Positions 1-64,000 of a DNA stretch of 64,000 nt are shown here, one piece after another; positions within the stretch are counted from its first letter, which is position 1; the number at the start of each line of letters is the position of its first letter. The stretch is from positions 1-64,000 of the forward strand of contig NFUO01000548.1 in the NCBI GenBank assembly GCA_002197545.1, given 5' to 3'. The notes beneath the pieces are model-generated. The model made no database searches. It was given only the letters and a program-made list of their open reading frames with translations, and was not told the origin of the DNA. The stretch is from Acidobacteria subdivision 2 bacterium RH1 MAG20. GTDB taxonomy: Bacteria; Acidobacteriota; Terriglobia; Terriglobales; Acidobacteriaceae. The position numbers and the translations under genes were made by a program.

Positions 1-546
1 ACAGAAGGGTTGAGCTATGCGGCGGCGGGAGAAAAATATTGGGTGGGCCGAGGCGGTTTTTTTCAGGTGAATCGGTTTCTGGTGGATGAGCTGGTGCGGA
101 TTGTGGCGGCAGGTCGTAAAGGATTGATGGCTTGGGACTTGTATGCGGGAGTGGGGTTATTTTCTCGGGCTTTGAAGGTGGGGTTTGATGAGGTGGTGGC
201 GGTGGAGGCGGCGGCAGATGATCTGGCGAAGACCTTCAGAGGGGATGGCAGACGTGCGGTGGCGGCGACTACGGTGGAGTTTCTGCGTGGGGCGGTGATG
301 CAGCGAGAGAGGCCGGAACTGGTGGTGGTGGACCCTCCGCGGGCTGGTGTGGGCGCGGAGGTCTGTGCGTTGCTGGGACGCTTGGGGGCGAAGGAGATAG
401 TTTATGTTTCGTGCGATCCAGTGACACTGGGGCGGGATTTGAAGGCGATGGTAAACTGCGGCTACCGAATCAATGAGTTGCATTTAGTCGATTTATTTCC
501 GCAGACGTTTCACCAGGAAACTGTCGTGGTATTGCGTTGGACTTGA
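1..546 (+). CDS. 23S rRNA (uracil-C5)-methyltransferase, RlmD/TrmA family, 3' part
   Basis: The reading frame is open to the left window edge, so only the C-terminal ~180 residues are seen. They form the SAM-dependent methyltransferase domain of the RlmD/RumA/TrmA family, which makes 5-methyluridine in rRNA or tRNA. Visible signatures are the SAM-binding LYAGVGLFSRAL, the DPPRAGVG motif and the catalytic-cysteine motif VYVSCDPVTLGRDL, followed by the usual ending HLVDLFPQTFHQETVVVL. The N-terminal TRAM and Fe-S regions that would separate RlmD from its paralogues are outside the window, so the exact target base is not assignable. It ends 20 bases before comEC on the same strand. Confidence 0.9.
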   Translation, partial: TEGLSYAAAGEKYWVGRGGFFQVNRFLVDELVRIVAAGRKGLMAWDLYAGVGLFSRALKVGFDEVVAVEAAADDLAKTFRGDGRRAVAATTVEFLRGAVMQRERPELVVVDPPRAGVGAEVCALLGRLGAKEIVYVSCDPVTLGRDLKAMVNCGYRINELHLVDLFPQTFHQETVVVLRWT

Positions 547-566
547 CGCGGTGAATGGGACGGTAG

Positions 567-3395
567 ATGCGGTCAGTGAGCAGAGCTTTAAAAGCTGACA
601 TAGTTCGCGATGTGCCGAATCCAGAGCTTTGGAGCGGAGCTGGGGTCGAGCGCTTGCGATTTGGGCGGGCTCCTCTGCTGGCTGCGGCGGTCTGGTTTGC
701 GCTGGGTGAGGTGATGGCGCGGAACCGGCAGCCTGCGGTGGTGCTGCTTTTAGCTTTGATGGTGCTGGCGGGAGTGGCTTTTGTTGGTTTGCGGTGGTCG
801 CTTCGGGTTGCTGTTTTGCCTTTGGCTGCAGTTTGGATGGTGGTGGGAATGTGGTGTGCCGAAGTGCAGCCGGTTCCGCTGCCGCAGACGGCTTTGCAGA
901 GCTATGCGGATGGCTTGAGCAGGCAGGTTCGCGGACGGGTGGTGCGGGTGCGGGAGCTGCCGCCACGCCAGAAGGCAGTCGATCAGGACAATGATCCGGC
1001 GTGGTGGATGGAGAAGGAGCCGGATGCCGCGGAGGCGGTATCGATCGATCTGCAAGTGGAGGCGGTGGAGGAGGTGACGCCGGATGTTTCGCGGATGGTG
1101 CCGGTGCCGGGTGGGGTTCGGGTCACGGTGCTGATGGATGGGGGTACAAATGGGGCGGAAGAAACCCACGTCCGAGAATACGGACATGAGGCACCCGGTT
1201 TTGAGTCACTTCCGGATTTGAAGTGTGGGGATGTGGTTGAGGGGCCGATGCGGTTGAAGGTGCCTGAGCGGTATCGCGATCCGGGGGCGTGGCAGTATGA
1301 GGATTATCTGCTGGCGCAGGGAATGGGGGTTCATGCGACCGTCAAGGCGAGCAAGGTGACGCTGCTGGGTGAGGGTGCGAGGAGTTTGCAGTGCAGGGTG
1401 TTTGCGGCGCAGAGCTGGGCGGCGGACAGGATGTCGGGGTATGTGCGGTCGGAGGCCAATCGGCGGTTGCCGTCTGCGTTGCGGCTAAGTGGGGATGATG
1501 CGGGGATGTTGAATGCCATGCTGTTTGGCGACCGCGTAGGGCTGAATCGGGCGCTGCGGCTGGGATTTGAGCGGACGGGGTCGTTTCATCTGTTTGTGGT
1601 CTCGGGGATGCATGTGGCGCTGCTGGCGGAGTTGGTGTTCTGGATTGCCCGGCGATTGAGATTGAGAGAGTGGCTGGCGACGCTGCTGACGATTGGGCTG
1701 ACGGCGGGTTATGCGCTGCTGACCGGATTTGGGGTTCCGGTACAGCGGGCTTCGTGGATGGTTGCGATCTTTCTGGTGGCGCGATTGTTGTCGCGGGACA
1801 GAAATGTGCTGAATGCGCTGGGGGCGGCGGCGTTGGGGGTGCTGGTGTGGGCTCCGGGGAGCTTGTTTGAGGCGAGCTTTCAGATGACGTTTCTGGCGAT
1901 TATGGCGATTGGAGGGATTGCGGTCCTGCTGTGGGAGCGGTGGCCGGGAGATTATGCGCGGGCAGTACGGCATCTTTGGGAGGAGTGGGAGGATGTGGGG
2001 TTGCGGCCTCGGGTGGCGCAGTTTCGGGTGATGCTGCGGGTTTGGGGTGAGGCGTTTGCGGGATTGCTGGGGCGGTGGGCAAGAGGGGTTCCAGCGTTGG
2101 TGGTGCGGTGCTGGTTTTGGGTTTTGGAACTGGTGCTGATTGGAGTGGTAGTGGAGCTGGTGATGGTGCTCCCGATGGCGGTTTACTTTCATCGGGCTAC
2201 GATGTTTGCGCTGCCGGCAAATATGTTGAGCGTGCCTCTGGTGGCGGTGCTGGCTCCGATGGCGGTGGTTACGTTTTGCGCGGCGCTGGTGAGTCCTGTG
2301 TTGGCGATGGTGCCGGGTGGGGTGACGGCTCTGTTACTGCATGGGATTACGGGCGTGATTGGGCGGGTGAGTCAGATTCAGGCGGCGGATATGCGGGTTC
2401 CCGGGCCGGTCTGGTGGGTGGCTTTGCTGGCGGTGGTGGGATGGGGCTTTTGTTGTTGGGCAGTAAGGAGATCAAGAGCGTTGGCTTGGGTGGCTGTAGT
2501 GGTGCTGCCGCTGGTGGCGGCGATGGTGCTTTGGCCGGAGCGGGCGGTGACTTCGCTGGGGATGATAGAGGTGACGGCGATTGATGTGGGGCAGGGGGAT
2601 TCGCTGCTGGTGGTGAGTCCCGAAGGCCGGACGATGCTGGTGGATGCGGGCGGGCCGGTGGGTGGACCGTCTGAGGCTGCCGCGGTGGCGAGTGGGTTTG
2701 ATGTGGGAGAGGAGGAGGTGGCACCTTATCTGTGGTCGCGGCGGATTCGGCGGCTGGATGTGATTGCGCTGAGCCATGCGCATAGCGATCATATGGGTGG
2801 GATGCCGGCAGTGATGCGGGACTTTCGACCGAGGGAGTTGTGGGTGGGGATCGATCCGGATTCGGAGGCTTATCGGGCTTTGTTGGTAGAGGCTAAGGAG
2901 CTTGGAGTGGTGGTGCGGCATTTTCATGCGGGGGAGGATTTGGCCTGGGGTGGGACTGAGGTTTCGGTGCTGGCTCCGGAGGCTGGTTACAGGAATGCAG
3001 GAGCGCCGGTGAATGATGATTCGCTGGTGATGCGGGTGCAGTATGGCAAGGCTTCGGTGCTGCTGGAGGGGGATGCGGAGGCTCCGAGTGAGCGGGCCAT
3101 GGTGGCGGATGGACGGTTGAAGCCGGTGACGCTGCTGAAGGTGGGGCATCATGGGAGCAATAGCTCGACGGCGCCTCAGTTTTTTGCCGAGGCAGCTCCA
3201 CGGGATGCGGTGATTTCGGTAGGCAAGGGGAATACGTTTGGGCATCCGAAGGTCGAAGTGATCGATCGGATTGCGGCGGCGCATACGCGGCTTTACCGGA
3301 CGGATGAGTTTGGGTTGACCACGTTTTTGCTGAGGCGGGATGGAGGGATACGGGAAGTTTTGGGAGCAGGAGACTCGGCTGACACGATGTATTAA
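567..3395 (+). CDS. comEC: ComEC/Rec2-family DNA uptake channel protein
   Basis: This 942-residue polytopic inner-membrane protein belongs to the ComEC/Rec2 family, which moves transforming single-stranded DNA across the cytoplasmic membrane. The N-terminal part is a DUF4131-like region with several hydrophobic segments. The middle (about residues 300-670) is the multi-spanning competence domain, including FHLFVVSGMHVALLAEL. The C-terminal ~270 residues are a metallo-beta-lactamase-like domain with AIDVGQGDSLLV, the metal motif SHAHSDHMGGM and KVGHHGSNSST. All domains are intact and the length is at the upper end for the family. The coding strand is very rich in G. No other competence gene is in the window, so active transformation is not shown. 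Confidence 0.93.
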   Translation: MRSVSRALKADIVRDVPNPELWSGAGVERLRFGRAPLLAAAVWFALGEVMARNRQPAVVLLLALMVLAGVAFVGLRWSLRVAVLPLAAVWMVVGMWCAEVQPVPLPQTALQSYADGLSRQVRGRVVRVRELPPRQKAVDQDNDPAWWMEKEPDAAEAVSIDLQVEAVEEVTPDVSRMVPVPGGVRVTVLMDGGTNGAEETHVREYGHEAPGFESLPDLKCGDVVEGPMRLKVPERYRDPGAWQYEDYLLAQGMGVHATVKASKVTLLGEGARSLQCRVFAAQSWAADRMSGYVRSEANRRLPSALRLSGDDAGMLNAMLFGDRVGLNRALRLGFERTGSFHLFVVSGMHVALLAELVFWIARRLRLREWLATLLTIGLTAGYALLTGFGVPVQRASWMVAIFLVARLLSRDRNVLNALGAAALGVLVWAPGSLFEASFQMTFLAIMAIGGIAVLLWERWPGDYARAVRHLWEEWEDVGLRPRVAQFRVMLRVWGEAFAGLLGRWARGVPALVVRCWFWVLELVLIGVVVELVMVLPMAVYFHRATMFALPANMLSVPLVAVLAPMAVVTFCAALVSPVLAMVPGGVTALLLHGITGVIGRVSQIQAADMRVPGPVWWVALLAVVGWGFCCWAVRRSRALAWVAVVVLPLVAAMVLWPERAVTSLGMIEVTAIDVGQGDSLLVVSPEGRTMLVDAGGPVGGPSEAAAVASGFDVGEEEVAPYLWSRRIRRLDVIALSHAHSDHMGGMPAVMRDFRPRELWVGIDPDSEAYRALLVEAKELGVVVRHFHAGEDLAWGGTEVSVLAPEAGYRNAGAPVNDDSLVMRVQYGKASVLLEGDAEAPSERAMVADGRLKPVTLLKVGHHGSNSSTAPQFFAEAAPRDAVISVGKGNTFGHPKVEVIDRIAAAHTRLYRTDEFGLTTFLLRRDGGIREVLGAGDSADTMY

Positions 3396-3429
3396 AACGA
3401 AGGGAGTGTTGTGGGTTTATTATCTGACT

Positions 3430-3708
3430 ATGGCTGTAATTCACATCTCGGAAGCGGACGCTGTGCGCGATTTTGCGGGGTTGCTGGCTCGCGTACGAAC
3501 AGGCGCGGAGGTGGTGATTGGAAGTGATGAGCATCCAGTTGCCGTGATACGGAGTGCGGTGCCGCCTTCTGTCCGACGGCTCTCCGAATCGTTGCGGCTG
3601 GCTAAAGAACGTGCTTCTACGGTGACGCTGGATGCCGACTTTGCGAACGATCTCGAAGCTGCCATCAACAGCCATCCTGAGCCGAGCGACTCTGGTGCAT
3701 GGGATTAA
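3430..3708 (+). CDS. Antitoxin of the Phd/YefM (prevent-host-death) type
   Basis: This 92-residue protein begins MAVIHISEADAVRDF and contains EVVIGSDEHPVAVIR, the N-terminal Phd/YefM fold that binds its own operator. The C-terminal half is polar and would be the disordered segment that wraps the toxin. The frame is open further upstream, but the ATG at 3430 fits the family N-terminus, and the longer version would begin inside comEC. The stop overlaps the start of the PIN-domain gene by 10 bases, as expected for a coupled antitoxin-toxin pair. Autoregulation is inferred from the family. Confidence 0.85.
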   Translation: MAVIHISEADAVRDFAGLLARVRTGAEVVIGSDEHPVAVIRSAVPPSVRRLSESLRLAKERASTVTLDADFANDLEAAINSHPEPSDSGAWD

Positions 3709-4112
3709 TTCTCGATTCGACAATACTGATTGCAGCCGAACGTCGCGGAGACACAGTTGAGCGACTCATTGAGCGCGTGGTTCGGGTGGCGGGCGATCAA
3801 GACGCCGCGCTGTCTGCAATAGGCCTGACAGAGTTTGTGCACGGAATTTACCGATCTCCTACACAAGAGATTCGCCAGCGGCGGCAAGCCTATCTGGACG
3901 AACTCGTCTCTGATTTGATGGTGTATCCCTACACGAAGGAGACTGCATTGGTGGCCGGAAGACTTGATGGAGAGCAACAGGCAAAGGGTATTACCATCCC
4001 TTTTGCGGACCTCTTGATTGGAGCTACCGCACTTTCTCTCAATTTTGCGGTCCTCACGATCAACCTTCGCCACTTCCGGCTTATTCCAGGACTCTCCGTT
4101 ATCTCGTTTTGA
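3699..4112 (+). CDS. PIN-domain ribonuclease toxin (VapC-like)
   Basis: This 137-residue PIN-domain protein is the probable toxin of a type II pair. The acidic metal-binding residues are in place: the Asp in MGLILDSTILI, the Glu in GLTEFVHGIYR and the Asp in PFADLLIGATAL, followed by the usual C-terminal LTINLRHFRLIPGLSVI. Family members are Mg-dependent ribonucleases that often cut tRNA or rRNA; the target here is unknown. The gene overlaps its antitoxin by 10 bases, which indicates translational coupling. The pair sits directly after comEC, with only 34 bases between comEC and the antitoxin start. Confidence 0.87.
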   Translation: MGLILDSTILIAAERRGDTVERLIERVVRVAGDQDAALSAIGLTEFVHGIYRSPTQEIRQRRQAYLDELVSDLMVYPYTKETALVAGRLDGEQQAKGITIPFADLLIGATALSLNFAVLTINLRHFRLIPGLSVISF

Positions 4113-4151
4113 AATGATTGTCAGGAATAGGCCAGAGCATTCAACAATGGA

Positions 4152-4403
4152 TTAGCTGGGGCTGTGGGTCTTGATGTAGGTGCGCAGGGCCAGGTTAAGG
4201 TCGAGGGCTTTTTGTACGCCTCCATCCAACATGCGCAACCAGTCGGAGGCGGGCTCTTTCAGTTCGGTGGTGCTGAGGAGATAGCTTGTCTGCACGATGA
4301 TCTCGAGGGCGTTGCTGAGGTCATGGGCCAGCTTGCGCATTTCGACTGCAAGGTCTTCAGGAATTTTGTCGCCATCAGGTGAAGCTAAATTTTGATCAGC
4401 CAT
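4152..4403 (-). CDS. Small protein resembling an isolated histidine-kinase dimerisation helix
   Basis: This 83-residue soluble protein contains MRKLAHDLSNALEIIVQTSY, which resembles the H-box of HisKA dimerisation/phosphoacceptor domains (His followed by Asp and Asn). There is no room for an ATPase domain and no response regulator nearby. It could be a stand-alone phosphotransfer or dimerisation module, or simply a helical hairpin with a chance likeness. It converges with the PIN toxin gene and runs away from tRNA-Leu. The helical pattern and motif are visible; the function is not known. Confidence 0.6.
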   Translation of the reverse strand: MADQNLASPDGDKIPEDLAVEMRKLAHDLSNALEIIVQTSYLLSTTELKEPASDWLRMLDGGVQKALDLNLALRTYIKTHSPS

Positions 4404-4557
4404 GGGGAAAAAGTAACTACCTTATGGCTAATGAGACGCTTGATGGTGGGCATACGTCTCTTACGCGGCTGTGGAATTGACAGGGGAGGCGGCGTTTGTA
4501 AGACTAAAGACTCGCGGTTAGAGTGTTCCTGCTTGTAGCTGGGACGAAGGACACCGT

Positions 4558-4644
4558 GCCGTAGTGGCGGAATTGGCAGACGCGCATGGTTCAGGTCCAT
4601 GTACTCGCAAGGGTGTGGGGGTTCGAGTCCCCCCTTCGGCACCA
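4558..4644 (+). tRNA. tRNA-Leu (anticodon CAG)
   Basis: An 87-base class II tRNA with an encoded CCA end. The anticodon stem CATGG/CCATG closes the loop TTCAGGT, giving anticodon CAG. There is a long variable arm (tactcgcaagggtgt) and a T arm GGGGG-TTCGAGT-CCCCC. The acceptor stem GCCGTAG/CTTCGGC pairs at six of seven positions, with a U-U mismatch at the fifth pair. A strong hairpin terminator follows 11 bases after the CCA. Confidence 0.95.
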
Positions 4645-4655
4645 GATTTTACTCA

Positions 4656-4684
4656 ATGAGCACCTTATCGGGTGCTCATTTTTG
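4656..4684 (+). terminator. Intrinsic terminator of tRNA-Leu
   Basis: A 9-bp perfect stem (atgagcacc / ggtgctcat) with the loop ttatcg is followed by a run of T. The minus-strand esterase gene ends inside it: its TAA stop is in the loop and its last codons form one arm, so one hairpin serves as coding sequence on one strand and terminator on the other. Confidence 0.8.
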
Positions 4685-6275
4685 TGCCTTCAATCTTCTT
4701 CCAGAAGTTGAACTTTGCTTCGTCCGCGACGGGGAGCGGAGCTATTTTGATTCCAAGCTCCATGGTGGTCCTGCTTTGGGGATTGAAGGCAGGCCATGGA
4801 GGCAGGCCTTGTTTGTTCGGGGTTCCGGTTTGGATGAAGTGAATCCAGTAGGCGGACATTTGATTGGAGAGGTCTCGGTCGATCTGAGTGTAAGGGCGGC
4901 TCAGCATGTCGAGGTTGCGGAACCAGTAGGGGATTTCGGCAGAGTGGAAGGCGCCGAATTCGGGATGATCGGGCCAGGGAAGAGTGTGGTCGAAGTAGTA
5001 GGTGTAGGCGGCGGTCTTCGCGGTCTTTGCGCGGTTGGCGGCCCAGAGATACATTGCCACGCGATCGTTGTCGCGGCTGCTTTCCTTCTGTGAACGTGTT
5101 GCTTCAGCTTGAGAGTCGGCGGGATAGAGCTTCAGAAATTCGTTGGCGTTGTCGCCGTGGAGTTTTTTTGCCTGTTGCCTGAACTCTGCGGGTGTCAGCT
5201 TGCCGTAGTTTGAGGAGGCGCTGTCCTCGTCGGCGTTGAGGCCGGTGATGGTGGGTACGTCGTTTTGCTTGCCCGCGCTAAAGATGGCGGGGATGGTGTC
5301 GGGCAGGAACCAGCCATCGACATCGGGCCTGAATCTTGACTTCTGCTGAGCGGCGATGAGGTCGCTGGCGGGAACCGCACGCAGTTGTGCGAGAGAGTGC
5401 GCGTTGAGAGAGGCTGCGAAGGTGTTTCCTTGCTTTTCGGCGTCCGCTAATGAGCTGGTGCCGGGAGGCGTGATGTATGCGCCGCTCTCGGCGATGGCGG
5501 CGCGGAAGAGACCTTTGGCGAGCGGAGATGCGGTGAGAAAGATGACGGCTGCTGCGCCGGAGGACTGGCCGGCGATGGCGACTTGATTGGGGTCGCCACC
5601 AAAGGCGGCGATGTTGTTGTGTACCCAGCGGAGAGCGGCTACGGTGTCTTCGAGGCCATAGTCGCCGGATGCGTGGTGCGCTGATTCGCGGGTGAGCTCG
5701 GGGTGGGCGAGAAAGCCGAGGACTCCGAGGCGGTAGTTGAGGGAGACGACGACGAGACCTTGCCTGGCCAGTTGCTCGCCGTTGTAGATGTTTGGGGCGG
5801 CGGCCCCTTCGATGAAGCCTCCGCCGTGGATCCAGACCAGAACGGGGCGATGGGAGTTGACGATTTTTGCGGGGATCCAGATGTTGAGGTAGAGGCAGTC
5901 TTCGCTGATGGGGTACTGCGCCATGAATTCGCGAGTCCAGGGAAGGTGTTCTCCGCGGATGACCTGCATGCAGCTTGCGGAGAACTGATTTGCATTACGG
6001 ATGCCTGACCATGCGGCAGGAGGCTGGGGTGGCCGCCAGCGGAGGGTGCCGATGGGAGGTGCAGCATAGGGAACTCCCTTGAAGACGATGACGGCAGAAT
6101 CCCTGGTGGGGACACCGGAGATCCGGCCGCTTTGCGTGAGCACTGGGGTTTGAGCGCGAGTAAGAGGCGGGATGGCCAGCAGGAACATGCAGGCGGCGAC
6201 GCTGATTAACGCGGCCATTGAGAAAGCAAAGTCTGTCCGGTGGGATTTGCGGATCGAAAGGATCATTGATCCCAT
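4665..6275 (-). CDS. Secreted carboxylesterase, type B (para-nitrobenzyl-esterase-like)
   Basis: This 536-residue alpha/beta-hydrolase of the carboxylesterase type B family hydrolyses carboxylic esters, probably in the periplasm. A hydrophobic N-terminal segment (about residues 16-42, ending LTRAQ) is a signal peptide. The oxyanion-hole motif HGGGF is at 150-154, the nucleophile Ser238 is in GQSSG (the usual form is GESAG), the acidic residue is near Glu350 in GLNADEDS, and the catalytic His is near 444 in GAFHSAE. The triad is complete and the length is normal. The gene is divergent from trpC, with about 145 bases between the two starts. The natural substrate cannot be read from the sequence. 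Confidence 0.9.
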   Translation of the reverse strand: MGSMILSIRKSHRTDFAFSMAALISVAACMFLLAIPPLTRAQTPVLTQSGRISGVPTRDSAVIVFKGVPYAAPPIGTLRWRPPQPPAAWSGIRNANQFSASCMQVIRGEHLPWTREFMAQYPISEDCLYLNIWIPAKIVNSHRPVLVWIHGGGFIEGAAAPNIYNGEQLARQGLVVVSLNYRLGVLGFLAHPELTRESAHHASGDYGLEDTVAALRWVHNNIAAFGGDPNQVAIAGQSSGAAAVIFLTASPLAKGLFRAAIAESGAYITPPGTSSLADAEKQGNTFAASLNAHSLAQLRAVPASDLIAAQQKSRFRPDVDGWFLPDTIPAIFSAGKQNDVPTITGLNADEDSASSNYGKLTPAEFRQQAKKLHGDNANEFLKLYPADSQAEATRSQKESSRDNDRVAMYLWAANRAKTAKTAAYTYYFDHTLPWPDHPEFGAFHSAEIPYWFRNLDMLSRPYTQIDRDLSNQMSAYWIHFIQTGTPNKQGLPPWPAFNPQSRTTMELGIKIAPLPVADEAKFNFWKKIEGTKMSTR

Positions 6276-6420
6276 TATGCTCAGACTTCTTGGTTTGCGA
6301 AGAATTTTCTTATGACTGGTTCAGGTGTAGCGAAGTCAATCGCAGGTTTCGATCTGGCTGCGCGCTTCGCTCGGGCGCAGGATGGCAGGTTTTAGGTAAG
6401 GAACCAGTAAGATAGTAGAT

Positions 6421-7224
6421 ATGCCTACAAAGCTCGATCAGATTCTCGCGAATACGCTGCTCCAGGTGAATGCGCGCAAGGCGACTGCCGATTATGTCGC
6501 TCTGGAGCGCAGAGCTGCCGCGCATACTCCACGCGGGTTTGCCGCTGGACTGCGGCGAGCGGCGGTCAACGGGCCTGCGATTATCTCCGAGATCAAGAAA
6601 GCCTCGCCTTCGAAGGGGCTTATCCGAAGTGATTTTTACCCGGCTGCGCTGGCGCGGGGATTTGAGGCGGCTGGAGCGGCTGCGCTTTCGGTGCTGACGA
6701 ATGAGGAGTTTTTTCAGGGGTCGCTAGCGGACTTGGAAGCGGCGTCGGGGGTGGTGCGGATTCCGTGTTTGCGGAAGGACTTTATGGTCGATCCGTTCCA
6801 GGTCGTGGAGGCGCGGGCTTCGGGTGCGGATGCGATTCTGCTGATTGTGGCTGCGCATACGGACAAGGCCTTGGGCAGCCTGAGTGATGTGGCCCGGAAG
6901 GCGGGACTGGATGTGCTGTGCGAGGTGCATGACCGCGAGGAGCTGAAGCGCGCGGTGCAGTTGGGATTTGATTTGATTGGGGTGAACAGCCGCGATCTGC
7001 GTACATTTGAGACCAGGCCGGAGTTGTTTCTGGAACTGGCCGAATGGATACCGAAGGATGCGGTGAAGGTGGCGGAGAGCAGCATTCAGACGGCGGCGCA
7101 CATTGCAAGATATCGAGCTGCGGGATATGACGCGTTTCTGGTGGGCGAGTCGTTGATGCGGCAGCCTGATCCTGCGGCTGCTCTGGCGTTGTTGCTGGAA
7201 CGCGAATACTCGGCGGAGATTTAG
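6421..7224 (+). CDS. trpC: Indole-3-glycerol-phosphate synthase
   Basis: This 267-residue TIM-barrel enzyme closes the indole ring of tryptophan by converting CdRP to indole-3-glycerol phosphate. Characteristic segments are ISEIKKASPSKG, CLRKDFMVDPFQVVEAR, LLIVAAH, LCEVHDREEL, IGVNSRDLRTFE and VAESSIQ, which include the catalytic Lys and Glu residues. The length is standard. Only 2 bases separate its stop from the trpF start, so the two are co-transcribed and probably translationally coupled. No other trp gene is in the window. Confidence 0.96.
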   Translation: MPTKLDQILANTLLQVNARKATADYVALERRAAAHTPRGFAAGLRRAAVNGPAIISEIKKASPSKGLIRSDFYPAALARGFEAAGAAALSVLTNEEFFQGSLADLEAASGVVRIPCLRKDFMVDPFQVVEARASGADAILLIVAAHTDKALGSLSDVARKAGLDVLCEVHDREELKRAVQLGFDLIGVNSRDLRTFETRPELFLELAEWIPKDAVKVAESSIQTAAHIARYRAAGYDAFLVGESLMRQPDPAAALALLLEREYSAEI

Positions 7225-7226
7225 CC

Positions 7227-7910
7227 ATGTGGATCAAGATTTGCGCGAACACGAACTTGGAAGATGCACAGATGGCCGCGGAGTTGGGCGCGGATGCTGT
7301 GGGGTTTGTGTTTGCTCCCAGCGTACGGCGGATGACAGCGAAGGATGTCGCGCTGATTACGCCCCATCTGCCTCAGAATGTAGAACGGGTCGGGGTCTTC
7401 GATTCGCTGTATGCGGAGGAGATTGTCGCGGTAGTGCGCGAGGCAGGATTGAACACGGTGCAGCTTCATGGCGCGTGGCAATCCGCATTGGTGGGACGGC
7501 TGAACAGGATGTTTGAAGGGCGAGTCAAGATCATCCAGACGGTCCACTGGCAAGTGGATGAGAATGGAAGCAGTGCAGCGGTGGTAGAGCAGCAGCTTCG
7601 AGACATTCAGAATGACGGAGTTGTCGAGCGGATACTGATTGACTCGAGAGTGGGCCAGGCTACGGGTGGGACCGGGGTGGCATTTGACTGGACTGCGGCG
7701 AGGGTCGTGGTCAGGGATGGGGCTGGGGCGTTGAAGATGATTGTGGCTGGCGGTCTGCGTCCGGAGAATGTTGCTGAGGCGATTCGTGAACTGAATCCCT
7801 GGGGGATGGATGTGGCGAGCGGCGTGGAGAAGACGCCGGGCCGGAAGGACGCTGAGAAGTTGACCGACTTTATCAGGAATGCGCGGGCGGCGAAGGGTGT
7901 TCCGGCTTGA
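7227..7910 (+). CDS. trpF: Phosphoribosylanthranilate isomerase
   Basis: This 227-residue TIM-barrel isomerase makes CdRP, the substrate of the TrpC protein encoded just upstream. The N-terminus WIKICANTNLEDA carries the catalytic Cys. ADAVGFVFAPSVRRM, VQLHGAW, ILIDSRVGQATGGTG and MIVAGGLRPENV are family signatures, and the catalytic Asp is in LIDSR. The C-terminal part gives VASGVEKTPGRKD, the phosphate-binding end. It follows trpC by 2 bases. Confidence 0.95.
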   Translation: MWIKICANTNLEDAQMAAELGADAVGFVFAPSVRRMTAKDVALITPHLPQNVERVGVFDSLYAEEIVAVVREAGLNTVQLHGAWQSALVGRLNRMFEGRVKIIQTVHWQVDENGSSAAVVEQQLRDIQNDGVVERILIDSRVGQATGGTGVAFDWTAARVVVRDGAGALKMIVAGGLRPENVAEAIRELNPWGMDVASGVEKTPGRKDAEKLTDFIRNARAAKGVPA

Positions 7911-7986
7911 AACGGTGCTTAGGAAGTTACTGGCGGAAAACTTTGCTGGATGCAGAATAAGCAACGGCATCCACTACACTGACGCA

Positions 7987-8988
7987 ATGCGGAGTCTACT
8001 GTTTCGCGTTCTGCTTGTTGCTTGTGTTGTGGCGGCTGATGGTGGTGGCGCTTCGGCGCAGAGCTACACGCTGAAGACGCAGTCCAACATTGTGCTGGTG
8101 CCGACGATGGCGCAGACGAAGCATGGCGACATGCTCTACACGCTGAAGGCGGAGCAGTTTGTTGTCGAAGACGATGGAGTTGCGCAGAAGATCCATCTGG
8201 ATGAAGACACGGATGTTTTTGGGCTATCACTCGTCGTTGTCGTTCAGTGCAGCCGGGCCGCGGTGATGGAGTATGCCAAGCTGAGCGGGCTGGGCACAAT
8301 GATTGAAGCCATTACCGGCGGCGCTCCCCATGAGGTTGCCATTGTGAGCTATGGAGAACATCCGGAGGTGTTGGGTGATTTTTCGAGCAGCACCGATGAT
8401 CTGGGGACAGCGCTCTCGCAGCTTCAGCCGTGTGATGACTCGAAGGCGGCGACGCTGGATGCGGTTGACTACGCGACGAAGATGCTGGAGGCGCGGCATA
8501 ACCATTATCGCCATGCGATTTTGCTGATTGGAGAGACCCGCGACCATGGCAGCGAGGCCAAACCGGCGCAGGTGATCTCGGAGCTTGGACGGACGAACAC
8601 AGTGGTCGATTCAGTGGCGTTTTCGCCGGGGAAGACGGAGATCCTGAATGATCTGCGGTATGGGGGCGGGAGCGGGCCGATCGGGTTACTGGTGATGGCA
8701 GTGAACGCTGTGAAGAAGAATGCTGCACATGAATTGGCTGCGTTATCTGGCGGGGAATATATCAACTTCACGACGCAAAAGGGATTCGATAAGGGACTGT
8801 TGCAGCTATCGAACCACATCTACAACTACTATCTGTTGAGTTTTCAGCCGCACTCAGAAAATAGCGTGAACCCAACGCCGGGTATGCATAGTATTCGGGT
8901 GAGGATACCTGATTATCCCGATGCCCGGATACGTTTTCGTGAAAGCTACTTTGCAGGTAATCTGGACACGGCGTTGCCGGATCAATAG
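7987..8988 (+). CDS. VWFA-related secreted protein of the acidobacterial type
   Basis: This 333-residue exported protein belongs to the VWFA-related family (TIGR03436) that is expanded in Acidobacteria and has no assigned role. The start chosen is the ATG at 7987, which gives a clean signal peptide (MRSLLFRVLLVACVV to ASAQ); the frame is open upstream but that would add an unrelated leader overlapping trpF. The N-terminal beta region has NIVLVPTMAQTKHGDMLYTL and FVVEDDGVAQKIHLDED, followed by a von Willebrand A-like region with HYRHAILLIGETRDHGS. The C-terminal LLSFQP and HSIRVRIPDYPDARIRFR are typical. A second, wrecked member lies at about 41.5-42.3 kb. Confidence 0.85.
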   Translation: MRSLLFRVLLVACVVAADGGGASAQSYTLKTQSNIVLVPTMAQTKHGDMLYTLKAEQFVVEDDGVAQKIHLDEDTDVFGLSLVVVVQCSRAAVMEYAKLSGLGTMIEAITGGAPHEVAIVSYGEHPEVLGDFSSSTDDLGTALSQLQPCDDSKAATLDAVDYATKMLEARHNHYRHAILLIGETRDHGSEAKPAQVISELGRTNTVVDSVAFSPGKTEILNDLRYGGGSGPIGLLVMAVNAVKKNAAHELAALSGGEYINFTTQKGFDKGLLQLSNHIYNYYLLSFQPHSENSVNPTPGMHSIRVRIPDYPDARIRFRESYFAGNLDTALPDQ

Positions 8989-9003
8989 CGATAGAGACCA
9001 AGC

Positions 9004-9046
9004 GGCCTGCAACGGAGGATTGATTGTCTTTCCGTTGCGGCCTTTT
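9004..9046 (+). terminator. Terminator between two convergent genes
   Basis: An imperfect stem (ggcc-t-gcaacgga paired with tccgttgcggcc, one bulged T) is followed by TTTT and a second T run. It lies between the VWFA-related gene and the convergent LysM gene. Confidence 0.65.
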
Positions 9047-9061
9047 GGGTAATTTTTGGGG

Positions 9062-9454
9062 TTAGGTGAGAACTGGCAGGTTAATCTGCTGGCCGACTTG
9101 AATCTTGTCGGGATTGTCCAGACCGTTTGCCTTGGCGATCTCGGGATATTTGTTGGCGTTTCCGTAGAAGAGCTTGCTTACCTTGGAGAGATTGTCGCCG
9201 GATTTAATGGTGTAGGGCTGCTCGTCTCCGCCCGTGGTTGCGATCTCGTGGTGGAGGTCGGCGTAGGTGGGATCGCATTGCTTAATGGCATCCCACACTC
9301 GCTCAGCAACGACCTTCGAGGGCACATTGGCTTTGAGGTGGAGCTTTTCGCCGTCGAGGTCCACGGCGTCGAGCGTTGCACCGTATTCGGCGAAGCTCTG
9401 GATGGTTTCAATTACGGGGGCATACTTTTGTTTTAGCTGGTTAAGATCGGCCAT
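9062..9454 (-). CDS. LysM-domain protein, Kbp/YgaU-like
   Basis: This 130-residue protein has a C-terminal LysM domain (about residues 80-128) with YTIKSGDNLSKVSKLFYG and IQVGQQINLPVL. LysM binds the glycan backbone of peptidoglycan. The first ~75 residues form a BON-like alpha/beta segment, giving the overall layout of E. coli Kbp/YgaU, a K+-binding cytoplasmic protein. There is no signal peptide, which supports the Kbp-like comparison over a secreted wall-binding role. The upstream neighbour on the same strand encodes a YidB-like protein. Confidence 0.8.
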   Translation of the reverse strand: MADLNQLKQKYAPVIETIQSFAEYGATLDAVDLDGEKLHLKANVPSKVVAERVWDAIKQCDPTYADLHHEIATTGGDEQPYTIKSGDNLSKVSKLFYGNANKYPEIAKANGLDNPDKIQVGQQINLPVLT

Positions 9455-9543
9455 CGAAAACTCTCCCTTAGCCGGCTCACGCTGGCTTGTTTGTTGTGCG
9501 TTGATGGAGCGCGGTCACTTTTCGCGTGACAGAGTCGACGTGG

Positions 9544-9951
9544 TTAGGCGAAACGGCTTAGAAACTGAGTTGCCAGGCCATCCAGGGAACCTTGCGGCGC
9601 TGCCTGTCCGCCGGGAGCGAAATGCTGGACGAGCATGGGAAGAACGGTCGTCAACGCTGCCTGCACAATTTGGGGGGAGACTCCTGCATGCTCCGCCGTC
9701 TTTTCGATGAGGCCCGTTCCGGCGAGGCCCTGTTGAATCTGGTCAGGAGTCGCGGTTGCGGCCTGGCCGTTGCTCCACGCTCCAACATGCTCCGCCATGC
9801 CGTTCTGGCTGAAGCTGTTCAGTATGCCCTGGATGCCTTCGGGATGCTGTGTCAGCGCCTGGATGAAGCCGCCAGCTACCTTTGCCTGGTCGCCCTGAGA
9901 GTCCTGCCCAACCTGTCCTGCCAATGACTGGATCGTATCCAAAATACCCAT
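9544..9951 (-). CDS. YidB/DUF937-family protein
   Basis: This 135-residue protein begins MGILDTIQSLAGQVGQ and has GLIEKTAEHAGVSPQIVQAA followed by VLPMLVQHFAPGG, the helical repeat layout of the YidB-like DUF937 family. No signal peptide or membrane segment is seen. The molecular role of the family is unknown. It is upstream of the LysM gene on the same strand (89 bases apart), so the two may be co-transcribed. Confidence 0.8.
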   Translation of the reverse strand: MGILDTIQSLAGQVGQDSQGDQAKVAGGFIQALTQHPEGIQGILNSFSQNGMAEHVGAWSNGQAATATPDQIQQGLAGTGLIEKTAEHAGVSPQIVQAALTTVLPMLVQHFAPGGQAAPQGSLDGLATQFLSRFA

Positions 9952-10091
9952 AATTGCACCTCGATGCGAAATCAGATGGCCTTTATACGCGCCTTCTGTG
10001 TGGGAAGAGTTTTATCAGTTATTCGTTGTGCCTGTCGCGCCGATTGTGGTGAATTTGCATGGGGTCAATATGGAGATAGACTTGAGGCACT

Positions 10092-10502
10092 ATGAGTGAT
10101 CAGACGAAGACTGCGATTTCTACCACGGATGCTCCTGCTGCTATTGGGCCTTATTCACAGGGTGTACGGGTTGGCGATATGTTGTTTGCCTCTGGACAGG
10201 TCGGTCTCGATCCGGCTACCGGGCAGATTGTTGATGGCGGAATTGTTGAACAGACGAAGCGGGTTTTTGAGAATATCAAAGCTCTTTTGGATGCGGCGGG
10301 TTCAGACCTGACTCAAGTGGTAAAGACGACGGTTTTTTTGAAGAATATGAGTGACTTTGCTGCGATGAATGAGGTCTACGCGAAGTATCTCGCTCCCTCA
10401 GGCGTGGTGGCTCCTGCGCGGTCTACGGTTGCCGTCGCGGGACTGCCAAAAGACGCTCTGGTGGAGGTGGAAGTGATCGTGAAGGGGCCGGTTGGAGCTT
10501 AG
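10092..10502 (+). CDS. ridA: RidA-family reactive enamine/imine deaminase
   Basis: This 136-residue protein of the RidA/YjgF family hydrolyses reactive 2-aminoacrylate-type enamines/imines released by PLP enzymes. It has APAAIGPYSQGVRVGDMLFASGQ, the conserved Arg in APARSTVAVAGLPKDALVEVE, and a C-terminal Glu in VEVIVKG. Length and key residues match active RidA proteins. It is followed after 38 bases by msrB, so a small stress-protection operon is plausible but not shown. Confidence 0.92.
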   Translation: MSDQTKTAISTTDAPAAIGPYSQGVRVGDMLFASGQVGLDPATGQIVDGGIVEQTKRVFENIKALLDAAGSDLTQVVKTTVFLKNMSDFAAMNEVYAKYLAPSGVVAPARSTVAVAGLPKDALVEVEVIVKGPVGA

Positions 10503-10540
10503 GCGGCTGGCGAGCGTCTCATAAAGAGAGGACTAATTTC

Positions 10541-10951
10541 ATGGCTGAGACTGCGAAGACAGAGAAGATTCACAAGACCGAAGCTGAATGGCGCGAACTG
10601 CTGACGCCGGAGCAGTTTCATGTGATGCGCGAGAAGGGGACGGAGCTTCCATTTACCGGCGCGCTGCTGAATAACCATGATGACGGGGTCTTTCACTGTG
10701 CCTCCTGCGATGCTCCGTTGTTTACGTCGGACAAGAAGTTCGAGTCGGGGAGTGGCTGGCCAAGCTTCTGGCTGCCCGTGTCGGCTGATGCGATCGAGGC
10801 GCATGAGGACAATATGCTGGAAATGCAGCGGATAGAGGTGACCTGTGCGCGGTGTGGCGCGCATCTGGGGCATCTTTTCCCGGATGGACCGCGACCCACC
10901 GGGATGCGGTATTGCGTTAATAGCGCATCGCTGGATTTCAAGAAGCAGTAG
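10541..10951 (+). CDS. msrB: Peptide-methionine (R)-S-oxide reductase
   Basis: This 136-residue MsrB reduces methionine-R-sulfoxide in proteins. Two zinc-binding CxxC pairs are seen, in HCASCDAPLF and TCARCGAHLGHLF. The RYCVNSASLDF segment contains the catalytic Cys. SGSGWPSFW is the substrate-binding signature. There is no signal peptide, so it is cytoplasmic. It has no fused MsrA. It follows ridA on the same strand and ends at a bidirectional terminator shared with rpmB. Confidence 0.95.
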   Translation: MAETAKTEKIHKTEAEWRELLTPEQFHVMREKGTELPFTGALLNNHDDGVFHCASCDAPLFTSDKKFESGSGWPSFWLPVSADAIEAHEDNMLEMQRIEVTCARCGAHLGHLFPDGPRPTGMRYCVNSASLDFKKQ

Positions 10952-10963
10952 AAAAACAGGAAA

Positions 10964-10994
10964 AGCCCCAGCCGCCTGTTGCGCGGCTGGGGCG
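10964..10994. terminator. Bidirectional terminator between msrB and rpmB
   Basis: An 11-bp perfect GC-rich stem (gccccagccgc / gcggctggggc) surrounds the loop ctgttgc. On the minus strand it is followed by TTTTCCTGTTTTTC, so it works best for rpmB; on the plus strand the trailing T run is weaker (gatgtgtttt). Confidence 0.8.
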
Positions 10995-11019
10995 ATGTGT
11001 TTTCAGAGTCTGGTTGAGC

Positions 11020-11208
11020 TTAGCCTTTGACGACTTTGCCGGTCTTGATGCAACTGGTGCAGACGCGCATACGCTTGCTCGCGCCGTTGACCGTGGCCTT
11101 GACGGGCTGCAGGTTTACGTTCCAGCGGCGCCGCGTGGTGTTGTGGGCGTGCGAGATATTGTTGCCAAACTGCGGGCCTTTGCCGCAAAGATCACATTTT
11201 TGTGCCAT
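11020..11208 (-). CDS. rpmB: 50S ribosomal protein L28
   Basis: This 62-residue ribosomal protein begins MAQKCDLCGKGPQFGN. It continues SHAHNTTRRRWNVNLQ and ends with RMRVCTSCIKTGKV. The CxxC pairs at both ends are the zinc-binding version of L28. The start at 11208 matches the family; the frame extends upstream, but that part is unrelated. A GGAG lies about 10 bases before the ATG. A tRNA-like structured segment lies roughly 75 bases upstream on the same strand. Confidence 0.95.
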   Translation of the reverse strand: MAQKCDLCGKGPQFGNNISHAHNTTRRRWNVNLQPVKATVNGASKRMRVCTSCIKTGKVVKG

Positions 11209-11282
11209 GACTGATGCTCCAATCTCAAATCGCAGAAACTTCCGGAATTCAAGCCCAAAGGAATGGAATGGGGCTGCGGAAG

Positions 11283-11367
11283 TGGCAGGCACGAGCGGAT
11301 TTTCGAACCGCTAACCTCTACCACGTCAAACTGCGTACCGTAGGTAATACTACCATTTACAGGGCCT
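11283..11367 (-). other. Degenerate tRNA-Val-like sequence upstream of rpmB
   Basis: Read on the minus strand, this segment ends CGTGCCTGCCA, close to the acceptor end of the intact tRNA-Val at 62.9 kb (CGTGCCTACCA). It also shares TTTGACGTGGTAGAGGT with the tRNA's anticodon region and has a D-arm-like GTAA...TTAC. It cannot fold as a normal tRNA: the T loop has two extra bases, the anticodon stem is broken and only about four acceptor pairs form. A 7-bp inverted repeat (aagtggc/gccactt, 11280-11286 and 11373-11379) encloses it. It may be a dead tRNA copy, an old attachment site or a structured leader of rpmB; these cannot be separated here. Confidence 0.45.
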
Positions 11368-11379
11368 CAGTCGCCACTT

Positions 11380-11677
11380 AATCCCTTGTAAACCATGCGG
11401 AACGTAGAGTTTTAGGCCCTTTATCTGCCTATTTTGTGTTTCTGTGTCTTCGTACCGTTGCGCAGCGCGATTCAAGGGCGATCTTGCTCGGTGGAGCACA
11501 GTTCCACTCGACGAATTCATCGTATCGCGTGCCGGTAGCTATACTGCGCATCGGGAGAACGGCGCCTATCGCGCTGAAAATACGCGATGACAAATAAATG
11601 ACATTGTGAAGACAAGCCGCTGACACCTCGCCTTGTGATGACCGTTAAGTTAGGGATGCACCACGAGTCAGCGACCA
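11380..11677. other. Intergenic region before the electron-transfer/exopolysaccharide array
   Basis: About 300 bases with no convincing gene. It must hold the promoter of the plus-strand array that starts at 11678 and possibly that of rpmB, but no clear promoter boxes or repeats are recognised. Only short open frames without family resemblance cross it. Confidence 0.5.
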
Positions 11678-12715
11678 ATGCCATCTCTCTATCGTTCAAA
11701 AAGCCGGAAGATTTTGAGCTTGTTGCTCCTGTTGTCGGCCCCTGCGCTTATGGCACAGAATGTACCGATCATCTCCGGCGGCATTGGTTTTCTCAACAGC
11801 ACTAACGCTGGAGCTAACTTCTTTCAGCCGGTACTGGCTCCGGTGGTTGCGATTCCGCTGGGCAATCATCTTCTGGTTGAGTCTCGTTTTGACTTTCGTG
11901 AGTTTTATGGCCGTCAAAACGGAACGTCAGGTCCATACCAGGGCACCTTCTTCAAATCGACTCAGTATCTGCAACTGGATTACATTGCCCTCCCGAAATT
12001 GACCCTTACGGTAGGCCGCTTCCTGACTCCATTCGGCACCTACAACGAACGCCTGTCGGCGATATGGATCCAGAACTTTCAGGATTCGCCACTTATCTTT
12101 CCCATTGGCACTCGCACGACTGGCTCCAGTGATGGCCTTATGATCCGCGGTTCGCTGTTTTCACAACCGAAGGTGCATGTCAACTATGTCGGCTATTTCT
12201 CCGTCCTGAGCGGCATTGACCAGTTTCAGTCCGCTCGCTCGGCCGGCGATCGTATCGATATTTACTTCCCGGGCAAGCGCATCGAGATAGGAACTTCGTA
12301 TGCACGATTTCTGCAGGGAACACACAATAACTCCGTCGGAGCCCACTTCTGGTGGCTACCCTGGCGGTCTCCCTTGCAGGTGCGCTCCGAGTACGCCCAT
12401 GGAGAGCATGCCCAAGGGTATTGGCTCGAAGCCTCCTATCGACTTTCGCAATGGCGCGGAGCGGACAGCATCATCGGCCGAATCGAGCCTCTCTTCCGCA
12501 TGCAGCAAGTCTTTCGCAACAGTCCCGACCCCGGAGATGGTTTGCCTGCTGCCGACACGAAACAGGCAGACTTTGGCTTCGATTATCACCTGCCGCATGA
12601 GGTGCGAATTAATACGAGTTATTCCCGGAAGTTCTCTTCGGGCGGCAATGCAAACATCTGGGACATGTCACTGACGTATCGCTTTCTGTTTCCCGTATGG
12701 CGAGGCCGCAAATGA
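11678..12715 (+). CDS. Outer-membrane beta-barrel (porin-like) protein
   Basis: This 345-residue protein has a cleavable signal peptide (MPSLYRSKSRKILSLLLLLS to ALMAQ) followed by alternating aromatic/polar beta strands, ending with the aromatic-rich strand WDMSLTYRFLFPVW. The pattern is that of an outer-membrane barrel; segments such as LTVGRFLTPFGTYNERLS resemble porins of the OprP/phosphate-selective or cytochrome-associated type. The exact family is not recognised. Its stop overlaps the next gene, a c-type cytochrome, by 4 bases (ATGA), which ties it to electron transfer. Confidence 0.7.
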   Translation: MPSLYRSKSRKILSLLLLLSAPALMAQNVPIISGGIGFLNSTNAGANFFQPVLAPVVAIPLGNHLLVESRFDFREFYGRQNGTSGPYQGTFFKSTQYLQLDYIALPKLTLTVGRFLTPFGTYNERLSAIWIQNFQDSPLIFPIGTRTTGSSDGLMIRGSLFSQPKVHVNYVGYFSVLSGIDQFQSARSAGDRIDIYFPGKRIEIGTSYARFLQGTHNNSVGAHFWWLPWRSPLQVRSEYAHGEHAQGYWLEASYRLSQWRGADSIIGRIEPLFRMQQVFRNSPDPGDGLPAADTKQADFGFDYHLPHEVRINTSYSRKFSSGGNANIWDMSLTYRFLFPVWRGRK

Positions 12716-13032
12716 AGATCGCCCGAACATCATGTATGTGCCTATGGCTCGCGACCCTCTCGGTTGCCAACGTATTTGCTCAGGGGAAGCCTGCATCATC
12801 CGCCAAAGCCACTCGTGCATCGAAGCCCCCGACATCCTCCGCGCAACCGGCTGCGGCCACTGTCGCGCAAGATCCTGGGGAACGCAAGTTCCAGGCTAAC
12901 TGCAGCCGCTGTCACAATGCGCCGGAGCAGCTTTCGCCGCGCATAGCCGGGACTGTGGTCCGCCACATGCGAGTGCGCGCCTCACTTAGCGCCGAGGACG
13001 AGCGCGACATTCTCAGATATCTAGCTCCCTGA
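12712..13032 (+). CDS. Small periplasmic c-type cytochrome
   Basis: This 106-residue protein has a signal peptide (cut near VFAQG), a low-complexity Ala/Ser/Pro/Lys linker (about residues 26-52) and one haem c site, CSRCH at residues 64-68. Met86 is a candidate distal ligand. The ATG at 12712 overlaps the stop of the barrel gene as ATGA; a longer frame beginning at 12697 exists but lacks this arrangement. The C-terminus SAEDERDILRYL is typical of small class I cytochromes. It probably shuttles electrons in the periplasm together with the CuA-type protein and the second cytochrome downstream. Confidence 0.8.
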   Translation: MKIARTSCMCLWLATLSVANVFAQGKPASSAKATRASKPPTSSAQPAAATVAQDPGERKFQANCSRCHNAPEQLSPRIAGTVVRHMRVRASLSAEDERDILRYLAP

Positions 13033-13085
13033 TTTTTTAGATAGGACTCAACCTCATTGGTTCCAACTCACGAGAGATATAGATC

Positions 13086-13448
13086 ATGAAAATCAAGTTC
13101 TACGCGTCGTTCTTTATCGCAGTCCTCTTCGCGGCCATTGCCCTTCCTTCCCATTCCTATGCTCAGGGCGCACCTCAACGTGTCGAAGTCGTCGCGAAAC
13201 GTTTCAACTTTACGCCCAATGAGATCACGCTTAAGAAGGGTGTGCCGGTGGTGCTCGTGCTTACGAGTAAAGATGTAAATCATGGCTTGAAGTTCAAGGA
13301 ATTGAACCTGGATATCAAAGTCAAAAAGCACGCAACCATCGAAGTGCCCTTTACCCCAACCAAGGCAGGGACTTTTGTCGGACAATGTTCTGTCTTCTGC
13401 GGGGCGGGGCATGGATCGATGAAGATGACGTTCCATGTGACGGAGTAA
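13086..13448 (+). CDS. Secreted CuA-type cupredoxin (cytochrome oxidase subunit II-like domain)
   Basis: This 120-residue secreted protein (signal peptide ending SYAQG) folds as a cupredoxin. It carries the ligand set of a binuclear CuA site: His66 in NHGLKF and Cys101, Cys105, His109 and Met112 in QCSVFCGAGHGSM. Such domains normally form subunit II of haem-copper oxidases or part of N2O reductase and accept electrons from cytochrome c. Here there is no transmembrane helix hairpin and no subunit I gene nearby, so it stands alone. It lies 53 bases after one cytochrome gene and 2 bases before another. Confidence 0.85.
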   Translation: MKIKFYASFFIAVLFAAIALPSHSYAQGAPQRVEVVAKRFNFTPNEITLKKGVPVVLVLTSKDVNHGLKFKELNLDIKVKKHATIEVPFTPTKAGTFVGQCSVFCGAGHGSMKMTFHVTE

Positions 13449-13450
13449 CG

Positions 13451-13921
13451 ATGCTCCGCCCTCTCCAATTCGTCCTGCTTGTTGCGGTACTTCTGGTGTG
13501 CGGCTGCAAAGTCAGTCCACCGGGGAAGTTGGAGCGACGTGTCATGGTGGAGACCAAGCACCGCCTCACCGTGCGAAATAAGTCTGAGAAAAACCCTCTG
13601 CCTTTTACCGCAGAAAATCTTGCGGCGGGCAAGGAAGCCTTCGGTCACTACTGCATTGCGTGTCATGGGCTTGATGGGCAGAACACCGGGGTACCCTTCG
13701 CAGACCGCATGTCTCCACCTTTGCCATCGCTGGCTTCCGTGGAGGTGCAGTCCTATACCGATGGCCAACTCAAGTGGATTATCGACAACGGAATTTCTCC
13801 GTCGGGTATGCCGGCGTCAAAGGGCACGCTCAGCGATGACGAGATCTGGTCCATCGTGCATTTCCTTCGCCATCTGCCACCGGCTGGCAGTCTTGGCGAA
13901 CCGGAGATGTACAGCCACTAA
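13451..13921 (+). CDS. c-type cytochrome lipoprotein
   Basis: This 156-residue protein has a lipoprotein-type N-terminus with Cys19 at the end of LLVCGC, so it is probably membrane-anchored. It has one class I haem site, CIACH at residues 68-72, and a methionine-rich loop (SPSGMPASKGTLSDDEIW) giving the distal Met. The ATG at 13451 is chosen because it sits 2 bases after the CuA gene and gives the signal sequence; a longer frame runs into that gene. Together with its neighbours it suggests a periplasmic electron relay. Confidence 0.85.
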   Translation: MLRPLQFVLLVAVLLVCGCKVSPPGKLERRVMVETKHRLTVRNKSEKNPLPFTAENLAAGKEAFGHYCIACHGLDGQNTGVPFADRMSPPLPSLASVEVQSYTDGQLKWIIDNGISPSGMPASKGTLSDDEIWSIVHFLRHLPPAGSLGEPEMYSH

Positions 13922-13944
13922 CAGCAGCACTGAGGGGGAAAGCG

Positions 13945-15261
13945 ATGAGATGGAGCGCACCGGCAGATAAGAGGGTCGTAGATGCCGTGGTTGCGACTTT
14001 TTGCGATTCGGCAGAACGCTCCCGCGAGCGCCTTGCAGTATTTAAGTACCGAGATTGGGCGCGCACATATTACTGGCTGGACGCAAGTGGCATGGCTTTG
14101 TACTTTCTCGATGAGCTTCAGACGCTGGGCATCGAGGACGCACTGCCTGCGGAGGTGCTTGCTCGGCTCCGTCAGAATCTTGCCGACAATCAGATGCGAA
14201 GCTCGGCGGTGTTCACAGAATTTACAGAGATCAATCGCGCGTTTCAGCAGGCCGGCATCCTTTATTCGAATTTAAAAGGCTTCACGCTTTCCCCAGAGTC
14301 ATGCCCCAACCCCGTGCTGCGGTGCCAACTGGACCTGGACTTCCTTGTCGATGGCCGTCATTTGGAACTATGCAAGAAGATTCTTGCCAAGGCCGGTTAT
14401 CGACTGACTGCTGCAACCGGAACGGTGTGGGAGTTCAAGGCTGGATCTTCTGAACTGGCAAGCATCGAGGACCATTACAAGCCTAAGCCGCAGCGCTCTG
14501 TAGAACTGCACTTCGCTGCATCTGCGTTAGATGGCTGTTCGCCGCTACGTGACGAGCGTCTGGATCGCTTGCGACTGCATTTCTTGAATGGGATTGCTTT
14601 TCCGGCCCTATCGGTCGGAGATCTATTTGTCGGGCAGGCGTTGCATCTCTTCGGACATCTGCGTAGTGCTTGCACTCGTCTCGCATGGCTTCTCGAATAC
14701 AAGCGCCATGTATCGGTTCGTTATGGCGACCAGGAGTTCTGGAGAGAGGTGGAAGAGTGCTCGCAAACTCAGCCACAGGCACCGATTGCGATCGGTCTGG
14801 TTACGCTGCTTTCATCGCAAATCTTTGCTGGCCGCACCCCCGACCTGCTTGAGAGTTGGACACTGGAACGCCTTCCCGCTGCGGTGAGGTTGTGGGTCGA
14901 ACATTATGGACGGCGGGCACTTCTCGCCGATTTTCCGGGCACAAAGCTTTATCTGCTGTTGGAGGACGAACTGGCACGCGGAGACAGCTCGTGGCAGAAA
15001 AAAAAGTGTGCCAGCCTTCTTCCTCTGCACCGCGTCCCAACGATCGTTTATGCGGGACCTGACGACAACGTTTTGAAATGGCTTCGCAGAGAGGTCTACC
15101 AGACACGCTTCGTTCTTTTTCGTCTCCGCTTCCACGTTCTTGAGGGCTTGCGATACATGATCGAGTTCACGCGATGGAAGCGACAGACTACTGCGCTACA
15201 AAAGTGCCCGCCCTATCAGGGGGAGCAAAGTCCTTCTCCCAGCAAGAGCTTAAGATCATGA
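13945..15261 (+). CDS. Nucleotidyltransferase-family protein (PF14907 type)
   Basis: This 438-residue soluble protein resembles the uncharacterised nucleotidyltransferase family PF14907. The motif LYSNLKGFTLSPESC, followed by CQLDLDFLVDGRHLELCKKI, contains the DxD metal site, and VELHFA follows. Members are common in exopolysaccharide clusters and in some peptide-modification clusters that also hold HprK-like kinases; one such protein is encoded at 29.9 kb. The transferred group and acceptor are not known. It starts 23 bases after the cytochrome gene, and its stop overlaps the export gene by ATGA at 15258. Confidence 0.75.
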   Translation: MRWSAPADKRVVDAVVATFCDSAERSRERLAVFKYRDWARTYYWLDASGMALYFLDELQTLGIEDALPAEVLARLRQNLADNQMRSSAVFTEFTEINRAFQQAGILYSNLKGFTLSPESCPNPVLRCQLDLDFLVDGRHLELCKKILAKAGYRLTAATGTVWEFKAGSSELASIEDHYKPKPQRSVELHFAASALDGCSPLRDERLDRLRLHFLNGIAFPALSVGDLFVGQALHLFGHLRSACTRLAWLLEYKRHVSVRYGDQEFWREVEECSQTQPQAPIAIGLVTLLSSQIFAGRTPDLLESWTLERLPAAVRLWVEHYGRRALLADFPGTKLYLLLEDELARGDSSWQKKKCASLLPLHRVPTIVYAGPDDNVLKWLRREVYQTRFVLFRLRFHVLEGLRYMIEFTRWKRQTTALQKCPPYQGEQSPSPSKSLRS

Positions 15262-18182
15262 CTTCTCTATGGCCAACTCGACTCGTAAAACGGACGAGGG
15301 CATATCTGTGGGTCATGCTATTGGCTGCTGCATCATGCAGCGTGATATACGCCCAACAGTCACCGCCTGCGTCCGGCCCGATAGCATCCACAGACGCCAA
15401 TACAACAAGTTTGAGCTCTGAGGGGACAACATCCGATAACACGCGCCTCGGCTCTCGCAGTTCGCTCACTGCCGGCCAGATCGACGCGATTCTGCAGCAG
15501 AAGCCTGAGGTTGTTATCGAGATTAAGTCGTTAGTAGCCGAGCGGCTTCAGCAGCAGGGCATCGACACGCAGGCCGACTCAATCAGCGACGAGATGCTCT
15601 ATCAACAAATCAGTTCCAGTTCCGCTCTACGCAGCACCATCACTTTATGGCTCCGCGCCCGCGGATATATCTCGAACACTGATCTCCAACGTTTGCTGAC
15701 GGAAGGCGGCGATGACGGAGCCTTGTCATTTACGCAGCCCTTCGACTCGCTCACACAGATGCCTGGTTCCGATCTGTTGAAAATGGAACCTTCCTTTGGT
15801 AGCAACATGGTTGGGACACCGCTCAACGATAACTCTTCACTTCGACCAGAGGTAACCCACAACCCAATAACCCAACCATCCAGAGAGGGCGACAAGCGAG
15901 GACGCAATATTACCGACAATCCTGAAGTTTTGCGTCTTCCCACTCCCTATAATCTGCTTTCGCTGCGCGACCTTTACACACAAGTTCCGGACGACAGCGT
16001 TAAGCTTAAGCGCTTCGGCAGCGAAGTCTTTCTCAATCGCGATGTAACATCAGCGGGTCGTAACGGTCTCGCTTCAAGTTCTATGCCCATCGATGTCCCG
16101 GTGGGCCCCGATTATGTCCTTGGCACAGGCGATGGCCTGATGATCAATCTCTCGGGAGGTATCTCGCAGAGTTTGAATAGAGTCATCGATCGTGAGGGAA
16201 AAGTTGTTTTGCCCGAGGCCGGTCCACTTGTTGTTTCTGGTCTTACGCTACAACAAGCCCAGTCGGCTATCGAAAACGCACTGAAGCGACAGTTCCATAA
16301 TGCGCACGTTGATGTCAGTGTCGCTCGTCTACGCTCAGTGCGTGTCTATGTTGTGGGAGACGTACAGCGTCCGGGAGCCTACGAGCTCAACTCGCTCTCG
16401 ACACCTCTTAACGCGCTTTATGCTGCCGGAGGCCCCACCAGCATTGGCTCACTCCGCTTTGTGCGTCACTATCGAGGCAAGCAACTCATCCGTGAGATCG
16501 ATCTGTATGACTTTTTATTGCATGGTGTCCGCATGGATGACGAGCGCCTGGAGGCTGGAGACACTCTTCTTGTGCCGCCAGCCGGTCCGCAGGTCGCGGT
16601 CACAGGCATGGTCAAACGGCCAGCCATCTATGAGCTTAAGGGCAGCTCGACTCTAAACGATGTGCTGGAAGATGCCGGAGGAGCGACGGTTGCAGCTGCT
16701 TTGGACCACATCACGATCGATCGCATTCAAGCGGACCAGCGTCGCGAGACGGTTAGCTTTAATCTTCCGTCGCCTGGCACGCCGGAGTCCACTCTTAAGG
16801 CCCTTTCTTCCTTCTCTGTAAAAGATGGAGATCGTATTCGAGTGGCGTCCATTTTGTCATACAGCAAGAGCGCCATCTACGTGCAAGGTCACGTTGCTCG
16901 GCCTGGCAAGTATGCCTATCGCGAAGGCATGCAGCTTAGCGATGTCATTCGGAGCTATCAGGACCTTCTGCCGGAGCCCGCCGTCAAAGGGGATATCGTG
17001 CGACTGGTGCCACCGGACCTGCATCCGGAGACCATTCAATTTAATTTGGCTGACGTGCTGATAGGGAACAGCAACATTGCGCTCCAACCCTTCGATACCA
17101 TTCGCATCTTCGGAAGGTACGAGGTTGATTCGCCCCAGGTGACCATTCGAGGCGAAGTGCTGCGCCCGGGGACATATGCACTTTCACAGGGAATGACCGC
17201 AGCCCAGCTCGTCAGAATGGCTGGCGGCTTTAAGCGCGACGCGCTGCTTGAAAACGCCGATCTGGCGAGCTACACCATTCAGGACGACAAGAAGGTTATT
17301 AGCCAACGAACGACGATCAATATAGGCACAGTTGTGAAGGACGGTGATTCCACAACTGACGTTTCGCTAAAGCCTGGCGACGTTCTCACGATTCATCAAC
17401 TATCTGGCTGGAATGACATCGGCGCTTCTATCACCCTCAAAGGCGAGGTTACCTACCCGGGGAGCTACGGGCTACAGGATGGGGAGCGGCTTAGCTCTGT
17501 GCTGCATCGTGCAGGCGGCTTCCGCGATGCTGCTTATCCTATCGGAGCTGTTCTGGTGCGAACGCAGGTACGTGAGTTGGAAGAGAAGAGCCGTGACGAA
17601 CTCATTCGACAGATTGAGACGACCTCAGCTTCAGCTCGTCTCGCGCCTAACCTTACCGGCCAGGATCAGACGGGGGTTGTTCAAGCGGCAGCTCAACAGC
17701 AGAAGGAGGTTCTCCAAAGGCTGCGCAGCCAACCGGCAAGTGGGCGCATGGTGATTCACATCAGCGCCGATATCAATAGCTGGGCCGACACTCCGGCCGA
17801 CATTGAACTGCGCAGCGGCGATGTGATTACTGTGCCCAAGCGACCAGGGTTCGTACTGGTGACAGGGCAGGTCTATAACGCGTCTGCCATTACTTTCGTT
17901 CCTGGTAAAAACGCTGGCTGGTACCTCCGTCGAGCAGGTGGAACAAACGATGTCGCTAATCGCAAGGAGATTTTTATCATTCGAGCAAATGGCTCTGTTG
18001 TCGGTAGACGCTCCGGAGAATGGTATGAGCACGATGTACTCTCCACCCGTCTCGATCCCGGTGATGTCGTTGTTGTCCCGCAGAAAATCATTGGCGGCTC
18101 ACTCTTCTGGCGGAACCTTCTAACAATCGCACAGTTATCTTCTTCTATTGCCTTTACTGCCGCAGTTGCCGGTGTTTTCTAG
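15258..18182 (+). CDS. Polysaccharide export protein with multiple SLBB domains (Wza-like)
   Basis: This ~974-residue outer-membrane polysaccharide export (OPX) protein has a signal peptide ending IYAQQ. The polysaccharide-export domain is near VGPDYVLGTGDGLMINLSGG, followed by a chain of SLBB domains, each marked by a pattern such as VYVVGDVQRPGAYEL, VAVTGMVKRPAIYEL, VTIRGEVLRPGTYAL or ITLKGEVTYPGSYGL. The C-terminal segment, LLTIAQLSSSIAFTAAVAGVF, is hydrophobic and may cross the membrane. It is far longer than E. coli Wza (about 380 residues), like other many-SLBB export proteins. The start at 15258 overlaps the preceding stop by ATGA. Confidence 0.9.
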   Translation: MTSLWPTRLVKRTRAYLWVMLLAAASCSVIYAQQSPPASGPIASTDANTTSLSSEGTTSDNTRLGSRSSLTAGQIDAILQQKPEVVIEIKSLVAERLQQQGIDTQADSISDEMLYQQISSSSALRSTITLWLRARGYISNTDLQRLLTEGGDDGALSFTQPFDSLTQMPGSDLLKMEPSFGSNMVGTPLNDNSSLRPEVTHNPITQPSREGDKRGRNITDNPEVLRLPTPYNLLSLRDLYTQVPDDSVKLKRFGSEVFLNRDVTSAGRNGLASSSMPIDVPVGPDYVLGTGDGLMINLSGGISQSLNRVIDREGKVVLPEAGPLVVSGLTLQQAQSAIENALKRQFHNAHVDVSVARLRSVRVYVVGDVQRPGAYELNSLSTPLNALYAAGGPTSIGSLRFVRHYRGKQLIREIDLYDFLLHGVRMDDERLEAGDTLLVPPAGPQVAVTGMVKRPAIYELKGSSTLNDVLEDAGGATVAAALDHITIDRIQADQRRETVSFNLPSPGTPESTLKALSSFSVKDGDRIRVASILSYSKSAIYVQGHVARPGKYAYREGMQLSDVIRSYQDLLPEPAVKGDIVRLVPPDLHPETIQFNLADVLIGNSNIALQPFDTIRIFGRYEVDSPQVTIRGEVLRPGTYALSQGMTAAQLVRMAGGFKRDALLENADLASYTIQDDKKVISQRTTINIGTVVKDGDSTTDVSLKPGDVLTIHQLSGWNDIGASITLKGEVTYPGSYGLQDGERLSSVLHRAGGFRDAAYPIGAVLVRTQVRELEEKSRDELIRQIETTSASARLAPNLTGQDQTGVVQAAAQQQKEVLQRLRSQPASGRMVIHISADINSWADTPADIELRSGDVITVPKRPGFVLVTGQVYNASAITFVPGKNAGWYLRRAGGTNDVANRKEIFIIRANGSVVGRRSGEWYEHDVLSTRLDPGDVVVVPQKIIGGSLFWRNLLTIAQLSSSIAFTAAVAGVF

Positions 18183-18187
18183 TTCCT

Positions 18188-18508
18188 ATGCTCAGGTTTG
18201 TCATGCTGCTGCTTTTTCCACTTACGCCAACGCAAGGCCAGACACAGCCAGAGGTCGGCCTGTGTGCGCTGAGCAAGATGAGGAGTAGACAAGAGGTAAA
18301 TGCGAACTTGGAATTTCTCCGCGGTGGGAATCTTCGCGGCACTCATTTCACTGCAGATTTCGCGTTACGGCCAGACTGGCAGTTGCGTGCGGTCACGCAA
18401 GTGGAGCGATGGAGGTTCCCCCTTTTTTCAGATCGCATCGCGAATGCCCTGAGAGGCACTCTTCAACTCTCTTACTGGTACTGGTCTCCAGCGAGGAAAC
18501 ACAAATGA
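18188..18508 (+). CDS. Short secreted protein resembling only the C-terminal end of Wzi capsule-assembly proteins
   Basis: This 106-residue protein has a signal-peptide-like start (MLRFVMLLLFPLTPTQGQ) and then a segment, LRGTHFTADFALRPDWQLR with VERWRFPLFSDRIANAL, that resembles the last strands of Wzi-type outer-membrane capsule-assembly proteins. Wzi proteins are several hundred residues long, so most of the barrel is missing. It is coupled on both sides (5 bases after the export gene, ATGA overlap with the Wzz-like gene), which suggests it is still translated. It is either a remnant of a deleted wzi gene or a reduced protein; the family likeness is my recognition, not a database result. 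Confidence 0.5.
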   Translation: MLRFVMLLLFPLTPTQGQTQPEVGLCALSKMRSRQEVNANLEFLRGGNLRGTHFTADFALRPDWQLRAVTQVERWRFPLFSDRIANALRGTLQLSYWYWSPARKHK

Positions 18509-19806
18509 ATGACGTAGAGAACATCATGGCGTCATCAGCCTCACAGTCCGCTGCCCAGGCCAACTGGGTAACGAACGCCACGTTGCTGTGGGAGCATCGG
18601 AGCTTGCTGGCGCGTGTCACCGGAACTGCTTTGATCGTAAGCGCGCTTATCGTATTCCTCATTCCCAAGCGATACGAATCTGTGGCGCGCCTGATGCCGC
18701 CGGAGCAACCCAGTTCCGGCGCCGCAATGCTTGCTGCGATTGCGGGCCGTTCTGTGGGCGGTTTGGGGAACTTCGCCAACCTCGCCGGGAATCTCTTCGG
18801 CGGCAGAACGTCAGGCGCACTCTTCATAGATCTTCTCCGCAGCCGAACCATTAGCGATCATCTCATCGATCGTTTCGATCTGCAAAAGACCTATCGTAAG
18901 CTCTATCGCGTCGACACCGTGAAGTACCTTGCGCACCGCACCACGATCGTAGAAGACAAGAAAAGCGGGGTGATTACCCTCACCTTCACCGATACTGACC
19001 CACAGCGCGCCCGCGCAATAACACAGGCATATCTCGACGAGCTAAACAGCATCATCACTCGTTCCAATACTTCCTCTGCTCGACGAGAGAGGGAGTTCAT
19101 TGAGAAGCGTCTCGTTAGTGTTCACGCAGAATTGGAGGATGCGGAAAAGAATCTAAGTAGTTTTTCCAGCACGCATACCATGCTTGACGTCAAAGAGCAG
19201 ACACATGCAATGGTTGATGCTGCCGCAAAACTTCAAGCGGAACTCATTGTTGGACAATCGGAACTCGATTCACTCAATCAGATATATGGCCCTGAAAATG
19301 TTCGCGTCAGGGCTGCGCAAGCCCGTATCGCCAGTCTGCAACGCGAACTGGCCAAATTAAGCGGTAGCAGTGCGGCAATATCTGAGGAGGCAAACACAAA
19401 CTCCGGCCAGAACGACGAAAGTCTGTATCCCTCTCTTCGTCAGCTCCCACGTCTTGCAGTCCCCTATGCAGATTTATATCGTCGCGTCCGCATTCAGGAG
19501 ACTGTCTTCGAGCTGCTCTCGCAACAATACGAGATGGCCCGCATCCAGGAGGCCAAAGATACGCCCGTAGTCAGCATCATCGATCCGCCCCTGGTCGCCG
19601 AAAAGAAGTCATTCCCTCCGCGCCTTCTAGCCATTCTCTTGCTCTCTCTATTCTCAGCGGCGGGTACATCTGCCTTCATCCTTGCCCGCTATTTTTGGAA
19701 TCAGGTTAGTCCTACAGATCCGCGCAGGCTTCTCGCGCAGCAGATTGCCGATAGCTTCAACGCGCAGATAAGGCGCCTTTCTCCACAGAGTAGAGGTGCC
19801 CAGTGA
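18505..19806 (+). CDS. Wzz-family polysaccharide co-polymerase (no kinase domain)
   Basis: This ~433-residue inner-membrane protein has two transmembrane segments (about residues 43-60, TALIVSALIVFLIP, and near 385-410, LLAILLLSLFSAAGTSAFIL). Between them lies a long periplasmic coiled coil (residues ~195-300), the layout of Wzz/GumC chain-length regulators. The Wzz domain starts at KRYESVARLMPPEQ. It ends without a Walker kinase, so no BY-kinase is fused. The start at 18505 overlaps the upstream stop by ATGA. It would control the chain length of the polymer exported by the SLBB protein. Confidence 0.9.
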   Translation: MNDVENIMASSASQSAAQANWVTNATLLWEHRSLLARVTGTALIVSALIVFLIPKRYESVARLMPPEQPSSGAAMLAAIAGRSVGGLGNFANLAGNLFGGRTSGALFIDLLRSRTISDHLIDRFDLQKTYRKLYRVDTVKYLAHRTTIVEDKKSGVITLTFTDTDPQRARAITQAYLDELNSIITRSNTSSARREREFIEKRLVSVHAELEDAEKNLSSFSSTHTMLDVKEQTHAMVDAAAKLQAELIVGQSELDSLNQIYGPENVRVRAAQARIASLQRELAKLSGSSAAISEEANTNSGQNDESLYPSLRQLPRLAVPYADLYRRVRIQETVFELLSQQYEMARIQEAKDTPVVSIIDPPLVAEKKSFPPRLLAILLLSLFSAAGTSAFILARYFWNQVSPTDPRRLLAQQIADSFNAQIRRLSPQSRGAQ

Positions 19807-21128
19807 AAGCGCACCTATCCAACGCTGCTTACGGTGTATTCGACTACGCGGCGCACCCGGTAGGAATGCTTCTGGTTGCTCCGGTGTTGCTGCATCATTT
19901 GGGAACCGCTCAGTATGGCGTGTGGGTGGTGGCCACAGCCGCCGTGAGCGCAGGAAGCATCGTAGCTTCAGGTTTCGGCGATGCAAATATTCAGTACATT
20001 GCCAGCCTTCACAGCAGAGGAGAGGCTGCGGCGGTGCAGCGAGCCGTTCGCAGCACGATGGGCATCAATCTGCTTCTTGGTGCGACGCTCGCGCTGGCTT
20101 TTTGGATGCTGTCATCTCTGCTTGCCAGGCACGTTGCACCGATCAATCTCAGATTGCAAATCGCATGCCTTTGGTCACTGCGTATTGCCAGCTTGTTGAT
20201 GCTGGTGCGCGCGATTGAGAGCGTCTGTATAAGTACGCAGCGGGCCTTTGAACGTTATGGCGTCGCGGTACGCGTCAGCATCCTGGCTCGCCTTCTTACG
20301 CTGGCCGTTGCCGTCCTGCTCGCCTACTGCGGGCTCGGTGTGATCAGCATCATGGCAGCCACGGCTGTGTCCATGGTTCTGGGAACGGCGGTTCAGCTCG
20401 TTGGACTCAAGCAGCATCTCGACGTGGAATCGTTGTTGCCCTCGTTCGATCGTGCCGCTACAACTGCGCTGTTCGGCTTTGGCATCTTCAGTTGGCTACA
20501 GGCAGTTTCAGGCGTCATCTTCAGCCAGTCAGACCGGCTGATTCTGGGTGCCTCGTTAGGAGCGACGTCCGTTACGGCCTACGCACTTTGCGTGCAGATG
20601 GCACAGCCTATTTATGGCATCGCTGCGTCGGGGCTACATTTCCTATTTCCATACCTTTCGGGCCGTCAAGCTACAACGCCACTGCCATCCCTGAAGAAAA
20701 CGATTCTGATTGCCTTCACAATTAACTTATTTCTGGTCTCGGCGGAGACGGCTGCAGCCCTTCTCTTTGGCCGCGCTGTTCTTCGCATTTGGGTGGGGGA
20801 GGAAATTGCCCAGAACGCTTCTTTGGTGCTCGCGCCAATTGTCTGGAGCTTTGCGCTACTCGGTTTGAATGTCACCGGCTACTACACCATGCTTGCGCTG
20901 GGCCATGTACGTGCGGTGACCTGGCTCAACTTCGCGGGCGGAGCTGCAATGCTGTTCATGATGGCGCTGCTACTGCCGCGCATGGGCATTCATGGCATTG
21001 CCGTGGCTCGTCTCTTTTATGGCCTGAGCGCCCTGTTCATCTATCTTCCGCTCATTCGTCTCTTGCGCGATAAGAGCGGCGCGCATCAGCCTGTGTCGGG
21101 CACCTATCCGATCTGCGAGGACTTATGA
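19803..21128 (+). CDS. Wzx-type polysaccharide flippase
   Basis: This 441-residue inner-membrane protein has about 12-14 hydrophobic segments, typical of the MOP/Wzx superfamily, which flips lipid-linked oligosaccharide units to the periplasm. The N-terminus YGVFDYAAHPVGMLLVAPVLL and the segment LGTAQYGVWVVATAAVSAGS match the family start. It begins with GTG at 19803, overlapping the preceding stop as GTGA, and its own stop overlaps the next gene by ATGA. Confidence 0.87.
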   Translation: MKAHLSNAAYGVFDYAAHPVGMLLVAPVLLHHLGTAQYGVWVVATAAVSAGSIVASGFGDANIQYIASLHSRGEAAAVQRAVRSTMGINLLLGATLALAFWMLSSLLARHVAPINLRLQIACLWSLRIASLLMLVRAIESVCISTQRAFERYGVAVRVSILARLLTLAVAVLLAYCGLGVISIMAATAVSMVLGTAVQLVGLKQHLDVESLLPSFDRAATTALFGFGIFSWLQAVSGVIFSQSDRLILGASLGATSVTAYALCVQMAQPIYGIAASGLHFLFPYLSGRQATTPLPSLKKTILIAFTINLFLVSAETAAALLFGRAVLRIWVGEEIAQNASLVLAPIVWSFALLGLNVTGYYTMLALGHVRAVTWLNFAGGAAMLFMMALLLPRMGIHGIAVARLFYGLSALFIYLPLIRLLRDKSGAHQPVSGTYPICEDL

Positions 21129-22333
21129 ACGCCAGTATTGGAACGATGGAGGTATCGGCTGTACGTAGCCAGCAGATGATGCCGCTCCCAGGAGTGGTGG
21201 GTTTCTACTTCGGCTTCCGTCTTTGTATCTCGTACCTTTTTTTTCAATCCGATCCGCAGACTGGAGCCGCAGTAAGCATAGTCCTGAACTTCTTCTTATT
21301 CGCCATTGTCGTGTTTCACTCGCTCGGTGCTGCACCTATCACCCTCGCCTCGACACTGCGCGTCCCGTGTTTCCGCTGGGTGATGGCCTTTCTCAGCTTT
21401 TCCTTATGTAGCCTGATTTGGAGTGTCACGGTTTCCGTCATTGTCGCCTTCGCCTATTGGTGTGGGATGGCGGCAGACGTTGCGATGGTCGTTCTGCTGC
21501 TTCGCACTGGACCCGCGGACAGGATGTCTGCTGCTCTCATGAAAGGGTATGTTTGCGGAGCTTGGTTCATCGCTCTGGTCGCATGGCTATCGCCAACCAT
21601 GCAGGATCTTCGGCCTGGAGATAACGATTTTTTCAGCCCAAATGCTATTGGCTTTACCTGCGCGTTCGGAGTATTTCTGGCCCAATATCTGAACCGATCT
21701 ATAGGGCGCTGGAAGGTTTCCGCAATTTTTCTGAGCATTACGCTATTGCGCAGTCTCAGCAAAACCACCATCGTTGCATTTCTAATAAGCGAAGCGCTTT
21801 TACTTCTACACGACAAATCGATAAACCGCAGACAAAAGATAACGCTCGCCGTGGCTTCCATACTTGTCATCGCAGCATTCTGGGGTCTGATTGCGGCCTA
21901 TTATTCGGTCTACACGAACGCCGGCAATGAAGCCGAAACGCTCACTGGCCGGATAGGCATCTGGGCGTTTGTGTTTGAGCGATCTCTCGATCGGCCGTGG
22001 ATAGGTCACGGTTTCCACTCCTTTCGCAACGTCATACCACCCTTCGGAACATTTGAAGCCTGGCACGCGCACAACGAACTTCTCCAGCAGTTTTATGCCT
22101 ATGGAGTAACAGGCGTATTGCTGATGATCTCTCTATACGTCAGTTTCTATCGCCAGCTCAAGCGTCTTGCTCCACCTTCGTTGAAGCCGCTTCTCTTTAG
22201 CCTGCTTGTCTTTATTCTCGTGCGCGGAATGGGGGATACGGAGCGTTTCGATCTCTCCTTCCCCTTATGGTCGATCGCATTGATCAGTCTGACGCTGGCG
22301 CTACCCAACTCATCGCGCGAGGTGGGAGTATGA
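21125..22333 (+). CDS. O-antigen ligase/polymerase (Wzy/WaaL family) membrane protein
   Basis: This 402-residue inner-membrane protein has about ten hydrophobic segments. The Wzy_C-type region contains TGRIGIWAFVFERSLDRPWI then GHGFHSFRN and the periplasmic-loop histidine motif AWHAHNELLQQFYAYGVTG. These are signatures of O-antigen polymerases and ligases, and in this context polymerisation of the exopolysaccharide is the likelier role. It overlaps the genes on both sides by ATGA, including a 26-codon open frame downstream. Confidence 0.88.
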   Translation: MNASIGTMEVSAVRSQQMMPLPGVVGFYFGFRLCISYLFFQSDPQTGAAVSIVLNFFLFAIVVFHSLGAAPITLASTLRVPCFRWVMAFLSFSLCSLIWSVTVSVIVAFAYWCGMAADVAMVVLLLRTGPADRMSAALMKGYVCGAWFIALVAWLSPTMQDLRPGDNDFFSPNAIGFTCAFGVFLAQYLNRSIGRWKVSAIFLSITLLRSLSKTTIVAFLISEALLLLHDKSINRRQKITLAVASILVIAAFWGLIAAYYSVYTNAGNEAETLTGRIGIWAFVFERSLDRPWIGHGFHSFRNVIPPFGTFEAWHAHNELLQQFYAYGVTGVLLMISLYVSFYRQLKRLAPPSLKPLLFSLLVFILVRGMGDTERFDLSFPLWSIALISLTLALPNSSREVGV

Positions 22334-22410
22334 GATTCCTTCGCACACTCCAGCAACAAGACTCTGGGACATTCAGGCTAAGCTTGCAACGGAAAGTTGG
22401 CAACTCATGA
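22330..22410 (+). CDS. 26-codon bridging mini-ORF
   Basis: An open frame of 26 codons (starting MRFLRTLQQQDSG) begins in the ATGA that ends the Wzy gene and stops in the ATGA that starts the glycosyltransferase gene. The encoded peptide has no recognised domain. Because both of its ends use the 4-base overlap that joins the other genes of the operon, it would let ribosomes pass from one large gene to the next across a 73-base gap. It may be a coupling device or the last trace of a deleted gene. No protein evidence is available. Confidence 0.5.
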   Translation: MRFLRTLQQQDSGTFRLSLQRKVGNS

Positions 22411-23615
22411 AGATCGTCATCGCAGTTGTATCTTCGGCTACACACCTCTCGGGTGTTTCCCGCCACGCAGCCAATCTGGCTCGATGTCTGCTAACGCGTG
22501 CCGATGTGCGGGCCGTCCATCTGATCGTAGCTCGGTGGCAGTACGATTCTCTGTACGAAGCGTTGCCGCAAGATGATCCAAGATTGCACATCCATTCCGT
22601 CAGTCTCGGAGCTAGCGCGCTAAGCCGCAATCTTTGGTACTACTTGAAACTCCCTGTTCTCGCCAAACAACTCAAGGCAGATATAGTTCATCTGGCCTAT
22701 CCCGTTCCGCTGAATCGGCGAGCCTTTCACTGCTCTACAGTCGTCACTCTTCACGACCTCTACCCTTATGACATTCCTGCCAACTTCGGTTTCCCAAAGG
22801 TGTTGGTCAACAGGCTCATTCTGCGGCAGTGCCTGTGCTCTGCGGACGCTATCGCGTGCGTCTCCGAGAGCACCTTACGCCAGCTCGATATTTATGCTCC
22901 GCGGCTCGAGTTGCAAAAGGCAGTTACTATCTACAACTGCGTTGAGCCTGGTCCACCCATGGCTACGCAGAGCCCGCTTCCAAGCTGGCATGGGGAACCC
23001 TTCATTCTTCTTGTTGCGCAACACCGGCGCAACAAGAACATCTTGCTTGCCTTGCAGGTCTTTCATCGTTTGCTCCGCAGTGGGGAAATCTGTTCCACGG
23101 GATTGCTTGTCGTCATTGGTATTGAAGGGCCGGAAACTGTACGCATTCACCGCTTTATTCATGATGCTGGCCTAACGCGCCACGTCATCCTTCTTCACGG
23201 AGTTTCAGATGCAGGGCTGCAGTGGTGCTACGGGCACTGTGAGCTGCTTCTGGCCCCCTCCATCATCGAAGGCTTTGGACTCCCGGTAGTGGAAGCAATG
23301 CTTCATCGCTGCCGCATTGTGTGTTCCGATATACCCGCCTTTCGCGAGGTCGGTGGAACATACTGCCACTACGTTAAGCTGCAGCCCTCGGCATCGGCAG
23401 AGGACGCTTTCGTCCATGCCATTGAGCTTGCCCGCGAAAATATCAATCACCGCGTCCCCGTGACAGATCGTTTTTCCAGTCCGCATATCGCGGATGCTTA
23501 TCTGCAGCTCTATACCCGTCTGCGTAATGGCTGCTTTGCCAGTGGCACCTGCAGCCACTGTCATCTGGTTCCGTTGTTAGAAAGAGAGGGCAATTATGAA
23601 CGCCTTAATAAATAG
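22407..23615 (+). CDS. Glycosyltransferase, GT4-like (group 1)
   Basis: This 402-residue GT-B glycosyltransferase has an N-terminal acceptor domain with the glycine-containing loop near HLSGVSRHAANLAR and VVTLHDLYPYDIP. The C-terminal nucleotide-sugar domain has the EX7E-type motif in APSIIEGFGLPVVEAMLH. FILLVAQHRRNKNILLALQ is the usual start of the donor domain. It would add a sugar to the lipid-linked repeat unit in the cytoplasm; the sugar is unknown. It overlaps the mini-ORF by ATGA and the next gene by 20 bases. Confidence 0.88.
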   Translation: MKIVIAVVSSATHLSGVSRHAANLARCLLTRADVRAVHLIVARWQYDSLYEALPQDDPRLHIHSVSLGASALSRNLWYYLKLPVLAKQLKADIVHLAYPVPLNRRAFHCSTVVTLHDLYPYDIPANFGFPKVLVNRLILRQCLCSADAIACVSESTLRQLDIYAPRLELQKAVTIYNCVEPGPPMATQSPLPSWHGEPFILLVAQHRRNKNILLALQVFHRLLRSGEICSTGLLVVIGIEGPETVRIHRFIHDAGLTRHVILLHGVSDAGLQWCYGHCELLLAPSIIEGFGLPVVEAMLHRCRIVCSDIPAFREVGGTYCHYVKLQPSASAEDAFVHAIELARENINHRVPVTDRFSSPHIADAYLQLYTRLRNGCFASGTCSHCHLVPLLEREGNYERLNK

Positions 23616-24441
23616 TCGAAAAAAAGCGAACATACTCGGCATCCGCATCGATGCTGTCAACATGGAAGAAGCGCTTGAACGCATTGCGGTGGAGTTGCGT
23701 CAACGACGGAAGGGCTATGTGTGCCTTGCGGGTGTTCACGGAGTCATGGAAGCTCAGCGTGATCCAGCGCTGGCAGCGATCTATGCAGGTGCAGCACTTG
23801 CCGCACCCGATGGAATGCCAACAGTATGGATGGGGCGTCACCAAGGATTTAGAAAAATGGAACGGGTCGCGGGCCCCGATCTCATGCTGGAGGTAATCAG
23901 TCGGAAAGAATTCAAAGGCTACTCCCACTTTCTTTGCGGGGGAAAAGATGGCATCGCCTATGAACTCCAGGAAAAGCTTCTTGCTCGTTATCCGTCCGTG
24001 AAAATTGCTGGTATTTACACGCCGCCATTCGGGCCAATGCCGCATGCCCAGGAGATGGAATTTGTAGACATGGTTAACCGCTTGCAGCCTGATATTGTCT
24101 GGGTTGGCATCAGCACGCCTAAGCAGGAGCGCTTCATGGCCCGCTATCTTCCTTTGCTTGATACCACGCTCATGTTTGGGGTCGGAGCAGCTTTCGATTT
24201 TCATACAGGTCGTATCGCTGATTGTGCGGACTGGATTAAGCGGGCCGGATTGCAATGGCTTGACCGCCTCCTTCAAGACCCCAGGCACCTGTGGAAGCGC
24301 TACCTGCGCAATAATCCTCCGTTCCTCTTCTACAGCTTCCTGCAACTAACCGGTCTCAGAGTGTATTCGCTCCAGCCTCCTCCGGAACCACAGATCATTC
24401 CGTCACCGGTATGGAGCGAGGCTCGATCTTCATCTGAATAA
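23596..24441 (+). CDS. WecG/TagA/CpsF-family glycosyltransferase
   Basis: This 281-residue protein of the WecG/TagA/CpsF family (GT26) transfers a sugar such as N-acetylmannosamine or its uronic acid to a lipid-linked acceptor. Signatures are GYVCLAGVHGVMEAQRD, AAPDGMPTVWMGR, GPDLMLEV, VWVGISTPKQERFMA and MFGVGAAFDFHTGRI. The length is standard. It starts inside the preceding gene (20-base overlap) and is the last gene of the tightly coupled series; 139 bases separate it from the receptor gene. A donor of this type would make the polymer acidic or amino-sugar rich, but that is inference. Confidence 0.9.
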   Translation: MNALINSRKKANILGIRIDAVNMEEALERIAVELRQRRKGYVCLAGVHGVMEAQRDPALAAIYAGAALAAPDGMPTVWMGRHQGFRKMERVAGPDLMLEVISRKEFKGYSHFLCGGKDGIAYELQEKLLARYPSVKIAGIYTPPFGPMPHAQEMEFVDMVNRLQPDIVWVGISTPKQERFMARYLPLLDTTLMFGVGAAFDFHTGRIADCADWIKRAGLQWLDRLLQDPRHLWKRYLRNNPPFLFYSFLQLTGLRVYSLQPPPEPQIIPSPVWSEARSSSE

Positions 24442-24580
24442 ACATATTTTTGCCGCACTAACGGTTTGTAGAAGGACGCATCGCTGGATGCGAAATCGTG
24501 ACGAAATGCTGACAATTTGGTGACAACCCACTCGTCGCGCCTGCCTACACTTAGCCCTGTCGGCACTCGATACGTTCAAG
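24442..24580. promoter_or_regulatory. Gap with a small hairpin before the receptor gene
   Basis: The 139-base gap contains a 6-bp perfect inverted repeat, cgcatc-gctg-gatgcg (24477-24492), without a following T run. It is the only clear break in the plus-strand array between 15.3 and 29.8 kb, so a separate promoter for the receptor gene is likely here, but no convincing -35/-10 pair is recognised. Confidence 0.35.
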
Positions 24581-27500
24581 GTGAAATACGTGAAAATCTA
24601 TGGCATATGGCGACAAGTTTATCTACTCATCTTGTGGGTCCTCTTCACGGTAGTTTCCGGCTATGGACAGGATGCCGCAACCGGAGCTATCGCCGGCACC
24701 GTGCATGATCCATCTGGAGCGCTGATTACAAGCGCAAGTGTGAATGCGGTCAGAGATCAGACGCATCTTTCCAGATCAGTGCGAGTGAACGCCGAGGGCT
24801 CCTTTCGCTTATCGTTTCTTCCCCCAGGGACATACTCCGTAACTGTTCAGGCCGATGGGTTCGAACAAGGCTCAATGCACGCTATTCCTGTCAATGTCGG
24901 CGAGGTCACCAGTCTTTCGCTTAAGCTCGCTACCGGTAAAGTCAAAGTCAGTGTTCAGGTGGATGCCACCCAGCCACAAACGTCTGCGTTGGGTCATGTC
25001 ACCGACGAATCGACGATTCAATCGCTTCCACTGGCGAATCGCAACTACACGCAGATACTTGCACTGTCTCCAGGTGTGGCAGTGGAACTGCCGAACGCCG
25101 CCAACCTGGGACGCAATAACCAAAACGTCAGCGCCAATGGTGGTGGAACAACTGCCAATAACTTTCAATTCAATGGAATCGACGCTAACAACCTCTCGCA
25201 GAACTCAGCCTCTGGCTATCAGTCGGAGGTGGGCCTTGCCATACCCGCACCCGATGTCATTCAGGAATTCAAAGCGCAGACCGGCGGCTATGACGCAGGA
25301 TATGGTCGTGGCTCGGGAGCCAACGTAGATGTCATTAGCAAGACAGGCAGCAACCATCTGCATGGAAGCATGTGGGAATTCTTTCGCAATGACGTACTCA
25401 ACGCCAACGATTTTTTCGCCAAAGCCAACGGACAACCACGGCCAGTGCTTAAGCAGAATCAATTCGGCTTTACTCTCGGGGGGCCGATCCGGCGAGACAA
25501 AACTTTTATCTTCGCTGCATACCAAGGAACAACGCAACGCAACGGCGACTCAAGCCTCTCGCTCGTCACGGCGTTCCTGCCTCAGTTGACAGCAGATCGC
25601 TCGGCAGCCGCTCTTGGCGCGCAGTTTTGCCCTGCCAACCATCCCGGCAACACTGGCTACCAGACCTTTGCTGGCGGCATACAAATCGCCTGCGATGGCT
25701 CCAACATTAACCCCGCCGCCCTCGCGCTCTTGAATTTCAAGTTCAGCAATGGAGCCTATGCTATTCCAGGTCCGCAGACCATTTTGCCCGCTACAAGTCC
25801 CAATCAACTGCCTGTTGGTGAATCAACCTTTTCTCTTCCGGCACAGTATCGTGAGGATCAGTTCACCGTCAATTTAGATCACGCCATTTCAGCGTCGAAC
25901 GAGTTGTCGGGACGCTTCTTTTATTCGCGCGCCCCCACCGTGGAACCTTTCTCGCCCTTCGGGGCGGACGTTCCGGGATGGGGCACCAGCGAACTCGATC
26001 AGAACCACATGTTCGTCCTCTCTGATACGCATGCCTTCAGCCCGAACCTCATCAATGTGGCGCGGTTCGGCTTTATACGCTTCGATGGCTTCGCCTCCAT
26101 TGCACAGCCAATCGCCGCAGCCGATCTAGGGATGGCCACACCGGGATCGCTTCCCGAAATCCCAGGCCTATCTGTGAATGGTCTCTTTACCATCGGCACT
26201 GCAGGTCAACCCTTTTACTGGCAGAACACCAATACCTTCGTCTGGCAGGACACCGCCTCGTTCACGCGCGGCAGACATTCTATCCGCGCAGGTGTCGAGG
26301 TGAAACGCCATCAGGTGGATGTGAATGTTCCATTCGTCAGCGACGGATTTCTCTCCCTCAGGTCGCTGCCTGATCTGCTGTTAGGCCAAAGTGCCTCACA
26401 GAACGGCGGCATAGCGAGTAACGTCTACTCAGTTACGGGTTCATCCGGCATCTTCGCCAAATACGAACGCTATACCGACTTTGCCGGTTTCCTCCAGGAC
26501 GATATTCAACTCACTTCCCGTCTCACTATCAATACGGGCGTTCGCTATGAAATATTTGGCCCTCCGTCGGAGACCAATGGTCGACTTCCTACCTTCGATC
26601 CATCCATCGCGAGCGCTACAGTGCCAGCATCGGGCTCACTCAGCGGCTTTGTCCTGCCTGCAAACTACACCGGTCCGCTACCTAACGGTGCCATCAAGTC
26701 ATCCACTTCGGGTTTGTGGGCTACAACCTATAACGACATCTCCCCGCGCATTGGTTTCGCTCTTCGACTCTCCGATAGACCCGACATACTTCTGCGCGGC
26801 GGCTATGGCATCTACTACGACAGAATGTCCGGCGACCTCGCAGAGACTACAGTCGGTCAACCTCCATTCTCATTCAAGCAATCCCTCGCAGGAGCACAGA
26901 ACGGGGCTGCAACTTTGCAGCAGCCTTACAATCCCATACTTCCGCCAACCTCAAGCTTTCCCATCTTTCTTCCACGCGTTCCCGGTGGTGGACTCTCTCT
27001 CGCGGCAATTTCGCCTCGCTTGCAGGACCCGTACACACAGCAGTACAACCTCAATCTTCAGGCCGAACTCGCTCCAAATATGCTCTTTGAGATCGGATAT
27101 GTGGGCGCCAAGTCGACGCACCTTACGGGATGTGTCGAATTCAATCAGGCACTTCTCGCGAGTCCTCAGAACCCCATTGGCGGGGTAACTACCAACACCT
27201 TCGAAAACGTTGTCCAGCGCCTTCCCTTCGAGGGTATAGCGTCAGGATCGTATATCTGCCAAACTACCTTCAACGCCAGTTACAACTCTCTTCAAACGAG
27301 CGTGACCAGGCGCCTTATGCGTGGTCTGGAGTTTCTCGGCAGCTACACATGGTCGAAGGAATTGAATGCCACCAGCGGTTCCGGTGGTCTCTCGAACTTC
27401 GAGTTAGGCTTTCTCACTAACGATCAAACGAATCCGCGGCAGGCGCGCGGTCTTGGCGACTTTGATCGGGCCCATCGTGGCGTTCTTAGTCTGGTATACA

Positions 27501-28027
27501 CGGTGCCGAAACCTGCTGTTCAGTCTGAAGTAACGCGGCAGGTGCTCTCCAACTGGTCCATCGCAACGGTGGCAGTCGCAGAATCAGGCAGCCCCATCAC
27601 GGTTACCGACAGCAACGCAGGCTCCATCTACGGGAACCTGTCTGGCTTTTCGCGAGCAGAATGTACGGGTGTCAATCCTGCCACATCCGGTTCGACCTTC
27701 TCCCGTCTGCAGGGCTATCTCAATCCGGCTGCGTTCACATCTGCTCCTTCTGTCGGGGGCGACCCCAACTCAACCACCTTCGGTAACTGTGGCGTCGGAA
27801 TTCTTCGCGGGCCAGCTCAACGCAATATAGACCTTGCCATTTCACGAGCGTTCCCAATCAAAGAGTTTGGCAGTCTCCAGTTTCGCGCCGAATTCTTCAA
27901 CTTCACCAACACCGCGAACTTCGGTAATCCGATCAGCAATCTTACTGCTGGAGCTGCTTTCGGTCTTATCACCTCAACTACGACCAACCCAAGAATTATT
28001 CAATTTGCGCTGAAATATGCGTACTAA
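24581..28027 (+). CDS. Oar-like TonB-dependent outer-membrane receptor with carboxypeptidase-regulatory domain
   Basis: This 1148-residue outer-membrane protein has a signal peptide (VYLLILWVLFTVVSGYG). A carboxypeptidase-regulatory beta-sandwich follows at about residues 33-110 (AIAGTVHDPSGALITSASV). Next are a plug-like region, with IQEFKAQTGGYDAGYGRGSG and VDVISKTGSNHLHGS, and a long beta barrel ending IIQFALKYAY. Acidobacteria carry many such proteins, thought to import or secrete large ligands. The GTG at 24581 is used; a second in-frame GTG is three codons later. Its end overlaps the GDPD gene by 11 bases, linking it to the downstream unit. Confidence 0.9.
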   Translation: MKYVKIYGIWRQVYLLILWVLFTVVSGYGQDAATGAIAGTVHDPSGALITSASVNAVRDQTHLSRSVRVNAEGSFRLSFLPPGTYSVTVQADGFEQGSMHAIPVNVGEVTSLSLKLATGKVKVSVQVDATQPQTSALGHVTDESTIQSLPLANRNYTQILALSPGVAVELPNAANLGRNNQNVSANGGGTTANNFQFNGIDANNLSQNSASGYQSEVGLAIPAPDVIQEFKAQTGGYDAGYGRGSGANVDVISKTGSNHLHGSMWEFFRNDVLNANDFFAKANGQPRPVLKQNQFGFTLGGPIRRDKTFIFAAYQGTTQRNGDSSLSLVTAFLPQLTADRSAAALGAQFCPANHPGNTGYQTFAGGIQIACDGSNINPAALALLNFKFSNGAYAIPGPQTILPATSPNQLPVGESTFSLPAQYREDQFTVNLDHAISASNELSGRFFYSRAPTVEPFSPFGADVPGWGTSELDQNHMFVLSDTHAFSPNLINVARFGFIRFDGFASIAQPIAAADLGMATPGSLPEIPGLSVNGLFTIGTAGQPFYWQNTNTFVWQDTASFTRGRHSIRAGVEVKRHQVDVNVPFVSDGFLSLRSLPDLLLGQSASQNGGIASNVYSVTGSSGIFAKYERYTDFAGFLQDDIQLTSRLTINTGVRYEIFGPPSETNGRLPTFDPSIASATVPASGSLSGFVLPANYTGPLPNGAIKSSTSGLWATTYNDISPRIGFALRLSDRPDILLRGGYGIYYDRMSGDLAETTVGQPPFSFKQSLAGAQNGAATLQQPYNPILPPTSSFPIFLPRVPGGGLSLAAISPRLQDPYTQQYNLNLQAELAPNMLFEIGYVGAKSTHLTGCVEFNQALLASPQNPIGGVTTNTFENVVQRLPFEGIASGSYICQTTFNASYNSLQTSVTRRLMRGLEFLGSYTWSKELNATSGSGGLSNFELGFLTNDQTNPRQARGLGDFDRAHRGVLSLVYTVPKPAVQSEVTRQVLSNWSIATVAVAESGSPITVTDSNAGSIYGNLSGFSRAECTGVNPATSGSTFSRLQGYLNPAAFTSAPSVGGDPNSTTFGNCGVGILRGPAQRNIDLAISRAFPIKEFGSLQFRAEFFNFTNTANFGNPISNLTAGAAFGLITSTTTNPRIIQFALKYAY

Positions 28028-29798
28028 AACGATGAAAAAGTTGCTTCTGCTTCTCATATTTCTGTCACTCGCAAACTCTTCGCTCCATGCGGGAATTTTT
28101 CAGCGCGGCAAGGTGCAGCTTATCTGCCACCGCACTGCAAATCGAGACATGCCGGAGAACACTTTAGAATCGATCGAGCTCGCCGCGCGCATGGGTTGCA
28201 ACATTGTTGAAGTCGACATCAGGCGCACCCTTGACGGGCAACTGGTTCTCAATCATGACGGCTACCTCGAACGGCTGACCAGTGGTATGGGCAACGTGGA
28301 ACTAACTTCATACGATGAATTGCACCTTCTCGACACCGGAGCATGGATGGGACAGCGCTTCATCCACATGGACGTTCCTCGCTTTGAGGATGCGCTTCAG
28401 GTTGCCCGCGAGCAAGGAATCGGCCTGTACCTTGACATCAAGACCAAGGGGATCGGTCCCCTTGTGCTCGCGGCCTTGCAACGAGAGGGGATGCTAGAGC
28501 GAGTCGTCTTCGGCGGCGAATGGGAGGATGTCCCTCCGCTATACCCAAAGGCCAATCAGGATGCCGTGGCATATGTCGATCCTGGCGTTACTCCTGAACA
28601 GGTAACAACTCTTCAGCACGAAGGCAAATTCGTTGTAGCGAACTTTTCCGCAAACTCGCACGAGATGGACCTTCCATCGATGCGTGCAGCGGTGGCCGCG
28701 GGGGTTGACGCGATCAACGTCGATTATCCCCAGCTCGGTGCCGACGCAGTGGGCAGGCCGGTGGAAACAAAGCTCGCAGCTCTGGCGCGTGCCGCAAGCG
28801 CCGGTTCTGTTGAAACACGTGTAGCGGCCATCCGCAAGTTGTCTCACTATCCTGGCTTTCCCACGCAGCAACTCTTTCAACGTTGGCTCCGCGATCCCGA
28901 GGATCAGATATCTCGCGCATCTGCAGTTGCTCTGGTCATCGCACGTCCGGCCACGCCTGTTCAGATATTTGTAGATGCGCTCTCCGCGCCTGAGGTGTCG
29001 GCAAGGCAAAATGCAGCCTGGGCAATTGGAATGCAGTCCGCGCCGGCCACCGATGCACTACTTCCTCTGTTGGCCGACAAAAACGCCGAAGTAATCAAAG
29101 AAGCGCTGCTTGCAATTAGCCGCTGTCCCGGCGATGTTCCCGCAAACCGGCTTCTCCCTTTTCTCAACAGTAGCATCCCAGTCGTGCGGGGCGCTGCGGC
29201 ACTTGCGCTCGCGCGCCATCAGCCACAGGTTGCGGCTCATGCTATTCCTGAGCTTCTGAATCGGGAAGAACGGGAGATCGCTCGTAACTATGCGCAGTAT
29301 GTGCTTAAAGGGAAACCCAAGCTCACGCAACAGGAGATTGATCCAATCATTGAGACCTATCGAGAACAGATGAAACTTATCCAGGCTCTTGAATTTCTTG
29401 CCCCAAGCGATGCTCTGCATACGCTCGCAGCCCAGGCATTTCGCCCGGTTGAAGATTACTCCCGCGTAACTTCGCTCGTGTCCGGTTACCAACTATGGGA
29501 TCGCATTGCCGTTGATCCAGGCCCGGCGATTCAGGCTCTCAGTTCTCACGACACCGAAGTTGCCAGCCGGGCAGAATGGATTTTGGTCAATGCCGGACCA
29601 TCTGTCCTTCCCATCCTGCGGCAGACGTTACCCTCTGCCGATGCAACCACTCGTGCACACATGATTCGCATCCTCGCCTGGCAAGGCGACACCGAATCCA
29701 TTCCGTTGTTGCGCGCTCTCGATATTTCGAACCCACAGGATTTGGCTCTGAGGGGTTGGGCGCTTGAAAAGATCAACTTACTCAGTTTCAAGCCGTAA
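28017..29798 (+). CDS. Secreted glycerophosphodiester phosphodiesterase with HEAT-repeat tail
   Basis: This 593-residue exported protein has a signal peptide (KKLLLLLIFLSLANSSLHAG) followed by a GDPD catalytic domain (about residues 35-250). It carries ICHRTANRDMPENTL, the acidic pair in VEVDIRRTLDG and the second His in LVLNHDGYLERLTSG; all core residues appear present. Residues ~260-590 are repeating helical pairs with HEAT-like motifs such as SARQNAAWAIGMQSAPATD and VVRGAAALALARHQPQ. GDPDs cleave glycerophosphodiesters to glycerol-3-phosphate. The fusion to HEAT repeats is uncommon and may anchor it to a partner. An alternative start at 28032 is possible. Confidence 0.85.
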   Translation: MRTKTMKKLLLLLIFLSLANSSLHAGIFQRGKVQLICHRTANRDMPENTLESIELAARMGCNIVEVDIRRTLDGQLVLNHDGYLERLTSGMGNVELTSYDELHLLDTGAWMGQRFIHMDVPRFEDALQVAREQGIGLYLDIKTKGIGPLVLAALQREGMLERVVFGGEWEDVPPLYPKANQDAVAYVDPGVTPEQVTTLQHEGKFVVANFSANSHEMDLPSMRAAVAAGVDAINVDYPQLGADAVGRPVETKLAALARAASAGSVETRVAAIRKLSHYPGFPTQQLFQRWLRDPEDQISRASAVALVIARPATPVQIFVDALSAPEVSARQNAAWAIGMQSAPATDALLPLLADKNAEVIKEALLAISRCPGDVPANRLLPFLNSSIPVVRGAAALALARHQPQVAAHAIPELLNREEREIARNYAQYVLKGKPKLTQQEIDPIIETYREQMKLIQALEFLAPSDALHTLAAQAFRPVEDYSRVTSLVSGYQLWDRIAVDPGPAIQALSSHDTEVASRAEWILVNAGPSVLPILRQTLPSADATTRAHMIRILAWQGDTESIPLLRALDISNPQDLALRGWALEKINLLSFKP

Positions 29799-29921
29799 GG
29801 GATTTCTATTGCATACGAGCGAAACAAAATACAGAGTTCTTATGTGAGTTCGCACTCGTTGCAAAGACTAAATAACTCTCAAAGAAGGCCAGACAGTAAG
29901 CGGGGGAAGGATGAAGTTACG

Positions 29922-30947
29922 ATGATTGACCTCTCGGCAGATCAGAGTCCCGACATCGATACATCTGCGTCGGCTCCGGAAGCTGACCCATTGCTCTGCA
30001 ATTTAGGACTGCCATTTCACGCTATCTTCTATCCACTTGGTTTTGCCGTTGAAATTATTACGAATGAGCAGGCCATTCTCGATATGGCCAACGAGAGTTG
30101 GGGCCATTTCCATCAGAGGTATACAAGACCTACTTTGCAGTTCCGCATCGGTATCGCGGAGAAAGGTTCTGCCGACTGCCCGCCGGCACCGGTAGTACGG
30201 GGCCAGCGCCATTTGGTATCTATTGTGGCTGACGCGCACAATCAGGCCATCTGTGATCTGAAGGCTGGCTTTGCCTTCGCCTGGTTGAGTCACTCTGCCC
30301 TGCAACATCGAAGTTATCTGCGTTATCACTTCATCGAGGCAGCAGCTCTCCTTCTCCTCTCAACCTCCTACGTGACAGCTATTCATGCGGCATGTGTCAG
30401 CCGGCATGGCCAAGGTATGCTTTTATGCGGAGACTCGGGCGCCGGTAAATCGTCGCTTGCCTATGCCTGCGCGCGTGCCGGATGGACCTATACGTCGGAC
30501 GATGCAAGTTATCTTCTGAGCGACGCCAATCCTCCGCGTGTCATCGGAAACTCACGTCAGCTACGCTTCCGTCCCTCGGCAAAAGAGCTCTTTCCCGAGC
30601 TTCATGGACGTAGCCTTACTCCGCGCGCAGAAGGCAAGCCCTCCATCGAAATTTCCACCTCCGATTTTCCCGGAATTATCGCAGAAGACGAGGCGCAAGT
30701 TCACTACATCATCTATTTGAACCGGCAGCCATCGGCTATCGCCAACCTGGTTCCATTGTCGAAAACACTCGCAAGCGAGCGCTTTTACCAAGCGCTTTAT
30801 CCAGTTAAAGAAATTAGAGAGGTACAGGTTTCTGCACTACAACATCTTCTTGCGGCCGAAATATACGAACTCTGTTATCGCGACCTTCACCACGCGGTTA
30901 ACCGGCTTGAGCTATTAGCCCGCAATAAAGGCACCGGTTTCGTATGA
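29922..30947 (+). CDS. HprK-like P-loop protein
   Basis: This ~341-residue cytoplasmic protein has a Walker A motif, LLCGDSGAGKSSLAYACARA, followed by WTYTSDDASYLL, the arrangement seen in HPr-kinase-like proteins. The N-terminal ~160 residues are a poorly conserved domain that accompanies such kinases in polysaccharide and peptide-modification clusters. The ATG at 29922 is chosen because a purine-rich GGGGGAAGG lies just upstream; the frame is open to 29844. No HPr or PTS gene is nearby, so the substrate is unlikely to be HPr. It overlaps the MFS gene by ATGA at 30944. Confidence 0.75.
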   Translation: MIDLSADQSPDIDTSASAPEADPLLCNLGLPFHAIFYPLGFAVEIITNEQAILDMANESWGHFHQRYTRPTLQFRIGIAEKGSADCPPAPVVRGQRHLVSIVADAHNQAICDLKAGFAFAWLSHSALQHRSYLRYHFIEAAALLLLSTSYVTAIHAACVSRHGQGMLLCGDSGAGKSSLAYACARAGWTYTSDDASYLLSDANPPRVIGNSRQLRFRPSAKELFPELHGRSLTPRAEGKPSIEISTSDFPGIIAEDEAQVHYIIYLNRQPSAIANLVPLSKTLASERFYQALYPVKEIREVQVSALQHLLAAEIYELCYRDLHHAVNRLELLARNKGTGFV

Positions 30948-32239
30948 TTCAGAAATTTGTCAACGTCCACAAGATTTCTCTCACAACAATTGAGAGGTGC
31001 TATCGATGGTGGTTGGCTAAAGCTCCGCGCGGAAAATTCTGGATTTTCTTCAGTGCATCTATCTTCTTCTGCTTCGGATTTTCGATCTTTTTCTTTCTCT
31101 TCAACGTCTACCTGCTTGACTTCGGCTTGACGGAACGCTCGCTCGGGCTCATCGGCAGCTTCATGGCCGCTGGCGGAATCGTTGGCACCATCCCAATCGG
31201 AATCCTCGCAGCTCGTTTCGGCCTTCGCTGGACCCTGGCTGGCGGGTTACTGTTCACAATATTCTTCTCTGTGCTGCGCACCTGCATCCTCTGGCAACCG
31301 GCGCAACTCGCCCTTGCTGCCCTAACCGGACTTACCCTCTGTTCCTGGGCTGTTTGTCTCTCTCCTGCAGTTGCTGGACTCACAACAGAGCATCAGAGGC
31401 CCTTCGCCTTCAGTCTTATGTTTGCCTCGGGGATTGGTGTAGCCGGGTTCGGCAATCTCGTTGGTGGTCGGCTTCCGGGGTGGCTTATCGAACTTCCAAT
31501 CCATCCTTCGCTCTCATCACCCTATGCCAACCGAGCCGCACTCCTGATTGCCTGTATTCTGGCAGCCTTCGCGTTGCTTCCCATCTCGCGTCTTCCTCTA
31601 CGCATCGCGGCGCCGCACGCCGGGTTCCCACGCTTGTCCAATCCCTTTCTGCGGCGCTTTCTGTCGGCCATGGCTGTTTGGAGTCTCGTTACTGGCTCCT
31701 TTGCACCGTTCGCGAATGTTTATTTCGTACACCATTTAGGACTTTCGCTTCAAAGCACTGGCTCGGTTTTTTCCCTCTCGCAGCTCGTGCAGTTTGTGGC
31801 TGTACTCAGTGCCCCGTTACTGTTCCGTCGTACCGGACTTCCCCTGGGCATTATGGTCACCCAGATCGCAACAGCAGTAGCACTCGCCTGCCTTGCAGGC
31901 GTTCACACGGCGACGCAAGCGGCCTGGATCTACTGGGCATACATGGCAGTTCAGTGTATGAATGAGCCCGGCATGTACAGCTTGCTCATGGACTCTATTC
32001 CGGTCCAAGAGCACAGCGGCGCCTCTGCTTCGACGTTCTTTGTCAGTTCACTCTCGCAGGTCATCGCCTCGACTGTCACTGGAGCGGCCTTGGTGCGTTT
32101 CGGCTACTCCGCGGTTCTGGCTGTCATTGCGGGGCTCGCTGTAGTTGCGGCGATGCTCTTCCGGTGCCTACCCGTGACCAGACAAATCCTGCCGAATGAG
32201 AATATCGTCTCGGCAACCGCAGGAACTGTGAGGTTTTGA
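30944..32239 (+). CDS. Major facilitator superfamily transporter
   Basis: This 431-residue inner-membrane protein has about 12 transmembrane helices in two halves. The loop 2-3 signature is seen as IGILAARFGLRWTLAGG. Other helices include FWIFFSASIFFCFGFSIFFF and AVWSLVTGSFAPFANVYFVH. The substrate cannot be read from the sequence. It overlaps the HprK-like gene by ATGA, so the two are made together. It is the last gene before the tRNA-Val fragment that marks the left edge of the genomic island. Confidence 0.87.
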   Translation: MIQKFVNVHKISLTTIERCYRWWLAKAPRGKFWIFFSASIFFCFGFSIFFFLFNVYLLDFGLTERSLGLIGSFMAAGGIVGTIPIGILAARFGLRWTLAGGLLFTIFFSVLRTCILWQPAQLALAALTGLTLCSWAVCLSPAVAGLTTEHQRPFAFSLMFASGIGVAGFGNLVGGRLPGWLIELPIHPSLSSPYANRAALLIACILAAFALLPISRLPLRIAAPHAGFPRLSNPFLRRFLSAMAVWSLVTGSFAPFANVYFVHHLGLSLQSTGSVFSLSQLVQFVAVLSAPLLFRRTGLPLGIMVTQIATAVALACLAGVHTATQAAWIYWAYMAVQCMNEPGMYSLLMDSIPVQEHSGASASTFFVSSLSQVIASTVTGAALVRFGYSAVLAVIAGLAVVAAMLFRCLPVTRQILPNENIVSATAGTVRF

Positions 32240-32316
32240 ATTGGATTGCGTGGATGCCCACAGGATCGACGCAATACATGTCACGAAACTGCAAGAGCAG
32301 GTGTCTTCGTATGTTA

Positions 32317-32371
32317 TTGAAAAATATGGTAGGCACGAGGGGACTCGAACTCCTGACCTCTACCGTGTCAA
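32317..32371 (-). repeat. Left attachment-site repeat (3' fragment of tRNA-Val)
   Basis: Left copy of the 55-bp repeat. On the minus strand it reads from the anticodon loop (TTGACAC) to the CCA end of tRNA-Val, then a few flanking bases. It differs from the right copy at 32321 (A for T) and 32341 (G for A). No 5' half of a tRNA is attached: homology stops at 32371. Confidence 0.85.
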
Positions 32372-32596
32372 AGAAGCCTTCGTAGACCTCCTTCATCGCC
32401 AAGCACGCTTCAAAATCAAGCTTAATCGCGTTCAAGAATTGCTTGAAGATGTCGCGGAGGTAACCTCTCTTGAAGGTTTGGCTCCTATCGATTCCAATAC
32501 AACCGGGAGGTACCACTCCTTGCGCAGCAACACCGCGGGAGTCCGTTAGCTTTCTGAATCGACTCCGCTCCATTCTCCACCGGAGGCCGGAAAGTC
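32372..32596. other. Unassigned sequence just inside the left island edge
   Basis: About 225 bases between the tRNA-Val fragment and the GH27 gene. Open frames cross it on both strands, but each runs through the tRNA fragment and has no recognised domain. Nothing functional is identified. Confidence 0.4.
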
Positions 32597-34147
32597 TCAC
32601 GGATGGCTCAGCCGCACGAGCAACACGTCGTGTGCCCCCACCTCATATTTAAAACGATCTGTGAAGACACCCATATCCTTTTGGCGCCATACGTCGTGGA
32701 CCTTCCGTTTGCCGCCTGTCCCGGCATCCGCGAAGTCAAGGGCGATCGTAAGCGGCTCTGTACTTAGGTTGAAGAGGCCTACCGCAACCGAACCATCTTC
32801 GAGCGGTTTGGCAAGAATGAACTCCTTGTCTGTCTTCCGGACGATCTTTCCCTGTTTACCGAGGCTGTCTTGATCGATGTCGATAACTTCCGAATTACAG
32901 AGAACGTTGAGGGTAAATGGGTCAAGCCTCGGCATCTCTCCGGAAAAGAAGAGCGGGGCAGCCATCAACGACCACATCGACATATAGCTATATTGTTCCG
33001 CCGGAGTCAGGCTGGTCGGCTTGGCCGGCCTTGTGATATTGTTCGCGTCTCCCACCGTTCCAATCAAAATATAATCTGGATCGTTCCACCCTCCCGGGCT
33101 TGCATAGGCGTCGAGAGCCGCATTTGCAAAGCCCACCGAATAAAACCCGGGCAGAGTTGTTCCCTTCACTGCGCCCAGATCGCCCGTAGTACGCCACGAC
33201 ATGCCGCCAACCTCGCGACCCCATTTCCAGACTTCACCCATCCCATACTGACAGATATTTAGGACGATGTCCCTATCCTGCCTCTCTAGGAGCGAGCCCA
33301 TCTTTCGATACGGCAATTGAAGCTCGGAGAGATCGTTGCTCTTGGCGATTCGCCGATAACTGCACCAGTCATACTTCAGCAAGTCAAAACCCCAATTTGA
33401 GAATTGGCGCGCGTCGGCGTCTTCGTGTTGGTAGGATGCCTCGAACTTCGCACAGGTAAGTGGTCCTGGACCAGAATAAATTCCAGCCTTTAAGCCGAGT
33501 GAGTGGATGTAACTCGTAAGTTCACTCATGCTGGGAAATCGGCCGTTGGGCAATATGTTTCCATTAGTGTCCCGCGTTGGCTCGGCTAACTGTGCATCGG
33601 TCGATCCGGGCTTTCGCGCCCACGCGTCGTCGATATCGACAAATTGGTATCCATAGTCAGCCATTCCCGAAGCGATCATCGCGTCTGCCGCTTCGCGCAC
33701 GTCCTTGTCGGTGGGGTGCTCATAGTAGGAATACCAGTCGTTCCATCCCATCTGAGGCGTCAGCCCAAGCGTCGCACCCACAACGATCTTGAATGGGCGA
33801 GATGTCTTTCCGTGCGCGTTTGAAGCTTCCAACGTCAATGCGAATTCACCAGTGTTCGTCGGAGTTTGCCCGGAAATGATTCCAGAGTTCGCATCCAGTT
33901 TGAGTGATGCGGGCAGGCCGCTTGCTGCGAAGCGGATGGGGCGCGTACCAGTGCATGGAATGCGGTACAGGAAGGGGTGGCCCGGTCTTGCGCCATACAC
34001 CTTCGGCCCGTTGATGCGCGTAGCCGCGAGAGGCTTGGGCGTGCGTAACCCGGCCATGCTCTGACCGTACCCGATGGCGCACCCGAGGCCGATCATTACG
34101 ACAGACAATGAAAACAAAAAGATACCGGACTTCGCGCTGCTGAACAT
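32597..34147 (-). CDS. GH27 alpha-galactosidase, secreted, with N-terminal Ig-like domain
   Basis: This 516-residue exported enzyme has a signal peptide up to about residue 30. An Ig-like putative-binding domain (about 45-125, with ASGLPASLKLDANSGIISG) is followed by a GH27 TIM barrel starting LTPQMGWNDWYSYY. The catalytic nucleophile is Asp260 in DLLKYDWCSY and the acid/base is Asp323 in SWRTTGDLGA. GWNDPDYILIG is also characteristic. It would remove terminal alpha-galactosyl groups (some members act on beta-L-arabinopyranose) with retention. It begins the minus-strand half of the island; 83 bases separate it from the mutarotase-like gene upstream. Confidence 0.92.
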   Translation of the reverse strand: MFSSAKSGIFLFSLSVVMIGLGCAIGYGQSMAGLRTPKPLAATRINGPKVYGARPGHPFLYRIPCTGTRPIRFAASGLPASLKLDANSGIISGQTPTNTGEFALTLEASNAHGKTSRPFKIVVGATLGLTPQMGWNDWYSYYEHPTDKDVREAADAMIASGMADYGYQFVDIDDAWARKPGSTDAQLAEPTRDTNGNILPNGRFPSMSELTSYIHSLGLKAGIYSGPGPLTCAKFEASYQHEDADARQFSNWGFDLLKYDWCSYRRIAKSNDLSELQLPYRKMGSLLERQDRDIVLNICQYGMGEVWKWGREVGGMSWRTTGDLGAVKGTTLPGFYSVGFANAALDAYASPGGWNDPDYILIGTVGDANNITRPAKPTSLTPAEQYSYMSMWSLMAAPLFFSGEMPRLDPFTLNVLCNSEVIDIDQDSLGKQGKIVRKTDKEFILAKPLEDGSVAVGLFNLSTEPLTIALDFADAGTGGKRKVHDVWRQKDMGVFTDRFKYEVGAHDVLLVRLSHP

Positions 34148-34230
34148 ACATTCTCCTTGTGATTGCGAACCTTGATTCTGCCGACGAACTTGGATGCGTA
34201 TTAATCAACTGGTCATGCCACTCTTGGCCA

Positions 34231-35283
34231 TTACAAACTCCGCCGGGGCAGTCCAGAACCTGCTCGTGCTGGAAATGTATTGAGGCCTGATTCCTTTCGA
34301 TGGACGTGCGCGATGAAGCTCCGGTAGGTGAGACCGGGCGAGGTCAGCTCGACCTGCAGATCCCATGCGAAGGAACACTCCGGAGCGAGACTGACTGCCA
34401 AGCCAGCCCGCTCGCAGTCCGATAGGGTATTGCATGGTGCCGTGGTGGGCTCGAGGGCGATCGCGACCTGCTTTGGTTCCAGGCCTGAGACGGGCCAACC
34501 TCCGAAGCAGAGCCAGATGCCAAGATAAGGCAGCCGCGATGGGTCGAAGGAGACAATGACCCCTTGCCCTCGGTTTCGGCGGAAGAGTCCGCAACGTCCG
34601 ACATGGAGTCTGCGGGTGTAGATCATCTCAGCCGTCTCCTGGTGAGGCGCCATGGCTACGCTCAGGTCTCTCAGATCTTTCTTGTTATGAAGCACAGGCC
34701 ACAGGAGATCTCTCTCTTCGCGTCCAAACGCCTCATCCCGAGAGTAGGAGAGCGTGACGTCACCGACTTCGGGCGGTAAGACCACACGGTCTCCGGCTTC
34801 CACCGCGAACAGAGGATGCCAAGCATACAGAAATGAGAGGCACTTCGGTCCGACGTTGACGACCCTGTAGCTGAGCAAGAGCGATGCATCGTTGACCTCG
34901 ATGACTCTCTCAAGGCGAAGCGGACGGCTGAAGCCGACTGCATGCATCTCGAGTCGCCTGCCGGCGAGCGAGTCCACTTGCCAGGGGATCTGCCAGAAGT
35001 CTCCGTGATCCGGCGCTGGACCGCCGGTGCAGTCGGCACAGGGTCCAACTGTGGGAAGACATTCCTCAGCCCCCGCGCATGGGCCGCTCTGGAAGGAGGC
35101 TTCGAGGCCTGGTTCGATGACCGGACGGCCCGGTCGTGCTTGGGTGAGGAACTCCAATCCCGACTGGAGGCTGCGCAGGGAAGCGATCCTGCCCCCTTCC
35201 CGCGGGACGACGGTCACTGCGATCTCGTCGGTCCTCAGCGTGATCGGCGTCGTGTGCGCAGAGTCCTCGTTCAACGGCTTCAT
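34231..35283 (-). CDS. Aldose 1-epimerase (galactose mutarotase)-like protein
   Basis: This 350-residue protein has the galactose-mutarotase-like beta-sandwich. The N-terminal EIAVTVVPREGGRIASLRS is the typical first strand pair, and FLYAWHPLFAVEAGD contains the conserved His of the family. SFDPSRLPYLGIWLCFGG and VAIALEPTTAP are also typical of the fold. Mutarotases interconvert the anomers of free sugars before catabolism. Several catalytic positions cannot be verified by eye, so a broader sugar-binding role remains possible. It lies between the sugar porter and GH27 genes on the same strand. Confidence 0.75.
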   Translation of the reverse strand: MKPLNEDSAHTTPITLRTDEIAVTVVPREGGRIASLRSLQSGLEFLTQARPGRPVIEPGLEASFQSGPCAGAEECLPTVGPCADCTGGPAPDHGDFWQIPWQVDSLAGRRLEMHAVGFSRPLRLERVIEVNDASLLLSYRVVNVGPKCLSFLYAWHPLFAVEAGDRVVLPPEVGDVTLSYSRDEAFGREERDLLWPVLHNKKDLRDLSVAMAPHQETAEMIYTRRLHVGRCGLFRRNRGQGVIVSFDPSRLPYLGIWLCFGGWPVSGLEPKQVAIALEPTTAPCNTLSDCERAGLAVSLAPECSFAWDLQVELTSPGLTYRSFIAHVHRKESGLNTFPARAGSGLPRRSL

Positions 35284-35346
35284 TGGCGTTCCGCGACCCT
35301 ATCCTCGGCCGGTCGGGCCGAGTCGTGCAAAACCCGCAGGTTGGGA

Positions 35347-36777
35347 CTAGGTAACAATGTTTGCACCGATCTCTTCCAACGATCGTCCCTTGGTTTCGGA
35401 GACGTAAAATCCGACGAACAGCGACCCCAGAAGGCAGATGATTCCGTATTCGGTGAAGGTGCCTCCGGTTCCAAATTTCGCGTTCAAGACCGGAAAGGAG
35501 TAGGTGAGGGCGAAGCAGGCGATCCAAAGAGCTCCGACAGCGGCTGAGATACCCTGAGAGCGAATCTGGCTGGGAAATATCTCCGCGATGAGAATCCATA
35601 CGACGGGAGCAAGCGTTACCGCGTAGCAGGCTATTGCGCTTAGGGTCAGCAGCAGGACGGCGCCACCTCTCCAGTGGGCGTGGTAAGCCCATGCGCACAG
35701 CAGGTGCGATGTTCCGATGCCGATGCATCCGAAGAGCATGAGGGGGCGGCGTCCGACGCGGTCGACTAGCAGCATCGCCAGGATCGTAAACACCACGTTG
35801 ATCGAGCCTGTGACGATGATGTTGAGGAAGATGTCGTTGGCGCCGTAGCCGGCTTCTCGATAGACCTCGGCCGCGTAGTTGAACAGTATGTTGACGCCCG
35901 TCCACTGCTGCAGGACGGCCAGAGTGATTCCTATCAGCAAGACCCGCAACACGGAAGGGCGCCTTAGCAACTCGCGCCAGCGCAATCTTCGCTGAGCCCG
36001 CTCGATGGTCAATGCGCCTTCGATGGCATTCTGCTCTGCGTCTGCGTAGCGTTCTCCTCCGATGCGCGCCAGCACTGAGCGAGCTTCCCGTTTCCGTTCT
36101 CGCGCCACCAGCCAACGCGGGCTCTCCGGGATGAAGATGGACGCCAGGGTAAACACGACCGCCGGGATCGCTACCGCGCTGAACATCCAACGCCAGCCTG
36201 TCTGGACATTCCATGTTTCGAGCATCGCGGATGCGCTCAGTCCAATTGGGACCGGCCGCGCGATGCGCCAGTTGGCCACCTGTGCGAGGAGGATACCGAA
36301 CACGATGGCGAGCTGATTGAGACTGATCAACCGGCCGCGAATATCGGATGGGCTTATCTCGGCGATATAGAGCGGGGAGACATTCGAGCTCAGTCCGATC
36401 GCCATTCCGCCTGCGATTCTCCAAATGATGAAGGCTTCAAAGCTGTGGGCCCATCCGGTTTCGACAGACGAGAGCGCGAAGAGGACTGCGGCGGCCAGTA
36501 GGATCTTCTTTCGTCCAAAGCGCTCAGCAAAGTAGCCGGCGGCAAGTGTGCCGATAAGGCAGCCGACCAGCGCGCAGCTGTTTGCCCATCCCACCATGGT
36601 GGGCGAGATGAGATGGAAATAGATTTCGTAGAACTGGCGCGCGCCGCCGATCACTACCCAGTCGTACCCGAAGAGCAGGCCGCCGAGAGCCGCGACCGCA
36701 GCCAGACCCCAGACGTAGATCGAGCGATCCGAAGGCACTGCGGATGTGGTTTCCGCTATCACGACTTGGTTTTGCAT
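35347..36777 (-). CDS. Sugar-porter family MFS transporter
   Basis: This 476-residue inner-membrane transporter belongs to the sugar porter subfamily (XylE/GalP/GLUT-like), probably a sugar-proton symporter. Family signatures are AGYFAERFGRKKILLAAA, SSNVSPLYIAEISPSDIRG, ESPRWLVARERKREAR and VDRVGRRPLMLFGC. About 12 helices are seen. The gene starts 2 bases after the end of the DUF5107 gene on the same strand, so the two are surely co-transcribed. It would import the monosaccharides set free by the island's glycosidases. Confidence 0.93.
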   Translation of the reverse strand: MQNQVVIAETTSAVPSDRSIYVWGLAAVAALGGLLFGYDWVVIGGARQFYEIYFHLISPTMVGWANSCALVGCLIGTLAAGYFAERFGRKKILLAAAVLFALSSVETGWAHSFEAFIIWRIAGGMAIGLSSNVSPLYIAEISPSDIRGRLISLNQLAIVFGILLAQVANWRIARPVPIGLSASAMLETWNVQTGWRWMFSAVAIPAVVFTLASIFIPESPRWLVARERKREARSVLARIGGERYADAEQNAIEGALTIERAQRRLRWRELLRRPSVLRVLLIGITLAVLQQWTGVNILFNYAAEVYREAGYGANDIFLNIIVTGSINVVFTILAMLLVDRVGRRPLMLFGCIGIGTSHLLCAWAYHAHWRGGAVLLLTLSAIACYAVTLAPVVWILIAEIFPSQIRSQGISAAVGALWIACFALTYSFPVLNAKFGTGGTFTEYGIICLLGSLFVGFYVSETKGRSLEEIGANIVT

Positions 36778-36779
36778 CG

Positions 36780-39700
36780 TTAGTCCGTGCTCTCTGCCGC
36801 AAGGTCTATCGCCGGCGCGTAGTTTCGATCGAGTTTGAGCACTTCATGCAACAACGTCGATGCTTCCTGACGCTCGCCGAAGCCGAGCATAGCCTGGGCC
36901 TGCAGAAATCGGCCCACAACCTTGTGGCGAAGCACTGTGTCTTCTTCAAAGAGAAGCATTGTGGGGAGGGACGTCGCGAAATAGTCGATCTTCGGCTCCT
37001 GCTGTTCCAACTCACGACCGTACGCGCCGATCCGTTGGAACAGTGTTGTCGCTTCTTTCCTGTGTCCCATCTCTTTCAGGGCGAGCGCGCTCCAGTAGGT
37101 CATCTCCGAGACCGGTTGCACATGCATCTGCTGAAAGTCACTGCGCTGCCGTGCCGCGCGCTCCCAATGCGCGGCTGCCGCGGTGGAATCGCCTACTGCC
37201 GCGTGCGCTCGTCCCAGCCAGTAGTCGATCATGCTGCGGTTGGCTAACAGGTGCATGGCTTCGCTGAGACTCGCAGGAGGATTGGAGGCGGAATGAAGCC
37301 GCGCGATAGCCTCCGCGGCATCGCCCATCGTCAGTGCTTCCCGAGCCAGGAGGACGTTCGCTCGCACATACTGGCCCAGCACCAATCCTTCGCCGCCTTC
37401 CCAGGGGCCAAACTGCCGTGAGAGCAGAATCTCCAAAGCTTGATACGGTTTGACTGTGGAGTTGTAGAGCGTGGCGAGCTCGACGCTGAGATCGTCTCGA
37501 AGGGCGACGAGAGTTGCCTCGGACTGCAGCGTGATGAGCCTGTGTTCGGGAGCCTCACCCATTCGTTTCCTCAACTGATCCTGCTCATAGAGGAGACGGG
37601 CATTGTGAGGCGCAAGTGCTCGAGCACGGGTGAACGCTGCCAGAGCGGCGTCGACATCATGCCGCACATTGAAGCATGCAAATCCGAGATTGCGCCAGCA
37701 GGTTGGAAGATCAGGATCGAGCTGGGAGGCACGCTGCCAGAGAGCGATGGCTTCCTCGTAGCGTCGGCGATCGTACAGCAGGTTTCCAAGGTAATACGGT
37801 GCGCGCGTATCCGAGGGATTGCGTTCGATGGCGCGCTCCAGCATCTGCAACTCCTCAAGGCGGCTTGGAAAGACAAAGTCGGCACTTGCCGCCGCTGCGT
37901 GCCGGTATGCCTGAAGGCTCGCTTCGTGCCGTTGCAGCTGTTCCAACGTGTCCGCTCGCAGATAAAGCAGCAGCGCGGTCGTTCCATCGTTCCTGGACGC
38001 TGGCAGCGCTTCCAGTGCGGTGAGTGCTTCCTCCAGGAGGCCAGCGCGCACAAGGTCGAATGCGAGATCCAGACACCTCTGGCCATCGTGCGGAGGCATG
38101 CCCGTCTCTAAGAATCGGCTGAAGATATCGAGAGGATCGAGATGGCGCGTTGCCTGCAACAGCTCTTCCGCCTGCTGCGTGTGTCCGAGCTTGTTTAACA
38201 CGACAGACTTCAAGTTGCGCGCGTTGAGATTGTCCGTGTCCGCTCTTAAGGATCGATTGAGATGATCAAGCGCCAGCTCCCAATCGCCACGGGCGCAATC
38301 GATCTCCGCAAGACGGTGGTAAGCCGGCCCCCGCCATGCCGCGTTCCATGTGCTCTTATAGAACGCTTCGTAGGCTTCTTCTGACCGGCTCTGTGCATGG
38401 AGTGCGAGACCAAGGTTGTAGTGGGGCTCGCCGTCGTATGGGTTCGGGTTTCGCCGCGTCATTCGGGCGATTGCGGTCCGAAGGTATATCTCCGCGCGTT
38501 GGAAGTCTCCCCGGCGAAGATAGAAGCGGCCCAGCGCTGCATTTGCACGGCTGTCTCCGGTGTCTCTGCGGATTGCCTCGAGCCAATAGAGTTCGGGGTG
38601 ACGCGTGGGATGCCGATACTGCTCCAGGTGCAAGCCTGTCAAATACAACTCATCTGAACTCTCGACGTCCTGCGGTAGCGGAGGTTTTGTTGCCACCTCC
38701 GGCTTGGCTACCGGCACGATCTCTGATCGCGCATACAGGAGCCGATTTCTTCCACCTTGCTCCAGGAGCACCTCGATGGCACTTGGATCGCCAGCAACGG
38801 AGAAGTTGTGGTGCAGTGGCGTGTCTGCCCGAAGGTCCGATGTGAATCGGCCGATCTCCCGGCTAGCAAGGCGAACGATCAGGGTGCATCCTGGCAGATC
38901 GGAGGTCGACTGCACGTGCACGCAGACGCCGGTGCCGGTGTCTTCTACCCGCATGGCAGCATCCACATTTGCGAGATCGGGTACGCCGATCTCGCTGATC
39001 GGATACCAGAACTGGCTGAATGTTTTCGTCTCGCCCGGAGCCAGGAAAGAGAAGTCCGGTTGATTGTCCGTATAGACTCCCGACATCAGTTCGACGTAAG
39101 GTCCGTCTGCGTCCGTCAGGCTGCGATCCCAGGCATAGCCGAACTCATGGTTGCCCCATGTCCATTGCTTTTTGCCGGGGGAGATGTGATGGTTCGCCAC
39201 TGCGACGGTGCCTGCCTGCGCTCGATGGTCGTATCCTCCGAAGAAGTCGCCGCGTGAGCCGACGATCATGTAGCTGGTTGGCACAGGGATATTCGCAAAC
39301 CAGCCCAGATCGTGGGGGGGATATGAGCCATCAGGCACAAACTGTTGCGGCATCTCTGCGGCAGGCACGCCTGTTCGCGCGCGTTCACCGTAATCGACAC
39401 CGTAGTACTTTCGCTGACTGAGCGGATACTCCGTGATGGCCCGCTTCGCGTGGTCCGCGGCAAACCGCACGTCGTGTGGGAAGAACGATTGATACCTCTC
39501 ATGCACGCGCGTGGCCATGTTGGCCCACCAGAGGAACGTCTGGGTATCCTGGGTTCGGTTATAGAGCCGTACCCGAACCTCCAGGATGGCTCTTCCGGGT
39601 CTCAACCGCAGGCCATGCATGCCCTTCATTCGTGCCATGGGATCGTGGTCGCTGCACCATACAGTCACGGACCCGTCGTGTTCCCGCTCGATGGCGCACT

Positions 39701-40223
39701 CCACAGGCATGTGTGTGGCTGGACGATGATGCTGGGGCCAGTTGAACTCGACGCCGCCGGAGATCCATGGTCCGGCGAGGCCGACCAGGGCAGGCTTGAT
39801 CACATTCTGTCGGTAGAAGAAGTCGTAGCCGGTCCTCTTGTCGAGGCCCACGTGAATGCGTCCGCCGACCTCAGGCAAGACCATGAGGCGAAGAAATTCG
39901 TTCTCAAGATGGATCGCCTGCCAGACCTTCGGCCGAGGTGTCGTCTCGATCGCGTCGATGACTGGAAGCGGGTAGACCCGGCCGCTGCTCCCCTGATAGA
40001 CGCGCGACTCGAGGAACAGCGGATGGATATCCGGCTGGGCGGGGGTATAGGTCAACAACGTTACGGGTTCATCCCAGGCCTTGACCGCGCCGGTCTCCGT
40101 TGCAGGCGGGGAAGCCAGCTGCAGGCTCGCCTCCGGAGGGGCTGATTCTTCGACGGGCAGATGTTCTTTCAGCACGGTGCTTCCTCGGCTTCGCCAAAGC
40201 GACACATCGATCAACACGGGCAA
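36780..40223 (-). CDS. DUF5107 and TPR protein, 1147 residues
   Basis: The N-terminal ~400 residues match the DUF5107 type of sugar-metabolism-associated domain. Signature segments are LENEFLRLMVLPEVGGRIHV, GGVEFNWPQHHRPATHMPV and WTWGNHEFGYAWDRSLTDAD. This part resembles the galactose-mutarotase-like fold. Residues ~530-1130 are tetratricopeptide repeats such as DSRANAALGRFYLRRGDFQR and PYYLGNLLYDRRRYEEAIAL. There is no signal peptide, so it is cytoplasmic. The family is often found beside sugar porters and may sense or process imported sugar; the activity is unknown. It lies upstream of the porter gene (2-base gap) and downstream of the LacI-type regulator gene. Confidence 0.85.
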   Translation of the reverse strand: MPVLIDVSLWRSRGSTVLKEHLPVEESAPPEASLQLASPPATETGAVKAWDEPVTLLTYTPAQPDIHPLFLESRVYQGSSGRVYPLPVIDAIETTPRPKVWQAIHLENEFLRLMVLPEVGGRIHVGLDKRTGYDFFYRQNVIKPALVGLAGPWISGGVEFNWPQHHRPATHMPVECAIEREHDGSVTVWCSDHDPMARMKGMHGLRLRPGRAILEVRVRLYNRTQDTQTFLWWANMATRVHERYQSFFPHDVRFAADHAKRAITEYPLSQRKYYGVDYGERARTGVPAAEMPQQFVPDGSYPPHDLGWFANIPVPTSYMIVGSRGDFFGGYDHRAQAGTVAVANHHISPGKKQWTWGNHEFGYAWDRSLTDADGPYVELMSGVYTDNQPDFSFLAPGETKTFSQFWYPISEIGVPDLANVDAAMRVEDTGTGVCVHVQSTSDLPGCTLIVRLASREIGRFTSDLRADTPLHHNFSVAGDPSAIEVLLEQGGRNRLLYARSEIVPVAKPEVATKPPLPQDVESSDELYLTGLHLEQYRHPTRHPELYWLEAIRRDTGDSRANAALGRFYLRRGDFQRAEIYLRTAIARMTRRNPNPYDGEPHYNLGLALHAQSRSEEAYEAFYKSTWNAAWRGPAYHRLAEIDCARGDWELALDHLNRSLRADTDNLNARNLKSVVLNKLGHTQQAEELLQATRHLDPLDIFSRFLETGMPPHDGQRCLDLAFDLVRAGLLEEALTALEALPASRNDGTTALLLYLRADTLEQLQRHEASLQAYRHAAAASADFVFPSRLEELQMLERAIERNPSDTRAPYYLGNLLYDRRRYEEAIALWQRASQLDPDLPTCWRNLGFACFNVRHDVDAALAAFTRARALAPHNARLLYEQDQLRKRMGEAPEHRLITLQSEATLVALRDDLSVELATLYNSTVKPYQALEILLSRQFGPWEGGEGLVLGQYVRANVLLAREALTMGDAAEAIARLHSASNPPASLSEAMHLLANRSMIDYWLGRAHAAVGDSTAAAAHWERAARQRSDFQQMHVQPVSEMTYWSALALKEMGHRKEATTLFQRIGAYGRELEQQEPKIDYFATSLPTMLLFEEDTVLRHKVVGRFLQAQAMLGFGERQEASTLLHEVLKLDRNYAPAIDLAAESTD

Positions 40224-40324
40224 AAGGCTTCAGGCCATACCGTGTACGTTACCGATAGACTGTAGACGGGAGCTTTGTCACCTGTCAACCGTTCCTGGCA
40301 AGGAATCGGACGAAGCAGCAAGCG

Positions 40325-41410
40325 CTAGATCAGTGGCGAGGCGTGCTCCGTGAAGGAGACGGTCTCGAGGAACATCGATACATTGCTGCGAAGCACAATG
40401 TGAGGAGCCAACCGATTGATGGATTGAGGAAGAGAGCCCCGAACAAGATAGGAACACAGGATCTCGAAAGCCATTTTGCCTTGGGTGAGCGGCTGCTGGT
40501 AGAGCGTCGCGGCGATGTGGCCGCTTTCAATCAGGGGGACGATCTCCGGGAAGAGGTCGGTGGCGATAATGCGAACCTTACCGAGGCGGCGCTTTTCGCG
40601 GAGGGCCAGAATCACGGGAAGGCTGTTCGCCGTGCTGATATAGATCCCTCCCAACTCCGGATGCTTTTCGATCAATTTCAACGACGCGCGATAGGCGTCC
40701 TTCTGGGAGTCGTGCGACTCGACGGCTGGTAGAAGAGCGAGATGTGGGGAGAGCGTCGCTAACGACGCGGCGAAGCAACGAAGCTTCTCGGCGTGATCCT
40801 GGACGCGAAGATCGCCGATCAATGCTGCGACAGTGCCTGGCCTCTGGATGAAATGGCCAAGAAGCTCGGCGGCAACACTGCCGCTCACACCGGCGTCGAC
40901 GGCAACGGATGCGATTCGGTGCAGCCGGGGAGCGTCTGTTCCAACAAAGACGATTGGCTTGTCTTGCTGTTTCGCAAGGTCGGTGATCCGCTTCCATGTT
41001 GCGGAGTTTCCCGGAGCGACGATCATCCCATCGAACCTTTGCCAGTGAGCCTTCTCCATTGCTCCGACATCGCCTTCTCCAAGCCGAGGATAGGAGAAGA
41101 ACGAAAGATCGATCGGCGCACCGTCGTCAGTCTGCGCGGTTTGAATGCCCGCTCGGAGTGCATCGAAGAACGACGAGATCTCCTGAGGGAGGAAGACACC
41201 GATCTTCAAATACCGGTTCAGTTTCAGGTTCCGAGCCGCGAGGTTCGGCTTGTAGTGAAAGCGCTCAGCTGTCTTGAGAACCTTTTCTCGGGTTTTCGCG
41301 CTCACACCGGAGCGGTTGTGGAGAGCGCGATCGACCGTGCCGATTGAGATTCCAAGAACGGAAGCGATTTCCTTGATCCCGACGGGCTTTCTCGATTCAT
41401 CGTGGCTCAT
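40325..41410 (-). CDS. LacI-family transcriptional regulator
   Basis: This 361-residue regulator has an N-terminal LacI helix-turn-helix (residues ~10-65: GIKEIASVLGISIGTVDRAL, then NRSGVSAKTREKVLKTAERF) and the hinge HYKPNLAARNLKL. The C-terminal ~290 residues are a periplasmic-binding-protein-like sensor domain, with IGVFLPQEISSFFDALRAGI at its start and RIIATDLFPEIVPLIESG later. It would bind a sugar and control the minus-strand sugar porter/GH27 operon. It is 101 bases upstream of the DUF5107 gene on the same strand. The operator is not identified. Confidence 0.92.
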   Translation of the reverse strand: MSHDESRKPVGIKEIASVLGISIGTVDRALHNRSGVSAKTREKVLKTAERFHYKPNLAARNLKLNRYLKIGVFLPQEISSFFDALRAGIQTAQTDDGAPIDLSFFSYPRLGEGDVGAMEKAHWQRFDGMIVAPGNSATWKRITDLAKQQDKPIVFVGTDAPRLHRIASVAVDAGVSGSVAAELLGHFIQRPGTVAALIGDLRVQDHAEKLRCFAASLATLSPHLALLPAVESHDSQKDAYRASLKLIEKHPELGGIYISTANSLPVILALREKRRLGKVRIIATDLFPEIVPLIESGHIAATLYQQPLTQGKMAFEILCSYLVRGSLPQSINRLAPHIVLRSNVSMFLETVSFTEHASPLI

Positions 41411-41544
41411 AAAACAGCAATTGTAGCTTGGTTGCCATGTTGAATCTTGCTATTGCCATATGTCATGGCCTTCCGAAGCAATATGCCGCACCGAAGCTGA
41501 GTCGAAGGCTATTGCGGTGGTCATTGACGCGGTTCGTCGCCATA

Positions 41545-42345
41545 ACCGTCGCCGCCCACCACGAGCGCGGCCAATGTTTTCATGGTTGACGATGTGACGA
41601 CGGGGTTGGCGAAAAGTCCTCAGACGGCTCCGGGATATCGGATGAACGCGAGGCAGCAGGCGATCAAATTTCTGAAGACCATGCCTGCCGACACGCGGAT
41701 AGCCGTCCTGGAACTTTGCGGACTCGCTCCGCATCGTGCAGGAATTCACCTCGGATCAGGCCGTGCTGCTTGTGGCCATCAATTCGCTGTCCTCCGAGGA
41801 TGTCCATCAAGCCTTTTCCTTTTCTTCTCCGCGTCCTCTCTCGAAGAAGCCTGCAGGCAGCTAATACCTAAAGCACCCCCAACCCGCTGAAAAGATCTCC
41901 GGCAACGCCCCGGCGCAGCCCGACAGTGAGTTTCACACCTTCATGGGCCATGGCGCGGCTCCTTCAACTCAACTGCTCTTCGCCGTCCGCGCGACTCCGT
42001 CCACTGCACCTGCGAAGCCCGGTGATCCCGCCGGGGATGGGATAGCCCACTCCCGCGCTGAAAGGGAAGCCTCTGGTGCGATATGACTTCCAATACGCTC
42101 TTCTTGCTAATCAGATCACGTTGGGGAACGAAGCGAACGGGAAGCGCGAAGCTCAATCGACTTTGTGATGATTGCTTACGATGCGGAAGGCAAGGAATTG
42201 AGCGTGCTTTCGCAAGAGGCTGGTTTCGCTGTGAGGACAGATCGACTTCCCAGTTCCTGCAGAAGCCGCTTAAGCTTCCGGTCCTGCCGCCGGGCAATAT
42301 CTTCGTCCATGTCGGGGCCTGCGATGTGCGTCAGATAAGATAAGT
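41545..42345 (+). pseudogene. Wrecked VWFA-related protein gene
   Basis: Translated fragments in shifting frames match the acidobacterial VWFA-related family: NVFMVDDVTTGLAKSPQ with ARQQAIKFLKTMPADTRIAV, then in another frame LRIVQEFTSDQAVLLVAIN. Near the end come FVMIAYDAEGKELSVLSQE and LPVLPPGNIFVHVGACDVR. Several frameshifts and a stop interrupt it, and the middle appears shortened. It occupies most of the ~1-kb gap between the LacI gene and the GH36-like gene. An intact relative is at 7987-8988. The likeness to the family is clear; the boundaries are approximate. Confidence 0.7.
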
Positions 42346-42422
42346 ACGTTGGAAGTTTCTGTGTCCGTGGACAAGCCAAAAAGTTAGGGACCGATCAGCA
42401 GTCAGAAGAGCCAGAAATTCCT

Positions 42423-44201
42423 ATGACCAACGAGCCTGCTTCTCCAAATCGGCGAACTTTTATGGCCAGAACGCTTCAAGTGGGTGCCGCTTCGATGCTG
42501 GTCGGAGCCGGACTGAAAGCGGTTGCAGCTGCTGGACTGGTCGCGATCTCCGTACAACCGGAGCGGCATACTTTATCGCTGTCAGCTTCAGAGCGCCTTG
42601 TCAGCCTGCCTGAGTCGCCATCTCTCGTCTTGATTCAGCACGAATCCGGAGCCTACTTGACAACCGAGCGAACCGGTCGGCGATACATTTCGGGTAAGGC
42701 TGAGGTCTGGTTTGAAGAGAGATCGGACGGCACGGTGGTCCATGTTGCTTGTCCGAACGCTCCGTTGTCACGGGTGATCGTGCGTTGGGAAGCGCGTTTT
42801 CCGGAGGATACGCTGTTTCTGGGCGATGCATGGGAACGCAGCTATGGCGATCTCCAGTGGCGGTTTCTCGAACCCGAGCGCGTCATGCCCTGGTATATCG
42901 CCGCGCATCATGGTGCGACCGGACGAAGCTTCATGCTGGGAGTGAAAACGCAGTCATCAGCCATGTGCTTCTGGACGGTGGATGGTGAAGGCATTTCTCT
43001 CTGGCTCGACTTTCGCAACGGCGGCAGCCCATCTCTTCCGGGCGACCGTCAGATCGTTGGCGCTATTTTAGTTTCGTCCTACTCGCAGGAAGGAGAGACG
43101 CCGTTCTCGTCGCTCCGGCGATTTTGCCGCACGCTATGTCCAAATCCTCGCTTGCCGGCATCGCCAGTCTGCGGCAGCAATAGCTGGTACTACACCTATG
43201 GCAAGAACTTCGATGCGCAGACGATGCGGCGTGATGCGGCCTTTCTCGCGGAACTCGCGGATTCACACCGCAATCGCCCCTTCTGCGTGATCGACGGCGG
43301 CTGGACGCCCGGTGGTGTAGGCCCAGGTGGTCCGTGGACGGAAGGGGATCCAAAGACCTTCCCCGACATGCCGGGTCTGGCCGCCGACATGAAAAAGCTT
43401 GGTGTTCGACCCGGAATCTGGATCCGCCCCACTGCGCTGTCGATTGTCGGCAATCCTCGGAGGCTTCGTTCCGGCCCAATCGATGATACGCAAAAGCCAC
43501 TCGATCCCACACTGCCTGAAAATATCGTCTCGATCCACGCTGACATCGCCCGCGTTCGCTCGTGGGGTTATGAGCTGATCAAGCATGATTTCTCCACGTA
43601 CGATCTTCTTGGACGATGGGGCAATCATATGGGCGCCGAGGTCACCGACACTGGATGGCATTTTCACGATCAGACGCTGACCAATGCCGAGATTGTTTTG
43701 AATCTGTATCGCAGGCTTCGGGAAGCTGCGGGAGACGCTATACTTCTCGGCTGCAACACCATAGGCCATCTTGGTGCGGGCCTCTTCGAAGCGCAGCGCA
43801 TGGGAGATGATGTATCGAGCCGTGCCTGGGAACGGACGCGGCGTATGGGCATCAATGCGCTCGCCTATCGGCTTGCTCAGAATGGAACGTTTTTTGTTTG
43901 TGATCCGGACTGTGCGGCGCATACCGAACGGACTCCATGGAAGCTCGATAGCCAATTTCTCGATCTTGTTGCGCGAAGCGGTACGGCGCTCTTCATCTCC
44001 GCCGACCCAAGTAAGATCGGACCGGAGCAGAAGCACGCGTTTCATCGAGCGATGCAAACCGCTCTCTCGGGCGGTGACACAGGAGGCTGCGAGCCCCTGG
44101 ACTGGCTGCATAACACCACTCCGGAAAACTGGCGATTCGGTATGCAGCAAATCAGGTATACATGGTCGGAACAACTAGGCGCCAATCCCTTTCCGGTGTA
44201 A
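42423..44201 (+). CDS. GH36-like (clan GH-D) alpha-galactosidase-type glycoside hydrolase, Tat-exported
   Basis: This 592-residue protein has a twin-arginine signal (NRRTFMARTLQVGAASMLVG). An N-terminal beta-sandwich is followed by a TIM barrel from about residue 255. In it, FCVIDGGWTPGG, WGYELIKHDFSTYDLLGRWG (nucleophile Asp after the Lys-His) and RMGDDVSSRAWE (acid/base Asp) have the spacing of GH36/GH27 enzymes. The exact subfamily and sugar are not certain; alpha-galactosidase or a related alpha-glycosidase is likely. The GH31 gene starts 60 bases downstream on the same strand. Confidence 0.78.
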   Translation: MTNEPASPNRRTFMARTLQVGAASMLVGAGLKAVAAAGLVAISVQPERHTLSLSASERLVSLPESPSLVLIQHESGAYLTTERTGRRYISGKAEVWFEERSDGTVVHVACPNAPLSRVIVRWEARFPEDTLFLGDAWERSYGDLQWRFLEPERVMPWYIAAHHGATGRSFMLGVKTQSSAMCFWTVDGEGISLWLDFRNGGSPSLPGDRQIVGAILVSSYSQEGETPFSSLRRFCRTLCPNPRLPASPVCGSNSWYYTYGKNFDAQTMRRDAAFLAELADSHRNRPFCVIDGGWTPGGVGPGGPWTEGDPKTFPDMPGLAADMKKLGVRPGIWIRPTALSIVGNPRRLRSGPIDDTQKPLDPTLPENIVSIHADIARVRSWGYELIKHDFSTYDLLGRWGNHMGAEVTDTGWHFHDQTLTNAEIVLNLYRRLREAAGDAILLGCNTIGHLGAGLFEAQRMGDDVSSRAWERTRRMGINALAYRLAQNGTFFVCDPDCAAHTERTPWKLDSQFLDLVARSGTALFISADPSKIGPEQKHAFHRAMQTALSGGDTGGCEPLDWLHNTTPENWRFGMQQIRYTWSEQLGANPFPV

Positions 44202-44261
44202 AGGCTGAAATACTGCACTTATTTCTTATACGGCTATGTTTAGGGAAGGAGAACGAAGCAA

Positions 44262-46400
44262 GTGACCTCAAGAGCGATTTCGCGCCGGACTCTTGCAAAA
44301 ACGCTCCTTGCCGGCGGAGCAGGAGTCGGACTACGCCGATGGGCGGTCGGCCAGGCTGCCAGCTCGGAACCGTTGGCTATTGGCGTCTGGACCTCGATTC
44401 ATCCGGGCGTGTGGAGAGTCACAATCGGCACGCCGGCGCCTTTCACTCCTGTGTCCAGCCGTCTGGTTCCCCCACACCCTACAGGGTTCGCGACGCTGCC
44501 CCGGGCTGACAGCGCGCCTAAGCTTTCAATCAGCGCCACACGTTCGGTGCGCGGATGCACGGTCCGGTTGCCCCTAAAAGCGAACGAGCAGATCTTCGGT
44601 CTTGGATTGCAGCTTCTCTCCTTCGCGCAGCGGGGCAACAAGAAGACCGTCCGCGTGAATGCCGACCCTAAGATGGACACCGGGGACTCGCACGCGCCCG
44701 TTCCGTTCTACGTCACGACTGAAGGTATTGGCATCCTTGTCGACACCGCTCGATACGCTACGTTCTATCTCGGTAGCGCCCATCCTAAGCCTACGCATCC
44801 GACCGCACCGGTAGGCGACGCCAGCGTTGGTCCGAAGTACTCAAACATAGAGACTGGAGACAGCGATGACTTTGTCATGATCGACGTACCAGACGCTGCC
44901 GGCGTGGATATCTACCTGTTTGCCGGTCCGTACATGTTGGACGCGGTGCGTCGTTATAACCTTTTCTCCGGTGGAGGCTGCGTTCCGCCGGAGTGGGGCT
45001 TGGGTTTCTGGTTTCGCATGATGGCGCGGGACACGCAGACCGATGTGCTGGCTCTCGCCCGAGAGCTCCGGGACGGCAAAATCCCTTGCGATGTCATCGG
45101 GCTCGAGCCCGGATGGCAATCCCAATCCTACTCGTGCTCTTTCGTGTGGGATAAGGGACGGTTTCCAGACCCGCACGGATTTCTCGCCGCCACTCAGGAT
45201 GAGAATTTCCATGTAAATCTCTGGGAGCACGCGTTCACACACCCATCTTCACCGCTGTTTCCGGCGCTAGAGCCCTATTCGGGAGATCTCGCCGTCTGGA
45301 AAGGCTTGGTTCCTGACTTCGCCGCCCAGCCGGCAAGAGATGCTTTCGGAGATTTTCACGGAAAGACGCTGATCGATGCTGGAGTGAGCGGTTTCAAGCT
45401 AGACGAATGCGATAACTCCGACTACGTTCATAACTGGTCTTTCCCGGAGTGCAGTGTCTTCCCGTCGGGCGTCGACGGCGAGCAGATGCATAGTGTTTTC
45501 GGGCTACGCTACCAGATGGCGATTTGGGATGCTTTTCGCAAGCGCGGCCGCAAGACATACGGCTTAGTGCGCTCAAGCGGCGCGCTGGCGGCTCCCTATC
45601 CGTTTGTGCTCTACAGCGATCTTTATGACCACCGCGACTACATCCGCGCCCTGGCGAACTCCGGATTCAGCGGTCTTCTGTGGTGCCCTGAAGTGCGGCA
45701 GGCGGACAACCCAGAAGATTTGATTCGGCGCCTCCAAAGCGTTGTGTTTTCACCTTTGGCGCAGATTGATTGCTGGTATATGAAGAATCCGCCATGGAAA
45801 CAAACGAATCGGGCGCTCAATAACGCGGATCGATACTTTGACGATTGGCAACAACTGGAGTCTCGTTGCCGTGAAATCATCGGCTGGCGGATGCAGCTTG
45901 TCCCGTATTTGACTGCGGCATTTCAGCGCTATGCGGATGACGGGACACCGCCGTTTCGGGCGCTTGTGCTGGACTGGCCGGGCGACAAGCAGCTGCACAA
46001 GGTAGACGATCAGTACATGGTAGGCGATCGCATGATGGTTGCCCCGCTGTTCGCCGGAGAAAAAAGCCGGAAGATCGTGTTTCCGGAAGGGAACTGGCAT
46101 GATTTCTGGACTGGTGCGCCAATACAGTCCGCAACAGAGATCACCGTCCCATCTTCCGCGGAGAAAATTCCGGTGTACGTAAAGAGCGGAAGTCTCGTGC
46201 CGTGGACAGATGTTGGCCAATTCGCAGGCGCACCGGAGACGCGTCAACTCTCAGTGCGAGTGTATGGAAATGGCTCGATACCGTTTTCAACGCGCACCCC
46301 CAACGGGAGCTTAACCCTAAGCTGGAAGCATGGGACAGGGAAAGTCGAAGGCCAAGGTGCCGATTACCACGTTCACATCTGGAATGTTATCGGGTACTAG
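44262..46400 (+). CDS. GH31 alpha-glycosidase, Tat-exported
   Basis: This 712-residue enzyme starts with GTG at 44262 after an AAGGAG and has a twin-arginine signal (SRRTLAKTLLAGGAGVG). The N-terminal beta domain contains FGLGLQLLSF, and the barrel starts at PPEWGLGFWFRMMARDTQTD. Active-site segments are GVSGFKLDECDNSDY (nucleophile Asp) and YPFVLYSDLYDHRDY (candidate acid/base Asp). The C-terminal DRMMVAPLFAGEKSRKIVFP and EGNWHDFWTG are typical of GH31. The family includes alpha-glucosidases, alpha-xylosidases and alpha-galactosidases; the specificity is not resolved. Its TAG stop shares CTAG with the stop of the convergent regulator gene. Confidence 0.9.
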   Translation: MTSRAISRRTLAKTLLAGGAGVGLRRWAVGQAASSEPLAIGVWTSIHPGVWRVTIGTPAPFTPVSSRLVPPHPTGFATLPRADSAPKLSISATRSVRGCTVRLPLKANEQIFGLGLQLLSFAQRGNKKTVRVNADPKMDTGDSHAPVPFYVTTEGIGILVDTARYATFYLGSAHPKPTHPTAPVGDASVGPKYSNIETGDSDDFVMIDVPDAAGVDIYLFAGPYMLDAVRRYNLFSGGGCVPPEWGLGFWFRMMARDTQTDVLALARELRDGKIPCDVIGLEPGWQSQSYSCSFVWDKGRFPDPHGFLAATQDENFHVNLWEHAFTHPSSPLFPALEPYSGDLAVWKGLVPDFAAQPARDAFGDFHGKTLIDAGVSGFKLDECDNSDYVHNWSFPECSVFPSGVDGEQMHSVFGLRYQMAIWDAFRKRGRKTYGLVRSSGALAAPYPFVLYSDLYDHRDYIRALANSGFSGLLWCPEVRQADNPEDLIRRLQSVVFSPLAQIDCWYMKNPPWKQTNRALNNADRYFDDWQQLESRCREIIGWRMQLVPYLTAAFQRYADDGTPPFRALVLDWPGDKQLHKVDDQYMVGDRMMVAPLFAGEKSRKIVFPEGNWHDFWTGAPIQSATEITVPSSAEKIPVYVKSGSLVPWTDVGQFAGAPETRQLSVRVYGNGSIPFSTRTPNGSLTLSWKHGTGKVEGQGADYHVHIWNVIGY

Positions 46401-47785
46401 TGCGGATACGCTCGGTAGGCTTCGATCGACGTGGTTAACGGTGTGCCTGGCACGGAAGACACTCGAAGCAGTACTTCGAAATAAGGAAGATGGCTGACCC
46501 GCAATATCTTCTTGAAGGCAGCCAGCTTCTCTCCAGAGAGCAGAAAGTCGCCCGCGGCTTCCGTTGCTTCCGCATCCGTACCCTGAATGAGCAGGACGAT
46601 CCCACTGTGCTCCGTATTCGGACCGTACGAGATAACGCAGTACTGCGCTGAGGCCGTCTGCACGTAAGAAGCCGCTTCGTTGGCCCCCGGGTTTCGGTTG
46701 GTCACGGCGATGCTTCCATTCGGAGCAAAGTCGACTGCGAAATTAGAATGGAGCCCAAACACCTCTTGCCATGGGTTGGAAAGGCGGCCACCAATGAGAA
46801 TGACGCTGTCGCGCTTGGTCAGCGCCGGCATGTAGTTGCGTGCGCTGTAGAGTCGAATGTTGTTCCCTGAGGGATCGAGGGCCAGGATGCGTCGCGCCAG
46901 CATGAACTCGTCCTGGCTGCCCAGGTTCCATATTGCGATTCTGTCCAGCGTCGCGCGCAGGTCCGGACTAAGGTGTTGTCCCTGGAGTTGCTGGAGGTAG
47001 CTTCGGTTTAGATAATCGTCGAGCGAAAAAGATTTTCGGTAGATGTCTTGCAGGAGGCCGAATGAAGCGTCTGCCAGGACGATGTCGGTATCCGCCCGTG
47101 CGTTCAGGATGCCATTCCATAATTCTGCGACCTGGGGATCATATTGCCACCCATAAATTGAACGGTGAAGGGCCGCATACTGCAGCGACGCGGCGCGATA
47201 CCGATTCCAGAGAATCAGGCATGCGGTGGCCAGCCCGATGAAAAGGATCATGGCACCGCCCGCCACAAATAGAACCCAGCGTGGTTGGGCACGCACCGCG
47301 CCGACCTGGCGGGTCGCTTCGCTGGCCGTAAGTGCCCGTGCTACATCTGGCGCAATTGGGAATGCGGCCGGCACTGGGAGTGGACGTTCTCGAAAAGACA
47401 GGACGTAGTTCCAGCGGGGAATCTCCAGCGCCAGCAATTCATCGCGGCCCTCCGAGTCGAAATAGGCCTGCAGGCGCTTGCGGAGTTCGCTCACGCTGGT
47501 GCGGACGATGTTGTCGGTGCTTGTGTCGTAACTCTCGGGGCGGCCAAAGACACCTACGCCGATCGCCTGCTCGTGCAGGCTCTCGCAATGGTCAGTGAGA
47601 GACCGTTTTCCCAGGAAGTGAAGAAGCTCCTGAAGACGGTTGGCCCGGCGCAACTGACTGCTGGCAGCGATGCGCTCGATCAGCGCCCAGCGCGCTTCGA
47701 TCTCTCGCGCATTGTTGACTGGTGTCGCTGTTCCCAATGGACTTCCTCCGCCTCGTTCCGGGGTAGGGTATCTTCCCTCGAGCAA
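46397..47785 (-). CDS. Transmembrane regulator with winged-helix-like head
   Basis: This 462-residue protein has a cytoplasmic N-terminal domain (about 28-130), with RANRLQELLHFLGKRSL, AIGVGVFGRPESYDTSTDNI and VRTSVSELRKRLQAYF. The same head is common on acidobacterial regulators and resembles a winged helix. One transmembrane helix lies at about 170-193, and a ~265-residue extracytoplasmic domain follows. The layout is that of ToxR/CadC-like one-component sensors. It is divergent from the Oar-like receptor gene at 48306, with a 520-base gap, so it probably controls that operon in response to an extracellular glycan signal. That role is inferred. Confidence 0.7.
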   Translation of the reverse strand: MLEGRYPTPERGGGSPLGTATPVNNAREIEARWALIERIAASSQLRRANRLQELLHFLGKRSLTDHCESLHEQAIGVGVFGRPESYDTSTDNIVRTSVSELRKRLQAYFDSEGRDELLALEIPRWNYVLSFRERPLPVPAAFPIAPDVARALTASEATRQVGAVRAQPRWVLFVAGGAMILFIGLATACLILWNRYRAASLQYAALHRSIYGWQYDPQVAELWNGILNARADTDIVLADASFGLLQDIYRKSFSLDDYLNRSYLQQLQGQHLSPDLRATLDRIAIWNLGSQDEFMLARRILALDPSGNNIRLYSARNYMPALTKRDSVILIGGRLSNPWQEVFGLHSNFAVDFAPNGSIAVTNRNPGANEAASYVQTASAQYCVISYGPNTEHSGIVLLIQGTDAEATEAAGDFLLSGEKLAAFKKILRVSHLPYFEVLLRVSSVPGTPLTTSIEAYRAYPH

Positions 47786-48305
47786 AACCTCCGGTACCGA
47801 TCTCTATTTCGGAACTCTTGACTGTAGGTAAGATGTAGGCCTCCCAAATTTTCTGAGTGAGAACCCGCGTCCGATCAAGAGCGTGGACATTCTACATTTA
47901 CCCGTTGCCCTTTGTCACGCTAGCGTAACGTTGCACTGCGGACAGCGCAGAACTAGCAGAACGATCATCCTGTGATTGCAAACCAACTCTAGCATTCTTC
48001 GAGGTTTTTGCCTCGAACGTGATCATGAGCGATGCGTCACTCGACGGGGTTGCTCCGGCCATCTGTGTGGGATCGCACGGGCTTTACCTACAGGTCGCAC
48101 GGAACCTACTGTAGGCGAGACAGCGAATTCACTTGAATGATGCCACCACGAAGTTCATGATCGCTCGGTCTCAGTCTTGCCTAACTAGCCTAACTATTTG
48201 TGACAAGCCTGATCAGATCGGCGCGATGCCGGCGTATCAATCTCTTCCAGGACCGGACTTACCACCCGTTCGCTACGCAAAAGTCAGACCCCTCGGGGAG
48301 GCGTT
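47786..48305. promoter_or_regulatory. Divergent control region with a perfect palindrome
   Basis: This 520-base gap separates the transmembrane regulator gene from the receptor gene. It contains the perfect 10-base palindrome ACGCTAGCGT at 47917-47926, a possible operator. A purine-rich GGGGAGG lies just before the receptor start. No convincing gene is present. No promoter boxes are assigned with confidence. Confidence 0.4.
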
Positions 48306-51300
48306 ATGAAATTCGGAAGCACAAATTCCGGAGTAAACCAAAACAGCCGTTCATGCTCCTTATCCTTATTAAGGATTCAGCAACTGCTCCTGGTGATCAC
48401 CATCGGAATCTCGCTCATCCTGTTCTCGCCCGCTCTGCTCGCCCAGAGCGGTGCAGGTTCCATTGAGGGTACAGTGACCGACTCTACCAACGCCATTGTC
48501 CCAGGAGCCGCAATCCATGTGGTCAACCCCGCCACGGGTGTGACCTCCGACACAAAAGCAAATGGGGCTGGATATTATCAAATTCCAGGCCTCTTCACGG
48601 GAGACTACATAATAACGGTGACCGCGCCGGGTATGGAGACATATCAAAAAACAATTCAGCTGCTAGTGGGCCAGAACGCAGCCAGCAATTTTTCCCTAAA
48701 GGCGGGCTCGGTGACGCAGAAGGTTGAGGTGAACGCAAATGCCGTTCAACTCGTCACGACGACTAGCGCCACCCTGTCCTCAACGTTGGAAAACAGCAGG
48801 ATCAACCAGCTTCCAATGAACGGGCGAGTGATCTTGTCGCTGGTTGGTGAGACTACTCCCGGACTGACCGGTCATTATGGTCCCGGTACCATTGCCAACG
48901 GTCTTATGGAAGACTCGTCTATCGAATACGAGGCCGATGGTGTCCCCCTGCTCAACCGGAACTTCGGTGGTCCCAATAGCATGACCCAGTCTCAATATCC
49001 CGATCCGGATACGATACAGGAAGTCCGCACGGAGACCTCCAATTCTGGGGCGCAATTCGCAACACCAGCTACGGCCATCATCTCCACTAAGTCGGGTACT
49101 AATTCGTTGCACGGTTCGCTCTTCGAAACCATGCGCAATAACGGCGTCGGTATTGCCAAGGGCAGACAAAATCTTCCCAACTTCGCCGCGCCTCATTTGG
49201 TGCGCAATGAATTTGGGGCTTCCGCCGGTGGTCCTATCGTTATCCCTCACGTTTACGATGGCCGAAACAAGAGCTTCTGGTTCTTTGCTTATGAGCGCTA
49301 TTCGCAAATTTCCACCAGCTATGAGCCGGTGTTTGTGCCTACAGTGGCTATGAGAAACGGGGATTTCAGTGGGTTAACCAACAGCGCGGGCGTGTTGCAG
49401 CAGCTATATGACCCGGCGACGACTGCGCCGTCAGCCAATTGCAATGGCACCGGCGTCGCCAATCAGTTTTGCCGCGCGCCCTTCGGCAACGGCATTGCCG
49501 GCAGCCCTGGTGACAATCAGATTCCAATCAGCCGCCTGAACCCCTTGACCAAGACACTCTACGACATCACGCCGCTGCCTTCAAACTCTGCGAATCCTCT
49601 GGTTAGCAGCAATCTTTCCGTTCCCGACCCCTCAGTGTTTATCGTGCCAACCATCACCTTTCGCGTGGATCACAGTTTCGGTGAGAAGGACAAGGCGTAT
49701 ATACGATATACATCCAACAACCAGACCAATGTTGCGCTGCGGAACTATCCAAAAGCTTCACCCGCCACGCTTGCGGCCGATGGCATTCCGGCTGGAGCCA
49801 GCGGTTTACAAAGTATTAATGACGCGCAGTTTGCCGCCGCGCTCAATTACACGCATATCTTTTCGCCCACCTTCTATTCCGAAACCACCGCGTCCCAACA
49901 GTGGTTCTATCAGTATGTCGGTGGCGGCGGCGCCGATGCCAGTCCAGACACAAATTATGAGCAGAAGTTTGGGTTACCCAATAACTTCGGTGAGACCGGC
50001 TTCCCCGTCATCTGCGGGAGTTGCCTCATGCCCTTTGGCGGCACTCAGTTCCAGTACTACGAAAATCAAATCGTCTTTAATTACGATGAGAACCTGACCA
50101 AGATTGTAGGAAGACACCAGTTCCACTTCGGGGGGCGCTACCGGCGAGAACGGCTTTCCTACCTTCCCTCGCGGCAGAACGACTCAGCAACTTTCGACGC
50201 CACCGGGACTTCACTAGAAAACCCGACAACCGGCACGGCCTATAGCGGCACTCCAAATACAGGCGAGACGGAGGCCGACTTTTTCCTCGGCGATGCTTCC
50301 TTGTACAGTGTGACATTGGAACCGCCTCAAGGCCATGGGCACGACATGGAGTGGGACTTCTACTTCCAGGATGACTTCAAGGTGACCAAAAACCTGACAC
50401 TGAATATCGGTCTCCGCAATACATACCTTCCGGGGTTCTGGACGAAAGACGGTCTGGCGACCACATTCGACTTCAAGAACAATGCGTTTGTGATGACCAA
50501 TCCCACCTCCTTCTACGTCGCCCACGGCTATACGACCCAGGCGATCATCTCCAACCTCCAGAACATTGGCGTGAAGTTTGAGACTTCCGCGGAGGCTGGA
50601 TTTCCGAGCACCAACGCGGAGAACAAAAACGTACTTGAACCGCGCGTAGGCTTTGCGTGGCAGCCATTTGGCGGCAAATACGGTACCGTGCTGCGTGGGG
50701 GCTACGGAAAATATGTTTTTCCTACCGCCTTACGCAGTTCATGGCAGCAGAGTTTCGCTGGCTTTCCGTATGTCCAAAACTACGCTCAGAACTATAACTC
50801 GGCTGCCCAGTCGCCAGATGGAAGGTCTAACTATCTGGTGCGAAATCCGCAGAACGTCTTTATGGGAGTGAACTCCCAAAATGTGGTGAATTCTTCCACG
50901 GCCAATGCCATCGTTCCGGGCTTTTCTACCATCAACGCTCTCAGTCCGAACTATCCTCCCGACGTTGCCCAGGAGACGAGCTTCACCATCGAGCAACCGC
51001 TCAAGGGCAATTCAGCGCTGCGGCTGAGCTGGGTATGGACTCATGGGAGCAGTCTAGACCAGACCTATCAGGTCAACCAGGCTCTCTCTCCTTTCGTCTG
51101 GGAGATGTCAACCGGAAAGCCTGTGCCCACAGGAGGACCTTCGACAATTGGGACCAATCAATATGCCGCGACCGCGTTGAATCCGTATGACAATGTCACC
51201 TACGGCGGTCTGAGTAATTACGGAAAAACCGGCTACTCGAACGACAACGCCTTACAAGTCAACTACCAGCGGCTGTTTCATAGTGGGATAGCCTATCAGA

Positions 51301-52265
51301 TCTTCTACGTATGGCAGAAAGCCTTCACTGGAGATGGAACCGTCTATACGCCTCAAGGCTATCTCGGCGTTAGGGGGACGGATCCCAACACTACCTTCGC
51401 GCCACTCCCTGGCGGCAGCGCGATCACACCGGGCGCCACGCCTCCAGGCAGGCCGCCTGGCGTGCCTTCCTGGGAAACCTGGCGTGGGCTGACGGACTTC
51501 GAAACGTACGTGGTCAATGGCGGCAACCCAAAGCAAGAGATCGAATTCAACGGTATTATCGACCTACCCTTCGGGACCGGGAAGCGGTTTCTGGGTAATG
51601 CCAACCGATTCTTGAATGCTCTAGTCGGAGGTTTCCAGCTTGCCGGAGATGGAAGCATTCTAGGTCAGTATTTTCAGCCCATCGGTTCCCACTGGGGGCC
51701 AACTAACCCAATCAAGGTATACAAACATGGTCTTCCAATCAAGGACTGCCGCAGCGGCGTGTGCCTTAACAGCTACGAGTGGTTCAACGGATACCTTTCT
51801 CCGACAGTCCTTCCTGCGCCATTGGGCACCTGCACCGCTAAGTGTGTCGAGGGCCTTCCCGCCAACTGGGTACCATTTGTGACCCCGATCAACAATACTC
51901 CGGGCATGCCTAATTATGGGAATGACAACGTACAGGTTACATCGCCGGCTTTGTTGGCTTCAAACAAAGGAAATCCAGTCACGGTCGCCTACTCGCCGGG
52001 TCAATCAGGGGATAATCCTTTTTCGAAAACCATCATTCCTGGACCTATAAATTGGACTGCGGACCTTTCTCTCTTCAAGGTAATTCCCATCACTGAGACG
52101 GTGAACTTCAGAGTGAATCTGGATGCCTTCAATGTCTTCAATGTGCAGGGGTATAACAACCCGAGTACAACGGATGGCACGGAATTGGTTCAACCCGGAG
52201 GCGTGGGCGCTTCTTCTCACAATACACCTCGTCAACTGCAACTCACGGCGCGGCTAACATTCTAA
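48306..52265 (+). CDS. Oar-like TonB-dependent outer-membrane receptor of the island
   Basis: This 1319-residue outer-membrane protein has a long N-terminal leader with a hydrophobic core (LLLVITIGISLILFSPALLA). The carboxypeptidase-regulatory domain follows (about 50-135, GSIEGTVTDSTNAIVPGAAI). The plug region has TIQEVRTETSNSGAQFATPA and IISTKSGTNSLHGSLFETMR, and the large barrel ends RQLQLTARLTF. It is the probable uptake or binding protein for the polysaccharide degraded by the island's enzymes; no SusD-like partner is visible. The ATG at 48306 follows a good ribosome-binding site. A strong hairpin follows the stop. Confidence 0.9.
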   Translation: MKFGSTNSGVNQNSRSCSLSLLRIQQLLLVITIGISLILFSPALLAQSGAGSIEGTVTDSTNAIVPGAAIHVVNPATGVTSDTKANGAGYYQIPGLFTGDYIITVTAPGMETYQKTIQLLVGQNAASNFSLKAGSVTQKVEVNANAVQLVTTTSATLSSTLENSRINQLPMNGRVILSLVGETTPGLTGHYGPGTIANGLMEDSSIEYEADGVPLLNRNFGGPNSMTQSQYPDPDTIQEVRTETSNSGAQFATPATAIISTKSGTNSLHGSLFETMRNNGVGIAKGRQNLPNFAAPHLVRNEFGASAGGPIVIPHVYDGRNKSFWFFAYERYSQISTSYEPVFVPTVAMRNGDFSGLTNSAGVLQQLYDPATTAPSANCNGTGVANQFCRAPFGNGIAGSPGDNQIPISRLNPLTKTLYDITPLPSNSANPLVSSNLSVPDPSVFIVPTITFRVDHSFGEKDKAYIRYTSNNQTNVALRNYPKASPATLAADGIPAGASGLQSINDAQFAAALNYTHIFSPTFYSETTASQQWFYQYVGGGGADASPDTNYEQKFGLPNNFGETGFPVICGSCLMPFGGTQFQYYENQIVFNYDENLTKIVGRHQFHFGGRYRRERLSYLPSRQNDSATFDATGTSLENPTTGTAYSGTPNTGETEADFFLGDASLYSVTLEPPQGHGHDMEWDFYFQDDFKVTKNLTLNIGLRNTYLPGFWTKDGLATTFDFKNNAFVMTNPTSFYVAHGYTTQAIISNLQNIGVKFETSAEAGFPSTNAENKNVLEPRVGFAWQPFGGKYGTVLRGGYGKYVFPTALRSSWQQSFAGFPYVQNYAQNYNSAAQSPDGRSNYLVRNPQNVFMGVNSQNVVNSSTANAIVPGFSTINALSPNYPPDVAQETSFTIEQPLKGNSALRLSWVWTHGSSLDQTYQVNQALSPFVWEMSTGKPVPTGGPSTIGTNQYAATALNPYDNVTYGGLSNYGKTGYSNDNALQVNYQRLFHSGIAYQIFYVWQKAFTGDGTVYTPQGYLGVRGTDPNTTFAPLPGGSAITPGATPPGRPPGVPSWETWRGLTDFETYVVNGGNPKQEIEFNGIIDLPFGTGKRFLGNANRFLNALVGGFQLAGDGSILGQYFQPIGSHWGPTNPIKVYKHGLPIKDCRSGVCLNSYEWFNGYLSPTVLPAPLGTCTAKCVEGLPANWVPFVTPINNTPGMPNYGNDNVQVTSPALLASNKGNPVTVAYSPGQSGDNPFSKTIIPGPINWTADLSLFKVIPITETVNFRVNLDAFNVFNVQGYNNPSTTDGTELVQPGGVGASSHNTPRQLQLTARLTF

Positions 52266-52283
52266 CCGACGTTTTAGTAAAGC

Positions 52284-52314
52284 TTGCGACACCCTCGGAA
52301 CGAGGGTGTCGCAA
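52284..52314 (+). terminator. 14-bp perfect hairpin after the receptor gene
   Basis: A 14-bp perfect stem (ttgcgacaccctcg / cgagggtgtcgcaa) with a 3-base loop GAA starts 18 bases after the receptor stop. No T run follows, so it may be a processing or mRNA-stabilising hairpin rather than a simple intrinsic terminator. Confidence 0.55.
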
Positions 52315-52324
52315 ACTTCTCAAG

Positions 52325-52694
52325 GGAGGTGTCCGGCGAGCTGCTGCTCGATAAATTGGAGATGGCGCAGAAGGCGCTCCAATGGCTCGCGGTAGATACG
52401 TATGAACCCATCCTGCAGTACTACCTGCACCCGCACTTCGAGATACTACTTTTATGTGCGCATTATACCCCGGCTTCCGCCCGGCTGAACGTCGGTACAC
52501 CTCGCGGAGTGCTGCGTGCGGATATTCGGTATGAGCAGCTACTGGGCAAGGCACGATTCAGGCTGAAGTTCGTGCTCGGCGAACGCATTGCGAATCTAAG
52601 GGTCCGGATGCCATCGGAACACGGCTATCTTTGGGTAACGAAAACGAACGTTGGCGCTGCGCAGATTACTGCGCACCAACCGGGCCGCGCATGA
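52325..52694 (+). pseudogene. Remnant of a paralogue of the (alpha/alpha)6 enzyme at 60.2-61.8 kb
   Basis: The translated sequence LLLDKLEMAQKALQWLAVDT followed by YEPILQYYLHPHFE aligns with MLLFDNLTMVGKALSWLANA and TYQPVPEYKLHRD of the intact gene. Further on, ANLRVRMPSEHGYLWV aligns with SDLKVRMPSKNGYVWR at its C-terminus. About 50 residues between the two blocks are missing and the first two thirds of the gene is absent. The piece therefore represents the last third of a duplicated gene with an internal deletion. It sits immediately before the heparinase-type lyase gene. Confidence 0.65.
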
Positions 52695-52713
52695 CGTGGC
52701 GAATGGGCATTCG

Positions 52714-54921
52714 ATGATCATGATTGACTCTTGCTTTCCTTCCATCACTCGGCGAAACGTGGTCAAGCTGCTTGCCATGGCGGGCGTAGCTCGCGGTGAG
52801 GCGTTCGCGGCCGACCCGGCCACGGCTACTCCAGCCAAAACCGCCTACCCGCGGCTGTTTTACGACGCTGCCACGATTGAGCAACTGAAGAAGGAATTTC
52901 GCCGCGACCCCGCGATGGAAACGGCGTTGCGCACGCATGGCGACGTCTTGCTGGCGGCAGTTTTCGTACCGGAATCCGTGGCCGAGGTTGGAGGCGGCCA
53001 GCAGGCGAACTATAACGTGCCCGCCAATCAGTTAGCCGATATGGGCATCGCGCTCGGACTGTTGTTTCATCTCACGGGCGATCAGCGCTACTCCGAAAAA
53101 CTTCGTCAGGCACTGCTCTATTACACAGGCTACGTTCGCTGGGCCGGACCCGGACTGAAAGATCGCATTCCGCCGTGGCACTCCGTGCTGGAGACCAGCC
53201 GGTTCTGTTTCGGTTATGCGGCTGGATACGACGCGCTGCGCGGTGTGCTTTCAGAGATCGACCGCAGGACCATCGTGGACGGCATGGTGCGGCTCGGTAG
53301 CATGCCGATTCTCGAAGACTGGATTCTGCCCGGAAAGCGCATCCATTCTCTGGACACGATGGGTCACAACTGGTGGGGCGTGTGCGTCGCAGGCGCCGGG
53401 ATCTGTGCGCTCTCATTGCTTGGTGAATATCCGCGCGCACAGCAATGGCTTGATGCGATCGATGCCGGCTTTGTGGAATGGTTTAACTATCGCGGCAATG
53501 TGCTCCAGAACCGCATACCTACATTCGAGCGGTCGGGCCCGTCCTACGAAAGCGTCGGGTACACGAGCTACGGTGTGAACGAGTATCTGCGCTTCCGGCT
53601 TGCCTGGCAGAACGTTTTCCCCGGCAGGCGGTCGTCGCACATGCAACCGCTCGACGGCATCGCGACCTATTTTCTGCACATGCTCTATCCCACATCGACA
53701 GGGCATCTCTGCATCGATTTCAACGACAGCGCCCTGACCGATGATGTCAGCGAAACTGTGCTGCTGCTCATCGCCTGCGGCCTGGGATCGCCGGACGGCA
53801 CGCGCTACCTCGAGGGCGTGCACACACATCCGCAGTATCCGCTGCGAACGCTGCTCGAACTGCATCGACCGCCAAGCGCCGCCGGGACGGTTCCGCAGTC
53901 TCACATCTATCCCGACATGGGCTGGACGGTGATGCGCTCATCCTGGGAGAACGACTCCACGCTCCTCGCCATGAAGTCCGGCTACACGTGGAATCACGCG
54001 CATGCGGATGCCGGCACCTTCGTTCTGTTCGATAAAGGCGTGCCGCTCATCATCGACTCCGGCACCTGTTCGTACGGCCGTGCGGAGTACACGAGCTACT
54101 ACCGCCAAAGCCGAGCCCACAACGTGGTTCTGTTCGACGGGCAGGGGCAGCCGGAAGACGACATTATGGTCGGCTGCAAATTTCCCGGGCACATGCACAG
54201 CCTCGTCGACGGTTTGGGACTGAAGTACGCCTACGCCGACGCGACCGGTCCAATGGCGCGATGGCTGCGCCGCAACTACCGGCACTGGTTATGGAGCGGC
54301 GATGTCATTCTCATCCTTGATGACGTCCTTGCGTTCACGCCGGGAAAGATTGACTGGCTCCTGCACTTTGCGGGCGAGTGCAAACCGCAGGGCGACACAA
54401 AGGTGCTGTTGCACAATGGTGCCGCACAGGCCGAGTTCACGATGCTCTATCCCGCTGTCACACGCCACGAGGAAACAGGGCTCGCAGACCACAAGCCTGA
54501 CGAGAAAGTGCCGTACCTCGTATTCACCACAAAGGATTCGGCAAAGGATCAGCATCTCCTCGCCGCGATCTGCCTCAATCCTTCGGCCGCGCCAACGCTG
54601 GAACTAATACAGGACAAAGACTATCTCGGTGTGCGTGTGTTTTCGCCACACTACGTCGAGGAGACGTACGTGAATCTCCGCTCGAAGAGTGGCGCAACAG
54701 GCACGGCCGTTGCGATCGATGGGTGGGACACGGACGCGTATGTGTTGCAGATTCGCAGGCCCGCCGGTGGAGGCAAAGCGGCTCGCTTGTTCATGAGCGA
54801 CGGCAGTTATCTTCGCTACCGGAATCAGAGCCTGATGGAGTCGCTCGCGAAGCGTTGCGTGTGCTGGGACCCGGACGATCCTGCGAAAGTCTTTCTCGAG
54901 GAGGGCCACATCGCGATGTAG
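52714..54921 (+). CDS. Heparinase II/III-family polysaccharide lyase, exported
   Basis: This ~735-residue protein has a twin-arginine-like signal (ITRRNVVKLLAMAGVARG). An (alpha/alpha)6 toroid follows (with LETSRFCFGYAAGYDAL and SLDTMGHNWWGVCVAGAG), then an anti-parallel beta sandwich with GYTWNHAHADAGTFVLFDKG and PLIIDSGTCSYG, typical of the heparinase II/III fold (PL8/12/15/17/21). Such lyases cleave uronic-acid-containing chains by beta-elimination, leaving unsaturated ends that GH105 or GH88 enzymes remove. The start at 52714 is chosen to give the signal; 52720 is an alternative. The exact PL family and substrate are unresolved. Confidence 0.82.
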   Translation: MIMIDSCFPSITRRNVVKLLAMAGVARGEAFAADPATATPAKTAYPRLFYDAATIEQLKKEFRRDPAMETALRTHGDVLLAAVFVPESVAEVGGGQQANYNVPANQLADMGIALGLLFHLTGDQRYSEKLRQALLYYTGYVRWAGPGLKDRIPPWHSVLETSRFCFGYAAGYDALRGVLSEIDRRTIVDGMVRLGSMPILEDWILPGKRIHSLDTMGHNWWGVCVAGAGICALSLLGEYPRAQQWLDAIDAGFVEWFNYRGNVLQNRIPTFERSGPSYESVGYTSYGVNEYLRFRLAWQNVFPGRRSSHMQPLDGIATYFLHMLYPTSTGHLCIDFNDSALTDDVSETVLLLIACGLGSPDGTRYLEGVHTHPQYPLRTLLELHRPPSAAGTVPQSHIYPDMGWTVMRSSWENDSTLLAMKSGYTWNHAHADAGTFVLFDKGVPLIIDSGTCSYGRAEYTSYYRQSRAHNVVLFDGQGQPEDDIMVGCKFPGHMHSLVDGLGLKYAYADATGPMARWLRRNYRHWLWSGDVILILDDVLAFTPGKIDWLLHFAGECKPQGDTKVLLHNGAAQAEFTMLYPAVTRHEETGLADHKPDEKVPYLVFTTKDSAKDQHLLAAICLNPSAAPTLELIQDKDYLGVRVFSPHYVEETYVNLRSKSGATGTAVAIDGWDTDAYVLQIRRPAGGGKAARLFMSDGSYLRYRNQSLMESLAKRCVCWDPDDPAKVFLEEGHIAM

Positions 54922-54950
54922 CGCTGAACCGAATCGCTTCCAAACCTCCG

Positions 54951-55000
54951 CGGGTTACTGCAACCCGTCGAGCAGCCTAGAAGGTCCTATTACATAGGAC
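54951..55000. promoter_or_regulatory. Two inverted repeats before the GH105 gene
   Basis: The gap holds CGGGTT-actgc-AACCCG (54951-54967) and the perfect GTCCTAT-tac-ATAGGAC (54984-55000). Neither has a T run. The second is symmetrical enough to be an operator or an attenuating hairpin for the GH105 gene at 55100. Confidence 0.35.
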
Positions 55001-55099
55001 ACCGTTCCGCGCATGAGGTTTTGCGCGGGAATCCTGCACTACTTGTTCTTCCATCTGTGTGGCACATCACTGGTATCAGAACCTTCTTTGGAGGGTTAT

Positions 55100-56266
55100 A
55101 TGCTGTTTCGCAGAGTGTCACGGATAGCGGTCGCAACGTGCTTCATGGGTTGTTGCGTAATGGTTAGTGCGTCGCAGCAACCGTCCACACCGCTCTTGGG
55201 AGCGGCTATCACTGCCGCTGCTGGAGACTCGCAGCCAGATAACAATCCGCCAGCAGAACTTCGGCCCGCCATCAAGCAGAAGGATATTAAGAAGGCAATC
55301 CGCCTTGTCGCGGACTGGCAAATTCACCGGTCTGCGGAAAAGTTCAATCAGGACTGGACGTATGCCCCGCTGTATCTCGGCCTGCTCGCAGCCAGTAGCG
55401 CTACCGGTGACCGCAAGTATCACGACGTCGTCCTTGAGCAGTCGCAAAAGTTCCAGTGGAAACTATGGGCGAATCGCGATCTGCACGCCGACGACGAAGC
55501 GATTGCACAGGCCTACGAGAAGCTCTACTTCGAAGACAAAGATCCGGTAAGGATCGCGGATGCACGGGCAACATTCGATCGCCTCGTCGCGCACACCGAC
55601 AATCCTGACAAAGACCTTTGGTGGTGGTGCGACGCTCTGTTCATGGCGCCCGCAGGACTCGCAGAGATGTCCGCGATTACCGGCGACCACAAGTACCTTG
55701 ACGCGATGGATCGCGAGTGGTCGCTGACGCAGCAAAATCTCCTTGACCCCAAACAAAAGCTCTTCTACCGCGACGCCACATTTCTCGGCAAGCGCGAACC
55801 CAATGGCGAGCCCATCTTCTGGGCTCGCGGTAACGGGTGGGTCCTCGCCGGCATCGCGAACGTCCTAAAAGCGATGTCGAAGAACGATCCGCTTCGACCT
55901 AGATACGAGACACTCTTCAGGCAGATGGCTGCGCGCATCGCCGAACTGCAGCAAGCCGATGGACTCTGGAAGCCAGGTTTGCTCAATCCGCAACAGTACC
56001 CTCTCTCCGAAGTTTCTGGCTCCGCATTCTTCACTTATGGCCTTGTGTGGGGCGTGAACAACGGATTGCTGAATCGCAAAGAGTATGGCCCTGTCATCGA
56101 AAGAGCGTGGGCGGGCATGCTCAAGCACGTCTATGCCGATGGCCGGCTTGGTTCCATACAGCCCATCGGCGCTGCTCCGGACGCCTTTTCGGGGCCTTCG
56201 AGCTATGTCTACGGAGTCGGTGTGTTCCTCATGACCGGAGCAGAAATGATGCGGTATGCGAAATGA
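55100..56266 (+). CDS. GH105-like unsaturated uronyl hydrolase, exported
   Basis: This 388-residue protein has an N-terminal membrane-targeting signal (ISRI-like stretch then VATCFMGCCVMVSAS) and an (alpha/alpha)6 barrel. Characteristic segments are WTYAPLYLGLLAASSATGD, DLWWWCDALFMAPAGLAEM (catalytic Asp region), IFWARGNGWVLAGIANVL, and SGSAFFTYGLVWGVNNG. GH105 hydrolyses the unsaturated galacturonyl or glucuronyl group left by a lyase. The ATG at 55100 has a GGAGGG just upstream; the frame is open to 55013. The lyase gene lies 178 bases upstream, which matches this two-step chemistry. Confidence 0.87.
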   Translation: MLFRRVSRIAVATCFMGCCVMVSASQQPSTPLLGAAITAAAGDSQPDNNPPAELRPAIKQKDIKKAIRLVADWQIHRSAEKFNQDWTYAPLYLGLLAASSATGDRKYHDVVLEQSQKFQWKLWANRDLHADDEAIAQAYEKLYFEDKDPVRIADARATFDRLVAHTDNPDKDLWWWCDALFMAPAGLAEMSAITGDHKYLDAMDREWSLTQQNLLDPKQKLFYRDATFLGKREPNGEPIFWARGNGWVLAGIANVLKAMSKNDPLRPRYETLFRQMAARIAELQQADGLWKPGLLNPQQYPLSEVSGSAFFTYGLVWGVNNGLLNRKEYGPVIERAWAGMLKHVYADGRLGSIQPIGAAPDAFSGPSSYVYGVGVFLMTGAEMMRYAK

Positions 56267-56469
56267 GCCGCTGTGTCCGATCGAACGCAGAGCGCGACGC
56301 TCGCGCTTTGCGGGGAACGCATCATGCAGGACAGATTTGTACCTGTTATGTCTTATTCAAACCGTAAGGGGCGACACAACGGCGCTAGCAAGGAGTCGGC
56401 CTGGATGTCCAGACCTAGTGTGATTGCTTCTTTGGATCCGCAGTGAATACATAGGAGAGGAAGACAGGC

Positions 56470-59400
56470 ATGCCGCATTCATGGAAGTGTTTTCTGCCGA
56501 TGGTTGTTGCAGGGGTGGCATTCAGTGTCCAAGCCCAAACCTCCAAGACGCCGGACATTACAAAACAACCCACCCTGTATGTTGTTCCGTACGCGCACCT
56601 TGACACGCAATGGCGCTGGGATTTTCCGCAGACGATCAGCGAGTATCTTCTGAAGACCCTGAAGGTCAACTTCTACTACATCGATAAGTATCCCCACTAT
56701 GTCATCAATTGGACCGGGTCGAACCGCTACCGGTTGATGAAGGAGTACTATCCGGCGGATTACAAACGCATGAAGCAGTACGTCGCCGAGGGCAGATGGT
56801 TTCCCGCTGGGTCCTCAGTGGAAGAAGGCGATGTCAATCTTCCCAGCGCGGAATCGATCATCCGGCAGATTCTTTACGGCAATACGTACTACCGCAAGGA
56901 ATTCGGCAAAGCCAGCAATGAATACATGCTGCCTGATTGTTTCGGATTTCCTGCCTCGCTGCCTACCATCCTGGCTCACGCCGGCATCAAGGGCTTTTCC
57001 ACGCAGAAGCTAGGTTCCGACTGGCAGCCTGCGCCTCACGTCGGAGGCCCGAACTCGCTTGAACAAACGCCCGCAGGCATTCCCTTCAATGTCGGGATCT
57101 GGGAGGGAACCGACGGCGAAACCGTCCTTGCGGCGCTCAACCCGCTTGAATATATTGGCGGAATCCGCTACGACCTCAGCAAAGCGCCGCCTCCGCTTCC
57201 AGCCGGATCGACGGCTACGCAGGTCTTCGGCAGCAGCAGCGGCATGACGGACTGGGTCTCGCGTATCGATCTCGACGGTAAAGTGAGTGGCGTCTACGCC
57301 GATTATCACTACATCGGTACCGGTGACATCGGCGGTGCTACCGACGAAGAGTCGATCAAGTTCCTTGAGGCACTGGTTACTCACGGAACAATGGTTTTGC
57401 CGCCTCCTGAAGCTCCTTCCGGCTCCCACGCGACCAAACTTCCCTCGGACTTTGCGAATGCCGATCCAGCCCGTGTGGGCGATGGTCCCGTACATGTCCT
57501 TGCATCGACGGCTGACCAGATGTTTCACGACATCAAGCCTTACATGACCTCGAAGATGCCACGTTACAAAGGCGATCTTGAGTTGATTAACCACTCCGCT
57601 GGTTCGCTTACTTCGGAGGCCTATCACAAGCGCTGGAACCGCGAGAACGAGATCCTTGCCGATGGCGCTGAGAAGGCTTCGGTGGTTGCGGCATGGATGG
57701 GCGGCAGGCCCTATCCCCACCAGCGCTTGAACGATGCATGGACCTTGGTCATGAGCGGCCAATTTCACGACACTGCCGCGGGCACCGCAAGTCCGCGGGC
57801 CTACCAATTTGCGTGGAACGATGACGTCATTGCGCTGAACCAGTTTGCCGACGTTCTCACTAGCGCCACGGAGGCCGTGGCGTCGGCGCTGAACACGGAG
57901 ACCAAGGGCATTCCCGTAGTGGTCTACAATTCGCTCAATATCCCGCGCGAGGATATCGTCGAAGCTGAGGTCCACTTTCCCGACGGAATGCCGGAGGCTG
58001 TGAAGGTTCTCGATCCTGACGGCAAAGAAGTCCCCGCACAGATTAAAGACGGCAAGGTGCTTTTTCTGGCTAAGACGCCGTCCGTTGGGTACGCAGTGTA
58101 CGAGGTCCACGCGGCAGTATCCGAACCCTCGACGGAACTCAAGGTTACGCAATCATCCCTGGAGAATGCGCGTTATCGCGTCTCGCTCAACGCAGCCGGC
58201 GACATCAGCAGCATCTTTGACAAGACACTCAACAAGGAGCTGCTCTCAGCACCAATGCGGCTTGCCATCTCCAACGATGCGCCAAAGCAGTGGCCGGCGT
58301 GGAATATGGATTTCGATCAGGAGCAGGCTGCGCCTCGCGCTTACGTGAGCGGTCCGGTCAAGACGCGCATCGTGGAAGATGGTCCAGCCCGAATTGCAAT
58401 TGAGGTTTCGCGCGAGACCGAAGGATCAAGGTTTGTGCAAACCGTCCGTCTCTCGGCGGGCGACGCCGGCAACCGCGTCGAGTTCAGTGACGCTATCGAC
58501 TGGAGAACGCTCTCGGCGAACCTCAAGGCGGTCTTCCCGCTTTCGGGCACCAATCCAATGGCCACTTACAACTGGGAGATCGGTACCGTTCAGAGGCCGA
58601 CTGCTTTTGATCGCCAGTTTGAGGTTGCCTCGCACCACTGGATCGATCTGACGGACAAGAGCGGCGCATATGGCACCACAATTCTCACCGGGCCAAAGAA
58701 CGGTTCCGACAAGCGCATGGACAATACCATTCGGCTCACGCTGATTCGCACACCAGGAGCCCCTTTGCCCGGTCCCGGAGGTGATTTCCCGGATCAGCTC
58801 AACAAGGATTGGGGACACCACGAAATCCTCTACGGGCTCGCGGGGCACATGGGCGACTGGCGCAGTGGCCAGACAGACTGGCAGGCGTATCGCCTCAGCA
58901 CTCCTCTGGTAGCCTTCACCACCGGGCGGCATCCAGGCGCTCTGGGCCGAAGCTTCTCGTTAGTCAACATCGACAATCCGTATATCAGGATTCTTGCGCT
59001 CAAGAAAGCGGAGATGAGCGATGAAGTCATCTTGCGCATGGTTGAGCTGGACGGCAGCGCTGCGCCCGACGTCAAGGTTAAGTTTGCGGGACCGATTGCC
59101 TCAGCACGCGAAGTTAATGGCCAGGAGCTGCCGACTGGGCCGGCGAAGGTTATCGATGGCGTACTGGAAACATCGTTCAACGCTTATCAGCCGCGCACCT
59201 TTGCTCTCCGTCTTGGCTCGGCCCCGGCGCAGGTCAGCGCGGTTGAATCCCAGCCGGTCGAGCTAAAGTACAACCTGGCGGCAGCCAGCAATGACGATAC
59301 GAAATCCGTCGGTGGCTTCGACTCCAAAGGAGATGCACTGCCGGCCGAGATGCTGCCTAAAGAGCTGAACTTCAATGGCGTCGACTTTCATCTGGCACAT

Positions 59401-60042
59401 GCCGCGACGGGTGAACCTGATGCCGTGGTTGCACAGGGCCAGACGATTCAACTTCCCGCAGGCGACTTCAATAGAGTTTATCTGCTGGCGGCCTCAGCTG
59501 ACGGCGATCAGGAGACGGTCTTCAAGGCAGGCACTCACGCTGCCCAGTTCACGGTTGAGGATTGGGGAGGCTTCGTCGGCCAATGGGACACGCGCTTGTG
59601 GATGCCCGCCCCCGACAGCGTCATGGTTGGTGATCCGCCGCACGCGGTGCCTCTACGCAAGGACTGGGCAGTCTCTGCGAACCACGCTACATGGAACGAC
59701 GTGGCCTATCGTGGATCTCCCTGGTGGTCGCCTCGCTATCCGCAGGACTACATCGGCCTGGCTCCCGGCTACATCAAAGCCGCTCCGCTGGCGTGGTATG
59801 CCTCGCATCACCATACCCCTGAAGGACTCAATGAGCCCTATGAATACAGCTATCTCTTTGCCTACTCGATGGAGTTGCCACCGCACGCTACCAAGCTGGT
59901 TCTTCCGAAGAATGACAACATTCGTATTCTGGCAATCTCCGTGGCGCGGGAAAATCCGCAAGTTCTTCCGGCCCAGCCGCTCTACGACACGCTGAGACGT
60001 ACTGACACGATGAAGAAAGGCTACATCACGGCAGCGCACTGA
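56470..60042 (+). CDS. GH38 alpha-mannosidase, exported
   Basis: This 1190-residue protein has a signal peptide ending SVQAQT and a GH38 catalytic domain. Zinc ligands are His43 and Asp45 in PYAHLDTQW, and the nucleophile is Asp156 in MLPDCFGFPASLP. QFHDTAAGTASPRAYQF supplies the second zinc-site His. The middle helical bundle and the large C-terminal beta-rich region (~500-1190) follow the family plan. It hydrolyses terminal alpha-mannosyl links with retention. The export signal places it in the periplasm, unlike many cytoplasmic bacterial GH38 enzymes. It shares the strand with the lyase and GH105 genes. Confidence 0.92.
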   Translation: MPHSWKCFLPMVVAGVAFSVQAQTSKTPDITKQPTLYVVPYAHLDTQWRWDFPQTISEYLLKTLKVNFYYIDKYPHYVINWTGSNRYRLMKEYYPADYKRMKQYVAEGRWFPAGSSVEEGDVNLPSAESIIRQILYGNTYYRKEFGKASNEYMLPDCFGFPASLPTILAHAGIKGFSTQKLGSDWQPAPHVGGPNSLEQTPAGIPFNVGIWEGTDGETVLAALNPLEYIGGIRYDLSKAPPPLPAGSTATQVFGSSSGMTDWVSRIDLDGKVSGVYADYHYIGTGDIGGATDEESIKFLEALVTHGTMVLPPPEAPSGSHATKLPSDFANADPARVGDGPVHVLASTADQMFHDIKPYMTSKMPRYKGDLELINHSAGSLTSEAYHKRWNRENEILADGAEKASVVAAWMGGRPYPHQRLNDAWTLVMSGQFHDTAAGTASPRAYQFAWNDDVIALNQFADVLTSATEAVASALNTETKGIPVVVYNSLNIPREDIVEAEVHFPDGMPEAVKVLDPDGKEVPAQIKDGKVLFLAKTPSVGYAVYEVHAAVSEPSTELKVTQSSLENARYRVSLNAAGDISSIFDKTLNKELLSAPMRLAISNDAPKQWPAWNMDFDQEQAAPRAYVSGPVKTRIVEDGPARIAIEVSRETEGSRFVQTVRLSAGDAGNRVEFSDAIDWRTLSANLKAVFPLSGTNPMATYNWEIGTVQRPTAFDRQFEVASHHWIDLTDKSGAYGTTILTGPKNGSDKRMDNTIRLTLIRTPGAPLPGPGGDFPDQLNKDWGHHEILYGLAGHMGDWRSGQTDWQAYRLSTPLVAFTTGRHPGALGRSFSLVNIDNPYIRILALKKAEMSDEVILRMVELDGSAAPDVKVKFAGPIASAREVNGQELPTGPAKVIDGVLETSFNAYQPRTFALRLGSAPAQVSAVESQPVELKYNLAAASNDDTKSVGGFDSKGDALPAEMLPKELNFNGVDFHLAHAATGEPDAVVAQGQTIQLPAGDFNRVYLLAASADGDQETVFKAGTHAAQFTVEDWGGFVGQWDTRLWMPAPDSVMVGDPPHAVPLRKDWAVSANHATWNDVAYRGSPWWSPRYPQDYIGLAPGYIKAAPLAWYASHHHTPEGLNEPYEYSYLFAYSMELPPHATKLVLPKNDNIRILAISVARENPQVLPAQPLYDTLRRTDTMKKGYITAAH

Positions 60043-60186
60043 AAAACCACCCCGAAATAAGCGAAGGAGCACGAGTGAAGAGATAATTATTTCTGCCTGA
60101 GTCGAGTGTGGGATTAGCGCGTCCGTACCGGCAACCCATGTCGTGGCCCTGCTATTAAGCCTGAGATTGTGAGTGTGAGGGAAGTC

Positions 60187-61818
60187 ATGTCGATCAAGTG
60201 GTCCGCAACTCTTGTTGGAATGGTGATGCTTGCATGGATGGCTTTCACGCGTCCTTTCGGGAGCGTCAGTGCGTCCTCTTCGATCAGTCGGACTGAAACG
60301 GATCAACCTGTTTCGCTTCAATTCTCCGGTTCCCCGGATGCCGAACTATTCACGAGGGAACTCGACGCATCGTTTCAGGGCGTGCTCGAGAAGAATTTTG
60401 TCTCTGTTGCGGGCGATGGTTTTCCGGCAGGGTTTGTCAACGCATCGCTCCCAGGTTTTCCCTGGACAGGCACGATGTGGACGCGCGATGGCGGCACTTT
60501 CATGCGTGAACTCGTTATGCGTGGTTATTTAGGGCATGCTTCGCTGCTCGCAGAGTGTCTGATGCATTTGGTGGAAAAGAATTCGGACGGATTCTATTCC
60601 TTCCCGGAGTACTTCAAGGGATCGCAGCCGGGATCGGGTGCGGAGATGGATGGCACGACTTCAATTGTCATCGGGATGGTGTTGTTATGGGAACGCCTGC
60701 CCGATGGAGATGCCACCAAAAGAGATATTCAGCAGTTCCTATTTCAAGATGCCTCGCCGATCAACAGCATCGAGTTCGAGCTGAAGACGAAGCCGCTCGT
60801 AGCAGGCAGCGGTGAGTTCGGCTGCGGATTAGGTGTTGCCGGATTGTGTTACAACGTCGCGCAAAACAACCTGGTGCGGCTCGCTCTGCTGGCAGCAGCC
60901 AAAATGGCAGACGAGGCCGGTGATGACACTAGAGCTGAGGAGTACCGGCATCTGGCGGACCGCGTCGGTGTTGCCATGGAGAAATACCTTGTCGACAAAG
61001 ATGGGGGATGGATATGGTGTATCGATGAAAGAACAATGAAGCCGGACCCGCGCATATTGAACGCACAAGGGAACAAAGGCATTGGATCGATCAACGGCGT
61101 TGCCTCGATGTATGCAGACGTGCTGGGTCTTCAGCCGCTGAACTCCTCATGGAAGGCAGGCGCAGCGCATAGCGAGAAGACATTCCAGCGCCTCTATAAC
61201 ACTCCGCTGCGCAAGATGGAGTTCGACCACTACGGAATCTGGACGCAGTTCGATCTGCTGGCCGGAGGATTACTTTCCAGCCCGTCCTATGGCCAGGGAT
61301 ATGCAATTCAGACCATGCTTCTCTTCGATAACCTGACGATGGTCGGAAAGGCGCTGTCATGGCTAGCGAATGCAACCTATCAGCCTGTTCCAGAGTACAA
61401 GCTACATCGGGACTCTCCCTATTTCTTTTATGAGCGGACATACTCTCCGGATGCGGTCGGAAAGATTCCGCTCGCAGAGGGTTGCGGCGCATTGAATCTG
61501 GTCAATGTTTCCGAGCCGCTGAAAGTGTCTCGGCTCATGCTGGGCGTGGATGACTCATCGCCGCAATCCATTCTGGTCCTTCCTCGGCTTCCGTATAGCT
61601 GGACGGGCGTTACAGCACATAACTGGCCTATTTTGACTCCGAGTGGGTTAGTCAGGGCCGGCATCTCGTTCGAAAAGCAAGGAGCAGGCGGCGATTTCAC
61701 AATGAAGCTTGCCTCCGGTCAACAGATCAGTGATCTGAAAGTTCGAATGCCGTCGAAGAATGGTTATGTCTGGCGTGAACAGAAGCATGCTGGATCTGTG
61801 CATTTTGTAACGCAATGA
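60187..61818 (+). CDS. Exported (alpha/alpha)6-barrel glycoside-hydrolase-like protein, family unassigned
   Basis: This ~543-residue exported protein has a hydrophobic signal (KWSATLVGMVMLAWMAFTRP). An (alpha/alpha)6-type region has FPWTGTMWTRDGGTFMREL, LVMRGYLGHASLLAECLMHL and GIGSINGVASMYADVLGL, resembling GH15/GH63/GH94-type six-hairpin glycosidases. The C-terminal domain is beta-rich (ISDLKVRMPSKNGYVW). I cannot assign a CAZy family. The start at 60187 follows a GAGGGA; an in-frame GTG at 60169 is possible. A broken paralogue of its last third is at 52325-52694, so the gene has been duplicated within the island. Confidence 0.65.
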   Translation: MSIKWSATLVGMVMLAWMAFTRPFGSVSASSSISRTETDQPVSLQFSGSPDAELFTRELDASFQGVLEKNFVSVAGDGFPAGFVNASLPGFPWTGTMWTRDGGTFMRELVMRGYLGHASLLAECLMHLVEKNSDGFYSFPEYFKGSQPGSGAEMDGTTSIVIGMVLLWERLPDGDATKRDIQQFLFQDASPINSIEFELKTKPLVAGSGEFGCGLGVAGLCYNVAQNNLVRLALLAAAKMADEAGDDTRAEEYRHLADRVGVAMEKYLVDKDGGWIWCIDERTMKPDPRILNAQGNKGIGSINGVASMYADVLGLQPLNSSWKAGAAHSEKTFQRLYNTPLRKMEFDHYGIWTQFDLLAGGLLSSPSYGQGYAIQTMLLFDNLTMVGKALSWLANATYQPVPEYKLHRDSPYFFYERTYSPDAVGKIPLAEGCGALNLVNVSEPLKVSRLMLGVDDSSPQSILVLPRLPYSWTGVTAHNWPILTPSGLVRAGISFEKQGAGGDFTMKLASGQQISDLKVRMPSKNGYVWREQKHAGSVHFVTQ

Positions 61819-61905
61819 TGCCGTTAAGTCTTAATGATTGGCGGAAATGCCGACCTTGATACCGAAACCTGATTCAAGCCGCGAGCGAGGGGATAGAAAA
61901 GAAAT

Positions 61906-62741
61906 ATGAAGAGACGGACATTTCTATTGCAGTCGAGCGGGGGGATTTGCCGCAGCCGTGATGCATGGCTTCGGGCAAGCGCCAGTGGGTTCGGCTGGTG
62001 GCCCTCATAATGAGGAAACTGCACCAGCTACGCAGGAGGCTCAGCCGCCGATCATGCACCCGGGCATATTGCAAACTCGAGCCGATCTTGAGCTTATGAA
62101 AGCTAAGATCAAAGCCAGTGAAGAACCGTGGAAATCGTCATGGGACCTGTGGCTCACGGGGCCGATTGCATCGCTGGACTTCACGCCGAAGCCATTCCCA
62201 CATATCGTTCGCGGCGCTTTTGGTGCGGGAGAGCAAGGTGGCCGTGAACTCTCGGAAAGCGCGGACGCCGCAAACAATCATGTGATGCAGTGGTACGTCA
62301 GCGGGAACGAGGCGCATGTGCGCAAGGCAATCGAGATATTCGACGCGTGGTCGCACACGTTGGCAGATTTCTTTGAGAATGACGCCATGCTGTTAGCCGG
62401 GTGGACTGGCGGCCTGTTCTGCAATGCGGCAGAGATACTACGTGCAACATATCCAGGTTGGAACACTGCGTCACAGGAGCAGTTCAAGCGCATGCTGCCG
62501 ACGGTCTATGTTCCGCTGCTGCGCATGTTCTATCCCGAGGCGAACGGCAATTGGGACGCTGCCATCATGTACACACTGCTGTCGATCGGCGTCTTCTGTG
62601 AGGACCGTGACCTGATGGAGGCGGTCTATCAGCACTATCGTATGGGACCTGTGAACAGCGGCATCACGCACTACGTTTACCCGAGCGGCCAATGCGAGGA
62701 GACGTGCAGGGATCAGGGACATACGCAAATGGGGCTCGGAT
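61906..62741 (+). pseudogene. Alginate-lyase-family gene, frameshifted and 3'-truncated
   Basis: The gene starts at 61906 with MKRRTFLLQSS, a twin-arginine signal, and shifts frame in a run of six G (61939-61944). With five G the signal would continue GFAAAVMHGFGQAPVG, in the frame of the rest of the gene. The remaining frame encodes an alginate-lyase-family (PF05426) domain with HPGILQTRADLELMKAKIKA, DAANNHVMQWYVSGNEAHV and EETCRDQGHTQMGLG. At about 62741 the homology stops, and the sequence continues into an integrase-like tail. The encoded protein is therefore both out of frame at its signal and missing its C-terminal part, and is unlikely to work. Confidence 0.75.
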
Positions 62742-62902
62742 ACCACGGCCAACGAATACATGCAGGAGTTGCCGGAGAGTGTGAAGAAGATGGTCGGATC
62801 GGTCTACATCATGCTGACGAAAGGAGGGAATCAAAACAAGCTTTTGGAGATTTGCTACCAAAAGCTACCAACGCTTCTCAGGAACTTTCTGTAAGTGCTT
62901 GA
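62739..62902 (+). pseudogene. C-terminal remnant of a tyrosine-type integrase
   Basis: In the second frame the sequence reads TTANEYMQELPESVKKMVGS followed by VYIMLTKGG, which resembles the C-terminal catalytic-Tyr helix of phage-type integrases (YMQ region). After a one-base frameshift near 62822 the frame FGDLLPKATNASQELSVSA continues, a plausible tail. Only about 55 codons remain. It ends at the start of the right tRNA-Val repeat, the usual place of a tRNA-targeting integrase gene. The likeness is my own recognition without a database search. Confidence 0.6.
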
Positions 62903-62953
62903 TAAATATGGTAGGCACGAGGAGACTCGAACTCCTGACCTCTACCGTGTCAA
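62899..62953 (-). repeat. Right attachment-site repeat within tRNA-Val
   Basis: Right copy of the 55-bp repeat, covering the 3' two thirds of tRNA-Val on the minus strand plus about ten flanking bases. It matches 32317-32371 at 53 of 55 positions, with mismatches at 62903 and 62923. Confidence 0.85.
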
Positions 62954-62984
62954 GGTAGCGCTCTAACCAACTGAGCTACGCGCC
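62909..62984 (-). tRNA. tRNA-Val (anticodon GAC)
   Basis: A complete 76-base tRNA on the minus strand. The acceptor starts GGCGCGT and ends CGTGCCT-ACCA with CCA encoded. The anticodon arm CTACC-TTGACAC-GGTAG gives GAC, and the T arm AGGAG-TTCGAGT-CTCCT is perfect. It is intact despite serving as the integration site, because the island brought a copy of the 3' end. Confidence 0.95.
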
Positions 62985-63067
62985 TGAATGCGTTTTTTCA
63001 GTCTAAATGGAGTGGGATAGTTAGAGCAACATGAGGCTCGACTTAGGCTAAGATTGACAGACGTAAC

Positions 63068-63640
63068 GTGCCTTTTCTGAATCAATTTCGCGCCGCTCCC
63101 AATCTGCTTACGCTGATGCGTTTGTTCATTATCCCTTTTCTTATTATAGAGATAATGGATGCCAATTATGTGGGAGCGCTTGCACTGTTCATTCTGGCCG
63201 GGATCAGCGATGCGCTGGATGGTTTGCTGGCCAGGTGGTTGAGTCAACGAACGACGCTGGGGCAGTATCTGGATCCCATTGCGGATAAGCTGCTGCTAAG
63301 TACCCTGTTTGTTGTATTTACGCATGTCGGGCTGATGCCGCGGTATGTTACGGTGCTGGTTTTCAGTAGGGATTTAGGAATTTTGCTGATCGCTGCGTTG
63401 TTGTTTGCTACTGGATCTTTGCGGGATTTTCGTCCGAGCCTGTTTGGAAAACTCAACACATTTATGCAGATAATCGCTTTGCTATCCGTGCTTTGCCAGA
63501 AGGTTTTTGCCTGGCATCATATTACGGCGATGAGGGATGGGTTATTGCAGATTATTGCGGTCATGGCTCCGCTTTCGGCGGCACAGTATGCGTGGATCGT
63601 GTTTCGCCGGATGAACGCGCAACAGCCGACTGCGGTTTAG
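63068..63640 (+). CDS. CDP-alcohol phosphatidyltransferase family protein (PgsA-like)
   Basis: This 190-residue inner-membrane enzyme belongs to the CDP-alcohol phosphatidyltransferase family, which makes phospholipid headgroup links such as phosphatidylglycerophosphate. The full catalytic motif D48xxD51GxxARx8G65xxxD69xxxD73 is seen across SDALDGLLARWLSQRTTLGQ and YLDPIADK, and several hydrophobic helices follow. Which alcohol is used is not clear from the sequence, although PgsA is the best match by the start NLLTLMRLFIIPFLI. It begins with GTG at 63068 and its stop overlaps the convergent small gene by 4 bases. Confidence 0.88.
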   Translation: MPFLNQFRAAPNLLTLMRLFIIPFLIIEIMDANYVGALALFILAGISDALDGLLARWLSQRTTLGQYLDPIADKLLLSTLFVVFTHVGLMPRYVTVLVFSRDLGILLIAALLFATGSLRDFRPSLFGKLNTFMQIIALLSVLCQKVFAWHHITAMRDGLLQIIAVMAPLSAAQYAWIVFRRMNAQQPTAV

Positions 63641-63801
63641 TCGTCGGCCGGAGTCTCGGGGCCAATCTCGGCCTCTTCGATAGCGATATCGCTAAACTCC
63701 GCTGAATCAAAGACTTCTCGGCAGGTCTGGCACTCGACAAATTCTGTATCGTCCTCGCGGGCGACTACTTTTACGATGGGATGTTTGCACTTTGGGGTCA
63801 T
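63637..63801 (-). CDS. Small zinc-ribbon-like protein, 54 residues
   Basis: This 54-residue open frame starts with MTPKCKHPIVKVVARED and contains a second Cys pair in FVECQTCREVFDSAEF. The CxH and CxxC arrangement (Cys5, His7, Cys24, Cys27) could bind one zinc ion. The C-terminus is acidic (EEAEIGPETPADD). It converges on the pgsA-like gene, with the two stop codons overlapping. No clear ribosome-binding site is seen. The coding pattern and metal-ligand layout suggest a real gene; its function is unknown. Confidence 0.6.
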   Translation of the reverse strand: MTPKCKHPIVKVVAREDDTEFVECQTCREVFDSAEFSDIAIEEAEIGPETPADD

Positions 63802-64000
63802 GAGTGGAGAGAGCGAATGGTATGGATTTTGCCCGTCTCTGCGTGGCTTGTCAAGGCGCGCAGCCTGTGATTTTCGTGATGGGCGCTGGCGATCTCGGTA
63901 CGGGATTTTTATGTGGGAAAGCCGGTTGCGTGACCACGCTTCCGGACGTACACTATCTAGGACTGGAATTGTCGGTATTCTGCCGATTTTCTGTCCGAAG
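63802..64000. other. Right window end without a recognised gene
   Basis: No recognised coding or RNA feature. Short open frames lack start signals or family likeness. A gene may begin beyond the window edge. Confidence 0.4.

Follow-up and report, generated by a model that had tools for sequence, protein, structure and literature searches.

Polysaccharide utilisation loci, which in the Bacteroidetes sense contain a SusC/SusD-like pair, are carried on integrative elements in Bacteroides, and a CAZyme gene cluster comprises several glycoside hydrolases or lyases together with a transporter and a regulator. Islands in tRNA genes are catalogued by Islander, which tabulates 3919 islands and also 125 tandems of at least two (PMC4383910); that paper describes islands of 2-200 kb that have an intact tDNA and a displaced, equally oriented 3' tDNA fragment and contain or overlap an integrase ORF, and arrays in which anticodon-type crossover has stacked several islands at one tDNA. 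In Candidatus Solibacter usitatus, candidate islands near tRNA genes were picked by composition (PMC3174227).

The window analysed here, a stretch of 64,000 nt from an Acidobacteriaceae genome, very probably contains a 51.6-kb composite island in tRNA-Val(GAC) made by two successive tyrosine-integrase insertions: an apparently older exopolysaccharide-synthesis block (E1, 21.0 kb) in tandem with a younger glycan-degradation block (E2, 30.5 kb). Like the Bacteroides elements, it holds a glycan-degradation cluster and an outer-membrane transporter inside integrated DNA. It differs from them in its acidobacterial host and tRNA-Val site and in showing no sign that the same cargo was transferred recently; in addition, Pfam matched neither a conjugation gene nor SusD among the 14 E2 ORFs scanned, so that the barrel is not part of a recognisable SusC/SusD-like pair. 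The enzymes, transporters and regulator of E2 (Melibiase_2, GH31, GH38, GH88/105, Hepar_II_III, alginate-lyase family, barrel, MFS, LacI) do make it a CAZyme gene cluster. Like the islands described by Islander, the locus combines a regenerated tDNA with 3' fragments that are displaced but keep its orientation, at a length, 51.6 kb, within the 2-200 kb range, and like the arrays described there it shows an apparent anticodon-type crossover and several islands stacked at one tDNA, each member with its own tDNA fragment (11283, 32327). Unlike them, neither block has an intact integrase (none was found in E1, and E2 has a frameshifted remnant) and the outer fragment has decayed to 87%; by the integrase rule this is a decayed island that would probably fail the Islander filter (PMC4383910). 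An acidobacterial host and nearby tRNA genes are shared with the candidate islands of Candidatus Solibacter usitatus, which include integrase genes and for which, in the portion of the source used, attachment-site mapping and tandem structure are not noted, unlike here (PMC3174227). The features that define the island and its flanks are as follows.

10541..10951, plus strand: msrB (SelR), left chromosomal flank (Pfam SelR 4.8e-50)
11020..11208, minus strand: last chromosomal gene before the island, from its translation and homologues near tRNA-Val; we take it from its sequence to be rpmB (ribosomal protein L28)
11283..11329, minus strand: outermost displaced tRNA-Val 3' fragment, left island end (87% over 47 nt, T-arm of another class)
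11330..32326, no strand: E1, older insertion, exopolysaccharide synthesis and export (Pfam/NCBIfam; G+C 54.4%)
32309..32326, plus strand: element-side arm, E1 right end, GTATGTTATTGAAAAATA, a motif of the same kind as 62891-62908
32327..32371, minus strand: middle tRNA-Val 3' fragment, E1/E2 junction, its match to the tRNA ending with the 7-nt anticodon loop GTGTCAA
32372..62908, no strand: E2, younger glycan-degradation block (gene families, end fragments)
62737..62902, plus strand: C-terminal end of a tyrosine integrase, frameshifted remnant (DNA alignment to L065; PF00589-labelled homologues)
62891..62908, plus strand: element-side arm, E2 right end, GTAAGTGCTTGATAAATA, a motif of the same kind as 32309-32326
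62909..62985, minus strand: intact, regenerated tRNA-Val(GAC) (ARAGORN; Rfam 70 bits); the island's right end is at 62953
63068..63640, plus strand: pgsA-like CDP-alcohol phosphatidyltransferase, right chromosomal flank (Pfam 1.4e-31)

The first-pass annotation had bounded a 30.6-kb island by 55-bp direct repeats with two mismatches, and these repeats were reproduced (32317-32371 and 62899-62953). In a repeat search with a 14-nt seed and a 25-nt minimum the pair grows to 69 nt at 90% (32309-32377 and 62891-62959); this search listed no further direct-repeat family and did not pick up the third, decayed copy. A 31-nt core of the repeat, allowed up to 3 mismatches, matches twice in the window and in 0 of 100 shuffles. 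ARAGORN finds a single tRNA-Val in the window (62909-62985, minus strand, GAC), which holds the right repeat copy, so the statement that the intact tRNA stands at one end only is borne out; the description of the repeat as the tRNA 3' end holds for 45 of its 55 nt, the other 10 nt being element-side flank.

The three copies of the tRNA-Val 3' end, all in the same orientation, match at 87% (11283-11329, over 47 nt, E 1e-9), 98% (32327-32371, against the present tRNA, E 5e-14) and 100%, a decay order as expected if the outermost copy is oldest. The score of the 11283-11329 fragment was reached by none of 2000 shuffles, its T-arm is of a different class from that of the present tRNA-Val, and in both displaced copies the match to the tRNA ends after the anticodon-loop bases. 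The left boundary at 32317 was therefore misplaced: with the outermost displaced 3' end at 11283-11329, the island measures ~51.6 kb, not 30.6 kb.

Comparison with relatives, a test that we add to the Islander criteria, gives the same extent. We collected 80 homologous loci through the pgsA-like gene (63068..63640), of which 59 have tRNA-Val (two of these were excluded for having <500 bp of flank). The gene order in relatives is rpmB-tRNA-Val-pgsA; in 21 of the 59, an rpmB homologue and an intact tRNA-Val are 58-418 bp apart. A single alignment runs across the junction of window base 11282 with 62909 in 13 of the 80 loci, whereas the empty-site junction predicted by the first-pass annotation, the sequence left of 32317 joined to the tRNA, is spanned in none, which supports an island of ~51.6 kb. 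In one relative (L004) the reconstructed empty site aligned over query 1-1474 at 78%, and msrB, 88% identical there, lies beside it. TTGA occurs within the last 20 nt before tRNA-Val in 19/36 non-empty loci versus 1/21 empty ones, the non-empty class including loci of other gene orders and hence not all proven insertions. The contrast in G+C between the blocks (54.4% for E1, 57.2% for E2) and the left flank (58%) is modest.

Adjoining the tRNA is an integrase remnant that the earlier annotation overlooked. It amounts to ~50 C-terminal codons with a frameshift, joined out of frame to a truncated lyase gene, whose reading stops where the integrase alignment starts (62736/62737). Aligned as DNA with locus L065, 62737-62985 is identical in 220 of 250 columns (88%, E 6e-76 overall), made up of 77/77 in the tRNA part and 143/173 (83%) outside it, and a 29-aa peptide of the remnant matches at 93%. 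Pfam gave no match to the 63-aa remnant alone or to the L065 fragment; we identify the remnant as an integrase because its homologues, ~97 of 120 among the matches listed, are labelled Phage_integrase (PF00589). A tRNA lies within the 3.2-3.6 kb examined in 18 of 20 loci with near or distant integrase homologues; when searched against viral contigs, the L065 integrase fragment found no relative. An intact integrase is found in neither block, and no relaxase or type IV secretion gene of the kind that defines an integrative and conjugative element matched Pfam in the 14 E2 and 14 E1 ORFs scanned. Sensor kinases and conjugation genes, considered as island cargo, were rejected, with none among these 28 ORFs. 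With its integrase out of frame and fused to a truncated lyase, E2 looks immobilised, and both blocks now look stuck in place.

E1 carries genes for cytochromes c, NTP_transf_5, SLBB/Wza-like export, Wzz-like and Wzy-like proteins, a flippase and glycosyltransferases, as well as an outer-membrane barrel, GDPD/HEAT, HprK-related and MFS proteins. Since it has no recognisable integrase, its standing as an element rests on the end fragments and the arm sequence. Two genomes have E1-like clusters (39-71% per gene), and in neither does a tRNA lie within the 19.5 kb examined; a tRNA island is thus not required for the E1 genes. The genes of E2 are listed below.

32597..34147, minus strand: alpha-galactosidase (Melibiase_2, Pfam 1.1e-37), presumably GH27-like
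34231..35283, minus strand: aldose-epimerase-like (DUF4432, Pfam 1.6e-5, under curated cut-off)
35347..36777, minus strand: MFS sugar porter (Pfam Sugar_tr 5.5e-109; TIGR00879 above cut-off)
36780..40223, minus strand: DUF5107 + TPR protein (Pfam 1.9e-52)
40325..41410, minus strand: LacI-family regulator (Pfam LacI 1.6e-10, Peripla_BP_4 5.5e-32)
42423..44201, plus strand: 592-aa protein, no Pfam match; a faint partial GH31 (YicI) likeness is not significant (E 0.1-0.2)
44262..46400, plus strand: GH31 glycoside hydrolase (Pfam 4.4e-32)
46397..47785, minus strand: 462-aa protein without significant Pfam, NCBIfam or PDB match
48306..52265, plus strand: outer-membrane beta-barrel with CarboxypepD_reg domain (Pfam OMP_b-brl_4 5.8e-127), probably of TonB-dependent type
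52651..54921, plus strand: heparinase II/III-like polysaccharide lyase (Pfam 8.8e-22)
55013..56266, plus strand: GH88/GH105 unsaturated uronyl hydrolase (Pfam 8.9e-72; closest PDB 4ce7, 2.4e-65)
56470..60042, plus strand: GH38 alpha-mannosidase (Pfam 1.7e-36)
60169..61818, plus strand: MGH1-like glycoside hydrolase, weak (Pfam 7e-4, under cut-off; no PDB match)
61958..62736, plus strand: alginate-lyase family gene, 3' end truncated (Pfam 1.3e-7)

The Pfam scan thus confirms a block rich in glycosidase, lyase and transport genes; the 'sensor genes' also ascribed to it came down to one LacI-type regulator, with no sensor kinase in the 14 E2 ORFs. The heparinase-like lyase matches heparinases and alginate lyases in the PDB (best 5.7e-6), and PDB searches with the truncated alginate lyase and the 592-aa, 462-aa and 549-aa proteins returned nothing significant. 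Judged by these families, the cluster most likely degrades a uronic-acid-containing heteropolysaccharide: the lyases would cut the chain, the GH105-type enzyme would take off unsaturated uronic acids, GH27/31/38 would trim side chains, and the products would be imported through the TonB-type barrel and the MFS porter under control of the LacI protein.

The suggestion that this system moves as one unit between soil acidobacteria was not substantiated, the integrase being only a remnant and the E2 cargo not having been found together elsewhere. In eight 15-19.5-kb regions around GH38 homologues (64-73%), the one other strong E2 match was a GH31 (58%), with weak resemblance (up to 34%) to the barrel in four regions and to the MFS porter in one; no relative with E2 as a unit was found in these regions, and we rejected E2 as a shared unit for lack of support there. 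The E2 lyase lacked a close counterpart in the genomes sampled, its best-scoring match in 150 family genomes being 31% over 172 residues; a search at 1e-30 returned 0 of 396 phylum genomes, an empty answer that shows nothing, and full-length relatives at 57-60% occur in acidobacterial and verrucomicrobial records. That E2 explains patchy glycan use across the phylum is likewise not demonstrated.

The tRNA fragments, the integrase remnant and the empty sites support the core of the earlier proposal, an integrase-made tRNA-Val island that carries a glycan-degradation cluster. We infer both the order of insertion and a crossover point at the anticodon loop. E1 would have recombined there, supplying its own 3' half to restore the tRNA and moving the native 3' half out to 11283-11329, next to rpmB; E2, with an integrase of the L065-type family, would later have entered the restored tRNA, pushing the E1-derived 3' half out to 32327-32371; and a subsequent deletion would have taken away most of the E2 integrase as well as the end of the adjacent lyase gene, leaving the island fixed in place. 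That 32317-62953 is instead the only foreign DNA, a single 30.6-kb island beside an exopolysaccharide block of old chromosome, would be in keeping with the 32327 copy, which is the better preserved partner, and with the E1-like clusters in acidobacterial genomes where the stretch examined holds no tRNA; this is extremely unlikely given the third tRNA fragment at 11283 and the adjacency of rpmB and tRNA-Val in relatives, which places E1 inside the inserted interval too, and the junction comparison over 80 loci led us to reject the boundary.

We also consider it very unlikely that a single 51.6-kb element arrived in one insertion, with the middle fragment an internal relic or later duplication: the one recognisable integrase remnant would suit such a history, against which the middle copy is correctly oriented, breaks off at the anticodon loop and is accompanied by an element-side arm of its own, and the blocks differ in theme and G+C (54.4 vs 57.2%). 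E1 and E2 may nonetheless have arrived already in tandem. Short-read assemblies may join at repeats, and a misassembly may lie at the 69-nt repeat; the probability that the repeats are altogether assembly or chance artefacts in ordinary chromosome is nevertheless close to negligible in view of the shuffles (0 matches in 100), the integrase remnant fused to the lyase gene and the occurrence of the same site with other cargo in several other assemblies.

Beyond the composite island that we favour here, the rpmB / tRNA-Val / pgsA site is an insertion hotspot. Decayed tRNA-Val fragments lie beside rpmB in six other genomes (G001, G002, G003, G006, G007, G008; 0/2000 shuffles for each), and in L002, L013, L043 and L058 tRNA-Val(GAC) adjoins the end of a Phage_integrase gene or fragment (4 of 10 ORFs tested, 13 listed). 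The displaced-fragment signature is not universal, as no rpmB-adjacent fragment was detectable at four occupied-looking sites (L015, L023, L047, G010) with rpmB and tRNA-Val 2.3-38 kb apart. The least expected result was that the outermost displaced and present copies differ in T-arm class in 6 of 11 pairs (the window, G001, G006, G007, L030, L007; same class in G002, G003, G008, G016, L025), several of which may share one insertion event and some of which have weak class calls; L080, with two weak tRNA-like fragments and no tRNA-Val, was left out. Class a0 occurs at 14/36 non-empty versus 2/21 empty sites (Fisher p 0.03, kinship uncorrected), a weak association that we dropped as evidence.

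The insertion mechanism is well known, but the block exceeds its first description in both size and layering. It provides a caution that the nearest repeat pair need not mark the edge of an island, as 21 kb of foreign DNA would have passed for chromosome had empty sites not been compared. It also maps a precise docking site, rpmB / tRNA-Val / pgsA, in a poorly studied soil phylum, at which exopolysaccharide-making and glycan-degrading blocks are stacked and older insertions are recognisable by their decay, and which may serve as a test bed, since occupied, empty and fossil states are readable in acidobacterial genomes of this gene order. Tentatively, and with slightly less than even confidence, we propose that integrating elements in the Acidobacteriaceae repeatedly overwrite the T-arm half of tRNA-Val(GAC), the decayed T-arms beside rpmB forming a fossil record; if so, the T-arm of a core host tRNA would be inherited from mobile DNA, and past insertions could be read beside rpmB.

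The direct repeat that the first-pass annotation placed at 32317-32371 and 62899-62953 is present, with 2 mismatches in 55 positions, and in a direct-repeat search of the window (14-nt seed) the two copies align over 69 nt, at 90%. Its description as the 3' end of tRNA-Val holds for 45 of the 55 nt, which belong to the tRNA 3' half; the remaining 10 are element-side flank. ARAGORN returns a single tRNA-Val(GAC), on the minus strand at 62909-62985, confirming an intact gene at one end only. Such a layout, in which the intact tRNA points its 3' end at the block and the opposite end carries a displaced 3' fragment, is the classical one. The 31-nt core pattern, allowing up to 3 mismatches, matches twice in the window and never in 100 shuffles, and the 14-nt-seed search listed no second direct-repeat family of at least 25 nt there, a copy at 11283-11329 having escaped it.

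That copy lies at the true left edge of the island. Among 80 genome loci around homologues of pgsA, the gene after the tRNA in the window, ARAGORN finds tRNA-Val in 59, and in 21 of these 59 rpmB lies 58-418 bp away (the 418-bp case, L033, has rpmB inverted). In the window, rpmB (11020-11208) is 51.7 kb from tRNA-Val, and 74 bp past it is the third tRNA-Val 3' fragment, 11283-11329 (87% over 47 nt, E 1e-9). We searched the 80 loci with two junction queries, window 10541-11282 joined to 62909-63640, and 31601-32326 joined to the tRNA; any match was obtained in 71 of 80 loci for either. One alignment spans the 11282/62909 junction in 13 loci (best in L004, query 1-1474, 78%), whereas the empty site predicted earlier, with sequence left of 32317 joined to the tRNA, is spanned in 0 of 80. 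Because the former junction spans and the latter does not, we place the island at 11283-62953 (~51.6 kb), with 32327-32371 as an internal attachment site; the proposed tRNA-Val island is thus real, but its 30.6-kb extent is not. The spacing from tRNA-Leu(CAG) (4558-4644) to tRNA-Val is an independent sign of insertion size: 58 kb in the window, ~4.8-7.9 kb in three pgsA loci (L014, L018, L033) and 13 kb in one relative's genome, G019.

Three tRNA-Val copies in one orientation imply two integrations, which we call E1 (11330-32326) and E2 (32372-62908). The right copy is intact and the middle and outermost copies are 98% and 87% similar to the present tRNA, the order of decay expected if E1 arrived first. 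G+C is 54.4% in E1, 57.2% in E2 and 58% in the left flank. In both displaced copies the match to the tRNA ends after the anticodon-loop bases GTGTCAA (ACGTCAA in the decayed outermost copy), and the sequence points to a crossover in the anticodon loop. Element-side arms left of the middle and right copies are alike (GTATGTTATTGAAAAATA and GTAAGTGCTTGATAAATA); at the outermost fragment this arm is absent and the flank is chromosomal, resembling L004. The motif TTGA occurs within 20 nt of tRNA-Val in 19 of 36 non-empty versus 1 of 21 empty loci (Fisher p 2e-4, uncorrected for kinship). An open frame at 32241-32549 reads through the middle tRNA fragment into the left end of E2; frames that cross tRNA remnants in this way are a known artefact of annotation.

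The last E2 open reading frame (61958-62902) reads at first as alginate-lyase family and then changes to something else. In another frame, 29 residues of it match a section of a 185-aa ORF at 93% identity; that ORF adjoins tRNA-Val directly in L065, one of the pgsA loci. The DNA aligns from 62737 through the tRNA over 220 of 250 columns (88%, E 6e-76), or 143 of 173 (83%) once the 77 identical tRNA positions are removed. Although Pfam gives nothing for the L065 ORF at 1e-3, the ORF has 453 homologues at E ≤1e-3, ~97 of 120 among the matches listed bearing the PF00589 Phage_integrase label, and near or distant matches in all 19 genomes searched. Within the 3.2-3.6 kb examined per locus, 18 of 20 integrase-homologue loci (L081-L100) contain a tRNA gene: 6 Val(CAC), 8 Ala(GGC), and one each of Val(GAC), Val(TAC), Asn and Asp. 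Given these labels and tRNAs, we regard the remnant as a member of a tRNA-targeting integrase family; the truncation of both genes would be explained by a deletion that joined the lyase to the end of the integrase. Since PgsA of L065 is only 52% identical to that of the window, the two remnants may resemble each other through transfer from one distant host to another. The homologue loci also form sub-groups by target, the closest at Val(CAC) and the next at Ala(GGC); these may be a series that illustrates how such integrases switch targets. It is well supported that the tRNA island is real, larger and partly older than first described, and made by two insertions with loss of the integrase; it is ordinary in kind and instructive in detail. 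Islander's definition of a tDNA island, in the consulted part of PMC4383910, calls for a tDNA, a displaced fragment and an integrase, and its catalogue includes tandem arrays; its integrase rule would probably reject this island.

E1, judged from its predicted genes, is an exopolysaccharide-synthesis block, with an SLBB/Wza-like exporter, a Wzz-like protein, a flippase, a Wzy-like protein, glycosyltransferases, cytochromes c and a weak HprK-related match. Homologous clusters occur in two genomes, G544 and G546 (39-71% per gene), with no tRNA nearby in the 19.5 kb fetched, and at 1e-40 the exporter finds a match in 155 of the 200 family genomes; E1-type genes are therefore common in the family. 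E2 encodes a Melibiase_2 protein, which we take to be GH27, together with GH31, GH38, GH88/105, a heparinase II/III-like lyase and the truncated alginate-lyase family gene, as well as an outer-membrane barrel, an MFS porter and a LacI regulator. The closest solved structure to the GH88/105 enzyme, 4ce7, is an unsaturated 3S-rhamnoglycuronyl hydrolase. Taken together with the lyases, this points to a uronic-acid heteropolysaccharide as predicted substrate; that the E1 product is the same kind of polymer is a hypothetical idea. Relatives of the heparinase-like lyase comprise one metagenomic protein at 95%, then others at 79% and lower, the named ones (Terracidiphilus, Sulfotelmatobacter and Verrucomicrobia among others) at 57-60%; its best-scoring match in the sampled genomes is 31% over 172 residues, and it is matched in 32 of 150 family genomes at 1e-3. 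At 1e-40, 127 of 200 family genomes have a GH38 relative, but the eight GH38-homologue regions examined held a single other strong E2 match. Two E2 proteins are without recognisable family, one of 592 aa (42423-44201; faint GH31 resemblance) and one of 462 aa (46397-47785; partial relatives at 26-36% in L001, L065 and the G003 region).

An msrB-rpmB DNA search of the same 19 genomes, plus fetched regions, revealed rpmB-tRNA gaps of 12.5 kb (G008), 17.4 kb (G007), 22.1 kb (G006), 28.6 kb (G001) and 38.2 kb (G010), and empty sites in six genomes (G004, G011, G012, G013, G014, G017). In G019 the tRNA adjoins rpmB and pgsA is elsewhere; this search did not show rpmB-tRNA-Val linkage in seven (G002, G003, G005, G009, G015, G016, G018). 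G016 has a full tRNA-Val fragment 26.65 kb from the intact gene. Decayed fragments lie 84-103 bp from rpmB in G001, G002, G003, G006, G007 and G008 (0/2000 shuffles each); none was found near rpmB in G010 (1320/2000 shuffles as good), nor in L015, L023 and L047, where rpmB is 2.3-3.6 kb from the tRNA. Displaced fragments by rpmB also occur in L030 and, weakly, L007, where the inserts measure 1.8 and 2.1 kb; L030 is a very small case of the same insertion event:

3314-5365 of L030, insert of 1.8 kb from tRNA-Val to rpmB, with a displaced fragment of a different T-arm class

Of the 59 tRNA-Val genes, 57 carry one of four T-arm versions, and a fifth version is present in L070 and L078. When each outermost displaced fragment was assigned to its best-scoring class and compared with the present tRNA, the class differed in 6 of 11 pairs (window, G001, G006, G007, L030 and L007, the last a weak call at 18 vs 16) and was the same in five (G008, G016, L025, and G002 and G003, whose present tRNA sits on a separate contig). 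The G001, G006 and G008 pairs may not be independent, given similar ORF sets beside their fragments. In the window, the middle fragment has the present class and the outermost a different one. Integration is established to swap the tRNA 3' half (PMC4383910, consulted part); in a narrow literature search over an incomplete collection, partial texts included, no report was found of this replacement so often bringing a different T-arm.

Acidobacterial prophages and mobile elements are described in PMC5900883, in whose consulted text the term "genomic island" does not occur, and candidate islands near tRNAs are catalogued for Solibacter in PMC3174227 (consulted part); "tRNA-Val" is absent from the consulted part of PMC11924767. 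Among the records listed for polysaccharide loci carried on integrative elements, for the combined theme and for acidobacterial CAZyme clusters, no prior report of the site appeared.

Cargo was surveyed in eight regions (64 scanned of 83 ORFs). The G001, G006, G007 and G008 set has recurring RND efflux and GH2 genes, and the G003, G010 and G016 set contains GH92, alginate lyase and OMP_b-brl_4. ORF sizes by the rpmB fragment are near-identical in G001, G006 and G008, and RND-efflux families recur in these and G007; the first three are probably alike through a single earlier insertion that was inherited or has spread. A Phage_capsid match in one cargo ORF from the G003/G010/G016 set makes phage ancestry possible for one or more occupants of the site. 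G003 is the closest relative by PgsA (91%), and the glycan cluster by its rpmB fragment (GH92, PQQ dehydrogenase, a Hepar_II_III/alginate-lyase protein, an outer-membrane barrel, MFS and epimerase) differs from E2. The site is thus an insertion hotspot whose cargo differs between lineages, glycan clusters included.
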